In this document: positions 1 to 64,000 of the stretch, in pieces | Numbering within the stretch: the first letter of the stretch is position 1 | Layout: each line of letters opens with the position of its first letter | Assembly: GCF_004210295.1 (NCBI RefSeq) | Contig: NZ_SDAK01000001.1 | Span: 744,001-808,000, forward strand | DNA: 64,000 bases | Source: Lactococcus sp. S-13 | GTDB taxonomy: Bacteria > Bacillota > Bacilli > Lactobacillales > Streptococcaceae | Reading direction: 5' to 3' | Program-made: the position numbers and the translations under genes | Notes under the pieces: generated by a model | The model's database searches: none | What the model was told of the DNA's origin: nothing | The model's input: the letters and a program-made list of their open reading frames with translations, nothing else

Positions 1-394
1 GTTTGAGCATCCCTGTACCCAAAATAATTAAGAATAATGACACAAATAATGAAGTCAAACCAAATGGTGTCGCTAAAGCAACGTGCCCAAAAGTAATTAA
101 AATTCCACCAATTAAAATTGTTTGAGATGCCCCTAATAAACGGTCAGCAATCCAGCCCCCAACAATTGTTGAAAGATAAACTAAAGCACCATAAATACTT
201 ACAATTGCCATTGCTTGAGCTTTAGGAAGCCCCAAGCCAGCATTATCTGCTGTAGTTAAAGCATAAAGGTAATAAACCAAAATGGCACGCATACCATAGT
301 AAGAAAAACGTTCCCAGAACTCTGTCTGGAAAAGTGTGAGTAAGCCACGTGGCTGACCAAAAAAGGTCTTTTCTGTTTTGTTTAAGTTTTCCAT
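1..394 (-). CDS. dtpT: Di-/tripeptide:proton symporter, POT family (5' part only)
   Basis: The N-terminal ~131 residues of a proton-coupled oligopeptide transporter; the gene runs off the left edge of the window. The start region reads [17 protein letters not shown], followed by the POT signature around [19 protein letters not shown] and at least three hydrophobic segments. By family it imports di- and tripeptides across the membrane, which matters for a multiply auxotrophic organism. The ATG at 392-394 matches the known DtpT N-terminus; an in-frame ATG at 401-403 overlaps the -10 box. No Shine-Dalgarno sequence precedes either. A consensus promoter sits so close that the mRNA should begin at or next to the ATG, so the gene looks leaderless. 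Identification is firm; the symbol is by recognition of the lactococcal protein. Confidence 0.9.
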
Positions 395-401
395 AAAGTA
401 C

Positions 402-438
402 ATTATAAAGATTTATATACAACTTGTCAAGTTGTCAA
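402..438 (-). promoter_or_regulatory. dtpT promoter with overlapping 17-bp palindrome
   Basis: On the minus strand there is a -35 TTGACA (425-430), a 17-base spacer and a -10 TATAAT (402-407). A second TTGACA lies at 433-438. The -35 lies inside a perfect 17-bp palindrome, ACAACTTGTCAAGTTGT (419-435), an operator-like arrangement that would let a dimeric regulator block RNA polymerase. The predicted start point falls within a base or two of the dtpT ATG at 394. The regulator is not identifiable from the sequence. Confidence 0.75.
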
Positions 439-489
439 ACAATTTCATCTATACAGATTTCTTTGAAAACGCCAAACAAACCGATAAAA

Positions 490-512
490 TAAGAAACTTT
501 CAAAGTTTCTTA
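490..512. promoter_or_regulatory. 23-bp perfect palindrome upstream of dtpT
   Basis: The arms TAAGAAACTTT and AAAGTTTCTTA are perfectly complementary around a single central base. The site lies between the amylase stop and the dtpT promoter, about 50 bp upstream of the -35 box. It could be a second operator or an RNA hairpin. The minus-strand T tract after it is weak, and a better terminator for the amylase gene lies at about 585-606. Confidence 0.5.
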
Positions 513-582
513 TACTATTGATTAGAAATATATAAAATTATTCATCATTATTAGAGACGGGATTATATAAAAATAACAAAAA

Positions 583-606
583 AACTTACAAGTGTAAGTT
601 TTTAAA
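583..606 (-). terminator. Rho-independent terminator of the amylase gene
   Basis: Arms AAACTTAC and GTAAGTTT (8 bp) close a 4-base loop, and a T-run follows on the minus strand. The hairpin overlaps the amylase stop codon. Confidence 0.75.
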
Positions 607-2404
607 ACTTTATTTTTAAGTTCAAACTTGATTTTCCAGAAATCGTTAGCCCAGATAATTTTTCGTTCACATCATGTAAAAAACTTAGCTTTTGTAAGTA
701 AGTAATTTTCTCTTCTCCAAAATTTACTTGTTCTTTGCTGGAGTTGACTACATAAATGAAAATTTCATCACTTGTATAACGTAAAATTCCTAAGACTTTA
801 TCCGTGAAAAATACCGAAAATTCTCCATGACGTAGTGTCACTTCTTCTTGTCGCCTTTTGCTCCAAGTCTGATAGAGATTATAGAATTCCTGGGAGATAT
901 CCCCCCAGGGAAAATATTTGCGATTTTCTGGATCTTTGCCCCCATCTAAACCGGCCTCATCTCCATAATAAATACAAGGAACACCGGGTAAAACAAACAT
1001 CATACTGATTGCAAGTGAGTTATTTTCATCGCCGACCATTGTCAAAATCCGTTCGGTATCATGAGTTCCCAAATTATTTAAATTATTATAAAAAATAGCT
1101 TTCGGATAATTTTCGCGTAGATTCATCAATTGATAGGCCACATCATGGCTCGAACGCTGATTATTTACAAAATGGATAATAATGTCCCGAAATGGATAAT
1201 TCATGCAGCCCTGCAAACTTCCTCCAAGAATATAATTTCGTCTAGCTCCGTAGGAAATCTTATTGGATGCATCTTCCCAAATCTCACCAATCAACATTTT
1301 TTCAGAATAGGTATCTAAATTTTCTCGAATCCCTTGAATAAAATCATCTGGAAGTTCGTCAGCAACATCTAACCTCCAGCCGTCAACCCCTAAATCATTC
1401 CATTTCGCTAAAACAGAATCTTTCTCCCCATAGATAAATTGACGAAAACTCTCGTTATCTTTGTCAATTTCTGGCAAATCTTTAATTCCCCACCATGACT
1501 TATAGTCGTATGGATAATCATTAAATTTGAACCAGTCAAAATAAGGTGAGTTTGGATTTTTTGCTGCGCCTTCATTGTCACCAAAATCCCCATTGATATT
1601 AAAATAACGGGAATTTTTTCCAACATGGGAAAAAACACCATCCAATATCAAATGCATTCCTTCTTGATGCAATTTGTCAAGTAATACTTTAAACTCAGCC
1701 TCGTCCCCAAGCATACTATCAATTACCAAATAATCATTTGTATCATATCGATGATTACTCGTTCCCGAAAAAATTGGATTGAGGTAGATAGCCGTCACAC
1801 CAAGCTCTTTCAAATAAGGAATTTTTTTGCTAATTCCTCGTAAGTTTCCACCAAAAAAATCCCAGCGCGCAATATCTCCGTTTTCATATTTAACATAAAA
1901 CGGCGTATCCGAATTAGAGCCGTAAATAAAAGAATTAGGCTTTGGGTTGCTGATTTTCCCATCGTCATTTCCATTATAAAAGCGATCTGGAAAAATTTGA
2001 TAAAAAACCGCATCACGATACCAATCTGGAGCCAAATCTTCTTTAGAGAAAACCGTTAGTTGGTAAGGCTTAACGTCATTTTCATTAGAATAAAGGACTC
2101 CTTCGCCTCCGATTCCTGAGCAACCATAAAATTGCTTAATTTTTCCCCAATCTGATGGTTCCAAAATCTCAAAATAGTAAAAATAAAGTCCTTTTCCAAC
2201 GTCGAAGGGAACCGCAACCTTAAACTCCCCCTCTTTAACTTCTTGCATCGGAAATTCATAACGTTTCCCAAAATCACGCCGAATAATGAACTTCACCTCA
2301 ACCTTTTCTTTGTCTGTCTTGAAGTTCACTTTCATCGTCTGTCCGACCTTTATTGCTCCAAAAGGCTCTTTGCACTCAGCCTCCCATGAATTATAGTAAT
2401 ACAT
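602..2404 (-). CDS. GH13 alpha-amylase / neopullulanase-type glycosidase
   Basis: A 600-residue intracellular glycoside hydrolase family 13 enzyme; no signal peptide is seen. Residues ~1-120 form a CBM34-like N-terminal beta domain. The (beta/alpha)8 barrel starts near QIFPDRF (136-142), a sequence typical of the neopullulanase / cyclomaltodextrinase / maltogenic amylase subgroup. The catalytic triad is visible as D346 (GWRLDVADE), E374 (LIGEIWED) and D449 (GTHDTERI). It should hydrolyse alpha-1,4 and possibly alpha-1,6 bonds of maltodextrins or stored glycogen. It is last of the glycogen cluster but separated from glgP by a terminator and a cre-like site, so it is probably transcribed independently. 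Exact specificity (pullulanase versus amylase) cannot be read from sequence. Confidence 0.88.
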   Translation of the reverse strand: MYYYNSWEAECKEPFGAIKVGQTMKVNFKTDKEKVEVKFIIRRDFGKRYEFPMQEVKEGEFKVAVPFDVGKGLYFYYFEILEPSDWGKIKQFYGCSGIGGEGVLYSNENDVKPYQLTVFSKEDLAPDWYRDAVFYQIFPDRFYNGNDDGKISNPKPNSFIYGSNSDTPFYVKYENGDIARWDFFGGNLRGISKKIPYLKELGVTAIYLNPIFSGTSNHRYDTNDYLVIDSMLGDEAEFKVLLDKLHQEGMHLILDGVFSHVGKNSRYFNINGDFGDNEGAAKNPNSPYFDWFKFNDYPYDYKSWWGIKDLPEIDKDNESFRQFIYGEKDSVLAKWNDLGVDGWRLDVADELPDDFIQGIRENLDTYSEKMLIGEIWEDASNKISYGARRNYILGGSLQGCMNYPFRDIIIHFVNNQRSSHDVAYQLMNLRENYPKAIFYNNLNNLGTHDTERILTMVGDENNSLAISMMFVLPGVPCIYYGDEAGLDGGKDPENRKYFPWGDISQEFYNLYQTWSKRRQEEVTLRHGEFSVFFTDKVLGILRYTSDEIFIYVVNSSKEQVNFGEEKITYLQKLSFLHDVNEKLSGLTISGKSSLNLKIKF

Positions 2405-2477
2405 TTCACATTCTCATTTCATTTTCAAATCAATTAGTTGTCGTTTATTATTTTTATTTTAACATAAAACTCCAACA

Positions 2478-2494
2478 CAGGAAAGCGTTTCCTG
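2478..2494. promoter_or_regulatory. cre-like site (CcpA) upstream of the amylase gene
   Basis: CAGGAAAGCGTTTCCTG is almost palindromic with a central CG and resembles the catabolite-responsive element, but it departs from the published consensus at a few positions. Its position just upstream of a maltodextrin-degrading gene fits catabolite control. Confidence 0.5.
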
Positions 2495-2525
2495 AATATT
2501 TTTTACTCTTTTGTGATAAAAATAT

Positions 2526-2562
2526 AAGCAAAAACTCCCGTCACAACCTGACAGGAGTTTCC
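2526..2562 (-). terminator. Rho-independent terminator after glgP
   Basis: On the minus strand the stem is ACTCCTGTCA with TGACGGGAGT (10 bp including one G-T pair), with a 5-base loop and then a T-run. It separates the glgC-glgP transcript from the amylase gene. Confidence 0.85.
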
Positions 2563-2598
2563 TAATTACTGACAGTTCTTATCTGTACTCAGAGTATC

Positions 2599-4998
2599 TT
2601 ATTTTTTGGCTTTAATATACCAAATATCATCAGCATATTCACGAACCGTACGGTCAGAGCTGAAACGTCCCACATTTGCAATATTCATGAGACTTGCTTT
2701 TGTCCAAGCTGTTTGATTACGGTAAAGATTTTCTAAGTCTTTTTGAGCACGAACATAATCATTGAAATCGCGTAAAACAAAGTATTCATCATTGTAGATT
2801 GTTAAAGAATCAAAAATCTCTCGCCCTTCGCTCTTGATATTCGGAATAGTCCCATCAATGAAGGAGTTTAGAATACGATAGACAATCGGATTTTGTTCAT
2901 AGATATCACGCGCATTATAGTTTCCATTACGATAATACTCATAAACTTCATCCTTGGTCAGTCCAAACACAAAATTATTTTCTTCACCTGCTGCTTCAAA
3001 AATTTCAATATTCGCACCATCAAGTGTCCCCATTGTCAAAGCCCCGTTGAGCATAAATTTCATATTTGATGTTCCTGATGCTTCTTTAGAGGCCAGAGAA
3101 ATTTGCTCTCCTACATTTGCTGCTGGAATAATCATTTCTGCCAAACTGACATTATAGTTTTCCAAGAAAACAACCTTAATCTTATCGTCAATGTCGGAAT
3201 CATTATTAATCATATTCGCAATTTCGTTGATACATTTGATGATTGATTTAGCATAATGATAACCTGGTGCTGCCTTAGCACCAAAGATAAAGACACGAGG
3301 CACAACATCCAGATCAGGTTCATCTTTTAAATCAAAGTAAAGTTTCAGGATATGCAAAACATTAAGTAATTGCCGTTTATAGGCATGGAGTCTTTTTATC
3401 TGAACATCAAAAATTGCCTCTGGATTAACTGTAATTCCATTTCGCTCTTGAATGAGGGCTGCCAAGCGTAATTTATTATCATATTTGGCCATTTGCAATT
3501 GCTTCAGAATTTTTTCATCATCCTTAAAATGCTTGAGCAAAGATAAGTCATTAAGATTATGCCGCCATGTCTTACCAATTGTTTCATCAAGAACCCCTGA
3601 AAGACGCTCGTTGGAAATTTGAATCCAACGCCGATCCGCAATCCCGTTGGTCTTATTATTGAAACGTTCTGGATAAATTTCATAGAAATCATGAAGTTCC
3701 ACATCTTTCAATAAGTCAGAATGTAGCTTAGCAACTCCATTTGTTGAATGTGAGCCAATAATAGCCAAATTGGCCATATGGATTTGCCCATCTTTAATGA
3801 TGCGAGTATTGTGTACAAGTGTTGCTCCAACTTTCGGAAGCAGTTCTGCTGTTCGGCGACGATCAATCTCAACAATAATTTGATAAAGACGTGGCAAGAG
3901 GTTTTTCACCATGTCCTCTGGCCATTTTTCCAAGGCTTCCGACAAAATAGTGTGATTAGTATAAGACATCACTTTCACCGTAGTATCCCATGCTCTGTTC
4001 CAACCAACACCGTATTCATCAATTAAGAGTCGCATGAACTCTGGTACACAAAGAGCTGGATGTGTATCATTGATATGAACCGCAATATAGTCACCAATTC
4101 GGCGAATATCTTTTTTCTGAGTAAATTTATAATGACGTAAAATTCTTTGCAAACCAGCTGAAACAAAGAAATATTCTTGTTTGAGACGAAGCAAACGTCC
4201 GTCATAATTTGAATCATCAGGGTAAAGTTCAGCAGATAACATCGAAGTTTGGCGCATATAATCCAAATTTTGAAATTTTAAATCAAGGTCTTGCGGAACT
4301 TCTGATCTCCAGAGACACATATTATTGACGGTTGTATTTTCAAAACCAATCATCGGAGTGTCGTAAGGGACTGCAAGTACCCGTTCTTGATTTTTATAAT
4401 GGGGTAAAAGTTTTCCTTTCCCATCATCTTCTAACCAAACTTCTCCGCCAAAATTAATTTCAACCGCCTTATCTGCACGCCGAACCTCCCAAGGATTTCC
4501 GTTATCCAACCATGAATCTGGCAGTTCTACTTGGTAGCCATCAATAATTTTTTGTTTGAATAGACCATAGCGATAACGAATTCCGTTTCCATTCGCTGGA
4601 AAACCCGTGGAAGCAAGAGAATCCATAAAACAGCTAGCAAGGCGACCGAGCCCTCCATTTCCTATTGCCATATCTGGCTCAACTTTTGCTACTTCATCAA
4701 GATCAATTCCTAAATCAGCTAAGCCATCTCGTACAGTATCTAGAATTCCCAAATTCAATAAATTTGATTTGAGTAATTTACCAGGCAAAAATTCAATTGA
4801 GAAATAGTAGGCTTGCTTTTTTCCCACTTCGTCCCGGTATTGATTATCTGCCGTCCAAATACTTGAGTAATAATGCTTTACAACAGAGGCCAAGGTAGCA
4901 TAAGTTTCTTGATGCCCCGCTTTGGTAAGATTTGTGGCAAATTTTGAAGCTAAACGTTCTTCAAAATCTTGCTTAAATTGTTTTTTAGAAAGTTTCAA
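2599..4998 (-). CDS. glgP: Glycogen/maltodextrin phosphorylase
   Basis: A 799-residue GT35 phosphorylase that releases glucose-1-phosphate from the non-reducing ends of alpha-1,4-glucan using orthophosphate. The pyridoxal-phosphate lysine lies in EASGTSNMKFMLNG near the C-terminus, and the N-terminal GNGGLGRLASCFMDS glycine-rich motif is intact. The length is normal for the bacterial family. The start codon is TTG (4996-4998), supported by AAGGAG at good spacing and the absence of a nearby ATG. It lies 100 bp downstream of glgA in the glycogen cluster, supplying the breakdown arm of the pathway. Confidence 0.96.
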   Translation of the reverse strand: MKLSKKQFKQDFEERLASKFATNLTKAGHQETYATLASVVKHYYSSIWTADNQYRDEVGKKQAYYFSIEFLPGKLLKSNLLNLGILDTVRDGLADLGIDLDEVAKVEPDMAIGNGGLGRLASCFMDSLASTGFPANGNGIRYRYGLFKQKIIDGYQVELPDSWLDNGNPWEVRRADKAVEINFGGEVWLEDDGKGKLLPHYKNQERVLAVPYDTPMIGFENTTVNNMCLWRSEVPQDLDLKFQNLDYMRQTSMLSAELYPDDSNYDGRLLRLKQEYFFVSAGLQRILRHYKFTQKKDIRRIGDYIAVHINDTHPALCVPEFMRLLIDEYGVGWNRAWDTTVKVMSYTNHTILSEALEKWPEDMVKNLLPRLYQIIVEIDRRRTAELLPKVGATLVHNTRIIKDGQIHMANLAIIGSHSTNGVAKLHSDLLKDVELHDFYEIYPERFNNKTNGIADRRWIQISNERLSGVLDETIGKTWRHNLNDLSLLKHFKDDEKILKQLQMAKYDNKLRLAALIQERNGITVNPEAIFDVQIKRLHAYKRQLLNVLHILKLYFDLKDEPDLDVVPRVFIFGAKAAPGYHYAKSIIKCINEIANMINNDSDIDDKIKVVFLENYNVSLAEMIIPAANVGEQISLASKEASGTSNMKFMLNGALTMGTLDGANIEIFEAAGEENNFVFGLTKDEVYEYYRNGNYNARDIYEQNPIVYRILNSFIDGTIPNIKSEGREIFDSLTIYNDEYFVLRDFNDYVRAQKDLENLYRNQTAWTKASLMNIANVGRFSSDRTVREYADDIWYIKAKK

Positions 4999-5076
4999 TA
5001 ATCACTCCTTTGTTAAAATTAAGTGTCATTTTTTATTTTAAACTCTGTAAGAAAATTCTATCACAATTTTTCACCC

Positions 5077-5094
5077 AGCGCAATCGCTTGCGCT
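5077..5094. repeat. Hairpin in the glgA-glgP gap
   Basis: AGCGCAA and TTGCGCT (7 bp, perfect) close the loop TCGC just after the glgA stop. No long T-run follows, so it may be an mRNA-stabilising or partial-termination structure within the operon. Confidence 0.5.
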
Positions 5095-5098
5095 AACT

Positions 5099-6541
5099 TT
5101 ATCTTTCTAAATTTTCATAAAGATGAATATATTGCTGTGCTTTATTTTCCCACGAAAAATCTTCCGTCATCGCTGATTTAATCAATCTTTTCATCGTTTC
5201 TGGTTCTGTTTGGTAAAGATTAATTGCTCGTTCAATCGTATTGAGTAAAACTTCTCCAGTAAAATCGACAAAACCAAAACCTGTTCCTTCTTTGGTATTC
5301 GGGTTATAAGGTTTTACCGTATCTCTCAACCCTCCAATTTCGTGCACAATAGGGAGTGTCCCATATCGCATCGCAATCATTTGGGATAGACCGCACGGTT
5401 CAAAAGCTGAAGGCATCAAGAAAAAATCAGATCCTGCATAGATTTCTTGAGCAATTTGGAGATTAAAAGCAATATTTGCTGACATTTTTTCTGGATACTG
5501 CTGGGCAAAGTGTTGAAAACCCGACTCAATTGCTGGAAAGCCTGTACCGAGCAGGACAATTTGTACCTCTTTTTGCAATAAATTTTCCAGTTGACTTAAG
5601 ACTAAATGAAATCCTTTTTGATTCGTCAAACGTGAAACCATCCCGATTAAAGGAACTTTTGGTTTAACGGGTAAACCTGCACGTTTTTGAAGTTCGGCTT
5701 TCATCTCGTATTTACCCGATATATCCTTAACTGTGAAATGGTAAGGAATTTGAGTATCTGTTTCTGGATCAAAGAGATCGTAATCAATCCCGTTTAGGAT
5801 TCCAGAAACTTTACCTTGAACGTAATTCAAGACGGAATCAAGCTGACAGCCAAATTCAGCAGTTTGAATTTCTTTAGCATAGCTAGGCGAAACAGTATTG
5901 ACTTGATCGGCATATAAAATTCCGGTTTTTAGCATATTTAACATTCCGTTATGCCGAACAACACCTTCAAAATAACGTTCCATCCCCATGCCAAATAGCT
6001 CTGTCAAAGCTGTCCCTTGCATGATTCCTTGAAACTCAATATTATGAATGGTCAAAACAGTCTTTATCTTTTTATAAGCATCAATCCATTTGTACTTTTC
6101 CTTGAGTAAAAATGGAATCATTGCCGTCTGCCAATCATTAAGGTGCAGAATATCGGGGATGAAATCAAGCTTTTCCATGAGTTGACAAACAGCTAGGTCA
6201 AAGAAAGCAAAGCGTTCACCATCATCATCGTATCCATAAAGTACACCTCGACCAAAATAATGCTCATTATCAAGAAAATAGTACTTTACACCATCTTTCA
6301 ACAAACTTTTTACACCAACATATTCATGTCGCCATCCTACATCTACAAAATCATAAAACTCATCTGTAAGCTGCTCTTTCCAACTCTCTTTCATCTCATT
6401 CTTAAAATAAGGTAGAATCACAGCGATAGAAGATATTTCTGGCTTTTTAGCTAATTCTTTAGGTAAGGCTCCTGCCACATCTCCCAATCCGCCAGTTTTA
6501 AAAAAAGGGGCGCATTCACTTGAGGCAAATAAAATTTTCAT
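5099..6541 (-). CDS. glgA: Glycogen synthase (ADP-glucose)
   Basis: A 480-residue GT5 enzyme, usual bacterial length, that transfers glucose from ADP-glucose to the growing alpha-1,4-glucan chain. The N-terminal ADP-glucose-binding motif KTGGLGDVAGALPKEL is at residues ~15-30. The second Rossmann domain carries GMVSRLTNQKG and the C-terminal PSAFEPCGLSQMIAMRYG motif. It works with the GlgC/GlgD pyrophosphorylase encoded just upstream. The ribosome-binding site is weak (AAGAGAAAAC), so translation may depend on the upstream genes. Confidence 0.96.
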   Translation of the reverse strand: MKILFASSECAPFFKTGGLGDVAGALPKELAKKPEISSIAVILPYFKNEMKESWKEQLTDEFYDFVDVGWRHEYVGVKSLLKDGVKYYFLDNEHYFGRGVLYGYDDDGERFAFFDLAVCQLMEKLDFIPDILHLNDWQTAMIPFLLKEKYKWIDAYKKIKTVLTIHNIEFQGIMQGTALTELFGMGMERYFEGVVRHNGMLNMLKTGILYADQVNTVSPSYAKEIQTAEFGCQLDSVLNYVQGKVSGILNGIDYDLFDPETDTQIPYHFTVKDISGKYEMKAELQKRAGLPVKPKVPLIGMVSRLTNQKGFHLVLSQLENLLQKEVQIVLLGTGFPAIESGFQHFAQQYPEKMSANIAFNLQIAQEIYAGSDFFLMPSAFEPCGLSQMIAMRYGTLPIVHEIGGLRDTVKPYNPNTKEGTGFGFVDFTGEVLLNTIERAINLYQTEPETMKRLIKSAMTEDFSWENKAQQYIHLYENLER

Positions 6542-6666
6542 TGTTTTCTCTTTTCACTTCTCTTAGTCAATTCTCATTGTATCATACTTGCGCTAATCGT
6601 TTGAAAACCTTTAAATATGAAGTCAGTTGTCGGCGTCAGCTCAACTATGTAACAGTATCGTTTTAG

Positions 6667-7815
6667 CTAGTCGGTAGCAATAATATCTTCAGTAACAACT
6701 GTTCCTTTAGGGATGACGATTGGCTTTTCAGGAGTTCCAATAATACTAATATTATTTTCAACCACAGCATTTTTATCAATGATTGCGTATTTCACAGTGG
6801 CCCCTTCTTTAACTTTTCCGCCAGTGAAAACAAGACTCTCTTCGACTTTAGCTCCTTTTAAAACTTTGGAATCGCGTGAAATCAATGAATTTTTTACTTC
6901 GCCTTGAACAATACAGCCTGAGCCAAGGTGACTATTGATAACATTGCTCTCTTGTGAAAAATAGGTTGGAACTTCGTTTTTGATTTTAGTATGGACAGGT
7001 TGGCTGCTGTAAAGCAATGAGGTAAAATTTTGCGAATCCAGCATAACCATATTAGCATCATAGAAGGCTTTCACACTCGTAATATTGCTCATATAACCCG
7101 TGTATTCATAACTATTTACATCATAATCTTTCATACGCGCACGAATCAAGTGGGCAATTGATCCGATTTCTCCAGCATTCTGCATTTCTTGAATGAAGTT
7201 AATAAGCCACTCTGTATTTACGATAAAAAGATTTAAGCAAAGTGCTTCTTTATCCTGTACTTCTGTGAGTTGTTTTCGATAGGAATTTGTCATTTTCCCG
7301 TCTTCATCAAATCGAAGAATGGTATCGTACTCTCCCGCCAAATCTGGTGAAACTTTTTTATAGACGGTGGTGATATCCTTACCAGCTAATTTGTGAATTT
7401 TTAATACCGCATTTAAATCGACGTTGCAAATGAACTTGCTTCCTAAAAGGACGGTATAAGGAGCTTTGGATTTACGTAGGAAATTGATTTGCTGAGCAAA
7501 GTAAGGCTTACCTTGTTCTTTTAAGCGATAAAAATCTTGTTGAATGTAGACAAAGTAGCGATTGCTAAATCCATCAAGTCCCCATTCAGCTCCTGAACCA
7601 AGATGGTCAAAGACCGATTGGGTTTCCCCTTCGTTAAAGGTCATAAAAATATTATCTATATGCGCATTTGAAAGAGAGGAAAGGGAAAAATCAATCAAGC
7701 GGTACTTACAATCAAAAGGAAGTGTTGCGATTGGGCGGACATCGGTTAAGGGACGTAAAGCCTGACTTGATGATACGTTAGAAAGGATAGCAGCCATTTT
7801 ATTACTATTGTTCAT
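6667..7815 (-). CDS. glgD: Glucose-1-phosphate adenylyltransferase subunit GlgD
   Basis: A 382-residue paralogue of GlgC. It has the nucleotidyltransferase fold with a degenerate active site: the family motif GGxGTRL near the N-terminus is replaced by [13 protein letters not shown], as usual for the GlgD regulatory subunit. The C-terminus carries a left-handed beta-helix-like region. In Firmicutes GlgD forms a heterotetramer with GlgC and raises its activity. The start overlaps the glgC stop by 11 bases, so the two are translationally coupled in equal amounts. Confidence 0.94.
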
Positions 7816-8947
7816 TTTTGTGTTCCCCCTTTATTTCTCCGTGTCCAATCACAGCTACTTCATCTTCACCAATGATTTCAACGTTATCGCCAATCTTTGC
7901 ATTTTCACCAATAATGGCATTTTTTATTACCACATTTTCACCAATGAAGGTTCCTGACATGATAAAACTATCTTCAATCACTGTTCCTTCTTGAACATGA
8001 ACATTCTGCGATAGAATCGAATGTTTAACCGCACCATCCACATAGCAGCCATCTCCGATAAGGGCATCTTTGACTTTTGCCTTCTCAGTGATAAATTGAG
8101 GGGCTGAGATGTCATTACGTGAATAAATTCGCCACGACTTGTCGGTAATGTCCAATTCATTATTTAAATCAAGAAATTCCATACTGGACTGATGCAAAGA
8201 GTCAATTGTACCAACGTCTTTCCAATAGCCTTTGAAACGATAGGCAAAAACATTTTCGCCTGTTTCAATATAGGCTGGGATAACATCGCCACCAAAGTCT
8301 TCCATTGGATTTCCTTTGGAGTAGCCATTAACCAGAACTTCACGTAGTCGCTTCCAGTTGAAGATATAAATTCCCATTGAAGCGAGGTTGGATTTTGGTT
8401 CTTTTGGTTTCTCTTCAAACTCAATAATTCTGTCGTTGTCATCCGTATTCATAATTCCAAAACGACTGGCTTCTTCAAGGGGAACTTCCATAACTGAAAC
8501 AGTCAAGCTAGCCCCACGTTCTTTATGGCTTTCAAGCATTGCTTCGTAGTCCATTTTGTAGATATGATCTCCCGAAAGGATGAGAACATATTCTGGATTT
8601 TGTTGATCAATATAAGAAATATTTTGATAAACAGCATGAGAAGTACCTTCAAACCATTTTGATCCTTCTTGTGAAGAATAGGGTTGAAGAATCGTTACGC
8701 CACTATTGATGCCATTTAAGCCCCAAGGAGCACCATTGCCAATATGCGAGTTCAGCGCAAGAGGCTGATATTGCGTAATTACGCCGACGTTTTTCACATT
8801 TGAATTCGCACAATTTGAAAGGGCAAAATCAATAATGCGATAACGACCGCCAAAAGGTACCGCAGGTTTTGCGATATCTTTTGTTAGTTTACCTAAACGA
8901 GTGCCTTGACCGCCGGCAAGAATAAGACCAAGCATTTCAATTCCCAT
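7805..8947 (-). CDS. glgC: Glucose-1-phosphate adenylyltransferase (ADP-glucose pyrophosphorylase)
   Basis: A 380-residue catalytic subunit making ADP-glucose from glucose-1-phosphate and ATP, the committed step of glycogen synthesis. The intact [11 protein letters not shown] loop (residues ~13-23), the [15 protein letters not shown] segment and the GTSHAVYQN region are visible, followed by C-terminal hexapeptide-repeat-like sequence. A strong GGAG lies 8 bases before the ATG at 8945-8947. It is second in the operon after malQ and overlaps glgD. Confidence 0.96.
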
Positions 8948-9051
8948 GATGAAATCTCCTTTATTTGATACTTTTATAGTTTTTATATTCGCAACTTCTT
9001 ACTATTTTATAATTTATTTCTTATGATTCAAAATGATTTGCTTCCTGAATT

Positions 9052-11058
9052 TTAATTGTTTCGTTTTGTTTGTCCTATGAAGTTTTTCAAGAACTGCGTC
9101 CAACCTGTATCTTCAGTTAAAGATTCAATTGTGCAATGAAGGCGATAGCGCCAATAATGGAAAGGATTGGCAGGAACGTTGATTTGTTCTGCGTTTGCAT
9201 CTGGCTTTCTTAGTCTTTCATCCATAGCCAACCAGTCTTGGAGGGGAAGGATTGCTAACATTGCATCTGAATTGAGATTACGTTTGATAATTTCTTGAAT
9301 AATTTCCGGGCTTGCTTCTTGAGGTGCTTCTCCGTACCAGCCCATTACTTCATTATAGTAACGTTGGGTATTTGAACGATTTTCTTGCCACCATGCCCGC
9401 AGAGGGCTTGTGTCGTGACTAGAGGTTGTAACGACGGAGAGGTAAGGCGCATATTGTAAACCATTGACAAAGCTGTCGTCTGCAGGCATTCGCTCAATGA
9501 TGAGACGGAGAATTTCCAAATGATACATGACATCTGGAACATTTTCGGGAACCATTCCTAAATCTTCGCCACACGCAAGCATAGGGGTCGCATTTTTGAG
9601 TGCTGGCAACTTTTCGTAGGCTCTTTCTTTCCAAAAATCGTAGTTACGTCCGTAGAAATAATCATTATAGAGTCTCTCAAGGCGCTGTTTGTAGTCGTCG
9701 CCAAATTCACGGAAACTTATAGTTGTAGGCAGAGTAATCCGTGGGTGATAGAGTTGGTCATTTTTATGATCTTTAAGAAAAATAACATTTTCGTGTAGTT
9801 GATAAAGACCGTCTTGTACCCAATTCTCTAAGTATGCTTGTTCAACCTTTTTTTGTGTGTTAAAGGCTTTTTTAAATCGGTAGTTCCCATGACCAATGTA
9901 ATCTAAAAAGCTTTGAATAATCCAATCACGGTTGTCACGTCCAAATATTTCATCAAGAACCCAGTCTTTGATAAAAGGTTCGATAAAACGCTCTATTCCC
10001 CAAGCACGCAGAGGGATGCCATAATTATTTTCGATTTCTTCTGCGGATAAGGCTAGTGCTGGCGAGAACTGGCCGAGTAAGCCGCGTACTGAGTCCGCAG
10101 GCATTTCCCAAATTCTAAAAAATCCTAAGATATGATCCAAACGATAGGCATCAAAGTATTCTGCCATATTGGTCATTCTTTCTTTCCACCAGGTGTAGCC
10201 GTCTTTTGCCATTTGTTCCCAATTGTAAGTCGGGAAGCCCCAATTTTGACCATTAACTGCGAAAACATCTGGGGGTGCTCCGGCTTGTTTATCAAGATTG
10301 AAGAGCTCGGGATTAGTCCAAGCGTCTACTGAATCATGAGCAATACCAATTGCAATGTCTCCTTTTAATGCGATACCCAAGCGATGACAATAGGTGACTG
10401 CTTCAAGGAGTTGACTGTGTAAGAGGTACTGAACAAAGATGTGTAAATCAAGGGCTTCTGCAAATTTTCCTTTTTGTAATTTTTGGAAAAGGTTGGGGGT
10501 ATAGGTTGAATATTCCTGCCAAGTGGTAAAGTCGGCAGTTTGATTTTGGTCGCGAAGCACACAGAAAGCGGCGTATGCCTCTAGCCAAGCTTTACCTTTC
10601 TTGTAAAATTCCTGATAAGCAGAGGTACGCTGAATTTTTTCGGCCGAATGCTGATAAATAAGTTTGGCATATTTCCATTTTAAGGCCAACGCTTTTTCGT
10701 AGTCAATTTGTTCAAGCGCGTTTAGAATTTTTTCTGTTGTTGCGAGTTCCTTCTGCTCTGTCTTGGTGTAAATATCCCAAAAACTGTGGATATCAAGATA
10801 GATGGGGTGCAAAGCAAAGACTGATATTGCACGATAGGGATAGGAATCACGCCAGTCCATGAAGGTTGTGGTATCATTGATTGGCAATAATTGAATGACA
10901 TCCATTCCTGATTTATGAGAAAAATCTGCTAATTGCTTAAGATCTGAAAACTGGCCAATGCCACTTGATTGTTCTGTTCGGAGAGAAAAAATCGGAACTG
11001 CTACGCCTGTGTGGTAGGCTTTTTCTCCGTGGGGTTTTAGTGAAAATTCCTCCGTCAT
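9052..11058 (-). CDS. malQ: 4-alpha-glucanotransferase (amylomaltase)
   Basis: A 668-residue GH77 enzyme that disproportionates maltodextrins, transferring glucan chains and releasing glucose. Motifs visible are YRLDHILGFFRIWEMP (around the nucleophile Asp), MLACGEDLGMVPENVP (acid/base Glu) and SSHDTSPLRAWW. At about 670 residues it is longer than the ~500-residue bacterial type and matches the low-GC Gram-positive/plant-DPE2-like length class. It is the first gene of the glycogen cluster, with GGAG upstream, a -10 box and a cre-like site, so the whole cluster may be under carbon catabolite control. Confidence 0.93.
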   Translation of the reverse strand: MTEEFSLKPHGEKAYHTGVAVPIFSLRTEQSSGIGQFSDLKQLADFSHKSGMDVIQLLPINDTTTFMDWRDSYPYRAISVFALHPIYLDIHSFWDIYTKTEQKELATTEKILNALEQIDYEKALALKWKYAKLIYQHSAEKIQRTSAYQEFYKKGKAWLEAYAAFCVLRDQNQTADFTTWQEYSTYTPNLFQKLQKGKFAEALDLHIFVQYLLHSQLLEAVTYCHRLGIALKGDIAIGIAHDSVDAWTNPELFNLDKQAGAPPDVFAVNGQNWGFPTYNWEQMAKDGYTWWKERMTNMAEYFDAYRLDHILGFFRIWEMPADSVRGLLGQFSPALALSAEEIENNYGIPLRAWGIERFIEPFIKDWVLDEIFGRDNRDWIIQSFLDYIGHGNYRFKKAFNTQKKVEQAYLENWVQDGLYQLHENVIFLKDHKNDQLYHPRITLPTTISFREFGDDYKQRLERLYNDYFYGRNYDFWKERAYEKLPALKNATPMLACGEDLGMVPENVPDVMYHLEILRLIIERMPADDSFVNGLQYAPYLSVVTTSSHDTSPLRAWWQENRSNTQRYYNEVMGWYGEAPQEASPEIIQEIIKRNLNSDAMLAILPLQDWLAMDERLRKPDANAEQINVPANPFHYWRYRLHCTIESLTEDTGWTQFLKNFIGQTKRNN

Positions 11059-11100
11059 TACAACTCCTTTTTTAAAATAATAATTAGTTTAAGATTAAAA

Positions 11101-11131
11101 AGTAAACGTTTTCTTATACTATTTTATTATA
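11101..11131 (-). promoter_or_regulatory. malQ-glg promoter -10 with overlapping cre-like site
   Basis: The -10 TATAAT on the minus strand is at 11126-11131; the -35 is weak. The sequence AGTAAACGTTTTCT (11101-11114) just downstream matches the core of the CcpA cre consensus (GTAAACGTTTTC) but has the outer T/A positions changed. A site over the start point is typical for repression by road-blocking. Confidence 0.55.
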
Positions 11132-11246
11132 ACGCATTTAAAATAAATTTGCTAATGTTAAGTGTGAGTTTTCAGAAAAAATAAGTTTTATTTCTAAAAA
11201 ATACGACCCTGTATATTACTTTTCCTTTTTTAACGATAAAATTGCA

Positions 11247-11286
11247 CAAAAAAAGACCCATTAGCGAGTTGCTCGTGGGTCTTTTT
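11247..11286 (-). terminator. Rho-independent terminator after nusB
   Basis: On the minus strand AAAGACCCA pairs with TGGGTCTTT, with further internal pairing around GAGCAACTC, and a run of seven T residues follows. It closes the pepP-efp-asp23-nusB region. Confidence 0.9.
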
Positions 11287-11294
11287 GTTTATAA

Positions 11295-12272
11295 TTAGTC
11301 TTTTTTCACAAAGTTTGTGAGAACTCCGTTAATGAAACGGCTCGATTTTTCGTCGCTGAAATCTTTGGAAAGCTCTACGGCTTCATTGACTGCAACGACT
11401 GCTGGGGTCTCGGTGAAGAAAATTTCATAGGCAGAAACTTGTAAAATGGCTTGTTCAACAAGGGTCAAACGTGAAAATGACCAGTTTTTAGCCAAATATT
11501 TAGAAATTTCGCTTTCTAATTCTTTTTTCTTTGCCAAAACGCCGTCAACGAGTGTTGTGAAGTAGGCTGGTCTTTCCAGGGCTTCAGGGCTTTCGTTGTC
11601 ATAATTGAGGACGTAAGTTTTTGTTTGTTCGAGCAAACGTTCGGTCTGAGCTTGAGCTTTGCTTTCTGCTTGGGCAAGTTGAGCGTCAAGTTCTACTGAA
11701 AGTGTTGCGGGTACAAACAAGTCGCGTGTATATTTTTCGCGGATGTTCTCGTGAAGAAATGAGAAGGTTTGTTGGAAAGTTTCCAAGGCTTGGTCGGGGC
11801 TTGCATTTTCTGGAAGATTTTTCAAAAATTCTAGAATTTTAGGTGCAACTGGTTCTTCATCAAGTTCGATTTGTAACAAACGAATCAGATTAAGATTAGC
11901 CATGATGCCGCCAAACAAATTGGTTGCTTCGTATTCGTTGAGTTTTTTAGCGTGCCCACCAAAGTCGCGCATGAAGGCTAACGCTTTGGCTACGGTTGTC
12001 TTTTCAATATTTTCAACGCTCAGAATCTCATAAATCTCATAAATTGCTTCTAATGGTTGTGAGAGTTCTTTGGGAAATTTACGCACAGTAATGCGTTCAT
12101 CACGAAAATCAACGTCAAAACGAACCGTTTGGCTGAGCACTTGCTCTAATTTTTCGACATTTTCACGAAAAGTTTTAACTACTGTTGTGGCCATCTCATT
12201 TTGGACGGCGTAGCTGAACAAAACTTGAACGGCACGTTGGCGAATTTGGTGCTGGTTGAGCGTTTTAGGCAT
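11295..12272 (-). CDS. nusB: Transcription antitermination factor NusB with large internal insertion
   Basis: Ends of a NusB are clear. The N-terminal RQRAVQVLFSY helix is there, and the C-terminal half from YFTTLVDGVLAKKKEL through LTLVEQAILQVSAYEI and VAVNEAVELSKDFS aligns with the RNA-binding helical family that joins NusE (S10) at boxA. Between these parts lie about 200 extra residues, so the protein is 325 aa instead of the usual 130-160. The extra part is Glu/Leu-rich and helical-looking. I chose the ATG at 12270-12272 (MPKTLNQHQ), which overlaps the upstream gene's stop by 8 bases, over an ATG 30 bases further upstream. It follows the asp23-like gene, as in Bacillus. Confidence 0.9.
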   Translation of the reverse strand: MPKTLNQHQIRQRAVQVLFSYAVQNEMATTVVKTFRENVEKLEQVLSQTVRFDVDFRDERITVRKFPKELSQPLEAIYEIYEILSVENIEKTTVAKALAFMRDFGGHAKKLNEYEATNLFGGIMANLNLIRLLQIELDEEPVAPKILEFLKNLPENASPDQALETFQQTFSFLHENIREKYTRDLFVPATLSVELDAQLAQAESKAQAQTERLLEQTKTYVLNYDNESPEALERPAYFTTLVDGVLAKKKELESEISKYLAKNWSFSRLTLVEQAILQVSAYEIFFTETPAVVAVNEAVELSKDFSDEKSSRFINGVLTNFVKKD

Positions 12273-12666
12273 CAAAGAATCCCTCGTCAAACAAATCTTC
12301 AAGCGCTGGTTTTTGTTGTTTTTCAGTCATGACTCCAACAACGTGGATATTGACTTCATCAACAATAATTTCAGTAGCTTGAGCAACTGCTTCTTTCACT
12401 TCTTTTTGGATTTTGGTTGCAACTAGGGGGATGCTTACGCCATAAGTGAGGTAAACATAGATATCCACGGTAATTTTATCGTCTGTTGAGTCGATATAAA
12501 CACCGCGTCCTTCGTTTTTCTTACCCAAACGGTCTGAAAAACGTTTGTTGCGCAGGGCGTAAACGCCTTCGATTTTGGCTGTTGTAATGCCGATAATTAC
12601 TTCAAGAACTTCGGGAGCGATAACGATCTCACCAAGTTCTTCAGAATGTACAGTTTTTTCTGCCAT
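12265..12666 (-). CDS. Asp23/Gls24 family envelope stress protein (YqhY-like)
   Basis: A 133-residue small cytosolic protein of the Asp23 (DUF322) family. It shows the typical core EIVIAPEVLEVIIGITTAKIEGVYALRNK followed by a beta-rich segment DIYVYLTYGVSIPLVATKIQKEVKEAV. Its place between efp and nusB is the conserved position of yqhY, a paralogue linked to control of fatty-acid synthesis in Bacillus; that role is known from the family, not seen here. RBS AAAGGAGAAAGC precedes the ATG. It overlaps nusB by 8 bases. Confidence 0.88.
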   Translation of the reverse strand: MAEKTVHSEELGEIVIAPEVLEVIIGITTAKIEGVYALRNKRFSDRLGKKNEGRGVYIDSTDDKITVDIYVYLTYGVSIPLVATKIQKEVKEAVAQATEIIVDEVNIHVVGVMTEKQQKPALEDLFDEGFFDA

Positions 12667-12758
12667 ATTGCTTTCTCCTTTTGTCTTTTCAAAATTTTTC
12701 CTGTTGTTGAGAAGAAATTTTGCTTACAAAATGAATGTTTGGGTGCTTGAGTGATTTA

Positions 12759-12825
12759 CGTCAGTAATTTTTCTTTGCGTCAGCATTTTAGTCAATGGCT
12801 AAATGATTACGTCAGTAAATTCTCT
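12759..12825. repeat. CTGACG repeat cluster, asp23-efp gap
   Basis: Three CGTCAG cores in the same orientation start at 12759, 12778 and 12810. The last is a full 16-mer, CGTCAGTAAATTCTCT (12810-12825). It belongs to the dispersed repeat family found throughout the window. Confidence 0.8.
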
Positions 12826-12843
12826 TGATCCAGCTGCTAAAAA

Positions 12844-13401
12844 TTAAGCACGTTTAAGATATTCACCTGTTTGTGTGTTGATTTCAAGTTTTGTACCTGC
12901 TTCAACGAAGTCTGGTACGTTCACAACAAGACCTGTTTCCATTGTTGCTGGTTTACCTGAACCTGTCACTGTTGCCCCTTTGATTGATGGTTGTGTTTCA
13001 GTGACTTCAAGAACAACTGTAGTTGGCAATTGGATACCAATTACTTCTGTACCGTAAAATTGGATTTTTACGTCAGTGTTTTCAAGGACGTAAAGGAGTT
13101 CGTCTTTGACTTGTTCTACTGGAATTTCGTATTGTTCGTAAGTTTCATTGTTCATGAAGTTAGCTGTGTCATCCATTGAATAAAGGTATTGAGCGGTTAC
13201 TGTTTCGATGACTGCTTGTTCAAATTTATCTTCAGGACGGTATGTGTCGTCGAAAGTTGAACCAGAGCGCACGTCTTTAAGTTTCATACGCATGATGGTA
13301 TTCCCTTTACCTGGTTTGTGGTGGCTTGCTTCCATCACGCGCAGGAGTTTGTCTCCGTTCAAAAATGTCATGCCTGATTTAAGATCTTTTGCTAAAACCA
13401 T
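12844..13401 (-). CDS. efp: Translation elongation factor P
   Basis: A 185-residue, three-domain EF-P that relieves ribosome stalling at polyproline stretches. The domain I loop HHKPGKGNT carries the lysine at the tip that is post-translationally modified in some lineages; the C-terminal signature near [16 protein letters not shown] is intact. Length is normal. It lies downstream of pepP and upstream of the asp23-like gene, a conserved Firmicute order, though repeat-bearing gaps separate it from both. Confidence 0.97.
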
Positions 13402-13454
13402 TGTTTATGTTTCTCCTAGTGTTTATAAATTTAGATATTCTGCCAATTTTTTTG

Positions 13455-13514
13455 AGAGAATTTGCTGACGTATTTTTATTTTCATGTTTTTATCATTCCG
13501 TCAGCATTTTCTCT
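13455..13514. repeat. Inverted pair of the 16-bp repeat, efp-pepP gap
   Basis: AGAGAATTTGCTGACG (13455-13470) faces CGTCAGCATTTTCTCT (13499-13514) across 28 bases, giving a near-perfect 16-bp inverted repeat. It can form a long hairpin upstream of efp and downstream of pepP. Confidence 0.85.
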
Positions 13515-13574
13515 GCACAAAAGTGCAAAATGACAGGATTTAACAATTCATTTTATCATAATTTAGAGGCTTTT

Positions 13575-14633
13575 TCAAATAACGATAAGTGCTTTTGGCG
13601 CTTTTGTCAAGACTTCACAGCCCTTATCAGTAATCAACAAGTCGTCCTCAATGCGCACGCCACCAAAATGCGGCAGATAAATGCCCGGCTCGTCAGTCAC
13701 CACCATATTTTCTTGCAAAATGCTTTCCGTCATGGCCTGACTAAAATAAGGTATCTCATGCACATCAAGTCCCAAACCATGTCCAATACCGTGAGAAAAA
13801 TAAGGCCCAAATCCTGCTTGCTCAATGACATCACGAGGAATTTTATCATAATCAGCATAAGTCATCCCAGCTTTTGCTTTATCAATCAGGGCTTGATTTG
13901 CCTTGTGGACAACTTCGTAAATTTCTTTCATTTTTTCATCGACATTCCCCACAAAAATGGTTCGCGTCATATCACTCGCGTAGCCTTCATAGTAGCAGCC
14001 AAAGTCCAGTGTGACCGCGTCAGAAAAATCAATGATTTTATTAGTGGCAACACCATGAGGCAAGGCGCTGCGTTTGCCTGAAGCAACAATTGTTTCAAAA
14101 GAAACGCCACTTGCTCCCAACGCTCGCATTTTAAAATCTAGAAAATTGGCGACTTCAATTTCGCTGCGCCCGGGTTCAATAAATTTGAGGGCTGCTTCAA
14201 AGGCTTCATCAGCAATTGCACAAGCTTTGCGAATTTTGCTTAACTCATTTTCATCCTTAAATTGGCGAAGTTCCAAAAGAAAATTATGCGTTGAAAAAAG
14301 TTCAATATGAGCTGTTGCGGCAGATAAATTTTTGAAAAAAGCATAGTCCACAGTGTCCTCAAATGCCATATTTTGAACTGCACAAGCTGTCGTTAATTCG
14401 GGCAACAAGCCAACCACATCACGTGTTTCCAGAATTTCAAAATCGCTGATTAGCTGGTGCGCCATTTCACTGTAACGACTATCCGTCATGAAAATATTTC
14501 GGTTTTTAGTCAATAAAATACTTCCAGCCGTCCCAGAAAATCCAGTCAGATAAAAAATATTTTTCATATCCGTAATCAAAAAACTATCAATGTGTTCAGC
14601 GGCCATTTTTGCTTTTAATTTTTCAATTCTCAT
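13575..14633 (-). CDS. pepP: Xaa-Pro aminopeptidase / dipeptidase, M24B family
   Basis: A 352-residue metallopeptidase that cleaves N-terminal Xaa-Pro bonds. It has the N-terminal creatinase-type domain and the pita-bread catalytic domain. Metal ligands are visible as the Asp pair in LDFGCYYEGYASDMTRT, His in SHGIGHGLGLDVHE, and Glu in VVTDEPGIYLP and GVRIEDDLL. The start MRIEKLKAKM (ATG 14631-14633) is supported by AGGAG seven bases upstream; a longer reading to 14702 overlaps the terminator of rsmA and is rejected. The position next to efp is conserved, fitting a link between proline handling and EF-P. PepQ-like naming is also possible. Confidence 0.92.
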   Translation of the reverse strand: MRIEKLKAKMAAEHIDSFLITDMKNIFYLTGFSGTAGSILLTKNRNIFMTDSRYSEMAHQLISDFEILETRDVVGLLPELTTACAVQNMAFEDTVDYAFFKNLSAATAHIELFSTHNFLLELRQFKDENELSKIRKACAIADEAFEAALKFIEPGRSEIEVANFLDFKMRALGASGVSFETIVASGKRSALPHGVATNKIIDFSDAVTLDFGCYYEGYASDMTRTIFVGNVDEKMKEIYEVVHKANQALIDKAKAGMTYADYDKIPRDVIEQAGFGPYFSHGIGHGLGLDVHEIPYFSQAMTESILQENMVVTDEPGIYLPHFGGVRIEDDLLITDKGCEVLTKAPKALIVI

Positions 14634-14659
14634 TTGTTTCTCCTTTTTCTCTATCATAA

Positions 14660-14702
14660 CACAAAAACGCCAGCAAAAGCTAGCGTTTTCAAGATTTTTC
14701 AC
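14660..14702 (-). terminator. Terminator between rsmA and pepP
   Basis: On the minus strand AACGCTAGC and GCTGGCGTT pair (9 bp, one mismatch) around a 4-base loop, and a T-run follows. Confidence 0.75.
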
Positions 14703-15587
14703 TTATTTTTTCAAAGGTAATAAAGCATCTGCCAATCTGCCAAAATCAGCGATAGACAAAGCCTCCGCACGGATACTTGGCGAAATTTCAGCTTGAGCCA
14801 ATAATTTTTCAATTTCTGGCTTATTGTCTTTCCCAAAAGCTGCTTGCAAGTTATTCATCAACGTTTTTCTGCGATGAACAAAGGTGCAGTGCATCGTTTT
14901 AAAGAACCATTCTTCGTCTTTAACTTCGACAAGAGCTTGCTCACGGCGTACCATTTTCAAAATTGCCGAATCCACATTTGGCGCTGGGATGAACACTGTC
15001 CGAGGCACAATAAAAGCCACACTTGCCTCCATGTAATATTGCACCGCGATAGACAAAGAGCCGTATGCTTTGCTGTTAGGCGTGGCAGCGATACGATCTG
15101 CCACCTCTTTTTGCATCATGACAACAAATTCAGAAAATGGTATCTTGCTCTCAATCAAGTGCATTAAAATTGGCGTTGTGATATAGTAAGGCAAGTTTGC
15201 CACCACCTTGATTGGTAAGTTGGGATTCTTGAATTTTTGAATCTCAGTCAGCAAATCTACTTTCAAAATATCAGCATTGACAAGAGTAAAATTATCATAA
15301 GGCGCCATTGTTTCTTCCAAGATAGGAATCAAGGTTTTATCAATTTCAAAGGCCATGACCTCGGCAGCTTCTTCCAGCAAATATTGCGTCAGTGAGCCAA
15401 TCCCCGGGCCAATTTCGATGACATTAACTGCTTTTGAAAGTTCAGCAGTCTGTGTGATTTTAGTCAAAATATTATGATCCGTCAGGAAATTTTGTCCAAA
15501 TTTTTTCTTAAAATTAAAATCATGGCGGCGCAAAATATCTTGCGTGCGGATAACGTTGGAAATACGATCAATGTTGTTTTCAGTCAT
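14703..15587 (-). CDS. rsmA: 16S rRNA (adenine1518-N6/adenine1519-N6)-dimethyltransferase
   Basis: A 294-residue KsgA/RsmA enzyme that dimethylates two adjacent adenosines in the 3' terminal helix of 16S rRNA during small-subunit maturation. The N-terminal [11 protein letters not shown] motif, the SAM-binding [17 protein letters not shown] and the catalytic [10 protein letters not shown] motif are intact. Length is normal. It is co-directional with and 26 bases downstream of rnmV, the usual Firmicute arrangement tatD-rnmV-rsmA. Confidence 0.97.
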
Positions 15588-15613
15588 TTTTTCTTTCTTT
15601 TTATATGGAAATG

Positions 15614-16180
15614 TTAGCTATAATGCTTCATAACCTGTTCAATTTGTTGTTTGGAAATTCCAAACATATTCAGTCTTTTTTCAATCTGTTTGCCATTCGC
15701 ATAACCAATTCGTAAGTGCTCGCAGAGATATTCTCGCCGCTTACGGCTGTCTGACGCCATAACTAAGCCAAATTTCATCAGCTCCGCTTGCGTCAAATTT
15801 ACTGACGAATTTTCCGTCAGCATTTTCTCTCCGCCCAAAACTTCCGTCAGTGCTTTTTTGAGGTCATCAAAATTGGCGTGTTCGATGCCCAACGAACCTT
15901 TACCTTTTGGACGGGCTTCAGAACGATTTAAAAAAGCGTGTTGGGCCTCGGGAACAGCTTGCATGATGATTTTGCGAATTCGTTCCCCTTGAAAATCAGG
16001 ATCTGTGAAGACAATTATTCCCCGTTTTTCCTGAAGTATTTTCAAGCGCTCCAAATCTGCATCATCAATAGATGACCCGCCCGTTTCATAAGTATCACAA
16101 TCAAAAAAACGTTTGAGATTGGCAGTATCATCACGCCCTTCAACCACAATAACTTTATCAATTTTTTGCTTTTCTGTCAT
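15614..16180 (-). CDS. rnmV: Ribonuclease M5 (5S rRNA maturation)
   Basis: A 188-residue Toprim nuclease that trims 5S rRNA precursors with the help of ribosomal protein L18. The Toprim motifs are VVEGRDD (residues ~11-17) and the acidic [12 protein letters not shown]. The C-terminal domain ends [17 protein letters not shown]. The linker between the two domains ([19 protein letters not shown]) is encoded by an inverted pair plus an extra copy of the dispersed repeat (15802-15850), an in-frame insertion. The gene starts 23 bases inside the preceding P-loop gene, so it is translationally coupled. Confidence 0.94.
15802..15850. repeat. CTGACG repeats inserted inside rnmV
   Basis: CTGACG (15802-15807) faces a full CGTCAGCATTTTCTCT (15815-15830), and another CGTCAG lies at 15845-15850, all inside the interdomain linker of rnmV without breaking the frame. 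Confidence 0.8.
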
Positions 16181-16691
16181 ATTTTGCTAAATATTTTTCT
16201 TTATCTTTCCGATTTTTTAGGATAACAAGTTTGTCCCAGACATCAAACTCTGTTAATTTTCGCTCAATTTCTGGCACTTCTTTTTGAGAAAATGTCCAAA
16301 CAAATTTCAAAAATTCCAGATAGTCTTTATCCCATTTTTCTACAAATTCTTCTGCCATATCTGGCCGAATTTTACCCGCTAAACGCACCCCAATAGAACG
16401 TTTAATCACACGAAAAAGACTAACCACTGGTGGCAATTGCAACCAAACAATTTCATCAGCAAAAGGCAGACGTTCATCAAACGTCGAGCCATAATTTCCG
16501 TCAATGATGCCATTTTCATTTTCAGAAATAAAATTTTGGGTCGCCTGCCGCAACTTTTCTCTGGCAATTTCACTTGGATATTTGTGAAAGACCTTATCCA
16601 AATGCAAAATTGGAAAATCAGTCAATGTTGCCAAATCCCTTGCCAAAGTTGACTTTCCTGTCCCTGAGCAACCAATAATCACAATCTTCAC
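16158..16691 (-). CDS. P-loop NTPase, adenylate-kinase-like / FlaR-type 'topology modulation' protein
   Basis: A 177-residue soluble protein with Walker A GCSGTGKST at residues ~8-16 and a kinase-like core (HLDKVFHKYP, IIDGNYGSTFDERLPFADEIVWLQLP). It belongs to the loosely defined group annotated as shikimate/adenylate-kinase-like or 'DNA topology modulation protein FlaR'; the real substrate is unknown. It sits between tatD and rnmV and overlaps rnmV by 23 bases, making tatD, this gene, rnmV and rsmA one unit. The family call is good; the functional name is weak. Confidence 0.8.
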   Translation of the reverse strand: MKIVIIGCSGTGKSTLARDLATLTDFPILHLDKVFHKYPSEIAREKLRQATQNFISENENGIIDGNYGSTFDERLPFADEIVWLQLPPVVSLFRVIKRSIGVRLAGKIRPDMAEEFVEKWDKDYLEFLKFVWTFSQKEVPEIERKLTEFDVWDKLVILKNRKDKEKYLAKYDRKAKN

Positions 16692-16715
16692 AAGTTCTCC
16701 TTAAAAATTCACTTC

Positions 16716-17486
16716 CTAAAGTCCAAAAATTCGTTGTGCATTTTCCATTGTCACTTTCGCTACTTCTTCAGGCGAAATTCCACGCAACTCTGCAATTTTT
16801 TCGACAGTGTATTTTGTATAAGCAGGCGTATTTTCCCGTCCTCGAAAAGGCACTGGCGTCAAATAAGGCGCATCCGTCTCCACCAAAATTTTGTCCAAAT
16901 CAAGCAAACGTGCCGCCTCTTGCAAATCAAGTGATTTTTTAAACGTAACCACACCCGAAAATGAAATCATCATTCCCAGCTCAACAAAAGCAGCTGCTTG
17001 ATCCGCCGTCCCCGAAAAAGAATGCATAATACCACCAGCTGCACCAACTCCTTCAGATTTGATAATTTCATAAGTATCAGCCAGCGCCTCACGCGTATGG
17101 ACTTGAAAAGGCACATTCATCATTTTAGAAATTTGAATTTGTCGCCTGAAAACCCGCTCCTGCTCTTCTTTAGGCCGAACCATCCAGTGATAATCCAAAC
17201 CAATTTCTCCCACAGCAACCACTTTTTTGTCTGACAAATGCGTCAGTAAATATTCCTCAGCTTTTTCATCAAATTCAGCCGCGTCATCAGGATGCCAGCC
17301 AATTGTAGCATAGCATTCATCAAATTTTTCCGCCAAAATCAGCGCAGCATCATTAAGTTGATAATTACTCCCCACATTATTAATTTTCGTGACATTAAAA
17401 GTTTTCGCTTTCGCCAACTCCTCTTGAATCCGCCCCTCAAATTCCACTGTGTTGAGATGCGTGTGTGTATCAAAAATTTCTATCAT
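16716..17486 (-). CDS. tatD: TatD-family metal-dependent deoxyribonuclease
   Basis: A 256-residue TIM-barrel hydrolase. Metal ligands are visible in DTHTHLN (residues ~5-11), the Glu in VGEIGLDYHW, the His residues in QVHTREA and MHSFSG, and the Asp in LVETDAPYLTP. TatD enzymes act as 3'-5' exonucleases on DNA and may take part in DNA repair or degradation of foreign DNA. It is the first gene of the tatD / P-loop / rnmV / rsmA unit. Length is normal. Confidence 0.93.
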   Translation of the reverse strand: MIEIFDTHTHLNTVEFEGRIQEELAKAKTFNVTKINNVGSNYQLNDAALILAEKFDECYATIGWHPDDAAEFDEKAEEYLLTHLSDKKVVAVGEIGLDYHWMVRPKEEQERVFRRQIQISKMMNVPFQVHTREALADTYEIIKSEGVGAAGGIMHSFSGTADQAAAFVELGMMISFSGVVTFKKSLDLQEAARLLDLDKILVETDAPYLTPVPFRGRENTPAYTKYTVEKIAELRGISPEEVAKVTMENAQRIFGL

Positions 17487-17790
17487 ATTATTATCTATAC
17501 TTCCTAATGCTTCCTTAAAGCGTGCCCTAAAAAGCTTTTTAGAGATTGATATTTTTTCTTAGACCTCTATAATTCTTTAGTCAAATTACTAAAGATAAAA
17601 AAGACTATACAGCACCCTATTATATCATATCTGCGTATCACTTTCATCTCTTTTTCAAATTGAATTTTCTTTCAAAATTTATTTATATCCGAGAATACTT
17701 CTATAATAACTAAACTTGATCTAAACCCCACTCATGATAGAACTACAAAATATGTTTACTTCATTTTTCTGAGATTCATTATTCAAAAAT
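17487..17790. other. Non-coding gap upstream of tatD
   Basis: About 300 AT-rich bases between the tatD start and the terminator of the surface protein gene. I see no convincing ORF, RNA gene or member of the dispersed repeat family here; it presumably holds the tatD promoter. Confidence 0.5.
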
Positions 17791-17795
17791 AAGTA

Positions 17796-17853
17796 TAAAA
17801 AATATCCTACTTCTCCCTTTCTGAACAGATTCAGATTCGAGAGAAATAGGATA
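17796..17853 (-). terminator. Terminator after the MucBP surface protein
   Basis: On the minus strand TATCCTATTTCTC pairs with GAGAAGTAGGATA (13 bp, one mismatch) over a long loop and is followed by TTTTTT. Confidence 0.75.
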
Positions 17854-17907
17854 AGAAATATCGCAAAAGCTAGTGATTATTCACTCAAACTCCTTACAGA
17901 TTTGAAT

Positions 17908-19806
17908 TTATTTGTATCTTTGTTTGACTTGCTTTGAAATCCAGAGACCTATCATCACAAATAATCCCGAAATCATAGCAATTACCGAAATTAAATCATT
18001 GTCTCCTGCATTGGGAAGATTGCCAAATTTTGATTGACCACTCGGAGCTATTTTTGAATCATTTAAAGTTGTAGCCAGTGTATCCTTTTTGTAAGTATAA
18101 TCTACTGTTTGAGGAGTATCGCTCAAAACCCCTTTTACATTTGTTGGTAATTTACTTTCATCCAGTGTGTAGCCATCTATTTTGAGTTGATACACATCAC
18201 TTGAAGCATCATAAGCATCTCCAACATTACCACTAATCAACTGAGGATCATGGATTTTATTCCCATTACTATCCAGATAATTTACCGTAACATCTGCTGC
18301 TTTTACAGGCTGTGCTACTTCAATGTAGTGGTAGTTGATACTTTGAGGAGTATCGCTCAAAACCCCTTTTACATTTGTTGGTAATTTACTTTCATCCAGT
18401 GTGTAACCATCTATTTTGAGTTGATACACATCACTTGAAGCGTCATAAGCATCTCCAACATTACCACTAATCAACTGAGGATCATGGATTTTATTCCCAT
18501 TACTATCCAGGTAATTTACCGTAACATCTGCTGCTTTTACAGGTTGACTTACGTCCAAAGGACGAGGTTGCCAGACATAAGTACCAACCATTGTAGCTCC
18601 ATCATAATAACTTTCTAATTCATTAGATGCAAAAACAAATGCACCATTTGGCTTTGTAGCTGTTCCTGTATCAATATTTTGCCACTTTCCAGTATATTCA
18701 CTTGTAATAGGAATATCAGGTAAACCCGTATCGTCAGGGAATCTGCAATTTGTGCCTAATTTTAACTCTCTAAGTTCGTCTAAAACATTGAACATTCCTT
18801 GGGTATCAACAACATTAGTCATATTGAAATTAGAAATGTCCAATGATACAAAAGAAGCACCTTGAAACATTGCGTACATAGTATGCACAGATACTGTATT
18901 GAATGAAGAGAGATCTACTGTTGTCAAACCGACTCCGTTAAACATCATCTCCATATTTGTAACATCAGACGTGTCCAAACCATTAACGTTTAGGCTTTTG
19001 AGCGAGTGCATCCCACTAAACATCGCTTGCATATTAGTTACACCAGTAGTGTTGAAAGTAGATATGTCCAGGCTTGTGAGACTCGACATCCCACTAAACA
19101 TTCCTTCCATATTTGTAACCCTGTTTGTGTCTAAATAGTTGAGACCTTGAATCTCTGTAACATTAGCTAATCCGTTAAACAAATAGCTAGTATCTATCCC
19201 GTCAGTAACAGGGCCTGTAAATACAATTTTTGTAATAATATCTGCATATTGAGTCCACGGTCCCTGTAGGTATATTGCATCATTATCTGGAAAAGTACCA
19301 GTATTAATAGTTAATATTCCATCATCAGTAATTTCCCAGGGAGCTGTTCCATATTGCCCGCTTTGGACAACAGTTGCTAGTGGGGTTGCTGTTGCAAAGG
19401 TGGTTACTTGTGGTGAAGAACCACTGATGCTATCGCCATTCTCCATAATCTGGGAATCACTACTCGCTGTTGCTCCCCCCTCCCCTGATATATCTAAATC
19501 TAGTTGGGAGTCCTGAACATCTTCAGTCGACTGAAGAGAAGCGTTAGCAAGCTCAGTATCATCTCCTGTTGAAACTGGGTCTATTTGATCTGTATCATCT
19601 CCTGTCGAAACGGGGTTTACTTGACCAGAATTATCCTCTATCCCCTGAATGACATTAATAAGCTCAGGAGTTGTTATTTCATTTACTTCCGAGATTTGCT
19701 GTTCTGATTGATTTGTGTCAACCGTACTTGCTGCTGCAACATTTGCTAAAGTTGATACGCAAATCATCCCCACCATGCTTTGACTTAATACTTTTTTGAT
19801 TTTCAT
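17908..19806 (-). CDS. Wall-anchored surface protein with BspA-type repeats and two MucBP domains
   Basis: A 632-residue secreted protein. An N-terminal signal peptide (MKIKKVLSQSMVGMICVSTL, cleavage near VAAA) is followed by a Ser/Thr/Asp/Gln-rich stretch with a repeated VNPVSTGDDTDQ-type unit (~60-90). A BspA/DUF285 region (~190-380) carries repeats of the form TNMxxMFxGMxSLxSLDIS. Two nearly identical 78-residue MucBP domains (~430-580) come next. The C-terminus has LPNAG, a hydrophobic segment and a KQVKQRYK tail. MucBP and DUF285 domains are found in adhesins of gut and oral bacteria, so binding to mucin or another host or plant surface is likely. The sorting motif LPNAG departs from LPxTG. 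The gene is flanked by unusually long AT-rich gaps, which suits an acquired or fast-evolving gene. Confidence 0.88.
   Translation of the reverse strand: MKIKKVLSQSMVGMICVSTLANVAAASTVDTNQSEQQISEVNEITTPELINVIQGIEDNSGQVNPVSTGDDTDQIDPVSTGDDTELANASLQSTEDVQDSQLDLDISGEGGATASSDSQIMENGDSISGSSPQVTTFATATPLATVVQSGQYGTAPWEITDDGILTINTGTFPDNDAIYLQGPWTQYADIITKIVFTGPVTDGIDTSYLFNGLANVTEIQGLNYLDTNRVTNMEGMFSGMSSLTSLDISTFNTTGVTNMQAMFSGMHSLKSLNVNGLDTSDVTNMEMMFNGVGLTTVDLSSFNTVSVHTMYAMFQGASFVSLDISNFNMTNVVDTQGMFNVLDELRELKLGTNCRFPDDTGLPDIPITSEYTGKWQNIDTGTATKPNGAFVFASNELESYYDGATMVGTYVWQPRPLDVSQPVKAADVTVNYLDSNGNKIHDPQLISGNVGDAYDASSDVYQLKIDGYTLDESKLPTNVKGVLSDTPQSINYHYIEVAQPVKAADVTVNYLDSNGNKIHDPQLISGNVGDAYDASSDVYQLKIDGYTLDESKLPTNVKGVLSDTPQTVDYTYKKDTLATTLNDSKIAPSGQSKFGNLPNAGDNDLISVIAMISGLFVMIGLWISKQVKQRYK
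18108..18546 (-). repeat. Tandem 234-bp-period repeat encoding two MucBP domains
   Basis: The segments 18108-18312 and 18342-18546 are almost base-for-base identical, with an offset of 234 bp (78 codons). Near identity at the DNA level, including silent positions, points to a recent duplication or ongoing gene conversion. Confidence 0.9.
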
Positions 19807-20300
19807 AATATTTCCTTTAACGTGTATTTCTGATGTTTATGAATATATTAACAACAATCTATTCTTAAAATTTAAAGTTTCCATATAGTTTAATCATTCA
19901 TCTTTAAGTGAATTATCACCTGCCTTTCTTTTTCAAAGCCTAACTAGAGTTCAATTTTACTAAATTATCTGCCCCCTTTCTCATTCATTTGACATCTTTC
20001 TAATCATCTTCTCATCTCACACTTATTGTTTTATCATTTAATAAAATAGTCCACAATAAAAAAGGTCTTTAACGACATAAAAATTTCCCTGAAAATAGAG
20101 CCATTAAATTTTATTTGTTTTGTCCCTTCTGTTCTAGCCTTATCGATTCCTGATTCCTATTCTTTATAATTATTTTTTTAATTCAAAAACTATTTAAGCC
20201 TATATAAATAGTTTGTCGTTCTTGGTACATAGTATAAAAAATATAACTTATAACCCTAAAATTAAGACATACGAAGTAAACTGAACCACAAGAACCAATA
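19807..20300. other. Long AT-rich non-coding gap between the two surface-protein genes
   Basis: Roughly 500 bases without a convincing ORF, RNA gene or CTGACG repeat. The part next to 19806 must carry the ribosome-binding site (TTAAAGGAAAT) and the promoter of the MucBP protein gene. The rest holds only AT-rich sequence. Confidence 0.5.
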
Positions 20301-20303
20301 AAA

Positions 20304-20333
20304 AAATGAGATATTACTATCTCATTTCAATTT
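20304..20333 (-). terminator. Terminator after the Cna-B adhesin gene
   Basis: ATGAGATA and TATCTCAT (8 bp, perfect) close a 4-base loop, and a run of T residues follows on the minus strand. Confidence 0.75.
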
Positions 20334-20445
20334 TTTAATTTTTAGGCAATACATCACGGCTAAGTTTTTTATTTTTGCCTACTACGATAGACCTAAAACA
20401 AAACTACCACTAGCTCTCACAAAAGCTTTTACGTATAAAGTCCTG

Positions 20446-22638
20446 TTACAACTTATGTCTCTTCACAAAAATATAAGTTGCCAACAAACTCAAGAAAATA
20501 CCACTTACTAAAGCGTATCCTCCATTCCCATCATTAGTTTTAGGAAGTAATTTTTTCTCTAGCGCTGGTTTTCTTTTTGTATCGGTCTTAGTAGGTTTCA
20601 CTACCTGTTTTCGAACAGACGATTTTCCACCACTCCTCTTATCAGTATGTGGTGTTTTTACCGTATCTACTTTACCAGTAGCTTCTCCTTGAGTGAGCGG
20701 AGTAGCTGGAATGCTAATTGGAACATAGGTGTTGATAAGATTATATCCTTCAACTTTTGTTTGATACCCTTCTACCGCTTTTTCTCCGATTGAATAAGCA
20801 ATCGCTCTTCCATCTTTATATTTAGGTAAGCCATTAAACTGATAGTGCCAGTTTTCTTGATCTGAAACAATCAATGATTTGATTGGCTTGCCATTCTCTA
20901 AAAGATTGACCGTGATATGCTCAGGCCGTTTCCCATATTTATTTTGCTCATCTTTCCATATCTTGTCTCCAACAATTGATACTTGTTCGATATTAGTATT
21001 GATGACCGAGAGACCATTTTCAAATTTTGAATACCCAAGAGGGACACTATCATTTCCTTTTGCATCAACCTCTTGAACGCTAAATTTATATCTACCACCT
21101 TGATTGTCATATTCTTCCAGATCAGACCAATTCACCTCTGTGATCCCATCGGGTAAAGTCTTTAGCGGAGCTCCTGGAACTTCTTCTTTAATTCCATTTA
21201 CATTTGTTCGATATAATTTAAAATAGGTTGTAGGTCTTGGTGCTATCCCACCTTGCCAAACTTTATTAGCTTTAATATCAGTTGTTTTCTTCGGGTTATA
21301 GATTGTTAAATCTACACCCTTAGTGTCGGAAGCATTGACAGTAAATTTTTGTTCAGGTGATGTTAAAGGATCAAAATTTATCCAATCTGGCGCAAGAATT
21401 TCTTGTAAAAGATAATCTCCTACTAGTAAACCTTTTATCCCTGTTTCACCATTAGCATCAGAAGTCAAAGTAATTACAGGCTGGCCTTGGATAGGTTGCC
21501 CGTCAGCCCTTTTCAAAGAAAAATTCACATTGGGAATTCCAATCTCTGTCCCCTTAATTCTTTTTACAATCTTTAGTTGTCCTTTAACAGTTCCTTGAAC
21601 TCCACCAGCGGCATTAATGTTTTGAACAGAGTGGTCAAAACTCTTTCCTGACACTGCTGGTTGATTATGCTCTTGGTACCAAGCTTGTGATTTATTATCA
21701 AAGCTTACTTGTTGTTCATTTTCAATAGTTGTTTTGTACTGAACACCAAAATGGCGATATCTCACAACTGAAGATGGAATACTCAATTCTATAGTATTAT
21801 TCACTGGTAAATAAACAAAAGATAAGCCAGGATAGTCTTTTAACAGGTTCGATAACTCATTCTCACCCCGATAAATTTTAGTACCATTTGTATCTTCTAC
21901 GCTAATCACAAAGGTGGACGGATCAAGTCGTTGCCCTGATTGAATTTGATCTTTGATAATTACTCCACTATCAACTTCAACACGACCAGAATTTATGTTT
22001 AAAAACCAACGAACGTGCTGTGTATCTTGAGGAAGCATATCTCCCGTTTTATAATAAAATACAGACGAAGAAGTTACAGATGCAGGTTTTGTTACATTGA
22101 TTTTAGCTGTTTTCCCTCCCGAGCTAACAGCTAAACTTCCTATGTTTTCAGCATCTCCTGCAGTCAGATTCCTAACTTGAATATCAAATTCTCCCCACCC
22201 TTTTACATCATCTAAATTTTTAATATTATCATTAAATACGACCTGAGCTCCATCTGTCCTAATAGTCATTATTCCAACGTCTATACCCGAAACTTGTAAA
22301 TTGACTGTTTTCGCATAACCCTGAGCAAAAACAGCGCCAATACTCGGCCAACTAACATTTAAATAATCACCAGGTTGAATATTTTTTGCTTGTTCATCAA
22401 ATTCAAATCTAACAGTCACCTTATCACCATCTCTAATATCTGTTGGTGATACCGTTAATGCAACAACATCCTCACTTACATCACTACCCGTTGCTGCACC
22501 TCCCTTGATTGAAGGCCACACAAAAACTGTTATTGCTAAAAACAATAATGCAATTAAAAATCTTTTCTTTTTCCCCAATTTAACTCTCCATAATCCTTTT
22601 TTTGAAATTTTGACAAATTTCTCAAACAATTCTATCAC
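20446..22638 (-). CDS. Wall-anchored adhesin with Ig-like adhesion domains and Cna-B repeats
   Basis: A 730-residue surface protein. A long basic N-region with a membrane segment (FLIALLFLAITVFVWPS, residues ~27-43) acts as signal peptide. Residues ~55-350 look like the two-part Ig-like adhesion domain of the SdrG/Cna type (DIRDGDKVTVRFEF, then YKTGDMLPQDTQHVRWFLNIN). Three Cna-B-like stalk domains follow: KLKIVKRIKG-type (~360-450), KANKVWQGGIAPRPTTYFKLY (~455-555) and VGDKIWKDEQNKYGKRPEHITVNLL (~556-645). A basic Lys/Thr-rich linker and an LPKTN sorting signal with hydrophobic tail (FVKRHKL) end the protein. Cna-B domains usually carry intramolecular isopeptide bonds. The sorting motif ends in Asn instead of Gly. 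Ligand unknown. Confidence 0.86.
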   Translation of the reverse strand: MIELFEKFVKISKKGLWRVKLGKKKRFLIALLFLAITVFVWPSIKGGAATGSDVSEDVVALTVSPTDIRDGDKVTVRFEFDEQAKNIQPGDYLNVSWPSIGAVFAQGYAKTVNLQVSGIDVGIMTIRTDGAQVVFNDNIKNLDDVKGWGEFDIQVRNLTAGDAENIGSLAVSSGGKTAKINVTKPASVTSSSVFYYKTGDMLPQDTQHVRWFLNINSGRVEVDSGVIIKDQIQSGQRLDPSTFVISVEDTNGTKIYRGENELSNLLKDYPGLSFVYLPVNNTIELSIPSSVVRYRHFGVQYKTTIENEQQVSFDNKSQAWYQEHNQPAVSGKSFDHSVQNINAAGGVQGTVKGQLKIVKRIKGTEIGIPNVNFSLKRADGQPIQGQPVITLTSDANGETGIKGLLVGDYLLQEILAPDWINFDPLTSPEQKFTVNASDTKGVDLTIYNPKKTTDIKANKVWQGGIAPRPTTYFKLYRTNVNGIKEEVPGAPLKTLPDGITEVNWSDLEEYDNQGGRYKFSVQEVDAKGNDSVPLGYSKFENGLSVINTNIEQVSIVGDKIWKDEQNKYGKRPEHITVNLLENGKPIKSLIVSDQENWHYQFNGLPKYKDGRAIAYSIGEKAVEGYQTKVEGYNLINTYVPISIPATPLTQGEATGKVDTVKTPHTDKRSGGKSSVRKQVVKPTKTDTKRKPALEKKLLPKTNDGNGGYALVSGIFLSLLATYIFVKRHKL

Positions 22639-22705
22639 AAATTTTGTATTTAAAAAAATACTTTGTTTGCTATTTTTTAGAACTATAAAAAAGCAAAGTA
22701 AGAAA

Positions 22706-22732
22706 TCAAAAAAGACGCAAATGCGTCTATAA
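22706..22732 (-). terminator. Terminator after spx
   Basis: AGACGC and GCGTCT close a 4-base AT loop, followed on the minus strand by a T-run. Confidence 0.8.
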
Positions 22733-22759
22733 AAATTCCGAAAAAAATGAATATTTTAC

Positions 22760-23158
22760 TTAGATTGCTGAGCGCAAACGCGCACCACCATTTTCTAAAA
22801 CACGAACAGTCCGTGGCAAGAAAGCCCTAATCTCTTCTTCATTGTAGCCAACATGAAGTCGTTTCTCATCCATAATAATTGGACGACGCATAATTTGAGG
22901 ATTTTCTGAGATAATTTTAATCGCTTGTGAAAGTGAAATATCTTCAAAATCGACACCCAAAGTTTTGACAAAACGATTTCTGCTAGAAATCAAACCTTCA
23001 ACACCATCATCGCATTTTTGCAAAATTTGGCTAATCTCCGTTGTTGATAAAGGATCAGCGATAAGATTTCGTTCGTTAAATGGGATATGGTGATATGAAA
23101 GCCAAGTTTTAGCTTTTTTACAGCTTGTGCATGAGGGCGCTGTATAAATGGTAATCAT
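22760..23158 (-). CDS. spx: Spx/ArsC-family transcriptional regulator
   Basis: A 132-residue Spx-type protein. It has the thioredoxin-like fold with the redox switch CTSC (Cys10, Cys13) near the N-terminus and the conserved RRPIIMDEKRLHVGYNEEEIRAFLPR C-terminal part. Spx proteins bind the alpha C-terminal domain of RNA polymerase and redirect transcription under disulfide stress; lactococci carry several paralogues. Monocistronic, with its own RBS (GAAGGAGAAACG) and terminator. Whether this is the main Spx or one of the specialised copies cannot be read from the sequence. Confidence 0.92.
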   Translation of the reverse strand: MITIYTAPSCTSCKKAKTWLSYHHIPFNERNLIADPLSTTEISQILQKCDDGVEGLISSRNRFVKTLGVDFEDISLSQAIKIISENPQIMRRPIIMDEKRLHVGYNEEEIRAFLPRTVRVLENGGARLRSAI

Positions 23159-23296
23159 CGTTTCTCCTTCGTGTATATTTATTTATCTAATAGCATTAAG
23201 CTTCAATGACTTTACAAGTATACCACATTTGCAAGCTTAAAAAAAGACCTTTTTCAAAGTTTTTTCATAAAAATTTTTAAACTTTTAAGAAATAAA

Positions 23297-23320
23297 AAAC
23301 TGTCAAAAATGACAGCCTTT
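23297..23320 (-). terminator. Terminator after the 176-aa membrane protein gene
   Basis: CTGTCA and TGACAG around AAAA (23300-23315), followed on the minus strand by TTTTTT. Confidence 0.85.
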
Positions 23321-23329
23321 ACAAGTCTT

Positions 23330-23860
23330 TTAAATATTAAAATGTTGTTTTTTGAGCATCGCTGGATAAACATTTTTTGCCTTTTGTAACTCTCGTTTTT
23401 TGGCCTCAATATCCTCCGTAATCTCTACAGAAAAATTTTCAAAAATCGAGCGTGAGTCCTTAAAAATATAACCTCCATTTTTCAAATCTTGCTCATCATC
23501 AAAAACCGCTAAATGCTGCGATAAATTTTTAAAGAACGTATTCAAAAAGTAAGTCGGAATGTATAAATTATACATCGACGTATAATTTTTTAAGAAATTA
23601 TAGTCATAAAAAGGGACTTTGACATCATTTTGAGGGTTAATTAACTCTTTGTCGTCATGACTAACTGGACGATTAAGAATCTCAATCACCTTTTGATTGA
23701 GGATATTTCTCACCTCAATCTCACGCAGTAGTTTTTCAATCGTCAAACGTTTTTTATATCGATTCTCATCATAGATTTTGTAAATATAGATGCCAGCAAT
23801 CATCAGCCAAGCCCCAATAAACAAACCAAAAATCATTGAAATTACAAGTTCACTATTCAT
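23330..23860 (-). CDS. Hypothetical membrane-anchored protein, apparently leaderless mRNA
   Basis: I do not recognise the family. The 176 residues begin with one membrane segment (ISMIFGLFIGAWLMIAGIYIY, residues ~7-27), followed by a basic, charged cytosolic region (ENRYKKRLTIEKLLREIEVRN) and a mixed domain with many aromatic residues. No Shine-Dalgarno precedes the ATG; an extended -10 (TGTTATAAT) lies six bases before it, so the transcript would start at the ATG. It sits between spx and the divergent clpP and has its own terminator. It could be a small stress-related membrane protein, but there is nothing specific to support that. Confidence 0.75.
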   Translation of the reverse strand: MNSELVISMIFGLFIGAWLMIAGIYIYKIYDENRYKKRLTIEKLLREIEVRNILNQKVIEILNRPVSHDDKELINPQNDVKVPFYDYNFLKNYTSMYNLYIPTYFLNTFFKNLSQHLAVFDDEQDLKNGGYIFKDSRSIFENFSVEITEDIEAKKRELQKAKNVYPAMLKKQHFNI

Positions 23861-23866
23861 AATTCG

Positions 23867-23875
23867 ATTATAACA
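23867..23875 (-). promoter_or_regulatory. Extended -10 promoter of the 176-aa membrane protein gene
   Basis: Minus-strand TGTTATAAT, with the TATAAT at 23867-23872. The -35 is poor. The ATG (23858-23860) begins six bases after the -10, which leaves no room for a leader. Confidence 0.55.
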
Positions 23876-23950
23876 AATTTGAAAGTTTTAAGGAAGTCTT
23901 AAGCACTTTTTTAAGATATTTTTCTAGAAAATCAAGAATAAATTATATTC

Positions 23951-23980
23951 TTTGACCTTTTTTGACCAATGAGTTATAAT
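23951..23980 (+). promoter_or_regulatory. clpP promoter with CtsR operator
   Basis: TTTGACCTTTTTTGACC (23951-23967) is the exact reverse complement of the CtsR heptad direct repeat (GGTCAAA-N3-GGTCAAA). The -35 TTGACC (23952-23957), a 17-base spacer and the -10 TATAAT (23975-23980) overlap it, so bound CtsR would occlude RNA polymerase. The repressor gene ctsR is in the same window (51035-51493). Confidence 0.93.
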
Positions 23981-24052
23981 ATAAGAAAATAAACAATTGA
24001 GTTTACGGTTTTCACCTCTACTCAAATCTTATTTATAAAGGAGATTCAATTT

Positions 24053-24652
24053 ATGGGTTACTTAGTTCCTACCGTTATTGAACAATCGAGCCGCGGTGAG
24101 CGCGCTTATGATATCTATTCACGACTTTTAAAAGATCGCATTATCATGTTGACTGGACCTGTTGAGGACGGTATGGCAAATAGCATCATTGCCCAGCTTC
24201 TCTTCCTCGATGCCCAGGATAATACTAAAGACATTTATCTTTATGTTAACAGTCCTGGAGGTTCTGTTTCTGCTGGTCTGGCGATTGTTGATACAATGAA
24301 CTTTATCAAATCTGATGTACAGACTATTGTTATGGGAATGGCCGCTTCAATGGGAACAATTATCGCATCTAGCGGTACCAAAGGTAAACGTTTCATGCTC
24401 CCAAATGCTGAGTATTTGATTCACCAACCAATGGGTGGTGCTGGTCAAGGTACACAGCAAACTGATATTCAAATCATTGCTGATAGCATCAAAAAAACAC
24501 GAGATCGTTTGGAACGAATCCTCTCTGAGAATTCTGGTATCCCTGTTGAACAAATTCACAAAGATTGTGAACGCGATCATTGGATGGATGCTAAAGAAAC
24601 TCTTGAGTATGGTTTCATTGATGAGATTATGGAAAATAATTCCTTAAAATAA
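24053..24652 (+). CDS. clpP: ATP-dependent Clp protease proteolytic subunit
   Basis: A 199-residue serine peptidase forming the tetradecameric Clp chamber that works with ClpC, ClpE and ClpX ATPases to degrade misfolded and regulatory proteins. The catalytic Ser lies in [15 protein letters not shown], His in [12 protein letters not shown] and Asp in [19 protein letters not shown] precedes the ATG. It has its own CtsR-controlled promoter and a strong terminator, so it is monocistronic and heat inducible. Divergent from the 176-aa membrane protein gene. Confidence 0.98.
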
Positions 24653-24656
24653 AAAT

Positions 24657-24691
24657 AAAAAAACGTAAGGACAGGCTCCTTACGTTTTTTT
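24657..24691 (+). terminator. Rho-independent terminator of clpP
   Basis: ACGTAAGGA (24663-24671) pairs with TCCTTACGT (24677-24685) around a 5-base loop, followed by seven T residues. Confidence 0.95.
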
Positions 24692-24894
24692 GTTGCCCAA
24701 AATAGTTATAACTCGATATACAATAAAGCTATACCTAAACTTCATTCATTTATAAAAACTATACCATCTTAAAAAAATCGAAAAGCCAACCCCTCCAAAT
24801 TTTGTTAGTCTATTAACATAACCAAATAAAGCAAGAAAAGAACTTGCCAAAAATTTTCACTTAAATCAGTTGAAAACTTATTGAAGGAGTAATT
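24692..24894 (+). promoter_or_regulatory. metE leader / control region
   Basis: About 200 bases between the clpP terminator and metE. It holds the short palindrome AGTTATAACT (24704-24713) and the half-site AAACTATA (24756-24763), which resemble parts of the streptococcal MET box (TATAGTTT-N-AAACTATA) bound by MetR/CmhR-type LysR regulators. Neither is a full match. I see no S-box or T-box leader fold. GAAGGAG precedes the metE ATG. Confidence 0.35.
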
Positions 24895-27183
24895 ATGAAA
24901 ACATCAATCATCGGCTTTCCACGTATCGGAGCTAAACGTGAACTAAAATTTGCTACAGAAAGCTACTTTAAAAATCAAAGTAGCCAAACTGAACTCCTAG
25001 CAAAAGTCCAAGAACTTAAGTCTCAAAATTGGAAGATAGAATCAGAAAGCCAACTAAACTTCATTCCAAGTAATGACTTTTCCCTCTATGACAACGTTCT
25101 TGACGTTGCTTTCTTACTCAACATCATTCCTAAACGGTATCGTAATTTAGGTTTAGATAACTTGGATACCTATTTTGCAGCAGCAAAGGGATATCAAGGA
25201 AAAGCAGGCGATGTTAAAGCGCTACCGATGAAAAAATGGTTCAATACCAATTACCATTACTTAGTCCCAGAAATTGAAGATGATGCTCATTTTGAGCTAG
25301 TAGGTACAAAAATTTTTGATGATTTTAGTAGCGCTAAAAATCTTGGTTATTCTACAAAACCTGTATTAATCGGACCTTTTACTTTCTTAAAATTGGCAAC
25401 CTATAAAAATAAAAAAGCGTCTGATTTCGCAACAGAAATTTCAAATTGCTATATTCAGATTTTAGAAAAATTAAATTTACTTGGAGCTGATTGGTTTGAA
25501 CTTGATGAACCAGCCTTAGTCAAAGATTTGAGCCAAGCAGACATTGCCTTATTCAATGAAATTTATAAACCAATTTTGTCCTCTAAAGGTACCGTCAAAG
25601 TTCTTTTACAGACTTATTTTGGCGATGTACGTGATATTTATGAAGATTTAATTAATCTTAGCTTTGATGGTATCGGAATTGATTTTATTGAGGGGAAAGC
25701 CTCATTTGATTTAATCAAGCAGCATGGTTTTCCATCTGATAAAACTTTATTTGCAGGTTTAGTCAATGGTAAAAACATTTGGCGTAACAACTATCAAAAA
25801 ACATTAGACAGTCTTGATTTATTGAGTCAATCAGCAAAGAATATTGTTCTTTCCACTTCATGCTCTCTGCAACACGTACCGGTTACAGTCACTTCCGAAA
25901 CAAATTTAGAACATCATGTCAAAGCATCCTTTTCATTTGCAACAGAGAAACTAGATGAACTCGAAGAGCTTGCTGAACTCTTTGAACAAAACGACCAACG
26001 TGAAAATAGCACTATTCTAAAAGCAAATCAAGAACTTCATCAAAGTTTTAAACGTGCTGAAAATCCTGAAATCAAAGAGCGCCTTGCCAGTTTAACTAGC
26101 GCAGATCACGTCCGCACACCTATTCGCTCCGAGCGTTTGAAAATACAGAAAAAACGTTTAAAACTTCCCTTATTGCCAACCACAACAATTGGCTCTTTCC
26201 CCCAAACACCAGAAGTCAGGGTCAATCGTAAAAATTACCGTACAGGAGAAATTTCTAAAGCCGAGTACGAAGCTCAGCTCAAATCATTTTTTAAAGAGGT
26301 TATTTCCTTACAAGAAGATCTGGGGCTTGATGTACTTGTACATGGTGAATTTGAGCGTAATGATATGGTTGAATACTTTGGCGAAAATTTATCAGGGTAC
26401 GTCTTTACAAAATTTGCTTGGGTTCAATCCTATGGAACGCGTTGTGTAAAACCTCCCATTATCTTTGGGGATATCCAGCGCGAACGTCCTATTACCGTTG
26501 AAACTTCTGCCTATGCCCAAAGTTTAACTTCAAAACCAATGAAAGCAATGTTAACTGGGCCTATCACTATTCTGAACTGGTCATTTCCTCGTGAAGATAT
26601 CAATCACGAAAGCCAAGCAACTCAAATCGCCTTAGCAATTCGAGATGAAGTCTTAGACTTAGAAGCTGCTGGCCTACCAATTATTCAGATTGATGAAGCA
26701 GCTTTACGTGAAAAACTGCCGTTGCGCCAATCCGACTGGTATTCAGAATATTTAGATTGGGCAATTCCAACTTTCCGTCTAACTCATTCTGGTGTGAAAC
26801 CTGAAACACAAATTCACACGCATATGTGCTATAGCGAATTTGAAGACATTATTCAAGCCATTGACAACTTAGATGCTGATGTGATTTCTTTTGAAGCAAG
26901 CCGTTCTTCTTTAGACATTTTGCGTGGATTGAAAGCAAACCATTTTGAAACTGAAGTCGGTCCTGGCGTCTATGACATTCATTCCCCACGTGTGCCATCC
27001 ATTGAAGAAATCGAACAAGTCTTACATAAAATATTGCAAATCATCCCTCAAGAACAAGTCTGGGTAAACCCTGACTGCGGACTGAAAACAAGAAGAAATG
27101 AAGAGACAATAAGAAGTCTCAAAAATCTCGTTTTGGCTACTAAGCAAGTCCGAACAACTTTAGTAAGAAACGAAACTTTATGA
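24895..27183 (+). CDS. metE: Cobalamin-independent methionine synthase
   Basis: A 762-residue 5-methyltetrahydropteroyltriglutamate-homocysteine methyltransferase: it moves the methyl group from methyl-folate to homocysteine, the last step of methionine synthesis. The two-barrel architecture is intact. The C-terminal half carries the zinc ligands in [10 protein letters not shown], the conserved Glu region [10 protein letters not shown] and the Cys in [10 protein letters not shown]. Length is normal. It is coupled to metF, which supplies its methyl donor, by a 4-base overlap. Confidence 0.98.
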
Positions 27184-28037
27184 AAATATCCGAAATTTAC
27201 GAACAAAAAAATAAACGCAACCAGACCGTTATATCCTTAGAAATTTTCCCTCCTAAAACACTCAATGGAGAGAAAACAATTTTTGATACCGTAACAAACT
27301 TGACGAAAAAACCTGACTATATCTCGGTCACTTATCGAGATGTCACTGGCGATAAAACACGTGAAATTGCGAGTAAAATAAAACAAACAACTGGTGTTGA
27401 AGTCCTACATCACCTCACCTGTGTTCAAAAAAGTCAGGGAGATATTGATGAGATTTTAAACCAAATCAAAGAAGCTAATATCCAGAATATTCTAGCTTTG
27501 CATGGCGATTATCCTAAGAACCAAGAAAATTATTCTACTTCTGATGAATATCCTCTAGCCAAGCATTTGATTAGCGATATCAAAAAACGAGCTTGCTTCT
27601 CCGTGGGCGCAGCAGCCTATCCAGAAGGTCATGTTGACAGTAACTCGATTTCTGAAAACATTGACCACCTTCGCCAAAAATATGAAGCAGGTACTGACTT
27701 CTTCATTTCACAATTATTCTTTGATAATGATAAATTTTATCGTCTTAATGAAGCTGCAAAAACTGCACGTATTGCCTGCCCATTAGCAGCAGGGATTATG
27801 CCAATCATGTCTGCTGCTAATATCGAACGTCTGATTTTCTTTGGTGCCTCTATACCGACGAATTTAATTAAAATTATCAATAAATATAAAGAATCACCAG
27901 AAGATTTAAGAAAAGCTGGTCTTGAGTACGCCTTCAAACAAGTAGACGATTTGATTGCTCATGGTGTTGACGGCGTTCATCTCTACACAATGAATCGTCC
28001 TAGTGTTGCCAATGAGGCTATGGAACGCTATTTATAA
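27180..28037 (+). CDS. metF: Methylenetetrahydrofolate reductase
   Basis: A 285-residue flavoprotein reducing 5,10-methylene-THF to 5-methyl-THF for MetE. The TIM-barrel motifs [32 protein letters not shown] and [13 protein letters not shown] match the family. The ATG overlaps the metE stop (ATGA), so the two are translated together as a methionine-supply operon. A convergent terminator follows. Confidence 0.96.
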
Positions 28038-28047
28038 ATTTCTTCAA

Positions 28048-28082
28048 TAAAAAAGATTAGAAATTTCTCTAATCTTTTTTAT
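28048..28082. terminator. Bidirectional terminator between metF and icd
   Basis: AGATTAGA (28054-28061) and TCTAATCT (28068-28075) form a stem flanked by an A-run and a T-run, so it works for metF on the plus strand and icd on the minus strand. Confidence 0.9.
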
Positions 28083-28096
28083 GTTCTTCAAAATTT

Positions 28097-29335
28097 TTAC
28101 GCCTCTTTTATATACTTAATCAGGATATCAGCAAACTCCGAAGTTGAGAGGCTTCCTCCCAAATCCCTCGTGCATTCTTTAGCCTTAAAAGCATAGAATA
28201 ACGCCTTTCTGATGGTTTGTGCCACTTCATGCCATCCGAGATAATCAAACATCATAACTCCCGATAAAATCAAACTTGATGGATTTGCTTGATTCAAGCC
28301 AGCAATATCAGGTGCTGTACCATGAGTAGCCTCAAAAATAGCATGACCCGTCTTGTAGTTGATATTTGCTCCGGGAGCAATACCAATCCCTCCTACTTGC
28401 GCAGCAAGTGCATCAGAAATATAATCTCCGTTTAGATTTAAAGTAGCGATCACCTCAAAATTTTGCGGATTAAGTATAATTTGTTGAAGAAAATTGTCAG
28501 CAATAACATCATCAACATAAATTTTTCCTGCTTGCATTGCAGCAGCTTTTTCTTCTTCCGCCTTCTTTTTCCCTTTTTCTTTTTTTATTTTATCATAGAT
28601 CAACTTTGTAAAAGAAGGGTATTGCTCTGCTACTTCATACGCCCACTTACGAAAGCCCCCTTCTGTGAACTTCATGATGTTGCCTTTATGAACAATTGTT
28701 AATCGTTTTTTTCCATTTTTTAAAGCATAATCGAATGCGGACTCAACTAACCGCTTCGTTCCCTCAATACTTACTGGTTTCACCCCGATTGCTGAAGTTT
28801 TAGGAAAACGTATGGCTGTTACCTTTAAAGTTTGTTCCAAAAAATCAATTAACTGGTGAGCCTCTGAGGAACCCGTAGCGAATTCAACACCGGCATAAAT
28901 ATCCTCTGTATTCTCCCTAAAAATTGTCATATCAACTTTTTCGGGAGCTTTCATCGGCGATTCAATGCCTTCAAAATATTCAACAGGTCGAACGCAAGCG
29001 TATAGATCAAGCTTTTGCCTTAAGGTGACATTAATTGAGCGAAAGCTTTCTCCTACTGGTGTCATCAAGGGACCTTTTATGGCCAGTAAGTATTCCGAAA
29101 TTGAGTTTATTGTTTCATCGGGGAGATAATTTTCCTTAAACTTGAATGCTTCTTCTCCTGCTAGTAATCTAAGCCAATCAATTTTTTTATTTCCCCCAAA
29201 AGCCTTCTCTACTGCTGAGTCAAAAACTCTTTTTGCTTCTGGAAAAATATCCTCGCCAACTCCATCTCCTCTGATATAAGCAATGGTTGGAAAATCTGGC
29301 ACAAGTAGCTTACCATCTATCATTTCAATTTTCAT
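28097..29335 (-). CDS. icd: Isocitrate dehydrogenase, NADP-type
   Basis: A 412-residue enzyme oxidising isocitrate to 2-oxoglutarate. Substrate residues are in the VGESFRSINVTLRQKLDLY region and FRENTEDIYAGVEF. The metal-binding Asp residues lie in VIADNFLQQ and NLNGDYISDALAA, and the cofactor region is THGTAPDIAG. A Lys/Glu/Ala-rich helix-like insertion (KKEKGKKKAEEEKAAAM) precedes the conserved DVIADNF segment. It is last of a gltA-acnA-icd operon that makes 2-oxoglutarate for glutamate synthesis in an organism without a full TCA cycle. Confidence 0.95.
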   Translation of the reverse strand: MKIEMIDGKLLVPDFPTIAYIRGDGVGEDIFPEAKRVFDSAVEKAFGGNKKIDWLRLLAGEEAFKFKENYLPDETINSISEYLLAIKGPLMTPVGESFRSINVTLRQKLDLYACVRPVEYFEGIESPMKAPEKVDMTIFRENTEDIYAGVEFATGSSEAHQLIDFLEQTLKVTAIRFPKTSAIGVKPVSIEGTKRLVESAFDYALKNGKKRLTIVHKGNIMKFTEGGFRKWAYEVAEQYPSFTKLIYDKIKKEKGKKKAEEEKAAAMQAGKIYVDDVIADNFLQQIILNPQNFEVIATLNLNGDYISDALAAQVGGIGIAPGANINYKTGHAIFEATHGTAPDIAGLNQANPSSLILSGVMMFDYLGWHEVAQTIRKALFYAFKAKECTRDLGGSLSTSEFADILIKYIKEA

Positions 29336-29401
29336 TTTATTTTAATCTCTCCTCTGTGTGTAAAATTACCGCTCATCATTTTGTCTTCCAGTTTATCCCT
29401 C

Positions 29402-31948
29402 TTATTTTTTTCGAATAACATAAGGCATAATTCCATCATTTTCATAATAGTCTAAATCAGCATTGGAATCAAAGCGCAAAAGGACTTGAAAGCTTTTATC
29501 ATCTGCATAAACAAGTATTTTTTCATGTATTTGAGGTTTTTTAGGTAAATCAATCGAAAATATTTCGTCACCGGTTAAACCAAGTATTTCCGCATTCTCT
29601 CCCTCTAAGAATTGCAAAGGAAGCACTCCCATCATCACCAGGTTACTCCGATGAATCCGTTCAAAACTTTCAGCAATAATCGCTTTAACTCCTAGTAATT
29701 TTGTTCCCTTAGCCGCCCAGTCACGACTGGAACCCATTCCATAATCTTTTCCAGCCAAAACAACCAGACCTGTTTCTTTCTCCTTGTATTTTTGAGCAAC
29801 ATCATAGATTGGAAGAATATCTTGACCATATATAGAATATCCTCCTTCGGTGTTCCCTACAAGCTGATTCTTTATACGAATATTCGCAAAGGTTCCTCTT
29901 GTCATGACTTTATCATTTCCACGTCTTGAACCAAAACTATTAAAATCCTTATAAGCTATGCCCGCAGCACTCAAGTAAGCCCCCGCTGGCGATTTCAAAG
30001 GAATGTTTCCTGCTGGGCTGATATGATCCGTCGTGATTGAATCACCAAACTTTGCCAGCACGCGCAAATTCGAAAGTCCAGTTATCGGAGGCAAATCTTC
30101 AATCAAATCATCGAAATAGGGAGGGTTGGAAATATAAGTTGAATCATCTTTCCAATCATAAACTTCACTTTTGCTGGTTTGAATCTCATTCCAAGCGACA
30201 TTTTCATCAAAAATTTTAGCATAATTTTCAGCATACAGCTCTCTTGTCACATATTTTTGCACAAATATTTCAACTTCGTCTGAACTTGGTAAAATATCTC
30301 GCAAATAAACTTTTTCACCCTTTGAATCAAGCCCCAATGCTTCTTTAGCAAGATTCTTCCGAACGGTTCCAGCTAAAGCGTAAGCAACAACTAACGGTGG
30401 ACTCGCAAGATAATTCGCCTTAACGAGTGGATGGATGCGCCCCTCAAAATTTCTATTTCCACTCAAGACGCTCGTGACAATCAAATCATTTTTAACAACG
30501 TCAGTTTCCATTTCAGTTAAGAGTGGTCCTGAATTTCCGATACAAGTGGTACACCCATAACCAATGACATTAAATCCCAACTTCTCAAGATATGGAAGTA
30601 AACCTGCTTTCTCAAGATAAGCGGTCACTACTTTTGATCCTGGGGCTAGAGATGTCTTGACCCAACTTGGTACCTTCAAGCCTTTCTCTACCGCATTTTT
30701 AGCAAGTAGAGCAGCCATCATCATCACATGGGGGTTGCTTGTATTGGTACAACTGGTAATTGCCGCAACAGCGATTTTCCCATCATCTTCTTTCAAAAAG
30801 CGTTGCTTTTTCACAAACGCTTCAAAGTTGCTTGTTAACTCTGACAACTCAAGCATATCTTGCGGGCGAGAGGGACCGGATAAACGAGTTGCAATCTGGC
30901 TCAAATCAATATCAACTACTCTATCGTAGCGTGGTTCAGAAGCAGCATCATAAAATAATTTATTTGCTTTGCTGTATTCTTCTACTCGAGAAACTACTTC
31001 TTCAGAGCGGTTTGTCGCTCTCAAATACTTCAGAGTTTCCTCATCAATTGGAAAATATCCGCAAGTTGCTCCATATTCAGGTGCCATATTTGCAATCGTC
31101 GCTCGGTCTGCTAAACTGAGATTCTTCAAGCCTTCGCCAAAAAATTCAACAAATTTTCCAACAACCTTCTCATCACGCAAAACTTTTGTAACCGTCAAAG
31201 CTAAATCAGTTGCCGTGGCAAATATGCCAAGTTTTCCTGTCAAACGTACTCCGACAACCTCAGGAACTAGTAGAGAACTTGGTTCTCCTAGCATTACAGC
31301 CTCAGCCTCGATGCCACCGACACCCCAACCAAGGACACCTAGACCGTTGATCATTGTTGTATGACTATCTGTGCCAAAAACACTATCTGGATAAAGTAAG
31401 CCATTTTTTTCAGTGATTACTTCACTCAAATATTCAATATTAACTTGATGAATAATACCTGTCGCAGGAGGAACAACTCTAAAATTTTCAAAAGATTGCT
31501 CGGCCCACTTTAAAAATTCATAACGTTCATGGTTTCGTTCAAATTCTTTTTGAGCATTTAAGATAAGAGCAAGCTCATTGCCTTGAGCGTCCACTTGCAC
31601 AGAGTGGTCAATCACTAAATCTACTGGAATTTCTGGATTGATTAATTTGGGATTTTTTCCTAATTTAACCATCGCATCTCGCATAGCTGCCAAATCAACA
31701 ATAGCAGGAACTCCTGTGAAATCTTGTAAAACTACACGACTTGGTAAAAATACTGTTTCTTTTCCACTAATTCCTTTTAGATAATCTAAAAGAGATTGGA
31801 TATGATTTTGATTGATAGTTGTATCATTTTTCTGTCTTAGTAAACTTTCCAACAACATTCTCAGACTATAGGGCAATTTTTCAATCCCTTCAAGTTCAGA
31901 AATATCATAGTAGCAGTAAGTTTTGTCATCGATTATTAAATTTTTCAT
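29402..31948 (-). CDS. acnA: Aconitate hydratase (AcnA/IRP type)
   Basis: An 848-residue iron-sulfur enzyme interconverting citrate and isocitrate. Cluster cysteines are in [11 protein letters not shown] and [25 protein letters not shown] and [13 protein letters not shown] are the other signature segments. It is a little shorter than the ~900 residues usual for this type. The ATG overlaps the gltA stop (ATGA, 31945-31948), coupling the pair. Also called citB in lactococci. With iron-sulfur dependence it is probably the oxygen-sensitive step of the branch. Confidence 0.96.
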
Positions 31949-33273
31949 CTTTCCTCCATTTTTAAATAATTTTTCGATTCTAAGACACTTTCATAGGCTG
32001 GGCGGATAATTTTATTCATATTGATGAGTTCTTCAATGCGATGCGCTACCCAGCCGACAATTCTAGCAATGGCAAATAAAGGAGTAAATAATTCTTGCGG
32101 GATTCCTAATATTTCGTAGACAAATCCAGAATAGAAATCAATGTTGGGTGAAATTGTTTTATAGGTTTTTCTATTTTCTGCTATTACTTGTGGAGCAAGA
32201 GTTGCTATTTTTTCATAAAGTTTAAATTCTTTTTCTAATCCTTTTTCTTTGACCAAACGTGCAACATAGGTTTTGAAGACTTCAAAGCGTGGATCGCTCA
32301 CGGTATAAATTGCATGACCAATGCCATAGATAAGTCCTTGTTGGTCAAACACTTCTTTATTTAAAATACGCTGTAAATATTTTTTTATTTCTACATCATT
32401 ATTGAAGTCCGAGATGTTTTCTTTAATATTTTCTAGCATTTTAGCTGCTTTGATATTTGCCCCACCATGCTTTGGGCCTTTTAAACTGGATAAGGCAGCC
32501 GCAATGGTAGCATAAGTATCTGTTCCACTCGAAGTGACAACGTGCGTTGTAAAAGTTGAATTGTTACCTCCACCATGTTCCATGTGTAGAATTAAGGCAA
32601 TGTCTAGCGCCTTTGCCTCAGTATCTGTATAATGGCAATCAGGTCTAAGCATCCGTAATATATTCTCAGCTGTTGTTAATTTAGCATCTGGATAATGGAT
32701 GTAGAGGCTTTCCTTTTTAAAATAATGGATGTATGATTGATAACTATAAATTGCAAGTAAAGGAAAATCAGCGATGAGATCAAGTGATTGTTTTAAAACA
32801 TTTTCAATCGAAATATCACCTGATTTTTCATCATAGCTAGCTAGTGCAAGAAGGCAACGACTCATCGAATTTATCACGTCACTTGAGGGATTGGTCAAAA
32901 TCGTTTCGCGAACAAAGGTTTCTGGTAAAGTTCTTCGACTCGCTAACAGCGTCTGGAATTCTTCAAGCTCGCTTGCTGTGGGTAGCTCACCAAATAATAA
33001 AAGATAGGTCATTTCTTCAAAGCCAAATCGATTTTCTTTGCGGAGATCACTAACTATATCTTTAATATTGTATGCACGATACTCCAAAATTCCGGGAATT
33101 TGGTTTCCTTCTTTATCGAAAGAATGTATCGCAGAAATATTAGTTAAACCTGCTAAAACTCCTCTTCCGTTAACATCTCGCAACCCTTTTTTGACACTGT
33201 ACATTTTATAAAATTCACTGGGAATTTGTGAATTTTTAATCATCTTTTCTTCTTGTTTAGCTAATAAATTCAT
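31945..33273 (-). CDS. gltA: Citrate synthase
   Basis: A 442-residue enzyme joining oxaloacetate and acetyl-CoA. Catalytic His and Asp regions are visible in [32 protein letters not shown] and [15 protein letters not shown]. The ATG at 33271-33273 ([10 protein letters not shown]) is chosen because the upstream ATG at 33283-33285 is itself part of the Shine-Dalgarno sequence (GGAGGT). First gene of gltA-acnA-icd; the terminator at about 33360-33390 separates it from pyc, whose product oxaloacetate it uses. Confidence 0.95.
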
Positions 33274-33295
33274 AAATACCTCCATCTATTTCATT

Positions 33296-33301
33296 ATTAT
33301 A
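33296..33301 (-). promoter_or_regulatory. Putative -10 box of gltA-acnA-icd
   Basis: TATAAT on the minus strand, about 22 bases before the gltA start. The -35 region is poor, so activation by a regulator or an AT-rich UP region may be needed. Confidence 0.4.
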
Positions 33302-33357
33302 CACTTTTTGTTTCTAAAATTCTATACTTTCTGAAAATTTAAATTGTTTTTGGACAA

Positions 33358-33390
33358 ATTAAAAACCTATCAGTTTGATAGGTTTTTAAT
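33358..33390 (-). terminator. Terminator after pyc
   Basis: ACCTATCA (33365-33372) and TGATAGGT (33376-33383) with a 3-base loop, flanked by A and T runs. It also has the symmetry to work in the other direction. Confidence 0.9.
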
Positions 33391-33394
33391 TTAC

Positions 33395-36300
33395 TTAGTT
33401 AATTTCAATCAGTAGGTCTTGAGTTTGGATAGATTCACCTTTGATGACATGAATTTTTACAATTTCACAATCAAAAGGAGCTTCAAGCGTTGTTTCCATC
33501 TTCATGGCTTCAGTGACCATTAGAGCTTGACCTTTTTGAACTTTATCACCAGATTTTACAAGAACTTCCAGAACTGATCCAGGCATTGTGGCTCCAATAT
33601 GATTTGGATTTCCTGTTTCAGCCTTACGTTTAGCAACGACTTGGGTTTGTACCGATTTGTCATTGATAACAACTTCTCGTCTTTGACCGTTGAGGTTGAA
33701 GAAAAGAACACGATTTCCTGCCAAGTCAGGCTCTCCAATTTCATCAAGTCGAATGCTTAGTGTTTTCCCTTTTTCAATCTGTACTTCGATTTTCTCGTTA
33801 AGTCGCATTCCATGAAGGAAGGTTGGAGTATCAATCAAAGTTACTGCACCAAATTCTTGTTGCATTTTTTGATAATCAAGAAAAACTTGTGGATACATCA
33901 AATAACTGATGACTTCGTGGTCGCCTGGTTGGTAGCCAATTTTTTTAGCTAATTCTGTTTTGACTTCTTCAAAATCAACTGGTTCAGCGTATAAACCTGG
34001 TCTGTCTGTAAGGATTGATTTATCTTTGACAATAATTTTTTGCAAACGTTCTGGGAAGCCACCTTCTGGTTGTCCCAAATCTCCTCGGAAGAAAGATACG
34101 ACAGACTCTGGGAAGTTTAGTTCGGTGCCACGTTCGTAGACATCTTCTTCTGTCAAATCATTTTGAATCATAAAGAGGGCCATATCCCCAACTACTTTTG
34201 ATGAAGGGGTAACTTTTATGATATCTCCGAACATCATATTTACTTTAGAATACATCTGTTTGATTTCATCAAAGCGATGTCCAAGACCAACAGCAGCTGC
34301 TTGAGCTTTCAAGTTGGTATATTGGCCACCAGGCATCTCATGTGTGTAAACTTCTGTCTGTGGACTGGTAATACCAGCTTCAAATGGCGCATAATATTTA
34401 CGAACATCTTCCCAATAATGGTCAATTTGCTCAGCATTTTTCACATTTATTGCTGCGTGACGTGGTCCATGCTCCAATGCATAATAAATAGATTGCATTG
34501 ACGGCTGTGATGTTCCTCCAGCTAAACTAGCAGTTGCAACGTCAATGATATCAACACCGGCTTGAGTCGCTCCTGAGTAAGTAATAATCCCATTTCCAGA
34601 AGTATCGTGAGTGTGCAAGTGAATTGGCAAATCAACCGTATCTTTCAATTCTGAAATTAAGCGATAAGCAGCCTGAGGTTTTAAAACTCCTGCCATATCC
34701 TTCACTGCTAAGATGTGTGCTCCCGTTGCTTCGAGTTCTTTCGCCAAATCTTTATAATATTTCAAATTATATTTTGGACGACTCAGATCAAGGATATCTC
34801 CTGTATAGCAAATGGTTGCTTCTGCAATTTTACCATTATCACGAACAGCTTGGATTGATTTTTCCATTTGTGGCAACCAGTTAAGGCTGTCAAAGATACG
34901 GAAAACGTCTATTCCTTCACGCGCTGCTACGCGAATAAATTCTTCGATGACATTATCAGGATAGTTTTGATAACCAACTGCATTAGAACCACGGAAAAGC
35001 ATTTGGAACATCGTATTTGGCATGAGTTTACGCAGTTTACGCAGACGATACCATGGACTTTCATTTAGGAAACGATAAGCAACGTCAAAGGTTGCTCCGC
35101 CCCACATTTCAGCTGAAAAGAGTTCTGGAAGCCCTTGATCAATAGCTTGCGCAATTCCCTTCATATCTTGCAAGCGTAAACGTGTAGCTAGAAGAGATTG
35201 GTGCGCATCACGCAAGGTTGTATCTGTCAACAAGACTTCTTTAGTATTTTTGACAAATTCTACAACGGCATCCGCACCTTCTTCATCTAAGATATTTTTA
35301 GCAGTTCTTTTCTTTTCAATACTTAATTGAGGTTGACGTGGTTCTTCAAAATGGCGTTTTTCCGTGTTTTCAATTCCTGGGAAGCCATTCACTGTAATTG
35401 TTGAAAGATAATGCAAGGTTTTTGTTCCACGGTCACGTAAACGTGGGAAATTGAAAAGACTTGGTGTATTATCAATGAAAGTCGTTGTGGCTTGTCCACT
35501 GGTGAAGTTTTCATTAGTAATCACGTTAATCAAGAAAGGAATATTCGTTTTTACTCCACGGATTCTAAATTCGTGAAGAACGCGATCCATTTTACGCACA
35601 CTGTCACTAAATTCATTGGCAAAAGTACAAACTTTTACTAGAAGAGAGTCAAAGTATGGGGTGACTTCATAGCCCGCATAGGCATTCCCAACGTCCAAAC
35701 GAATGCCAAAACCACCTGGTGAGCGATAGGTATCAATTTTCCCTGTATCTGGTAAGAAACCATTTTCAGGGTCTTCTGTGGTAATCCGACATTGAATGGC
35801 CGAGCCTAAAAGAGGAATTTCATTTTGTGCAGGAATTCCGATCTCTGTGTGCAAATCTTTACCTTGGGCAATCAAAATTTGGGCTTGGACAATATCCACC
35901 CCTGTAATCAATTCAGTAATGGTATGTTCAACTTGAACACGTGGGTTGACTTCGATGAAGTAAAATTTATCGTCTTTGACTAAAAATTCTACGGTACCAG
36001 CATTGATGTAGCCTACATTTTTGCAGAGTTTTACTGCTGCTTCACAAATTTCATTACGAAATGCTTTGGAAAGTCCCACGGCTGGAGCAATTTCAATAAC
36101 TTTTTGATTGCGTCGTTGCACAGAGCAGTCTCGTTCGTAAAGGTGAACAATATTGCCATGGCTATCGCCAAGGATTTGAACTTCGATGTGTTTTGGATTT
36201 TCGATGTATTTTTCGACGTAAATTTCGCCTGAGCCAAAGGCTCCGATGGCTTCTGATTTAGCACGGGCGTAGCCATCACGCATTTCGTCGTCATTCCGCG

Positions 36301-36808
36301 CCACGCGCATTCCGCGTCCGCCGCCTCCAAGGGCAGCTTTAATCATGACTGGATAGCCGTAAGTTTTGGCAAATTCAAGGGCTCCCTCGATGTCGACTGC
36401 TCCATTTGTTCCTGGAATTCCTGGAACTTGCGCGGCATCAGCTGCTGCTTTGGCTTTGATTTTATCCCCAAAGATATCCAAGTGATGTAAATCAGGCCCA
36501 ACAAAAACCAAGCCAGCTGCACGAACTTTTGTTGCAAATTCCAGATTTTCAGACAAAAGTCCATAGCCTGGGTGAATGGCGTCAGCGCCTGATTCAAGTG
36601 CAACACGAATGATGTCATCAATATCTAAGTAAGCATCAATTGGCTTTTTGCCGTGCCCAATGAGGTAGGATTCATCTGCTTTGAAACGGTGAACTGAATA
36701 TTCATCTTCACTTGCATAGACTGCAACAGTTGATAGACCGAGCTCATTACAAGCACGGAAGACACGGACAGCGATTTCGCCACGATTGGCAACGAGCAAT
36801 TTTTTCAC
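33395..36808 (-). CDS. pyc: Pyruvate carboxylase
   Basis: A 1137-residue biotin enzyme making oxaloacetate from pyruvate, bicarbonate and ATP, used for aspartate and citrate synthesis. The N-terminal biotin carboxylase domain (~1-450) has the ATP loop KAALGGGGRGMRVA and VQRRNQKVIEIAPA. The central carboxyltransferase domain (~520-830) has DTTLRDAHQSLLATR and AEMWGGATFDVAYRF. The biotinyl domain has the biotin-accepting Lys in VTEAMKMETT near residue 1105. Length is normal. RBS AAAGGAG precedes the ATG. It lies downstream of ftsW and upstream of the gltA operon, to which it supplies substrate. Confidence 0.98.
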   Translation of the reverse strand: MKKLLVANRGEIAVRVFRACNELGLSTVAVYASEDEYSVHRFKADESYLIGHGKKPIDAYLDIDDIIRVALESGADAIHPGYGLLSENLEFATKVRAAGLVFVGPDLHHLDIFGDKIKAKAAADAAQVPGIPGTNGAVDIEGALEFAKTYGYPVMIKAALGGGGRGMRVARNDDEMRDGYARAKSEAIGAFGSGEIYVEKYIENPKHIEVQILGDSHGNIVHLYERDCSVQRRNQKVIEIAPAVGLSKAFRNEICEAAVKLCKNVGYINAGTVEFLVKDDKFYFIEVNPRVQVEHTITELITGVDIVQAQILIAQGKDLHTEIGIPAQNEIPLLGSAIQCRITTEDPENGFLPDTGKIDTYRSPGGFGIRLDVGNAYAGYEVTPYFDSLLVKVCTFANEFSDSVRKMDRVLHEFRIRGVKTNIPFLINVITNENFTSGQATTTFIDNTPSLFNFPRLRDRGTKTLHYLSTITVNGFPGIENTEKRHFEEPRQPQLSIEKKRTAKNILDEEGADAVVEFVKNTKEVLLTDTTLRDAHQSLLATRLRLQDMKGIAQAIDQGLPELFSAEMWGGATFDVAYRFLNESPWYRLRKLRKLMPNTMFQMLFRGSNAVGYQNYPDNVIEEFIRVAAREGIDVFRIFDSLNWLPQMEKSIQAVRDNGKIAEATICYTGDILDLSRPKYNLKYYKDLAKELEATGAHILAVKDMAGVLKPQAAYRLISELKDTVDLPIHLHTHDTSGNGIITYSGATQAGVDIIDVATASLAGGTSQPSMQSIYYALEHGPRHAAINVKNAEQIDHYWEDVRKYYAPFEAGITSPQTEVYTHEMPGGQYTNLKAQAAAVGLGHRFDEIKQMYSKVNMMFGDIIKVTPSSKVVGDMALFMIQNDLTEEDVYERGTELNFPESVVSFFRGDLGQPEGGFPERLQKIIVKDKSILTDRPGLYAEPVDFEEVKTELAKKIGYQPGDHEVISYLMYPQVFLDYQKMQQEFGAVTLIDTPTFLHGMRLNEKIEVQIEKGKTLSIRLDEIGEPDLAGNRVLFFNLNGQRREVVINDKSVQTQVVAKRKAETGNPNHIGATMPGSVLEVLVKSGDKVQKGQALMVTEAMKMETTLEAPFDCEIVKIHVIKGESIQTQDLLIEIN

Positions 36809-36905
36809 TTTGGACTCCTTTTATAACGGTGGGACTGGGTGATTTTATGATTATTCACCAAATCAGTGTTCACTTTTATTTTTTTAATCTATTTTTATAG
36901 AAAAT

Positions 36906-36933
36906 GAGTTACTGGCAGCTTTGACAGTAACTT
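36906..36933 (-). terminator. Possible terminator between ftsW and pyc
   Basis: AGTTACTG and CAGTAACT form an 8-bp stem with a 10-base loop. The T tract is short, so it may only reduce read-through from ftsW into pyc. Confidence 0.5.
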
Positions 36934-36975
36934 CATATTTAACTTTAGCACTTTTTAGGATAACTTACAAGTTTA

Positions 36976-38229
36976 TTAGTGTATTTTGTCACCAAAATTC
37001 GTGTATTGTTTGGATAGTTCTGAAAGTTCCGAAACTTCTCGTCGTTTTTCGTCGGCTGAGATGTTTAGAGCAAAACCGATGCCGAGAGAGAGGACGAGAA
37101 AAGAGGAACCACCTTGCGAAAGGAAAGGAAAGGTTACCCCAGTTTCGGGAATGATGCCGATTGCTCCACCAACGTTAATGAAAACCTGAATCAGGAGCAT
37201 GGCACCAATGCCGATGGTCATCAAAGAATTAAATGGATTACGCGCACGGATTCCAACAAGCAAAATTCGAATAATCAAGAAAAATAGAATCCCTAAAATC
37301 AAAATTCCTCCGATCACTCCAAGTTCTTCAACAACAATGGCAAAGATGAAGTCGGTATGGGCTTCTGGAAGAAAGCCGTTTTTCTCAATGGAATTTCCTA
37401 AGCCACGCCCAAGCCAGCCTCCATTGACAATCGCATAATAGGAGTTGGCAAGCTGATGTCCCGAGTTTGCCAAATCAGAAAATGGATTAACAAAGGCTCG
37501 AAAACGGGCATTAACGTAAGAAATTTTTAAACCTGCAGGAATAATCTCTCCCCCTGTGACAAATAGGAGGGCGATAAAGGCGAAAACGAAAGTCAAAATC
37601 ATTTTTCCATAGCCACTGAACCAGCGCCATGAAATCCCACTCGCACCAACCATGACCATGACAAGGAGTGCTAGAATAAGGGCATTCCCCATGTCGGGCA
37701 TGATGATGTCTAAGCCAAGTAAAAGGACAACTGGTAGGCGCCACCCGCCAAACCAGCGTTGAACTTTGCTTTGACCTTTAAAAAGTTCTTGAATATCATG
37801 ATTTTTAATGGCTTCTTGCTTTTCAGAAAAGACCGAGGCAAGATACCAAATGATAAACACTTTAGCGACTTCGGCGGGCTGAATCGTCCCAACTCCTGGA
37901 ATTGGAATCCAACCATGCGCACCGTTTACTGGCGGGAAAATGAAGCGGGCAGCAATCAAAGCCAAAACAAGTATCGCTAGGATGAACAACAGCATCCCTC
38001 GATTTTTCAGAGCTTTGAGCTTTATCCGATAGATAATCGAAATGGCGACAAAGCTAAGCAACATGAATGCTGCTTGAGTGATGACCATGCGATAAGGGGA
38101 CAATCCTCGTGCTAATTGGTAGGGAACCGTCGCTGAAAAAACCATTACAATCCCAATAGCTGATAACATCAGGTACGGGACTAGGATTGAATAGTTCAGG
38201 AAATTTACTTTTTTTAATCCGTTTCTCAT
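36976..38229 (-). CDS. ftsW: FtsW/RodA/SpoVE family peptidoglycan polymerase
   Basis: A 417-residue SEDS glycosyltransferase with about ten membrane segments. The conserved ANSYYAIVNGGWLGRGLGNSIEKNGFLPEAHTDFIFA segment with the catalytic-loop Glu/Asp region, and the C-terminal VTFPFLSQGGSSF motif, identify it. It polymerises lipid II at the division septum together with a class B PBP. Closeness to pyc is typical of lactococci. RodA is the alternative; the neighbourhood favours FtsW. Confidence 0.93.
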   Translation of the reverse strand: MRNGLKKVNFLNYSILVPYLMLSAIGIVMVFSATVPYQLARGLSPYRMVITQAAFMLLSFVAISIIYRIKLKALKNRGMLLFILAILVLALIAARFIFPPVNGAHGWIPIPGVGTIQPAEVAKVFIIWYLASVFSEKQEAIKNHDIQELFKGQSKVQRWFGGWRLPVVLLLGLDIIMPDMGNALILALLVMVMVGASGISWRWFSGYGKMILTFVFAFIALLFVTGGEIIPAGLKISYVNARFRAFVNPFSDLANSGHQLANSYYAIVNGGWLGRGLGNSIEKNGFLPEAHTDFIFAIVVEELGVIGGILILGILFFLIIRILLVGIRARNPFNSLMTIGIGAMLLIQVFINVGGAIGIIPETGVTFPFLSQGGSSFLVLSLGIGFALNISADEKRREVSELSELSKQYTNFGDKIH

Positions 38230-38344
38230 TATTTATTTCTTCTCATTTTATTCATCTTCATTTTATCTTTTTAATTATATCATTTTTTTGAAAGTATTTT
38301 TTGTAAAATGAGTAATTTCGTCTTTTTCTTTGACAAAATATAAA

Positions 38345-38380
38345 AATTCCTGACATTTTTGCTGACAGGAATTTTTGGTT
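38345..38380 (-). terminator. Terminator after rpmG
   Basis: AAATTCCTG pairs with CAGGAATTT (9 bp), with A/T runs on either side. It probably ends the coaE-pmrA-rpmG transcript. Confidence 0.75.
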
Positions 38381-38383
38381 TTA

Positions 38384-38422
38384 CTGACGGATTGATTTTT
38401 GATTTACGTCAGCATTTTCTCT
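38384..38422. repeat. Inverted CTGACG repeat pair downstream of rpmG
   Basis: CTGACG (38384-38389) faces a full CGTCAGCATTTTCTCT (38407-38422), separated by 17 bases. It lies between the rpmG stop and the terminator. Confidence 0.8.
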
Positions 38423-38428
38423 GGCTTT

Positions 38429-38575
38429 TTAGATTTCGCGGTGCAAGGTGACGGCGCGTTCTTTGGGACAAAATTTCATGGTTTCTACTTTTTCAGGATG
38501 AGTAGCTTTATTTTTGCTGCTGATGTAATTTTTATTTCCACAGGAGCTGCAAGCAAGGGTAATTTTTATTCTCAT
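38429..38575 (-). CDS. rpmG: 50S ribosomal protein L33
   Basis: A 48-residue ribosomal protein, too short for usual ORF cut-offs. It starts [17 protein letters not shown] and ends [10 protein letters not shown]. The first Cys pair CSSC and a later Cys (KFCPKE) show the zinc-binding lineage with one ligand replaced, as in the RpmGB type. Its ATG overlaps the stop of the efflux-pump gene (ATGA), so it depends on translation of that gene. The coaE-pmrA-rpmG order is shared with streptococci. Confidence 0.95.
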
Positions 38576-39780
38576 GATAGGATGCTCCGTTTTCGTAAGA
38601 ATTTACGGAAATTGATAAATGACCAGATGATGTTAATCACGACAAACAAGCTGGTACCAACAATCGCCGCACGATAACTGATGTAGCCAGCAATGGCTGA
38701 GCCGACGAGTGGGCCTGTAACCATGCCCAAATTTGAACTCATTTGTGCGTAAGCAAAAATTCGGCTGACGCCTTCTTTCGGAGTTATCTTGGAAAGAAGA
38801 GAATTTACTGACGGCATCAAAGCCCCTGTGCCAAAGCCCAGAAGGAAGCGCAAAATACCAAGTTGCAAGGGACTTTGAACCAGCGCCATTGGCAAATAGA
38901 TTACAAAAGTGAATACCAACCCAATCAAAATCAGGCGGTGAGAGCCGTATTTATCGCCTAAGCGTCCTAAAAAGCTTGAAGAGAGCATCGCCGATAAGCC
39001 GACGGCCGAGACAATCAATCCTGAAATAAACATCAGATTTTCTGTGTTATTTGTCAATGTTTTGATGTACAAAGTGACAAACGGCTCAATAGACTGAGAA
39101 GTGATTTGAATAATGAATGTTGTCACCAACAAGCCAACCAAAATCTGTTTGTTACTCACTTTATTGATGATTTCTCTACTGGAGAGCATTTTATCTTTGG
39201 GAACAGGTTCAAAATGTTCATGCACAAAGAGAATTGTCAGCAAAGTCGTCAAAGCGAGCAAAGCGCCCACAATCAAAAAAACATTCGCCATACCAAACCA
39301 TTGGGCAAGTAAACCGCCAAGTGACGGCCCTATTAAGCTTCCCGAAACCATTGCCGTAGCAAGCGTTCCTAGGGCATAGCCCGATTTGTCTTTCGGTGCT
39401 TGCGAGGCAATCATAGCCGTTGAATTTGGGATGTAGCCTGAGAAAAAGCCCATCAATAAACGCAAGCCGAGTAACCACCAGACATTCGGGACAAAGGCCA
39501 AGCCGCCCATCGTCAAAGTCATTACAACACTAGCGCGAACCATCATTACTTTTCGACCATGTTCATCAGCTAAGCGTCCCCAAATTGGAGCAACCAAGCC
39601 TGAAGCCAGAGCGGGCAAGGAAAAAGCTAACCCTGAATAGAGCTCAACATTTCCCCCGCGAACCCCTAGGCCCTGAATATACAAAGGCAGAAAAGGCATC
39701 ACCAATGAAAAAGATGAACCGACAAAAAAGCAGCCAATCCATGTAATAAATAAATTTCTTTTCCAGTTAATTGTATTCGT
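38572..39780 (-). CDS. pmrA: MFS multidrug efflux transporter, PmrA-like, with probable ACG start
   Basis: A 12-segment drug:proton antiporter. MFS motif A is visible as [13 protein letters not shown] and motif C-like sequence as [10 protein letters not shown]. PmrA of streptococci exports fluoroquinolones and dyes. The frame stays open upstream of the TTG at 39705 and encodes 25 more residues, including [15 protein letters not shown], which completes the first membrane segment. No ATG, GTG or TTG lies there. The best start is ACG at 39778-39780, nine bases after AGAGGG; translation from the TTG would cut into helix 1. Coordinates given use ACG. It lies 11 bases after coaE and overlaps rpmG by four. 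Confidence 0.85.
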
Positions 39781-39791
39781 TTTTCTTCCCT

Positions 39792-40517
39792 CTATTTCTC
39801 TCTATTTACCGCTAGCAAAGCCTCTTCAATCTGCTTTTTGAGCATTTCTAAACTTCCCGAATTATCCAAAATTCGGTCAGCAAATTTTCTCTTTTGCGCA
39901 AGTGGCATCTGCGCGTCAATTCGCTTTTTCGCTTCTTCTTTTGTAAAATGATTCCGCGCCATCAAGCGCTCCAATTGAATTTCTTCAGTGACAGTGACCA
40001 ACCAAATCTCATCAAATCCGTCATAGCCATATTCTAACAGCAAAGGGATATCCATAAAAAGCAGTTGATTTACTGACGGAAGCTTGCGATATATCTTTGA
40101 GCCAGAGAAATTACTGACGGAATTTACATCAGCAATTTCTCTAGGCTTTTCGTCAGTATTTTCTCTAAAATCACGCTCAGCATTTACGTCAGCATTTTCT
40201 CTACCCAAAAATTGATCGCGTCTATGGTACAGTTCCTTACGAATAATCTCATCCTGTAAAAGCGACAGTTTTTCACGTTGCTCTCGATTTTCAAAAACCA
40301 AAGCCCCCAACTTCGCCCGATTTAATTGACCTGTTTCATCAATAAAATCAGAACCAAAGTGCTTTAAAATCGCCTCATAAAGTCTGCCTTGAGGAGCTTG
40401 CAATTCACGCACAACCTTATCCGCATCAATCACCTGATAACCCAGAGAAATCAAAAAATCAACCACCGTTGATTTTCCACTCGCAATTCCACCAGTCAAT
40501 CCAATAACCTTTTTCAT
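39792..40517 (-). CDS. coaE: Dephospho-CoA kinase with repeat-derived insertion
   Basis: The last enzyme of coenzyme A synthesis, phosphorylating the 3'-OH of dephospho-CoA. The P-loop GLTGGIASGKST is at residues ~6-17; the lid and CoA regions (MDIPLLLEYGYDGFDEIWLVTV, RIDAQMPLAQKRKFAD) are intact. At 241 residues it is about 40 longer than the ~200 typical of the family. The surplus (RENADVNAERDF, RENTDEKP, REIADVNSVSNF in succession, around residues 107-145) is encoded by copies of the dispersed CTGACG repeat (40073-40202) inserted in frame before the MDIPLLLE strand. Function is probably kept because all motifs remain. Confidence 0.94.
   Translation of the reverse strand: MKKVIGLTGGIASGKSTVVDFLISLGYQVIDADKVVRELQAPQGRLYEAILKHFGSDFIDETGQLNRAKLGALVFENREQREKLSLLQDEIIRKELYHRRDQFLGRENADVNAERDFRENTDEKPREIADVNSVSNFSGSKIYRKLPSVNQLLFMDIPLLLEYGYDGFDEIWLVTVTEEIQLERLMARNHFTKEEAKKRIDAQMPLAQKRKFADRILDNSGSLEMLKKQIEEALLAVNREK
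40073..40202. repeat. Cluster of CTGACG repeats inside coaE
   Basis: CTGACG at 40073, AGAGAAATTACTGACG (40104-40119), a one-mismatch copy CATCAGCAATTTCTCT (40127-40142), CGTCAGTATTTTCTCT (40151-40166) and CGTCAGCATTTTCTCT (40187-40202). Opposite orientations face each other, yet the reading frame stays open. Confidence 0.9.
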
Positions 40518-40589
40518 TCCTCTATTTTAGCACAATTTTTGACTTTGCGAAACTAAAAATAATAGTTTTTAACTATTAGGACTAATTTA

Positions 40590-40628
40590 GAATACAAAAA
40601 ACCTGCCAGCAAAGCTAGCAGGTTCATT
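40590..40628 (-). terminator. Terminator after pflB
   Basis: AACCTGC and GCAGGTT with an inner AGC/GCT pairing (one mismatch) and a 3-base loop, followed on the minus strand by a T-rich tract. Confidence 0.8.
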
Positions 40629-40649
40629 TAAATCTGAGTTAATCAAGAA

Positions 40650-43013
40650 TTAGATGTTTGAAGTGTGCATTACTTCTTCATCATCAGTTGACAATACTTC
40701 GTGGAAGACACGTTCAGTCAATTCTTGTTTTTGTTCTGGTGTGAGGTATTTAGTGTTAACACAGTAACCAGAGATACGAACGATGACATCTTCACCGCGC
40801 ATGATCTTGTCATAGACATCTTTAAGATCCATAACATTCAAGTTAACGTGTTGTCCAGCAAATTCAGTACCACCAATCAAAGCACCTGGAGTGAAGTATC
40901 CATCAAGGATTTGTACCAAGTTGTCCACTTGTTCGTCACGCGTTTTACCAAGGGCACGTGGAGAAACTTGAGTCGTCAGAGAGATACCATCATTAGCGTC
41001 TTTGAATTCCAATTTAGCGAGTGAACGAAGGTTTTGCAACCATCCACCTTTAGCCTTGTTAGATGGGTTAGCACCTGGTGAGAAGAATTCAAGTTTAGAT
41101 TTGTTAACTGTACCATCTTCGTTGAGGAATACACCTTTGTGGACTGGAGAGTTACCAGTTTGTTTAGAGTAAGCCACGTTTGAAGTGATTGTCAAAAGTG
41201 AAACTGTAGCTTCAGCGTTCTTGTAAAGTTTGTGTGAAGCCAATTTTTCATGGTACATTTTCATAACCATTTTGGCGATATCGTCAGCACGGTCATCATC
41301 TTCACCATAACGTGGGAAGTCACCTTCTACTTCATAGTCGTAAACATAGCCGTTTTCATCACGGAGTGTTTTAACTTTAGCATATTTAATAGCTGACAAT
41401 GAGTCAACAGTATTTGCGAATCCACAGATACCGAATCCCATGTTAATCCCAACACGAGTAGGCAAGAAGGCCATTTGAACAGCTTCATAGTTGTATTTGT
41501 CAGTCATGTAGTGGATGATATTCATGGCATCAACATAAGTGTCAGTCAACCAGTCCAATGATTTGTCAAAGTTAGCCAAAACTTTTTCATAATCAAGCAC
41601 TTCATCAGTTACAGGTTCGATGTCAAATACTTTGTAGTCTTTATGAACGTCATCGTAACCACCATTGATACCTGTCAACATTGCTTTAAGCACGTTTACA
41701 CGAGCACCGAAGAATTGGATGTTGTGACGAGCATCTTCTGATTCAGGGTCAAGTGGAGATACACAACAAGAGATACATGACATTTCGCCATAGCCATCTT
41801 TAGCCATTGTTTCAACACCTTCGTATTGGATAGATGAGTGTTTGTGGCTCATAGACATTGCATAACGTTTGAATGAGTAAGGAAGTTTAGAATCCCAAAG
41901 GACTGTCAAGTTTGGTTCTGGAGCGTTACCGATAGTATCAAGAGTGTTCAAGAAACGGTAGTCCATTTTAGTAACACGGTGACGTCCGTCGTTACCCATA
42001 CCAGCCATAGATGTAGTGATGAATGTTGGGTCACCAGAGTAAAGTTCATCGTAGGCAGCAGCACGAGCGAATTTCATTGTACGAAGTTTCAATACGAAAT
42101 CGTCAACAAATTCTTGGATTTCTTGTTCAGTGAATGTTCCACGAGCAAGGTCACGTTCAGCAAAGATATCAAGAACGATTGGCACACGTCCAAGTGAAGT
42201 TGCAGCACCGTTGATGACACGACATACAGCCATATAAGCAATATTAACCCATTGGATAGCTTCTTTAACGTTCATCGCTGGGCGTGAAACGTCAAGACCG
42301 TACAAAGCACCAAAGTTTACAACTTGTTGCAATGCTTGGTATTGCATATTGATTTCTTCTTTAAGACGGATGTTTTCTTCATTGATTTCAGTAATTGCAT
42401 CCCATTCGCGAGCTTTTTCTTTCATCAAGTAGTCTGCACCATAAAGCGCAAGACGAGCATAAACACCAATGATACGACCACGTGAGTAAGCATCTGGCAA
42501 ACCAGTTACTGTGTGAGCGTGGCGCGCTTTACGAATTGCTGAAGTGTAAGCACGGAAAATACCATCATTTACAGAAGTCATTGTTTGTGACAAAACATCG
42601 TGCAATTGAGGATCAACTGAAAGGCCATGTTCTGTCAAGATTTTTTCAGCAACACGAAGTCCACCTCTAGGCATGAAGTTCAAGCGGAAAAGTTCTTTGT
42701 TTTGCATCCCATAGATAAGTTCAAGTTCTTTATCATTAGGATCAACATAACCAGCAGGAATTTTGTCAATAGATGTCACAACATCTGTATCAAAAGGAAA
42801 TCCTACTTCTTCATAATGTTCTTTTGTATCTTCAATAATTTTTTTTACTTTGAGCGTACGTTCAGTAGGCCCAGCAAGGAAGCTTTCATCACCGTCATAA
42901 GGTTTGTAGTTTTCTTGCACAAAACGAGTAATGCTCGCAACATCACGCCAATCTGTTCCTTTGAAACCTTCCCAGGCTTGTTCAAAGATGTTTTCAGTAA
43001 CTTCGGTTTTCAT
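40650..43013 (-). CDS. pflB: Formate C-acetyltransferase (pyruvate formate-lyase)
   Basis: A 787-residue glycyl-radical enzyme that splits pyruvate with CoA into acetyl-CoA and formate under anaerobic conditions, the branch point to mixed-acid fermentation. The active-site cysteine pair is in [13 protein letters not shown], and the radical glycine in VRISGYCVN near the C-terminus (activated by a separate PflA not in this window). Length is normal. Monocistronic, with AAGGAGATTTTCAAA before the ATG and its own promoter and terminator. Confidence 0.98.
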
Positions 43014-43056
43014 TTTGAAAATCTCCTTCGTTCTTTCTGTTTCAAATTACACTATC

Positions 43057-43085
43057 ATTATATCACACAGTTAGAGAATAGCAAA
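43057..43085 (-). promoter_or_regulatory. pflB promoter
   Basis: -10 TATAAT (43057-43062), a 17-base spacer and a weak -35 TTTGCT (43080-43085) on the minus strand. I see no clear cre or Fnr-type site. Confidence 0.6.
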
Positions 43086-43297
43086 CAGAAATCAAGAGAA
43101 AATGCAGTTTCTTTACTAATACAGTTTTCATTATTTTACTATCTGTTATATTAAATTTAAGTGTATTTTAAGTTTTTCACAAGCGAGTACCCTCAAAACG
43201 TTTATAACGTCTACATCAAGGGCATCCCTTTATATTTTTCACAAAGCTAAGTAAAAAAATTTATTCGCTCTTCATAGTTACTAAAAGCTATTTTTCT

Positions 43298-44863
43298 TCA
43301 TAATTCAATAATTTTATCATAAACAAACCTTTTGTCAAAATGATGGGCAATTTCAATAACAAGAACTGGTAAATTCAAAATTAACTTTCTTACTTTATAG
43401 GCGTTCTCATCATCCAACGAAGCCGTAACTTCGTCAATTAGCAAAATATTCTTTTTCCGTAACAAACAGCGCGCTAACTCAATTCTCACTCTTTGCCCAC
43501 CCGAGATGTTCTCGCCGTTATTCTCAATTTTTATGTCTAGAATATTTTCGAATTCACTAACTAGACCAACCTGTTCTAATGCAGAAAGTAACTCAAGCTC
43601 TGAATAGTCATCGTCAAATGTTAGATTATAACGAATTGTATCGTTGAATAAAAAGGGAGTTTGCGAAATTATTCCGATGTTATTTTGAAATTGTGAATAC
43701 TTTTTATTTTCTTGAGTAACAACAGTAATTTCTCCCTTATCCACTGCTAACTCTTGGTTTATTAGTCGAAAAAGTGTTGATTTTCCAGAACCACTTGCTC
43801 CACGAATAAGATATTTTTTCCCCATTTCAAATATGTAAGTAAAATCGTGAAAAATAATTTTTGAAGAAAATGATTTATTTACACTTCCTACACAGAGCTG
43901 TTTAATTCCTTTAACCATTGGTAATTTTTCACCCTCTACTTCTGGAGTATCCAAGAGATTAAAAAACCGCTCTTTTGTGGTCTTCGCTTCCTGAAGGTAC
44001 TGAATTTGGTATAAGATAGTTTGAATAGGTTGTGAAGCCTGTTGCGCTGCAACAAACATTGCAATAAGCGCTGCAACAGGAATATTTGCGCCATGCAAGT
44101 TCATTAAAAAGCCAATCACTAACGGAAGAACTTGTCCAAGAAAATTAGTCAAACCACGAAAAGAAAAAATTAAGTTGCTGGTATAAGCAGACCATTTTCT
44201 AGCATTTTCTCTCTCTTCTACAGCACTTTGGACACGGTTAATTGCTCGTTCTATTCCTTGATTATTTTTTAATGTTTGCCTTCCATTAACAGCATCCATA
44301 ATTTTTTCTAATGCAACTCCACGTTTGGAATAATAAAGTTCTCCTAGAGCATTCAATCGTTTTCCAAGAACCATTTGAGGAATTGGGATGAGCAGGGATC
44401 CTAATATAAAAATCGGCCCCAAAATTATATTAGAGTAGATAAGGTAAAGAGCCGTCGTAATAAAAATAATCCCCCAGGTAAAAAGCATTCCCCAAGGCTC
44501 AATATAAGTTCCGTATAGAAATTCTAAATCTTGTGTCAACAATGAAATTTTTTCGGAATTTTTAAATTCCAATGAATTTTTTAAAATTCTTTTTAAAATA
44601 GTTTGATGTAAATTCACAAGGATAGTAGTCATCGAATAGTTTGTTGAAACATTGCTCAAAAAACTAATAAAATAGAGAATAATATAAATCAAAAAACCAT
44701 ATAATCCAAAATGTAACACATCACTCAAATCTGACTTGTTACTTAGATTCATCGCATTTTTGATAATGATAGGTTGAATCAAAACATAGGCCGAACTAAT
44801 AACACTCATGAATATTAAAACAATTTTTGCTTTGGTCGGCAAAAATTTGAAAAGCTTTAACAT
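43298..44863 (-). CDS. ABC exporter (fused permease-ATPase) of a small peptide cassette
   Basis: A 521-residue half-transporter. Residues ~1-290 carry five or six membrane segments of the type I exporter fold. Residues ~310-521 are the ATPase with Walker A GASGSGKST, Q-loop in ISQTPFLF, signature ISGGQRVRIELAR, Walker B NILLIDEVTASLD and the H-loop in EIAHHF. There is no N-terminal C39 peptidase domain, so it would not cut a double-glycine leader. GGAGG at ideal spacing precedes the ATG. It lies directly downstream of a 27-aa peptide gene and an attenuator-like hairpin, so export of that peptide (or immunity to it) is the likely job. The surrounding DNA is AT-rich. Confidence 0.85.
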   Translation of the reverse strand: MLKLFKFLPTKAKIVLIFMSVISSAYVLIQPIIIKNAMNLSNKSDLSDVLHFGLYGFLIYIILYFISFLSNVSTNYSMTTILVNLHQTILKRILKNSLEFKNSEKISLLTQDLEFLYGTYIEPWGMLFTWGIIFITTALYLIYSNIILGPIFILGSLLIPIPQMVLGKRLNALGELYYSKRGVALEKIMDAVNGRQTLKNNQGIERAINRVQSAVEERENARKWSAYTSNLIFSFRGLTNFLGQVLPLVIGFLMNLHGANIPVAALIAMFVAAQQASQPIQTILYQIQYLQEAKTTKERFFNLLDTPEVEGEKLPMVKGIKQLCVGSVNKSFSSKIIFHDFTYIFEMGKKYLIRGASGSGKSTLFRLINQELAVDKGEITVVTQENKKYSQFQNNIGIISQTPFLFNDTIRYNLTFDDDYSELELLSALEQVGLVSEFENILDIKIENNGENISGGQRVRIELARCLLRKKNILLIDEVTASLDDENAYKVRKLILNLPVLVIEIAHHFDKRFVYDKIIEL

Positions 44864-44874
44864 TATTAACCTCC

Positions 44875-44906
44875 AAAAATCAAAAGAAGGAGATAAACTC
44901 CTTCAA
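44875..44906 (-). terminator. Attenuator hairpin between the 27-aa peptide and the ABC exporter
   Basis: GAAGGAG (44886-44892) and CTCCTTC (44898-44904) close a 5-base loop, and on the minus strand TTTTGATTTTT follows. Partial termination here would give much more peptide mRNA than exporter mRNA, a common layout in bacteriocin and RiPP operons. Confidence 0.75.
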
Positions 44907-44908
44907 CT

Positions 44909-44992
44909 TTAGCAAATTGTATCACATTGATTGTTAAGAGGTTTGTTAGACGCTCTTGTTTTTTTATTCGTTTTATTTTGGATTACCTTCAT
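44909..44992 (-). CDS. 27-aa Cys-ended peptide, probable secreted/modified precursor
   Basis: A very short gene with an excellent ribosome-binding site (GGAGG, seven bases before the ATG). The peptide starts MKVIQNKTNKKT, is basic and Asn-rich in its N-terminal two thirds, and ends NNQCDTIC. The last eight residues split into two [N/D]-x-x-C units (NNQC, DTIC). There is no hydrophobic signal peptide and no GG leader. Its position between a 66-aa protein gene and an ABC exporter, followed by an attenuator hairpin, is typical for a RiPP or signalling-peptide precursor. NxxC-type peptides of streptococci carry Cys thioethers made by radical SAM enzymes, but no such enzyme gene is present here. 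Family assignment is inference. Confidence 0.7.
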   Translation of the reverse strand: MKVIQNKTNKKTRASNKPLNNQCDTIC

Positions 44993-45008
44993 TTTATTTC
45001 CTCCATTT

Positions 45009-45209
45009 TTAATCAATATCTAAAATATCATCATATAATTTTTGACTTGCAAACAAAGCTAAATTATTATAAATTTTAGATTTCATTATCTCACAGATAG
45101 CAGGCTTCTTTAGACGATTTGTTATCAAAAAAGAATGATTATTTTTACAATTAAAGTAAACTTTCCCATTAATAAGATTTGTTTGAAGTATGTATCTTGA
45201 TAATTCCAT
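45009..45209 (-). CDS. 66-aa protein of the peptide cassette, possibly a stand-alone recognition domain
   Basis: I do not recognise it with certainty. The N-terminus MELSRYILQTNLINGKVYFN followed by a short beta-like stretch resembles the leader-recognition (RRE-like) N-terminus of radical SAM/SPASM peptide maturases, which start with similar SRY...N patterns; the rest (SKIYNNLALFASQKLYDDIL) looks helical. It may be a free-standing RRE, an immunity protein or a truncated maturase. A consensus promoter lies 30 bases upstream, but the Shine-Dalgarno sequence is poor; a four-codon frame (MKAE) ends one base before its ATG. The next gene's RBS overlaps its 3' end, so it is a complete gene, not a visible frameshift remnant. 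Confidence 0.6.
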   Translation of the reverse strand: MELSRYILQTNLINGKVYFNCKNNHSFLITNRLKKPAICEIMKSKIYNNLALFASQKLYDDILDID

Positions 45210-45238
45210 ACTTATTCAGCTTTCATTTTTATAATTGC

Positions 45239-45267
45239 ATTATAAGCCTTATTTTTTAACCCGTCAA
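45239..45267 (-). promoter_or_regulatory. Promoter of the peptide/ABC exporter cassette
   Basis: -35 TTGACG (45262-45267), exactly 17 bases, then -10 TATAAT (45239-45244). It is one of the strongest consensus promoters in the window and points toward the 66-aa gene. Confidence 0.85.
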
Positions 45268-45322
45268 TAACTTTCTTTAATTGTTTGATTATTTTATACA
45301 ATTAAAACAATTAAATTTTCAA

Positions 45323-46240
45323 TCATAACATATCTTTTCGGTGCAAAAGCCAAGTAATCCAACCACAAACTAAAATACCAATAATTAAAATTGCCCAAAC
45401 CATCCATTTCATCGTTTGACCGGGAATAGGCACGTTCATTCCGTAGAAACCTACAATAACGGCAGGAATCCCTAAAACAAAAGTGGCCGAGGTCATAATT
45501 TTCATCACGATATTCAAATTATTACTGACAATGTTTGAGAATAAATCACGTAGGTTTTCAAGTAACTTCAATTGAATTTTTGTTTCTGTATAAGCTTGAT
45601 CAGTTTCGACAAAAATATCATAAATCTTTTCAGCAAAGCCATCCTCGCCGTTTTCTCGCAAATAATCAATGAATCCTTGAAGTACTTGAATATTATTGTG
45701 CAAGGCATCTTCAAAATAGATTAAACTTGCTTGAATCGCAATCATATCAACAATTTGATCATTTTTGGTCGAATTTTTAATGCCTACTTCAAGCTTACGA
45801 CGTCGCATCCGAAAATCACGCAGATAGTCGTGATAAGCGCGAGTCATCTGATACATCACTTGGAAAATTAGCTGATGTTTATAACGTTTGTTATCATATT
45901 CACGTCCAAAAATACTTTCATTCTCAATGTCATGGTTGAGCGCTAGGATAACAGACTCATTTCTCGTCCATACTAATGAATAAGGAAAAGTTCCAACCTC
46001 ACCATAGCTAGAAACGGCTGGATACTGTAAGAGAATCAAGTTATTATCATTTTCATCCGTTTCAAAACGAGCGTTTTCGTAATCATCTAAAATTCCTCCC
46101 AAATAGTCAAAAGGAAAATCATAGTATTCCGAAATTTTTCCAATTTCTTCGCGAGTGGGATTGAGAACATAAGTAAAATTTTTCATTTCTGACGTTGAAG
46201 TCAGTTTTTTAGCACTAGATAGTTCGTAGTTTTTAATCAT
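45323..46240 (-). CDS. corA: CorA-family magnesium/cobalt transporter
   Basis: A 305-residue pentameric channel protein. The large N-terminal cytosolic domain with long helices (YLRDFRMRRRKLEVGIKN) is followed by two C-terminal membrane segments; the selectivity-filter motif GFYGMNVP lies at the end of the first. Magnesium influx is the usual role, though some homologues carry zinc or other divalent ions. Monocistronic as far as I can see. Confidence 0.93.
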   Translation of the reverse strand: MIKNYELSSAKKLTSTSEMKNFTYVLNPTREEIGKISEYYDFPFDYLGGILDDYENARFETDENDNNLILLQYPAVSSYGEVGTFPYSLVWTRNESVILALNHDIENESIFGREYDNKRYKHQLIFQVMYQMTRAYHDYLRDFRMRRRKLEVGIKNSTKNDQIVDMIAIQASLIYFEDALHNNIQVLQGFIDYLRENGEDGFAEKIYDIFVETDQAYTETKIQLKLLENLRDLFSNIVSNNLNIVMKIMTSATFVLGIPAVIVGFYGMNVPIPGQTMKWMVWAILIIGILVCGWITWLLHRKDML

Positions 46241-46356
46241 TGGTTAGTCCAGCTATCTCTTCTTTTTTACTGATCAAACAATTTTATTCTGCTCATCAGT
46301 CATATCCCAATTGTAGCAAATTTTTTTGATTTGTGTTTGTTTGATAGAAAAAGGAT

Positions 46357-46389
46357 TGGACAAAAAAACTCTCCCGAAGGAGAGTTCTA
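46357..46389 (-). terminator. Terminator of eno with UUCG tetraloop
   Basis: On the minus strand AACTCTCC-TTCG-GGAGAGTT: an 8-bp stem capped by a UUCG-type loop, then a T-run. Such loops make very stable terminators, as expected after a highly expressed gene. Confidence 0.95.
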
Positions 46390-46402
46390 ACATCTTACAA
46401 AA

Positions 46403-47779
<1,377 letters not shown>

Positions 47780-47865
47780 TCAAGTGAAAATCTCTGTAAA
47801 GCTAAATTTCACAAGGTTTTGCGCTTACATTTTCGTTAAAACTAAATTCAACCTTAAATTCTTTC

Positions 47866-47895
47866 AAAAAAAAGGATTGGAAGAATCCAATCCAG
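47866..47895 (-). terminator. Terminator of hpf
   Basis: GGATTGGA (47874-47881) and TCCAATCC (47886-47893) around AGAA, then a run of eight T residues on the minus strand. Confidence 0.93.
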
Positions 47896-47900
47896 TATTT

Positions 47901-48458
47901 TTATTCTGTTTCAATCAAGCCATAGCGACCGTCTTCACGGCGGTATACAACGTGTGTATCATTCGTATCAGCATCTGTAAAAACATAGAAATCATGCCCA
48001 AGCATATCCATTTGGAGGACTGCTTCTTCAGCATCCATTGGTTTCAAAGCAACGTGTTTTGTCCGAACGATTGAAACGTGATCTTCTGCCACTTCATCCG
48101 CTTTATCAAGTGGTGCAAACTCATCATTGAAAGCTTGACCAGTTGGAACAGAGTTACGAGGTTTACGGTTCATGCGTGTTTTATATTTGCGAATTTGACG
48201 TTCAAGTTTTTCTTCGACAAAATCAATTGAGGAATACATTTCTTGTGAAGTGTCCTCTGCACGTAAGGTGATATTTTTAGCTGGAAGTGTTACTTCAACT
48301 TTAGCACGTTTTTCAGTGTAAACTTTAAGATTAACATAGGCTGTCACTTCATGACCATCGTTGAAATATTTATCGAGTTTTCCGATTTTGTCTTCAACAT
48401 AAGCGCGGATTGCATCGGTAACTTCGACGTTTTCGCCACGGATATTAAATTTGATCAT
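47901..48458 (-). CDS. hpf: Ribosome hibernation promoting factor (long form)
   Basis: A 185-residue protein that binds the small-subunit decoding centre and pairs 70S ribosomes into inactive 100S dimers in stationary phase. The N-terminal HPF/RaiA domain (MIKFNIRGENVEVTDAIRAY; VEVTLPAKNITLRAED) is followed by a linker and the C-terminal dimerisation domain (MDAEEAVLQMDMLGHDFYVF), so this is the long form typical of Firmicutes. The start is preceded by AAAGAGGTACTCTT. Confidence 0.96.
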   Translation of the reverse strand: MIKFNIRGENVEVTDAIRAYVEDKIGKLDKYFNDGHEVTAYVNLKVYTEKRAKVEVTLPAKNITLRAEDTSQEMYSSIDFVEEKLERQIRKYKTRMNRKPRNSVPTGQAFNDEFAPLDKADEVAEDHVSIVRTKHVALKPMDAEEAVLQMDMLGHDFYVFTDADTNDTHVVYRREDGRYGLIETE

Positions 48459-48594
48459 AAGAGTACCTCTTTAACAGTTTTATTGGGTTTGTTGAGCCGT
48501 TAAACTGACTAATATTTTAAGAGCTTCAATTTCCTTTTCAAAACTGTCCTTTCCTTTATTTCTAATCTAATTATAACATGAAACAGCTTACATC

Positions 48595-51048
48595 TCAAAT
48601 AATTTGTGTGATTTTAATTTTTTTATTAGAAGTTCCAATAGAGATTTGATCGCCAGCCTTGATTTCACCAGCGAGCAATTGTTCACTCAAGAGGTCTTCA
48701 ACCTCTCTTTGTAAAGCTTTACGCAAGGGTCTTGCGCCATATTCTGCATCGAATCCAACCTCAGCAATAAGTTTTGTCGCTGCTGAAGTAAGTTTAATCT
48801 GAATATTTTGTTCTGCTAAACGTTTGATGAGAGATTTACTCATAATTTTCACAATTTGCTCAATTTCTTGCGCGTCTAATGAGTGGAAAACAATTGTTTC
48901 GTCAATCCGATTGAGGAACTCGGGACGATAATGGCGTTTAAGTTCTTCCAGGATTCTTGATTTCATAGCTGCATAGTCCGCCGTGATATCTTTCGCGCCA
49001 AAACCAACAGTTTTATCATCCCGAAGTGCTGTTGCACCAAGGTTTGAAGTCATAATGATAATAGTATTTCTAAAGTCAACTTTGCGTCCTTTAGTATCCG
49101 TCACAAAACCATCATCAAGAATTTGTAACATAATATTAAAGACATCGGGGTGAGCTTTTTCGACTTCATCAAGAAGAACTACTGAGTAGGGTTTGTTACG
49201 AACGCGCTCGGTTAACTGTCCTCCTTCATCGTAACCGACATATCCTGGAGGTGCTCCAATCAAACGTGAAGTGGAATGTTTTTCCATAAATTCACTCATA
49301 TCGACCCGAATCATATTATCTTCGCTACCAAAAACACTATCGGCAAGTGCTTTTGCAAGTTCAGTTTTACCTACTCCGGTAGGGCCTAAAAACATAAATG
49401 AACCCATTGGACGACGGTTATCAGAAACACCTGAACGAGCTCGTCGAATTGCTCTTGATACTGCTGAAATTGCTTCTTCTTGCCCGACGACACGTTTGTG
49501 CAATTCTTTTTCCAAATTGATCAAACGATCACTTTCTGATTTAGTCATTTGGGTAATTGGAATACCTGTCAATGTGGAAGCAACAGCAATGACGGCTTGA
49601 TCGGTCACTTCTTGTGCTTTATCTGAGCGAACGGAAAATTTAGCAAGTTTATCGGCCAGTTTCTTGGCTACTTTTTCTTTTTCTCGCGATTTTTTGATGT
49701 CCAATTGAACGACAGCATCGGATAAGTCCTTTTGGGCCTTTTCCAATTCTTCTTCGAGTTCGATGCGTTTTGTTTCTTGATTTTTCACTGAAATTTTGAC
49801 AGAAGCTGCTGCCTCATCTAATAAATCAATTGCTTTATCTGGTAGACGACGGCTGGTCATGTAGCGAATGCTTAACGTCACTGCACTTTTGATTGCTTCA
49901 TCAGTAAAGAGAACGTGGTGATAGTCTTCAAATTTTTCACGTAATCCTTGCAAGATAGCAATCGCTTCGTCTGCACTTGGTTCATCCACATTGATTCTTG
50001 CCAAGCGACGTTCTAAAGCTTCGTCTTTTTCAATATATTTTTGATATTCGTGATAGGTTGTCGCACCGACCATTTGGAAATCACCACGCGCAAGAGCGGG
50101 TTTTAAAATATTTGCTGCGTCATTGACAGAATCCATTCCGCCACCAGCACCAATGATGGTATGAAGTTCGTCAATAAAGATAATCACGTTGGGATCGCTG
50201 CTCACTTCTTCAACAATCGCTGTCAAACGATCTTCAAATTCACCACGGAATTTGGTTCCTGCGACAACTGTGGCCATATTGAGTGCCATGATTCGACTAT
50301 TCATCAAACCGATTGGAACTTGACCTTTAACTATTCTTTGAGCGAAGCCTTCAATAATTGCTGATTTCCCAACTCCCGGTTCACCAACCAAAACAGGATT
50401 ATTTTTAGTTCGGCGACTGAGAATGTGAATCAAACGATCAACCTCAGCTTCACGTCCAATCATTGGATCAAGCTTTCCTGCTCGGGCTGCTTCGGTCAAA
50501 TCTGACGAAACTGAATCCAAAGTTGGTGTCGTACTTGTCGCTGATACTCGCTTGGAGAGATTACGCTTGGACATTGGTGTGACTGCCTTTTTCGTTTCAG
50601 GTGTCTTCAGACCAGTGCGTTTTTCAAGCTCTTTGCGCAGAGAAACAATATTGATTTTTTGTAATTTCAATAATTGTAGGGCAAAGCCATCTTCGATTTG
50701 AAGCAATGCATATAATAAATGCTCTGTTCCCAAAATTTTTGCTTCGTTGTGGAGGGCTAAAACTCTTGCTAATTCAAGAACTTCTTTGGCTCTTGGTGAG
50801 AATTCCAAATCTTTGCGTGCAGTGCTGACATGACTGGATAAGTCTTCCAAATCAATCAATAAATCTGCTGAATCAACATTTGCTCCAGCAAGCAAGCTGT
50901 AAGCAATTGAGCCTGAAACGGTGGTCATTGCTGCTAAAAGATGGGCGCTCTCAATAGCACCATATTGGTACTGATAAGCGTATTCTGTTGCTTTTTCTAA
51001 AATTCGTTCTATGGTTGAGGTATAATTTAATTTTTCAAATTTCATCAT
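48595..51048 (-). CDS. clpC: ATP-dependent Clp protease ATP-binding subunit ClpC
   Basis: An ~817-residue Hsp100 unfoldase. Clp_N repeats (residues ~10-145), AAA module 1 with GEPGVGKSA and IFIDELHTIIGAG, a middle coiled-coil domain, and AAA module 2 with GPTGVGKTE and VVLLDEVEKAHPD are all visible. It feeds substrates to ClpP. The start overlaps the ctsR stop: GTG at 51049-51051 and ATGs at 51046-51048 and 51043-51045 are possible; I use the first ATG. It is cotranscribed with its repressor ctsR. The mcsA/mcsB genes that sit between them in Bacillus are absent. Confidence 0.96.
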   Translation of the reverse strand: MMKFEKLNYTSTIERILEKATEYAYQYQYGAIESAHLLAAMTTVSGSIAYSLLAGANVDSADLLIDLEDLSSHVSTARKDLEFSPRAKEVLELARVLALHNEAKILGTEHLLYALLQIEDGFALQLLKLQKINIVSLRKELEKRTGLKTPETKKAVTPMSKRNLSKRVSATSTTPTLDSVSSDLTEAARAGKLDPMIGREAEVDRLIHILSRRTKNNPVLVGEPGVGKSAIIEGFAQRIVKGQVPIGLMNSRIMALNMATVVAGTKFRGEFEDRLTAIVEEVSSDPNVIIFIDELHTIIGAGGGMDSVNDAANILKPALARGDFQMVGATTYHEYQKYIEKDEALERRLARINVDEPSADEAIAILQGLREKFEDYHHVLFTDEAIKSAVTLSIRYMTSRRLPDKAIDLLDEAAASVKISVKNQETKRIELEEELEKAQKDLSDAVVQLDIKKSREKEKVAKKLADKLAKFSVRSDKAQEVTDQAVIAVASTLTGIPITQMTKSESDRLINLEKELHKRVVGQEEAISAVSRAIRRARSGVSDNRRPMGSFMFLGPTGVGKTELAKALADSVFGSEDNMIRVDMSEFMEKHSTSRLIGAPPGYVGYDEGGQLTERVRNKPYSVVLLDEVEKAHPDVFNIMLQILDDGFVTDTKGRKVDFRNTIIIMTSNLGATALRDDKTVGFGAKDITADYAAMKSRILEELKRHYRPEFLNRIDETIVFHSLDAQEIEQIVKIMSKSLIKRLAEQNIQIKLTSAATKLIAEVGFDAEYGARPLRKALQREVEDLLSEQLLAGEIKAGDQISIGTSNKKIKITQII

Positions 51049-51493
51049 CACGATCCAATCTGTTTAAGATACTTTTCATCATTGTAGCACGTGTAAAGGG
51101 GCTAATAATTCCGTCAGTAATCACTAACAAAAGTAAATTTCCTTCACGTTCCGTCAGTACTTTCTCGTCAAAAAGAAGCTGAATGATGTCATGAGCCGCC
51201 TTGCTTGAGAGATTGGCTGGAATTTTTTGATACAAAGCGGTCAGAAATTCATGGCGCGCTGAATATTGATACTTCACAATCTTAATATATCCGCCACCGC
51301 CACGCTTAGATTCAACGTCAAAACCTTTTGATGCTGTAAACCTTGTCTTAATCACATAATTGATTTGGCTAGGCACTACATCAAATTGATTTGCCAAATC
51401 TGCCCGTTTGATTTCGATTTCTTGTGCTTCTTCCAACAACTGTCTCAGGTAAGCCTCAATAATATCAGATGTATTTTTTTGAGCTGGCATCAT
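51035..51493 (-). CDS. ctsR: Transcriptional repressor of class III heat-shock genes
   Basis: A 152-residue winged-helix repressor. The N-terminal DNA-binding domain contains NTSDIIEAYLRQLL and the beta-wing RGGGGYIKI, whose glycines act as an intrinsic heat sensor. The C-terminal part carries LFDEKVLTEREGNLLLLV. It represses its own operon and clpP through CtsR boxes, both present in this window. Two CGTCAG cores (51112, 51152) fall in conserved C-terminal codons and may be coincidental. Confidence 0.96.
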   Translation of the reverse strand: MMPAQKNTSDIIEAYLRQLLEEAQEIEIKRADLANQFDVVPSQINYVIKTRFTASKGFDVESKRGGGGYIKIVKYQYSARHEFLTALYQKIPANLSSKAAHDIIQLLFDEKVLTEREGNLLLLVITDGIISPFTRATMMKSILNRLDRDDEI

Positions 51494-51520
51494 TTCATCC
51501 TTTCTTTTCTAAAAATATAC

Positions 51521-51543
51521 TTTGACTATTACTGACTATTATA
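51521..51543 (-). promoter_or_regulatory. CtsR operator and -10 box of ctsR-clpC
   Basis: On the minus strand AGTCAGTAATAGTCAAA (51521-51537) matches the CtsR heptad repeat at all but two positions. The -10 TATAAT lies directly upstream at 51538-51543, so bound CtsR would cover the start point (autoregulation). Confidence 0.85.
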
Positions 51544-51585
51544 CCCGAAAATGTCTTTTTTTACCAAAGATAGTACTTTTGATGC

Positions 51586-51635
51586 AGAGAATTTACTGAC
51601 GTATTTTTTCGTCAGTAAAATAAAAAAACCGTCAG
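51586..51635. repeat. CTGACG hairpin and extra copy in the ctsR-greA gap
   Basis: AGAGAATTTACTGACG (51586-51601) faces CGTCAGTAAA (51610-51619), giving a perfect 10-bp stem TTTACTGACG with an 8-base loop. A third core is at 51630-51635. The structure sits where the greA terminator is expected. Confidence 0.88.
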
Positions 51636-51661
51636 TAACGGCTTCTTTATTCTTTTTCAAA

Positions 51662-52132
51662 TTAGTCAACTTTGACAATTTTAATCGTCATTTCACCGAC
51701 AGGCAAAGGAACTTTTACAGTATCGCCAACTTTTTTACCAATCAAAACACGAGCAATTGGTGATTCGTTAGAAATTTTACCTGTGAATGGATCCGCTTCA
51801 GCCGTACCAACGATTTGATAAGATTCTTCGCTCGTTTCACCTTCTTCAATGAAAGTCACTTTTTTACCGAGCGCAACTTCGTCTTTGGCGATTTTTGCGT
51901 TATCCACGATTTCAGCGTAGCGAATCATCGTTTCAACTGTTGAAATACGGCCTTCAATGAAAGCTTGTTCATCTTTAGCTGCTTCGTATTCTGAGTTTTC
52001 AGAAAGGTCACCGTAGCTACGTGCGACTTTGATGCGGTCAATAACTTCTGGACGTTTTACGAGTTTGAGGTTTTCAAGTTCGCCTTTTAATTTATCAAGA
52101 CCTTCTTTGGTCATTGGGAATGTTTTTTCCAT
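51662..52132 (-). CDS. greA: Transcription elongation factor GreA
   Basis: A 156-residue cleavage factor that rescues backtracked RNA polymerase. The N-terminal coiled coil ([36 protein letters not shown] with the acidic tip) and the C-terminal globular domain ([19 protein letters not shown]) are intact. It follows mltG in the same direction, 54 bases apart, a common arrangement in streptococci and lactococci. Confidence 0.98.
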
Positions 52133-52185
52133 TTTATTTATCCTTTTTTTTAAACTTTTTTATGTAATAAAATCAATCTAAATTT

Positions 52186-53988
52186 CTATTTATTAATCTT
52201 ATCATTAACATACTTTTGAACGTTGGCATTTTGCTCATCCAGAGTTTGGGCAAAATAAACTTTTCCTGTTGTCACATCGGCAACAAAGTAAAGATAATCA
52301 TTATCCGTTGGCTTGAGCACTGCTTCAATCGACGACAGACTCGGGCTATCAATCGGTCCAGGACCAAATCCTGTATTCAAATAAAGATTGTAAGGTGAAT
52401 CAAGATTGGTATCAATTGTTGCATCTTGTTCCAGCGTTGTTTTTTCACCAAGTTGACCTTGGGCATATAAAACAGCTGAATTCGATCCCAAATCCATTCC
52501 TGCATTCATACGATTGAAGAAGGTTCCAGATACATTACGACGATCGTCATCATTATTGGCTTCTTTTTCAACTAATGCAGCCAGACTCAATACTTCATTT
52601 ACAGAAAGATTTTTAGAAGCTATTGTATCATAGTAAGGTGTTAATTGGGCATTCATTGCTGCAATCATATTCTCAATGACGCTCTCAACCGTTGATGATT
52701 TGGTGTAATCATACGTCGCTGGGAAAAGATAGCCTTCTAACTGGTATTTTACGCCAGATTCTTTTGTGGGTAAGCTCGCAAAGAGGTTAGGATAAGCAGC
52801 AGCCATTTTGGCAATGAAAGCTGGGTCTTGTACCGTTTTCATAAATTCTGCCGTTGTAAATGGTGTTTTTGCTTTTTTCTCTTGGCTGTTGATTGTTATG
52901 GCTTTAGAAATTTGCTCCAAAGTATAACCTTCTGGAATCAAAATTTTACCTAATGTCGGAGCAACTGGTTTTTCTGTTCCCCCTTTTTCCAATTTTGAGG
53001 CAATCGTTGACAAGCTCATATTGGGGGCAAGGTTATAATAGCCGCTCTTGAATTCTGTGTAATTTTTAAATTTTGTATAGTACTGGAAAATCATTCCATT
53101 TTTGATGATTCCATCGCGCTGTAAGATTTCACCAATCTGCTTGCTACTGGAGCCTGCTGGAATATCAATGGCTTTCATCGTTTGATTATTTTTATCTAAG
53201 GGTTCAACGCCTGATTTCACGTAGTTATAGCCATACCAGCCTGTACCACCGATAACCAAAATCAAAAGCACGACAATAACAGCGATAATTTTACCAGCTG
53301 TGACGCGTTTTTTCTTCTTATCTTTTGGATTTTTCTTTCCCTTGGTGGTCATATTTACTGTTCGAGGCGAACGAGTACTTTTTGACGAAGTTTGACGGCG
53401 TGAATTTTCTTTCACTGCGTCGACTTCTGGAAAAGAATCATTTTCGGCCGTTTCAAAAGCAGCTTGAGCTGAGCTGAGGCTTTCTTTTTGAAGCGAATTT
53501 TCTCTAGAAATTTCAGCTGCACTGTCAGTCTTAGTTTCACCCACACGGCTGTTTTCTTCGGCTTGGCGACGAAGGGTTTCAATTTGCTTGCGGGCTTGTG
53601 TTCTAGAATAATGAACGCCTGCTTGCGCCTTCATGGCTTCTAAAGTCATAGCTTCTAGTTTCTTTTGCAAGGAACCTTCAGAAGTTGTACTTTCTCTAAC
53701 TCCTGAATTTGGGCTGATTTCGTCTTCCTCATCTTTGGGAAAATCAAAAACAGGGAGTTCAAAGGGTTCAAGCTCTACTTTTCGTGGTTCAACTTTACGT
53801 GATTCCACCTTGGGCGTTTCTGCACTTCGTCTATATTCTATAGAAGGAGCTGATTTTTCATCTTGTTGGCGACTATCAAGTGCTGGAAACTTGGTTTCTA
53901 GTTTTTTTGCCGATTCTTCTTCGAGTTGTCGTAAGATTTTTTCTTTAAAACTTTCACGGGAAAATTCGGTAGTATTTTTATCAACCAA
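52186..53988 (-). CDS. mltG: Endolytic murein transglycosylase MltG with long cytosolic N-terminus
   Basis: A 600-residue membrane enzyme that cuts nascent glycan strands and sets their length. Residues ~1-225 form a charged, low-complexity cytosolic region rich in Glu, Lys, Ser and Arg. One membrane segment (IIAVIVVLLILVIGGTGWYGY, ~232-253) follows. The extracellular LysM-like and YceG catalytic domain ends with the active Glu in LAALVEKEANNDDDR and the signature DSPYNLYLNTGFGPGPI. The long cytosolic part is typical of lactic streptococci and lactococci and probably links to division or elongation proteins and phosphorylation. Confidence 0.95.
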   Translation of the reverse strand: MVDKNTTEFSRESFKEKILRQLEEESAKKLETKFPALDSRQQDEKSAPSIEYRRSAETPKVESRKVEPRKVELEPFELPVFDFPKDEEDEISPNSGVRESTTSEGSLQKKLEAMTLEAMKAQAGVHYSRTQARKQIETLRRQAEENSRVGETKTDSAAEISRENSLQKESLSSAQAAFETAENDSFPEVDAVKENSRRQTSSKSTRSPRTVNMTTKGKKNPKDKKKKRVTAGKIIAVIVVLLILVIGGTGWYGYNYVKSGVEPLDKNNQTMKAIDIPAGSSSKQIGEILQRDGIIKNGMIFQYYTKFKNYTEFKSGYYNLAPNMSLSTIASKLEKGGTEKPVAPTLGKILIPEGYTLEQISKAITINSQEKKAKTPFTTAEFMKTVQDPAFIAKMAAAYPNLFASLPTKESGVKYQLEGYLFPATYDYTKSSTVESVIENMIAAMNAQLTPYYDTIASKNLSVNEVLSLAALVEKEANNDDDRRNVSGTFFNRMNAGMDLGSNSAVLYAQGQLGEKTTLEQDATIDTNLDSPYNLYLNTGFGPGPIDSPSLSSIEAVLKPTDNDYLYFVADVTTGKVYFAQTLDEQNANVQKYVNDKINK

Positions 53989-54094
53989 ATCTATTTCTCC
54001 TTATGATGATTGAACTTTCGTTCAATGATTAAATAATTGCTTTTTCTCATTGTAACCGTTAAGAGGATCTTTTACAAATGATACGCAAATATTC

Positions 54095-54126
54095 ATAAAA
54101 GTGAGGCCCTTTGCCTCACTTTTATG
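54095..54126 (-). terminator. Terminator of rpoE
   Basis: AAAAGTGAGGC and GCCTCACTTTT (11 bp) around a 5-base loop, with A/T runs on both sides. Confidence 0.93.
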
Positions 54127-54130
54127 CAGT

Positions 54131-54691
54131 TTAGTCTTCATCAGTGTCGTCTGAATCATCGTCATCGTCTTCAACGTCGATTTCGACATCTTCATCTACA
54201 TTGTCAAGTTCAACCTCAGCAAGTTCAGCATCGTAAGCAGCAACGTCATCTTTGTCTTCATCTTCCGCTTGGGCGTCATAAGTCATGTCGTCTTCTGTTG
54301 TTTTTGAGCTTTCTTCATCTTCTGGGTCGATCTCGTCTTCAATACCAAAAACGTTAACTTTGCTGCGTTTTTTAGCTGGTTTTTCTTCTTCATCATCTTC
54401 GATTTCGTCAAGGGCAATGACTTCTTCGTCGATTTCATCGATGGCGTACCATGAGCGAAGCGCCCAAACGTTATTTCCTAAAGGAATAAAGCTTCCGTCA
54501 GTATTGATTTCAGTATAAAAACGGGAAATATTAGCTTTGATTTCATCGTCTGATTTTTCCAAGTAAGTTTGAATTGCTTTGATGATGTCAGAAAAAGGCA
54601 TTTCTTTGCCGTTTTGTTCCAACAAAGCGTGGGCAACTTCAATCATTGAAAGTTCTGAGATTTTTTGTCCTTCTAAGGCTGTAATTTTCAA
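54131..54691 (-). CDS. rpoE: RNA polymerase delta subunit
   Basis: A 186-residue Gram-positive specific subunit. The N-terminal winged-helix-like domain ([38 protein letters not shown]) contacts RNA polymerase. The C-terminal ~80 residues are almost entirely Asp and Glu with few other residues, mimicking nucleic acid and displacing RNA. It raises promoter selectivity and recycling. Monocistronic with a strong terminator. Confidence 0.95.
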
Positions 54692-54894
54692 GTTTTTACT
54701 CTCTTTTCATCTAGGGTGTGAGTGTGCTTGTAATGAAAGCGAACTCAGTGCTGATTTTTCTTTTTATAGTTTATATCAAATTTGGCTTGCTGTCAATATT
54801 TTACTGTATTTAAAGCCAAAAAATTCTGTCATTTGGACTGATTTTTAAAATCAGGGCGTTTTGACAGAAATAGGAACTTGCTGTTCAAAAAAAA

Positions 54895-55407
54895 TTAGTA
54901 GTGCATTAAGACTTTATAGTCATAATTTCCAATTTTTTCACGTCCTTTGAGGTCGTCAAGTTCGATAAGGAAAGCACATCCAACAACGATTCCGCCCATT
55001 TTTTCAACGAGTTCAATGGTTGCTGCAATTGTTCCACCTGTGGCAAGCAAGTCATCAACAATCAAGACACGTTGACCGGGTTTGATGCTGTCAGAGTGCA
55101 TGGTAAGTGTATCTGTACCATATTCTTTTTCATAAGTTGCTTCGATGACTTCACGAGGAAGTTTGCCTGGTTTGCGGACGGGTGCAAATCCAACACCGAG
55201 CGCAAAAGCAACGGGACAACCAATGATAAATCCGCGGGCTTCAGGGCCGACAACCATGTCAATCTCTTTATCTCTGGCATATTGGACAATTTCTGTGGCT
55301 GCGTAATTATAGGCATTTCCGTCAGCCATCAAGGGACTGATATCACGAAAAACAACGCCTTCTTTTGGATAATTTTCAATTGTAGCGATATAATCTTTTA
55401 ATTCCAT
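54895..55407 (-). CDS. apt: Adenine phosphoribosyltransferase
   Basis: A 170-residue purine salvage enzyme making AMP from adenine and PRPP. The PRPP loop [13 protein letters not shown] and the N-terminal [17 protein letters not shown] are intact; length is normal. It lies downstream of recJ in the same direction, as in other lactic acid bacteria, but the gap between them holds five CTGACG repeat cores. Confidence 0.97.
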
Positions 55408-55417
55408 GTTTTTTTTA

Positions 55418-55520
55418 CTGACGAAAAAGCGTCAGCGCTCCTTTTTTTCTATAAGTTTACTTTCGTCAGCATTTTCTCTGAGAGAATTTACTGACGGATT
55501 TCTTTTTTCAAATGCGTCAG
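55418..55520. repeat. Cluster of five CTGACG repeat cores, recJ-apt gap
   Basis: Cores start at 55418 (CTGACG), 55430 (CGTCAG), 55464 (full CGTCAGCATTTTCTCT, 55464-55479), AGAGAATTTACTGACG (55481-55496) and 55515 (CGTCAG). The first two face each other over a 6-base loop; the third and fourth are full copies placed back to back. Confidence 0.9.
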
Positions 55521-55541
55521 TATTTTGGTCGCGAAGTAAGC

Positions 55542-57770
55542 TTATTTTTCGATTAGTTTTTGATAAATTTCTTGGACGGGAGCTAAAGCAAATAATTCTT
55601 GTAGCTTCACAATCTCTTGTAATTCTTGATAAATGGTACTTTCGGAAATTTCATGTTTTTCTGCCGTTTTGTTGACGGTCATTAACCCATTTTCAATGGT
55701 AACAAATTGAAGTTCTTCAAAGATCTTTATCATCTTGACAAGCAAAAGTTGAGGAATTTTCAAATAATCACAAAGCGCACCCAGTTTATAACGAATGTCA
55801 AACTCTGGAAATTGATAAATGGCCTTGTATAATTTGGCGAATTGTTCGCGTGTTCCACCACCAGTCAGATAGTAGCTGTTTGCAATTTGATTTTTGAAAT
55901 AAATCATCTTCAAATCTGTGGCAAGCGCCTGCTGAACTGCTGTTTTTAGAGCGGTCAGACCAGCTAAATCTTCTGGTGCTTCTGCAATAACAAGCACATC
56001 TTCCATTATACCATGTTTTAGTTGATTTTGAGCAAAAACAATCGCATCTTTTGGCAAATTTATTTGTCGGCTTCGAAGATCTAATAATTCGATGCCAACA
56101 GCTGCAGCGTCTGCAACCATCAACTGTAAGGTCGTGTTGCCATTCCAACTGTTACTCGAAAGGGTGACGGCCAATTTGGTTTGGGCTTGTTCAAATTCTA
56201 AATCCTCATTGCCATGATGGAAATAAACGGCCTCAACTTGTTGTTTTTCTTGGACAATTTTGAGTTTGAGGTGGCTGTTTTCCTTGCCCATGCTCCGGCT
56301 TTGGAGGACTTGATAATTTTCCACCAAAAAATGAGGTTTAGGATTGCCCATGCCAAAAGGCGCTAATTTTGCTAAAGCATTCAATGTTTCCAAAGAAAGT
56401 TGATCCAAGTCACAGCTTCCTGCAAGTTCGAGCGGACTTTTCCCAGACATATCAATCGCATTTTCTGAAATATAATCCAGCATAGCTTGTTTGAGCGCAG
56501 GGACATTTTCCACAGCTATCGTCATTCCCGCCGCTTGTTTATGCCCGCCAAAGGCCATGAATAAGTCGCGGTGTGGACTAAGTGCTGCAAAAATATCAAA
56601 AGCTGCAATCGAACGGGCCGAGCCACGTAAAATTCCGTCCTCCTCCGCCAGCATAATCACCGGTTTGTGGGTTTTTTCCAACAAACGTCCCGCAACAATC
56701 CCCAGAACGCCTTTGTGCCAGTCCTTGTGATACAAAATTTGCACAGGCTCGTCAGTCAGCATCTCAAGGGCTTGTTCGTAAATGTTTTCAACGATTTCTT
56801 TACGTTCTTTATTTTTTTCGTCAATCATTTTGGCGATATCGTGAGCTTCATCTTCGTCCCAGCCCGTCAATAATTCGATAGCGGGGTTAGGATCATCAAG
56901 GCGCCCAAGCGCATTGAGGCGAGGGGCGATTTGAAAACCGACGGTTTCTTCGGTGACTTTATCAAAATCCACACCCGCATATTTCATCAATTCTTGCAGG
57001 CCGGCACGTTCGGTCTGAGCCAAAATTTTCAAGCCATGGGCGACCAACACTCGATTTTCATCCGTCAAACTCACCATATCAGCAATCGTGCCAATGGCAA
57101 CTAAATCAAGCATTTCACTTGGCACATATTCAAGCAACGCACAGGCCACTTTGAAAGCCACACCAACACCTGCCAAATATTTGAAAGGATAAGCCGCATC
57201 TGGATGTTCAGGGTGGATAATGGCATAAGCCTCAGGCAATTTTTCAGGCATCGCATGGTGATCGGTCACAATAACGTCAACACCTTGCGCCTGCGCCCAA
57301 GCAATGGGTTCAGCTCCCGCGACTCCGTTGTCCACGGTGATAATCAAATCAATCTTTTCATTACTGATAAAATACTGATAAACTTCCAGATTTGGGCCAT
57401 AGCCGTCAGTAAAACGGTTGGGCAAATAAACTTGGCTTTCAGCGCCCAGTTCATCCAAAGCTGTCTTCATCACCGATGCCGCTGTCATCCCGTCAGCATC
57501 ATAATCCCCGTAAATCAGGATATTTTCGCTCCGTTCAATCGCAAGTAAAATGCGTGCCGTGGCTTTTTCCATGTCATGTAATAAAAAAGGATCATGGAGA
57601 TTTTCTAAATTTGGATTCAAAAAAGCCTCTAGCTGTGCAGCATCCAAAATCCCTCTTTGTTGCAGAATTTGGCTGGCTAATTTGTCCAATTTGTATTTTT
57701 TGGTTAATTTGAGGAAATCCTCTGACGGCTCAACTGTTTTGAGCTGCCAATCATATTTTGCTCTTATCAT
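55542..57770 (-). CDS. recJ: Single-stranded-DNA-specific exonuclease RecJ
   Basis: A 742-residue DHH-family nuclease degrading single-stranded DNA 5' to 3' in recombination and mismatch repair. Motifs visible are YGDYDADGMTA, VTVDNGV, VIVTDHHAMPE and a GGHKQAAGM signature. The OB fold and a C-terminal winged-helix-like part follow, giving the longer RecJ of lactococci and streptococci. It lies upstream of apt; repeats sit on both sides of the gene. Confidence 0.95.
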   Translation of the reverse strand: MIRAKYDWQLKTVEPSEDFLKLTKKYKLDKLASQILQQRGILDAAQLEAFLNPNLENLHDPFLLHDMEKATARILLAIERSENILIYGDYDADGMTAASVMKTALDELGAESQVYLPNRFTDGYGPNLEVYQYFISNEKIDLIITVDNGVAGAEPIAWAQAQGVDVIVTDHHAMPEKLPEAYAIIHPEHPDAAYPFKYLAGVGVAFKVACALLEYVPSEMLDLVAIGTIADMVSLTDENRVLVAHGLKILAQTERAGLQELMKYAGVDFDKVTEETVGFQIAPRLNALGRLDDPNPAIELLTGWDEDEAHDIAKMIDEKNKERKEIVENIYEQALEMLTDEPVQILYHKDWHKGVLGIVAGRLLEKTHKPVIMLAEEDGILRGSARSIAAFDIFAALSPHRDLFMAFGGHKQAAGMTIAVENVPALKQAMLDYISENAIDMSGKSPLELAGSCDLDQLSLETLNALAKLAPFGMGNPKPHFLVENYQVLQSRSMGKENSHLKLKIVQEKQQVEAVYFHHGNEDLEFEQAQTKLAVTLSSNSWNGNTTLQLMVADAAAVGIELLDLRSRQINLPKDAIVFAQNQLKHGIMEDVLVIAEAPEDLAGLTALKTAVQQALATDLKMIYFKNQIANSYYLTGGGTREQFAKLYKAIYQFPEFDIRYKLGALCDYLKIPQLLLVKMIKIFEELQFVTIENGLMTVNKTAEKHEISESTIYQELQEIVKLQELFALAPVQEIYQKLIEK

Positions 57771-57877
57771 TTTTTATTCTCATCATTTTTTTCATGCTCA
57801 ACTTCCTTATTTTAGCATAAATCAGTCAAAAGAAAAATCCCTTCATTCAGGATTTTTACTTAATTTATAAAATTTTA

Positions 57878-58057
57878 CTGACGAATTTTTTATGACGCAA
57901 AAGGAGAAAAAACTCCAACAGCTTCCACATTTTTCTGAAAGAAAAAGAGTAAAATTTGGTGTGAAACAATTACGTCAGCATTTTCTCTGACCGTTTTTGT
58001 GTGAAACAATTACGTCAGCATTTTCTCTGGCAATTTTTGTGCAAATAATAGCGTCAG
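57878..58057. repeat. CTGACG repeats with 40-bp tandem unit downstream of a 36-aa ORF
   Basis: One CTGACG core at 57878-57883. A 40-bp unit beginning GTGTGAAACAATTACGTCAG is present at about 57960-57999 and 58000-58039, with a degenerate third copy from 58040 (core 58052-58057). Each complete unit holds CGTCAGCATTTTCTCT (57973-57988, 58013-58028). Apart from these, the 57771-58092 gap shows no gene. Confidence 0.88.
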
Positions 58058-58092
58058 CAGCTGAAATTGTCTTTTATCTTGAATTTTTAAGA

Positions 58093-58203
58093 TTAAAAAA
58101 CGTTTTCTGACTCGTCTGAAGGTCGAATAAATTCAGTGTTTTTCTTCAGCTGATGGTGGTTGTCATTTATTTTATGGAACAACTCTCTAATTTTGTTGAA
58201 CAT
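58093..58203 (-). CDS. 36-aa small protein with strong ribosome-binding site
   Basis: An ORF too short for usual cut-offs, beginning MFNKIRELFHKINDNHHQ and ending ESENVF. AAAGGAGG lies nine bases before the ATG, one of the best Shine-Dalgarno sequences in the region. The N-terminal half could form an amphipathic helix; there is no signal peptide. It sits between the SDR gene and recJ. I do not recognise a family. Confidence 0.5.
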   Translation of the reverse strand: MFNKIRELFHKINDNHHQLKKNTEFIRPSDESENVF

Positions 58204-58320
58204 CTTGCGCTCCTCCTTTGGTTGATAAAAAAATTATAGGTTATTTTTATCAAAAGAAACTGAAGCGAAAATGTGATAAAACTTAAGATTTTTTGCGAAA
58301 CTTCCCGCACATCAGTCCAT

Positions 58321-59028
58321 TTATTTGAAATTAAAAAATCGACTTGATAAAAAATCAATAGCTGAAGGAAAAATTCCACGCAATTTCGCTACCAGAGCAA
58401 GCGTCCACGGCAAATTAATCTCACGCTTGCGCTTGCCCAAATTGCTCACAATCTTATCCGCAACTTTTGAAGCAGAGATCGCATTTTTCCCAACTTTTTT
58501 CAGATAGTCTGGATTCGCCTTGTGAAATTTGGTGCGCACAGGACCAGTATTGACCGTTGTCACAATCAAGTTAGGTCTTTCCATACGCAAAGCATCTGAA
58601 AAGGCTAGTATTGCTGCCTTTGTCGCTGCATAGATTGTTGCTTTTGCTGTTGGCAATTTTCCTGCAATTGACGCAATATTAACCACTTGTTGCTCCGGCT
58701 GGAGTTGTCTCGTCAGCTGGATGGGCATGAGCGTATTGATTACAAATTGCTCCGTGATTTCGGCATCCGTCAACTCTTCGAGCGATTTAAAAAGTCCAAA
58801 CCCCGCATTATTGATCAAAATATCGCAAGTCATCATTTGTTTGCCACTCAATAGTTCATCATTAGTCAGCAAAGTGACCCCTGCTAAGTCACCATATAGC
58901 TCCAGCAATCTTTCTCGACTGCGTGACACTAAAATTAAGTGCTCAGCTGATAACCTTTTAACTATTTCTTGAGCAATGTCACCCGTTGCTCCCGTTATCA
59001 CAATTTTTTTAGTTAATTTTTTCTTCAT
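58321..59028 (-). CDS. Short-chain dehydrogenase/reductase
   Basis: A 235-residue Rossmann-fold oxidoreductase. [11 protein letters not shown] (cofactor loop) is near the N-terminus; NNAG in [11 protein letters not shown], the Ser in [10 protein letters not shown] and the catalytic YxxxK in IYAATKAAI are present. Substrate unknown. The ATG at 59026-59028 ([13 protein letters not shown]) is preferred because a longer reading up to 59115 adds residues with no family resemblance. It overlaps the 3' end of rnz by 20 bases, so the pair is cotranscribed. Confidence 0.9.
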
Positions 59029-59932
59029 GCAAATCTCTCGCCACAAAAGTATTCGGATGAATGGCTTGGGCTTCTTTTGCCAATTGCCCCACCAAAGCAC
59101 CAACATAGCGCGCACTGATATGAGTCAGCAAAAGTCGCTTCACACCAGCTTCTTGGGCAACATCTGCCGCTTGTTTTGAGGTTGAGTGACCATGGGCGCG
59201 CGCCATTTTACTCTCACGAGCCTCATAGGTCGCCTCGTGTACCAGTAAATCAGCCTGCCAAGCCAAACGGACTGCCGCACTCGTTTTTCTAGTATCCCCT
59301 AAAATCGTGACAATTTTTCCTGCTTTATCTGCGCCAATATAATCTCTTGGATCAAAAATTTTGCCTTCAAACTCGACTGTTTCCCCTTTTTTGATTTTTC
59401 CAAAAAGAGGGCCAAATGGTAATCCAGCAGCTCTCAAGGCCTCTGCATCCAGCTCACCGACACGATTTTTTTCAACTACTCGATAGCCCAAACAAAAAAT
59501 GGTATGATCCAATAAATCCGCATAAACCTCGAAGCTCTCGTCCTCAAAGATTTTTCCCGCCTGATTAAGTTCATGAAAATGAATCCGATAAGCCAAACGA
59601 GAACCTGAAAGCTTCAAACTCGTCATCACAAAATCTTTGATTCCAACTGGCCCATACAATTCGAGATCAGTTTGTTCATCACTACTTTGAAAACTTCTGC
59701 TTGACAAAAAACCTGGCAAGCCAAAAATATGATCCCCGTGCAAATGAGTGATAAAAATTTTCGTGATTTTGCGTGGTTTAATCGTTGTATTTAAAATCTG
59801 GTGCTGCGTTGCTTCTCCGCAGTCAAACAGCCAGTTTTCATTACGCTCATCCAGCATTTTCAGCACAATTGCCTGTGTATTTCTTGATTTTGACGGCTGA
59901 CCAGCACCCGTCCCCAAAAATTGAATATCCAT
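59009..59932 (-). CDS. rnz: Ribonuclease Z (tRNA 3' processing endonuclease)
   Basis: A 307-residue zinc beta-lactamase-fold nuclease that removes 3' trailers from tRNA precursors lacking an encoded CCA. The metal motif [21 protein letters not shown] and the exosite loop with [14 protein letters not shown] are visible. The two tRNA genes upstream in this window lack an encoded CCA, so they would need this enzyme. Confidence 0.96.
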
Positions 59933-60004
59933 TGAACCTCCAGCTCTAAGTATTCTCAGTAGTTGAGGGCTTTTCGCCCAAATTTGAGAAATGTTTTATT
60001 GAAT

Positions 60005-60036
60005 AAGAAAAAAATTGTGAGTTATCCCTCACAATC
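60005..60036 (-). terminator. Terminator of tRNA-Lys
   Basis: ATTGTGA (60014-60020) and TCACAAT (60029-60035) with a run of T residues on the minus strand. Confidence 0.88.
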
Positions 60037-60054
60037 CTTCCCGATATAAATTAG

Positions 60055-60127
60055 TGACCCGTGCTGGGCTCGAACCAGCGACCCTTTGATTAAAAGTCAA
60101 ATGCTCTACCAACTGAGCTAACGAGTC
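60055..60127 (-). tRNA. tRNA-Lys (anticodon TTT)
   Basis: A 73-nt cloverleaf on the minus strand: acceptor arms GACTCGT and ACGGGTC, D-arm AGCTCAGTTGGTAGAGC, anticodon loop CTTTTAA with TTT, and TTCGAGC in the T-arm. CCA is not encoded. The 5' 19 bases and the upstream flank are duplicated about 100 bp away. Confidence 0.97.
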
Positions 60128-60241
60128 TTGTTAATATGGTATCCCTCACTTGGTAGCAAGGTTGCAAACTGCGTTTGCTTTATCCGCCACCTTGAAGCAG
60201 TGCTTCAAGCCAACTGAGCTAACGAGTCTTGTTAATATGGT
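60109..60241 (-). repeat. 32-bp direct repeat duplicating the 5' part of tRNA-Lys
   Basis: The 32 bases at 60109-60140 (tRNA-Lys nucleotides 1-19 plus 13 bases of upstream flank) recur exactly at 60210-60241. The 69 bases between them contain two hairpins: CTTGAAGC/GCTTCAAG with a 3-base loop, and GCAAAC/GTTTGC with a 3-base loop. The upstream copy is a truncated tRNA-Lys remnant that cannot fold as a tRNA. Confidence 0.9.
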
Positions 60242-60350
60242 GTTATTTTCACAACGTAATACATTATATCATAAACAATTTTAAAATTCTACTATTTAAT
60301 AAAAGTAGCGCCATTTTAGAATTTTTTCTCAAAATATTTGGCACAAAAAT

Positions 60351-60382
60351 AATAAAAACTGCTTAACAGAGCGGTTTATTTA
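60351..60382 (-). terminator. Terminator of tRNA-Arg
   Basis: On the minus strand AACCGCT and AGCAGTT (7 bp, one mismatch), then a T-run. Confidence 0.65.
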
Positions 60383-60392
60383 CATTATGAAA

Positions 60393-60464
60393 TGCGTCCG
60401 GAGGGAATCGAACCCCCATCTCAAGAACCGGAATCTTACGTGATATCCATTACACTACGGACGC
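60393..60464 (-). tRNA. tRNA-Arg (anticodon CCG)
   Basis: A 72-nt cloverleaf: acceptor GCGTCCG/CGGACGC, anticodon loop TTCCGGT with CCG reading CGG codons, and T-arm with GGTTCGATTCC. CCA is not encoded. Confidence 0.95.
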
Positions 60465-60525
60465 GCTACAATCACTTTATTTTACCTAATTTCAAAAAAA
60501 AATGCAAGAAGAAACTCATTAAAAT

Positions 60526-60556
60526 AAGAAAAAGCTATCTAAAGATAGCTTTCGTT
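60526..60556 (-). terminator. Terminator of the SPFH protein gene
   Basis: AAAGCTATC (60531-60539) and GATAGCTTT (60544-60552) around a 4-base loop, with a T-rich tract on the minus strand. Confidence 0.88.
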
Positions 60557-60562
60557 TATAAA

Positions 60563-61465
60563 CTATTTACTTGCTTTAATCGCAGATAAAATCTGAGTGC
60601 GTAAATCTTCAGCTCCTTCAGCGCCTCCAGGCAAGAAAATTGTTGAATTTCCGCTCGCAGCAAACTGATTCAAGGTATCTAAATATTGGTTAGTCAACAA
60701 AATCGCCATGATTTGTTCTTCGTCAAGCGAAACGCCCAATTTTTTAATTTCGGTAATTTGTTGCGCCAAGCCGTCAACGATGGCTTTACGTTGCTCTGCA
60801 ATCCCGACCCCATGCAGACGATCTTTTTCAGCTTCGGCTTCAGCAGCAGTAACAACTTGAATTTTATTGGCATTCGCAAGCATTTGTGAAGCATCTTGTT
60901 TACGTTGTGCCGCATTGATTTCATTCATTGATTGCTTGACTTCAGCGTCAGGTTCGACTTTGGTGATCAAAGTCTTGACAATGATGTAACCATAAGTTTG
61001 CATTTCTTCAGCAACTGTTTTTTGTACTTCTAAGGCAATTTCATCTTTTTTCTCAAAAACATCATCAAGTGTCAATTTTGGCACAGCAGAACGTAAAGCA
61101 TCTTCAATGTATGCCTTGATTTGTTCACCCGGATTCATGAGTTTATAGTAAGCATCTTTGATTGATTCTTCGTTGACCCGATATTGTGTCGCAATGTTCA
61201 TGGTCACAAAGACGTTGTCTGCCGTTTTTGTTTCCACAGTCATCTCCGTTTGCAACAAACGCAACTGGATTCGCGCAGCTAAGCGATCAATGCCCCACGG
61301 TAATTTCAAATGAAAACCAGGGCCCGCCGTCGTTTGATACTTCCCAAAGCGTTCCACAATTGCTACTGTTTGCTGTTTGACCACAAAGACAATCGTACTC
61401 AAACTGAAAATCAAAATGAGCAAAACAACTGCCAAAACAATCAAAGGAAAAATAATAATGTCCAT
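60563..61465 (-). CDS. SPFH-domain (slipin/stomatin-like) membrane protein
   Basis: A 300-residue protein with one N-terminal membrane segment (IIIFPLIVLAVVLLILIF) followed by the band 7 domain (VKQQTVAIVERFGKYQTTAGPGFHLKLPWG; MNIATQYRVNEESIKDAYY; GYIIVKTLITKVEPD) and an Ala/Glu-rich coiled-coil tail. These proteins build ring-like scaffolds at the membrane and often work with an NfeD-type protease partner, which I do not see nearby. The ATG at 61463-61465 has AGAGGAGATTTTCTT upstream; a longer reading would run into CTGACG repeats and is rejected. Confidence 0.92.
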   Translation of the reverse strand: MDIIIFPLIVLAVVLLILIFSLSTIVFVVKQQTVAIVERFGKYQTTAGPGFHLKLPWGIDRLAARIQLRLLQTEMTVETKTADNVFVTMNIATQYRVNEESIKDAYYKLMNPGEQIKAYIEDALRSAVPKLTLDDVFEKKDEIALEVQKTVAEEMQTYGYIIVKTLITKVEPDAEVKQSMNEINAAQRKQDASQMLANANKIQVVTAAEAEAEKDRLHGVGIAEQRKAIVDGLAQQITEIKKLGVSLDEEQIMAILLTNQYLDTLNQFAASGNSTIFLPGGAEGAEDLRTQILSAIKASK

Positions 61466-61496
61466 AAGAAAATCTCCTCTTTTTCTTCCAAAACCG

Positions 61497-61616
61497 CTGA
61501 CGGAAATTAGCGACAATAACTTTTACTAAAAGACAAATTTTTTCATTTCGTCAGTAAATTAGGAGTTTTCGTCAGTATTTTTTCTATCTGGATGAGAATC
61601 CGTCAGCAAATTCTCT
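61497..61616. repeat. Cluster of CTGACG repeats upstream of the SPFH gene
   Basis: CTGACG at 61497-61502, then CGTCAG at 61549 and 61570, and a full CGTCAGCAAATTCTCT at 61601-61616. Confidence 0.85.
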
Positions 61617-61663
61617 AGCCGATATTTCTCCCAATTCAACCCTTTAGTAATCGTTTCCATCAT
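61559..61663 (-). CDS. Possible 34-aa ORF partly encoded by repeats
   Basis: Begins MMETITKGLNWEKYRLENLL and ends RKNTDENS. The C-terminal half is encoded by two members of the CTGACG family (LTDS, NTDENS). The ribosome-binding site is only moderate (GAAAGTGG). It lies between a 222-aa unknown gene and the SPFH gene. It may be real or an accident of open sequence; I know no family. Confidence 0.3.
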   Translation of the reverse strand: MMETITKGLNWEKYRLENLLTDSHPDRKNTDENS

Positions 61664-61707
61664 TTTACCACTTTCAAACTTGTAAAGCAATAAATTTTCT
61701 ATATTTT

Positions 61708-62376
61708 TCAGAAATGTTTAACAATATAAACAAAATGCTTCTGACCATCTCGACCATAAAGGAGAGGTTTTAGGAAACCGATTTTGCTTGCTTGCGTCAG
61801 TAAATCCTCGATGTTATAGCCAGACAAGCGCATGAAATCAGGATTCTCTGACAATTCCGTCAGTGGCGAAAGTTCTTCAACCCACTCAAAATCACTCGTG
61901 AAGTCAGCTGGTTTCATTGTCACTTGTCCGTCATTTTCTTCTAACAAATAATGTGGGAAAATCTGAGCCAATTCAAAAAGTAATTCAGCCGTGATTTTCA
62001 CCGGAAATTCGCTAAAGATGACAGCCTCTCCAGCCGTATTCTTAAAGCAAAAACCAAAAGATTTCCCTGACAGATTTAACCGAACAAAACGGAAATTCTC
62101 TGTCCCCACTTTACCTTCCAAATGAAAATCTGGTCGTTCTTGAAAAAGCTCCAACGCTTCTGAGAGTTCTAAAAAATAATCCGTAGCATCCTTTGGCGAC
62201 CGTTTTTGATAAAGTTCCGCAAAGTAAGCATTCAAGACAGATGCTGGCGGAGTAACCAAGAGGCGTTTGTCCTTTGTTTCGCTCAAATTTGCCAGTCGAT
62301 TTTCCAGAAAAACACGGTCTTGCCCCATGTATCCGCCGTATTTCAGCGCCAATTCAACCCATTTTTCATCATTCAT
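61708..62376 (-). CDS. Conserved-looking hypothetical protein, 222 aa
   Basis: Not recognised. A soluble, acidic protein with no signal or membrane segment. Segments such as LLVTPPASVLNAYFAELYQKRSPKDATDYFLELSEAL in the first third and FGFCFKNTAGEAVIFSEFPVKITAELLFELAQIFP in the middle look like folded alpha/beta sequence, and codon use is like its neighbours, so it is probably a real gene. It lies downstream of miaA in the same direction, 110 bases away. Confidence 0.75.
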   Translation of the reverse strand: MNDEKWVELALKYGGYMGQDRVFLENRLANLSETKDKRLLVTPPASVLNAYFAELYQKRSPKDATDYFLELSEALELFQERPDFHLEGKVGTENFRFVRLNLSGKSFGFCFKNTAGEAVIFSEFPVKITAELLFELAQIFPHYLLEENDGQVTMKPADFTSDFEWVEELSPLTELSENPDFMRLSGYNIEDLLTQASKIGFLKPLLYGRDGQKHFVYIVKHF

Positions 62377-62483
62377 TTCTTATTTCCCTCTTACTTTTTT
62401 CTAAAATTTTTCTGGATAATGCCATCAGAGACTTGTAAAATCCTGTTTTCAATCTTTTTCATTATAACATTTTTAGACAAAGC

Positions 62484-62489
62484 CGTCAG
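62484..62489. repeat. Single CTGACG core at the miaA 3' end
   Basis: CGTCAG overlaps the last codons of miaA and its stop, without the ATTTTCTCT extension. It is probably a degenerate member of the dispersed family. Confidence 0.4.
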
Positions 62490-63370
62490 CCCAAAAAATT
62501 TTTGACTTTTTCCAAAATTTCTTGAGGATAATTTGCATCAAAAACATCAAAAAAAGGAACATCCATCCGGTTTTTAAACCAGGTCAATTGCCTTTTGGCA
62601 TACCGTCTTGAATTGCGCTTCACCAGCTCAACCGCCTCGTCCAAACTCATTTCGCCCGAAAAATAAGGGAAAAATTCTTTGTAGCCAATGCCTTTGGCTG
62701 CCTGAACAGTTGGATTTTGCTCAAATAACTCCTGTGCTTCACGCAACAAGCCTTCTGTCATCATCTGATCCACGCGCTGATTGATGCGCTGATAAAGCAG
62801 TTTTCGCTCAGCATTCAATCCAATCATGCAAAAATCGTAAGCCGAGCCTTTATTTTCCTCTGCCGAGCCAAATTTTTCACGCTCCAAAGCACGCATCGCT
62901 CTCCGGCGATTCAGTTCAGGAATTTCTAGTCCGCTCGCTTTGACTTGCTCAAAAAGCGCTTCATCGCTCAAAAGTGCCAATTGTTCACGCAAAATGAGCA
63001 TTTCCTCATGATTTTCTTGCCCGCCCAGATGGTAACCTTCCACCAGCGATTGAATATACAGACCCGTCCCCCCAACAATAATCGGCAATTTCTCCCGCTT
63101 GTGCATCTCTTCAATCCAATAATTTGCCTCACTGACAAAATCATGAGCCGAAAAGTTTTCCGTTCGCTCACGAACGTCAATCAAACGATGAACAGCCAGT
63201 TTCTGCTCAGCTTGCGTCACTTTCGCTGTTCCAATATCCAGCCCTCGATAAACCTGCTGCGAATCACCAGAAATAATTTCCCCATTGAATTTTTGGGCCA
63301 ATTCAATTCCTAAGGCGGTTTTTCCCACAGCTGTCGGCCCTACAATCACCAAAACTTTATTTTTCGTCAT
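62486..63370 (-). CDS. miaA: tRNA dimethylallyltransferase
   Basis: A 294-residue enzyme adding the isopentenyl group to A37 of tRNAs reading UNN codons. P-loop [10 protein letters not shown] at residues ~11-20; [31 protein letters not shown], and the C-terminal [16 protein letters not shown] are conserved. Length is normal. A full CTGACG hairpin lies just upstream of its start. Confidence 0.97.
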
Positions 63371-63457
63371 TTATTTTTCTCTACCTATTTTTTCAGGAAC
63401 TCTAAACTCTATTATTTCAGATTTGGTCAGCAAATTCAAGCTTTTACCCAACGAAAA

Positions 63458-63491
63458 AATGCTGACGAAAATTTCCGTCAGCATTTTCTCT
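63458..63491. repeat. Perfect CTGACG hairpin between the YitT-like gene and miaA
   Basis: AAAATGCTGACG and CGTCAGCATTTT make a perfect 12-bp stem around an 8-base loop; the right arm is a full CGTCAGCATTTTCTCT (63476-63491). Its position just after the stop of the YitT-like gene suits a terminator. Confidence 0.9.
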
Positions 63492-63510
63492 TACATTTTT
63501 ACTTACCAAA

Positions 63511-64000
63511 CTAGCTTGCAGCAAAAACTTTTCGATAAATCTTCTTTCCACGCCCAACCAAAAGTGCGCGATATTCTGCTCGTCCCACAATCATCGTCAC
63601 CTTACTAAAAATATAACATGATAATAAAGTCACGGCAAAATTAGGCAACGCAAGGAAAGTAAGCAATGACAAACTCAAAACAACCACATCAATCATAAAC
63701 AATACTTTGTCAATTTTAAAATCCCACTGCTCTTCCAAAATTCGTCCCAGCAAAATCGAACCCCCAAAAGTCCCTTCCGAAATAATGACCAATCCTGCAC
63801 CAATCCCCGAAAGTAGACCATCAAATAGACCCGCAAAAATAATGTGTGGCAAATGAAAACCTGTCACGCCAAGCGCTTCATAGACCAGCATCCACCCACT
63901 CATCGCCAGCGCCCCTGGGACACTCAGCAGCAAGATTCGCTTGGGCAAAAAACGTCCCCCAAAGACAAAAAGTGGAATATTTACCAAAAAGAAAGTTAGC
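63511..64000 (-). CDS. YitT-family integral membrane protein (5' end beyond the window)
   Basis: The C-terminal ~162 residues of a multi-span membrane protein; the frame is open to the right edge of the window. Hydrophobic segments and the GLLSGIGAGLVIISEGTFGGSILLGRIL stretch are typical of the YitT/DUF161 family, while the C-terminal DUF2179 domain that many of these have is lacking. Function in the family is largely unknown. Confidence 0.8.
   Translation of the reverse strand, partial: LTFFLVNIPLFVFGGRFLPKRILLLSVPGALAMSGWMLVYEALGVTGFHLPHIIFAGLFDGLLSGIGAGLVIISEGTFGGSILLGRILEEQWDFKIDKVLFMIDVVVLSLSLLTFLALPNFAVTLLSCYIFSKVTMIVGRAEYRALLVGRGKKIYRKVFAAS

Follow-up and report, generated by a model that had tools for sequence, protein, structure and literature searches.

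The 16-bp motif dispersed over the window, that is, the whole 64-kb stretch of DNA analyzed here, probably represents a set of binding sites on double-stranded DNA, predicted from sequence, for a chromosomal factor that co-evolves with them, the sites being arrayed at gene ends. The chances appear about even that part of the genus Lactococcus carries a chromosome-wide system of this kind, with hundreds of gene-end sites on duplex DNA kept in helical phase, a putative protein reader whose specificity changes between species, site spelling that changes in place (even within coaE), and decay where the system was lost. The helical phase, the dialects, and the conservation at orthologous positions jointly point to a reader of duplex DNA, which makes this proposal directly testable. 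Either outcome would be useful: a new system of chromosome organization or of gyrase sites within a food bacterium, or an uptake-type sequence in a Gram-positive genus.

All 16 full-length 16-mers counted by hand in the earlier note were found where it had placed them: eight exact CGTCAGCATTTTCTCT, four TAAATT forms, two CAAATT forms, one TATTTT form, and one TAATTT form (Table 1). With up to three mismatches, the window contains 21 matches compared to 0.90 expected (100 shuffles, shuffle maximum 3). Five of the 16 strict copies lie inside genes (15815, 38798, 40104, 40151, and 40187). The observation that the surface-protein region lacks copies also held, two surface-type proteins (17908-22638) being contained in a copy-free stretch. 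The only known RNA families within the window were two tRNAs, and the motif was rejected as a known RNA family on this ground. The whole-genome count on both strands that the earlier note proposed gave 216 exact CGTCAGCATTTTCTCT copies (149 forward and 67 reverse) and 473 copies of CGTCAGYAWWTTCTCT (289/184), compared to zero for either reversed pattern; the motif is therefore neither local nor due to chance, and these counts, together with the window excess, led us to reject local duplication or chance as its origin.

Table 1. Motif clusters and host genes in the window
Position	Strand	Feature	Details
12759..12825	-	Three same-orientation copies	12759 divergent form, 12778 core, 12810 full 16-mer
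13455..13514		Inverted pair of full 16-mers (13455, 13499)	In gap
15614..16180	-	Host gene of the 15751..15860 cluster	Toprim/DUF4093 protein
15751..15860		Group of four cores, one in a full 16-mer (15815)	Inside gene 15614..16180
38384..38422		Inverted copies, one an exact 16-mer (38407)	Intergenic
38765..38813	+	Pair of cores, one in a full 16-mer (38798)	Antisense, 3' part of gene 38572-39705
39792..40517	-	coaE, dephospho-CoA kinase	Host gene of motif array
40073..40202		Five copies in coaE	Full 16-mers 40104, 40151, 40187; core 40073; degenerate 40127
51112..51167	-	Pair of cores at a distance of 40 bp	51152 degenerate 16-mer; 3' part of 51035-51493
51586..51645		Full 16-mer at 51586 and two further cores	In gap
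55418..55530		Core cluster, both orientations	Full 16-mers 55464 and 55481; intergenic
57878..58067		Cluster with exact 16-mers 57973 and 58013	Further cores; intergenic
61549..61616	-	Three cores, spacing 21 and 31 bp	Full 16-mer 61601; intergenic
63452..63491		Tight inverted pair	Exact 16-mer at 63476; intergenic

The description of the copies as mostly intergenic is upheld in a 770.5-kb chromosome sample, where 122 of the 159 strict copies are outside called genes, which fill 82% of the sample, and 37 are inside. The densities per kb were 1.05 in codirectional, 1.11 in convergent, and 0.14 in divergent gaps of the own genome, and 1.27, 3.78, and 0.46, respectively, in the relative G008; the gene calls come from a simple in-house caller, and these gap-type counts are approximate and leave out intergenic copies that lack a called gene on both sides (5 of 122 strict copies and 9 of 259 cores). 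Placement of the motif downstream of genes is thus borne out, with approximate gene calls, in the own genome and in relatives. The claim that copies often form inverted pairs proved half right: within 9-75 bp, (+-) neighbors number 86 and (-+) neighbors 35, but direct neighbors number 168. The clusters comprise 83 singles, 51 doubles, 43 triples, and 26 larger groups (chance cores in genes included); in the window, for example, the cores of the 12759..12825 cluster are spaced by 19 and 32 bp in a gap flanked by two minus-strand genes. Across 37 stretches, density was uncorrelated with how far they lie from the skew switch (1.65 Mb; r = 0.04). Alignment of 112 copies gave a consensus of ~21 bp that is not a palindrome and, being built from strict-pattern picks, is informative for flanks and variable places only.

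Neighboring copies hold a helical phase of about 10.5 bp. For adjacent direct pairs 9-75 bp apart, with homologous-flank pairs dropped, the Rayleigh Z at 10.5 bp was 53.3 in G000 (n = 131; 37 dropped), 26.9 in G012 (n = 66; 8 dropped), 10.8 in G008 (n = 59; 2 dropped), and 10.3 in G002 (n = 18); the 201 control hexamers (of 300 drawn) had a mean Z of 1.64, with clearly non-motif ones reaching about 6.3. In a screen of all hexamers with enough pairs, each word and its complement being counted apart, motif pieces took the top 12 ranks among 1067 in G000, the top 6 among 737 in G008, the top 12 among 707 in G012, and the top 4 in both G002 (268 hexamers) and G001 (242 hexamers), leading the screens in five species, among which about three spellings are in use. 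In the motif-poor G003, G004, G007, G009, and G010, no hexamer in this screen exceeded a Z of 6.1. In five genomes, a single face offset (3.75-5.0) accommodates both inverted classes. The copies tend to lie on the same face of the helix, an arrangement indicating a putative protein that reads them on DNA.

The spelling TACTGACRGA is abundant in 8 of the 18 genus genomes and at background level in 178 sampled genomes from nine other genera, for which this spelling alone was counted. The long form of the window species, AGAGAAWWTRCTGACG, has a single copy across the other 17 genus genomes. G010 shows enrichment of TTTTGACAG, yet no clearly phased hexamer. Remnants in the motif-poor L. nasutitermitis suggest decay of the motif where the system was lost. 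Among the matches listed, G006 and G003 contain overlapping inverted copies.

The same orthologous gaps carry the motif in motif-rich relatives, each in its own spelling, and mostly do not in motif-poor ones. Among 126 gap comparisons with motif-rich relatives, 29 had the motif in both genomes, 7 in the own genome only, 16 in the relative only, and 74 in neither (Fisher P = 5.5e-11); these rows stem from 104 own gaps and are thus not independent, and for distinct own gaps the figures were 25/29 versus 14/75. The corresponding numbers for 75 comparisons with motif-poor relatives, among which G003 (35 copies) was grouped, were 1, 14, 3, and 57. From the 289 syntenic pairs, 88 with an own gap shorter than 30 bp had been dropped. 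In the window, the gap containing the 13455..13514 pair has an ortholog with ACTGACA/TGTCAGT copies in G016, and the G008 gap orthologous to that of 51586..51645 also contains motif copies. Within genes, the Toprim/DUF4093 protein, by its domains probably ribonuclease M5 (rnmV), has its copy at aa 116, and its G016 ortholog has TACTGACAG at aa 119; the G004 and G011 orthologs are without a core at that place, where they are mostly unaligned. In G008, the ortholog of gene 38572-39705 (transporter-like, as judged by eye) contains a core at about the corresponding position; those in G002 and G012 contain none there. The reading frame 51035-51493, host of two further cores, encodes 152 aa.

The array in coaE is contained in aa 105-150, a segment inserted in frame by comparison with most relatives. 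Comparison of 14 of the 17 loci (all except G013, G014, and G017) showed that coaE of motif-rich relatives contains the motif in its own spelling, which is mostly missing in motif-poor ones. On the coaE tree, in which 3 of 11 inner branches were starred, the motif-rich label requires two changes, a number as low as this being reached in 3 of 500 shuffles.

Insert-like segments of this sort would suit a miniature mobile element or a REP/REPIN-like repeat spread by a transposase, the main alternative in the earlier note. In-gene motif residues are unaligned with orthologs at 44% on average (50 cases) compared to 6% overall, a share of about 26% (by hand) without coaE, which accounts for 21 of the 50 cases; own-motif gaps are shorter in motif-poor relatives (150 versus 269 bp, n = 15); and some tandem duplications exist, such as 57973/58013, so interpreted because these copies are 40 bp apart with an identical 12-bp flank. 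Nevertheless, a mobile element is very improbable. The search for a linked RAYT or transposase gene, suggested in the same note, returned nothing for Y1_Tnp from the own genome, leading us to reject Y1/RAYT-driven spread, and across the 18 genus genomes Y1_Tnp is seen only as a broken match in G006 and a fragment in G009. Among the 112 aligned copies, there is neither a conserved flank past the 21-bp consensus nor a MITE-like long shared unit with terminal repeats, and most of the tested sites are shared with motif-rich relatives. The exact 16-mer occurs just once each in all 55 viral stretches found (a raw count, without a chance level), and phage-borne copies were rejected on this count. Action at the RNA level, as a 3'-UTR element or terminator part setting mRNA stability or ending transcription, is quite unlikely, although it would fit the placement after genes, the bias of the own species toward the sense orientation (71:26 among 97 codirectional strict copies), the tight inverted pairs that could fold, the last core of the 51586..51645 cluster, which sits in a stretch that looks terminator-like by eye, and the mRNA destabilization cited in the available part of PMC2526093. 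Against it, sense bias is absent in G008 (48:52), G012 (53:58), G001 (9:10), and G002 (12:15), so that an orientation preference was rejected as a general trait; direct pairs are helically phased; and (+-) pairs within 75 bp take at most 172 of 633 cores, that is, most copies are not in tight inverted pairs.

That the motif is an uptake or other drive-type sequence is a serious though unlikely alternative, whereby competent cells would favor motif-bearing DNA, molecular drive would build up copies, dialects would track the receptor, and inverted pairs would double as terminators. DNA uptake sequences are typically evenly spaced in genomes; even spacing, which the earlier note proposed to test, was not found here (with clusters counted per 20 kb, the dispersion index of three genomes was 1.26, 1.58, and 1.06). 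The uptake-like reading in that note draws support from the dialects at conserved orthologous places and from the smaller contigs, which we take to be plasmids and which, in the 66.6 of 156.7 kb sampled, contain zero strict copies and three short cores, compared to about 13.7 strict copies expected at chromosomal density; the occurrence of copies in genes fits as well. Besides the uneven spacing, it is weakened by the frequent arrays and by the helical phase, which uptake alone does not predict. ComEC-family matches are present in 17 of 18 genus genomes, but motif-poor ones are included, and short frames occur in both motif-rich G002 (473 aa) and motif-poor G004 (386 aa), compared to 733-758 aa in the other 15. 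The Neisseriaceae uptake sequence is known to have dialects, with related spellings in related species (available part of PMC3630211), whereas the Lactococcus motif differs from it in having arrays, helical phase, and few divergent-gap copies. From the smaller contigs, a single stretch was compared with plasmid records, none of which spans 80% of it; its best plasmid matches are from Lactococcus, mostly dairy.

Under the duplex-DNA reading that we prefer, each copy would be a site on double-stranded DNA for a putative chromosomal protein or complex that co-evolved with the site spelling in some lineages of the Lactococcus tree. Small arrays would be kept on one helix face, mostly downstream of genes and in convergent gaps, and the protein may bind cooperatively or wrap DNA, with its work concerning transcription-unit ends. 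In the window species, the site would have been extended 5' by AGAGAA and come to favor one orientation. This preference may concern the sense or the leading strand, the two being poorly separable. E. coli BIME-2 elements are bound by gyrase, the binding motif of which has a phased 10-bp composition, and gyrase is enriched downstream of highly transcribed operons (available part of PMC6379681). By analogy, a topological or nucleoid role like that of gyrase-bound BIMEs is possible, although this is a guess. E. coli REP/BIME are likewise extragenic repeats in arrays; in contrast to them, the Lactococcus unit is not itself a palindrome, its sites recur at orthologous places, and no RAYT-type transposase was found.

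The window motif is a species dialect of the highly repetitive L. lactis motif gtcagtaa/ttactgac (Mrazek et al. 2002 and Redon et al. 2005, as cited in PMC2526093). According to the available part of PMC2526093, where phasing is not mentioned, this motif was reported in 2002 and shares with the window motif the ACTGAC core, the many copies, the location downstream of genes, and the scarcity in foreign DNA. The earlier note overlooked this existing description of such a motif in L. lactis. We found no settled function for the L. lactis motif in the open-license literature, to which the search was confined, so that this absence is weak. Its consensus, which we take to be WWNTTACTGACRR, occurs 357 times in the own genome compared to 13 for the reversed pattern; the window species differs in that its long form AGAGAAWWTRCTGACG is oriented and, in the commonest version (the 216 exact CGTCAGCATTTTCTCT copies), reads TGCTGACG, outside that consensus. 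The helical phase with the hexamer-screen ranks, the recurrence at orthologous sites, and the divergent-gap scarcity with the orientation of the long form look new. In L. lactis MG1363, variably spaced TGTCAGT pairs were described upstream of genes (Table 2 in the available part of PMC3547956); these have the identical core in repeats with 5 to 39 bp spacers, but are taken there as the motif of one expression cluster, without a helical reading.

The 16-bp repeat AGAGAA-WWTR-CTGACG is real and genome-wide in Lactococcus sp. S-13 (2.27 Mb, four contigs). All sixteen full-length copies claimed in the earlier note were found at their positions in the window (C1:744001-808000), where matches with at most three mismatches number 21 versus 0.90 expected. 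Genome-wide, the exact 16-mer is present in 216 copies and CGTCAGYAWWTTCTCT in 473, versus 0 for either reversed pattern. The 17 other genomes of the genus (G001 to G017) together contain a single copy of this long form. The consensus of 112 strict (long-form) copies from 450.5 kb of the S-13 genome is AGAGAAWWTRCTGACG-N-A-A-W-T; outside the selection pattern, +17 is A in 95%, +18 is A in 80%, and +20 is T in 76% of these copies, with no conserved flank farther out.

Placement was analyzed in 770.5 kb of the chromosome (36%). The copies were correctly described as mostly intergenic: 122 of 159 strict copies lie outside called genes and 37 inside, though genes make up 82% of the sequence. The three other contigs contain none in 66.6 kb, versus about 13.7 expected. 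Codirectional gaps have a density of 1.05 per kb, convergent gaps 1.11, and divergent gaps 0.14. Written from AGAGAA to CTGACG, strict copies are 71 sense versus 26 antisense in codirectional gaps and 15 leading versus 3 lagging in convergent gaps (129 versus 75 and 27 versus 16, respectively, for a looser 8-base core). Lagging-strand genes flank too few strict copies, just 4, for replication and transcription to be separated well as the cause of this orientation (3 leading and 1 lagging, or 4 and 2 with the strand assigned separately for each stretch).

The repeat is a species dialect of an already known L. lactis motif. We take WWNTTACTGACRR to be a form of this highly repetitive motif; it occurs 357 times versus 13 reversed in S-13, and 943, 694, 328, 271, and 269 times in G008, G002 (L. 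cremoris NBRC 100676), G016, G001, and G012, respectively. TACTGACRGA is abundant in 8 of the 18 genus genomes (91 to 721). G003 has 35 copies, each of the remaining nine no more than 10, and none of 178 genomes sampled from nine other genera of the family exceeds 14. Among over-represented 9-mers, relatives mostly have CTGACA(G) where S-13 has CTGACG. According to PMC2526093, 19% of L. lactis IL1403 genes have gtcagtaa/ttactgac downstream of them; the paper describes this sequence as almost absent from phage and transposon genes, and, with citations, calls it a “highly repetitive motif” with a role in mRNA destabilization.

Cores, the inner part around ACTGAC, recur at orthologous places. Among 126 gaps syntenic with motif-rich relatives, a core is present in both genomes in 29, in S-13 only in 7, in the relative only in 16, and in neither in 74 (Fisher 5.5e-11; by distinct S-13 gaps, 25/29 versus 14/75). 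Binned by the shorter of the two gaps, the association has p = 1e-4 at 30-100 bp, 1e-3 at 100-200, 0.01 at 200-400, and 0.33 above 400 bp (n=6); these bins leave out 4 of the 126 rows. The corresponding counts for 75 gaps against motif-poor genomes are 1, 14, 3, and 57; the motif-poor counterpart is shorter where the S-13 gap has the motif (150 versus 269 bp, n=15) and longer where it has none (167 versus 133 bp).

Within genes, we compared 11 S-13 genes that carry copies and have a motif-rich orthologue in the samples. For 9, one or more motif-rich relatives have a core at most 15 aa from the corresponding position; by alignment, the figures are 11/17 versus 5.3 expected for motif-rich genomes and 3/16 versus 1.2 expected for motif-poor ones, all three in G010 (L. 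nasutitermitis). The coaE gene of S-13 has an in-frame insert (aa 105-150) with five copies. In G002 and G008 the insert is shorter, and its two copies are separated by exactly 41 bp (three of the four read TGTCAGT and one, in G002, CGTCAGT); the G016 gene has an insert with one copy. An overlapping inverted pair occupies this position, without the insert, in G001 and G012, and motif-poor G010 retains a partial insert with one TTTACTGACAGAA. Neither insert nor motif is found there in G003, G004, G005, G006, G007 (L. ileimucosae), G009 (L. garvieae), or G011 (L. petauri), the last three also motif-poor. Outside this region, coaE also contains cores in G001, G002, G008, and G012.

Neighboring cores are helically phased. 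In S-13, same-orientation (direct) pairs cluster at 19-22, 30-32, and 39-42 bp, and inverted pairs at 13-15 and 24-26 bp (+-) or 25-28 bp (-+). After removal of homologous tandem pairs, direct pairs show a Rayleigh Z at 10.5 bp of 53.3 in S-13 (n=131), 26.9 in G012 (n=66), 10.8 in G008 (n=59), 10.3 in G002 (n=18), 3.9 in G001 (n=17), and 3.9 in G013 (n=9); 201 control hexamers average 1.64, the top one being a motif piece and the others at most 7.1. For inverted pairs the values are 44.7 and 12.4 (S-13) and 34.1 and 19.0 (G012), but because these partly mirror a single favorite spacing per species, the evidence rests mainly on the direct pairs. A single face offset accommodates both inverted classes in five genomes. 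In a hexamer phase screen, motif pieces, in about three spellings, rank top in S-13, G008, G012, G002, and G001, but not in G016, G013, G006, or five motif-poor genomes. At 76-130 bp, the phase is present in S-13 and G012, weak in G008, and absent in G001 and G002. We found no earlier report of helical phasing, in-place respelling, or coaE inserts in our searches of open-licence papers.

We predict that the copies are sites for a co-evolving duplex-DNA-binding factor that would act at transcription-unit ends. Tandem duplication alone would not leave inverted pairs in phase, nor would a function in RNA call for helical phase. Possibly, the motif is a DNA uptake sequence, and 17 of the 18 genus genomes have a ComEC-family match; however, the even spacing that the earlier note proposed to look for is not observed. 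As for the main alternative in that note, REP- or MITE-like spread, no Y1 transposase match was found in the S-13 genome. For the predicted factor, our guess at a model client, by analogy, is gyrase: PMC6379681 describes a phased 10-bp composition of the Escherichia coli gyrase motif, gyrase enrichment downstream of highly transcribed operons, and gyrase binding to BIME-2.

Candidate motif variants were also observed in other genomes. In samples of G010 (L066 and others), TTTTGACAG/CTGTCAAAA is enriched (53 versus 5.5 expected), with no clear phasing in the hexamer screen; 22-copy words in the same sample suggest a repeat array there. Among the matches listed for G006 and G003, several are overlapping inverted copies forming a palindromic version (TCTGTCAGTACTGACAGA). 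Additional features are compiled in the table; the frame splits lie at different places in G012 and G001 and could be sequencing errors, and the unequal arms may reflect either uneven replichores or the assembly.

Coordinates of additional features (L048 and L120 are sampled stretches of the S-13 genome)
Location	Feature	Observation
L048:17969-18120	663-aa coding frame	Run of 42-bp repeats with one motif copy each; the motif is therefore translated within a 14-aa repeat
L120:2956-3241	One 470-aa frame	Three strict copies at 135-bp intervals, indicating a possible 45-aa protein repeat bearing the motif
Window 17908-22638	Two adjoining surface-type genes next to an ArsC-family gene	No strict copies; domains MucBP/DUF285 and Cna_B/Collagen_bind/SpaA
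Window 33395-36808	1137-aa protein	Pyruvate carboxylase, as judged by eye
G012:C1:1233221-1236624	Match to the 1137-aa protein	Split into two open frames
G001:C1:116611-120014	Match to the 1137-aa protein	Split into two open frames
S-13 C1, near 0.28 and 1.65 Mb	GC skew sign switches	Arms of ~1.37 and 0.75 Mb
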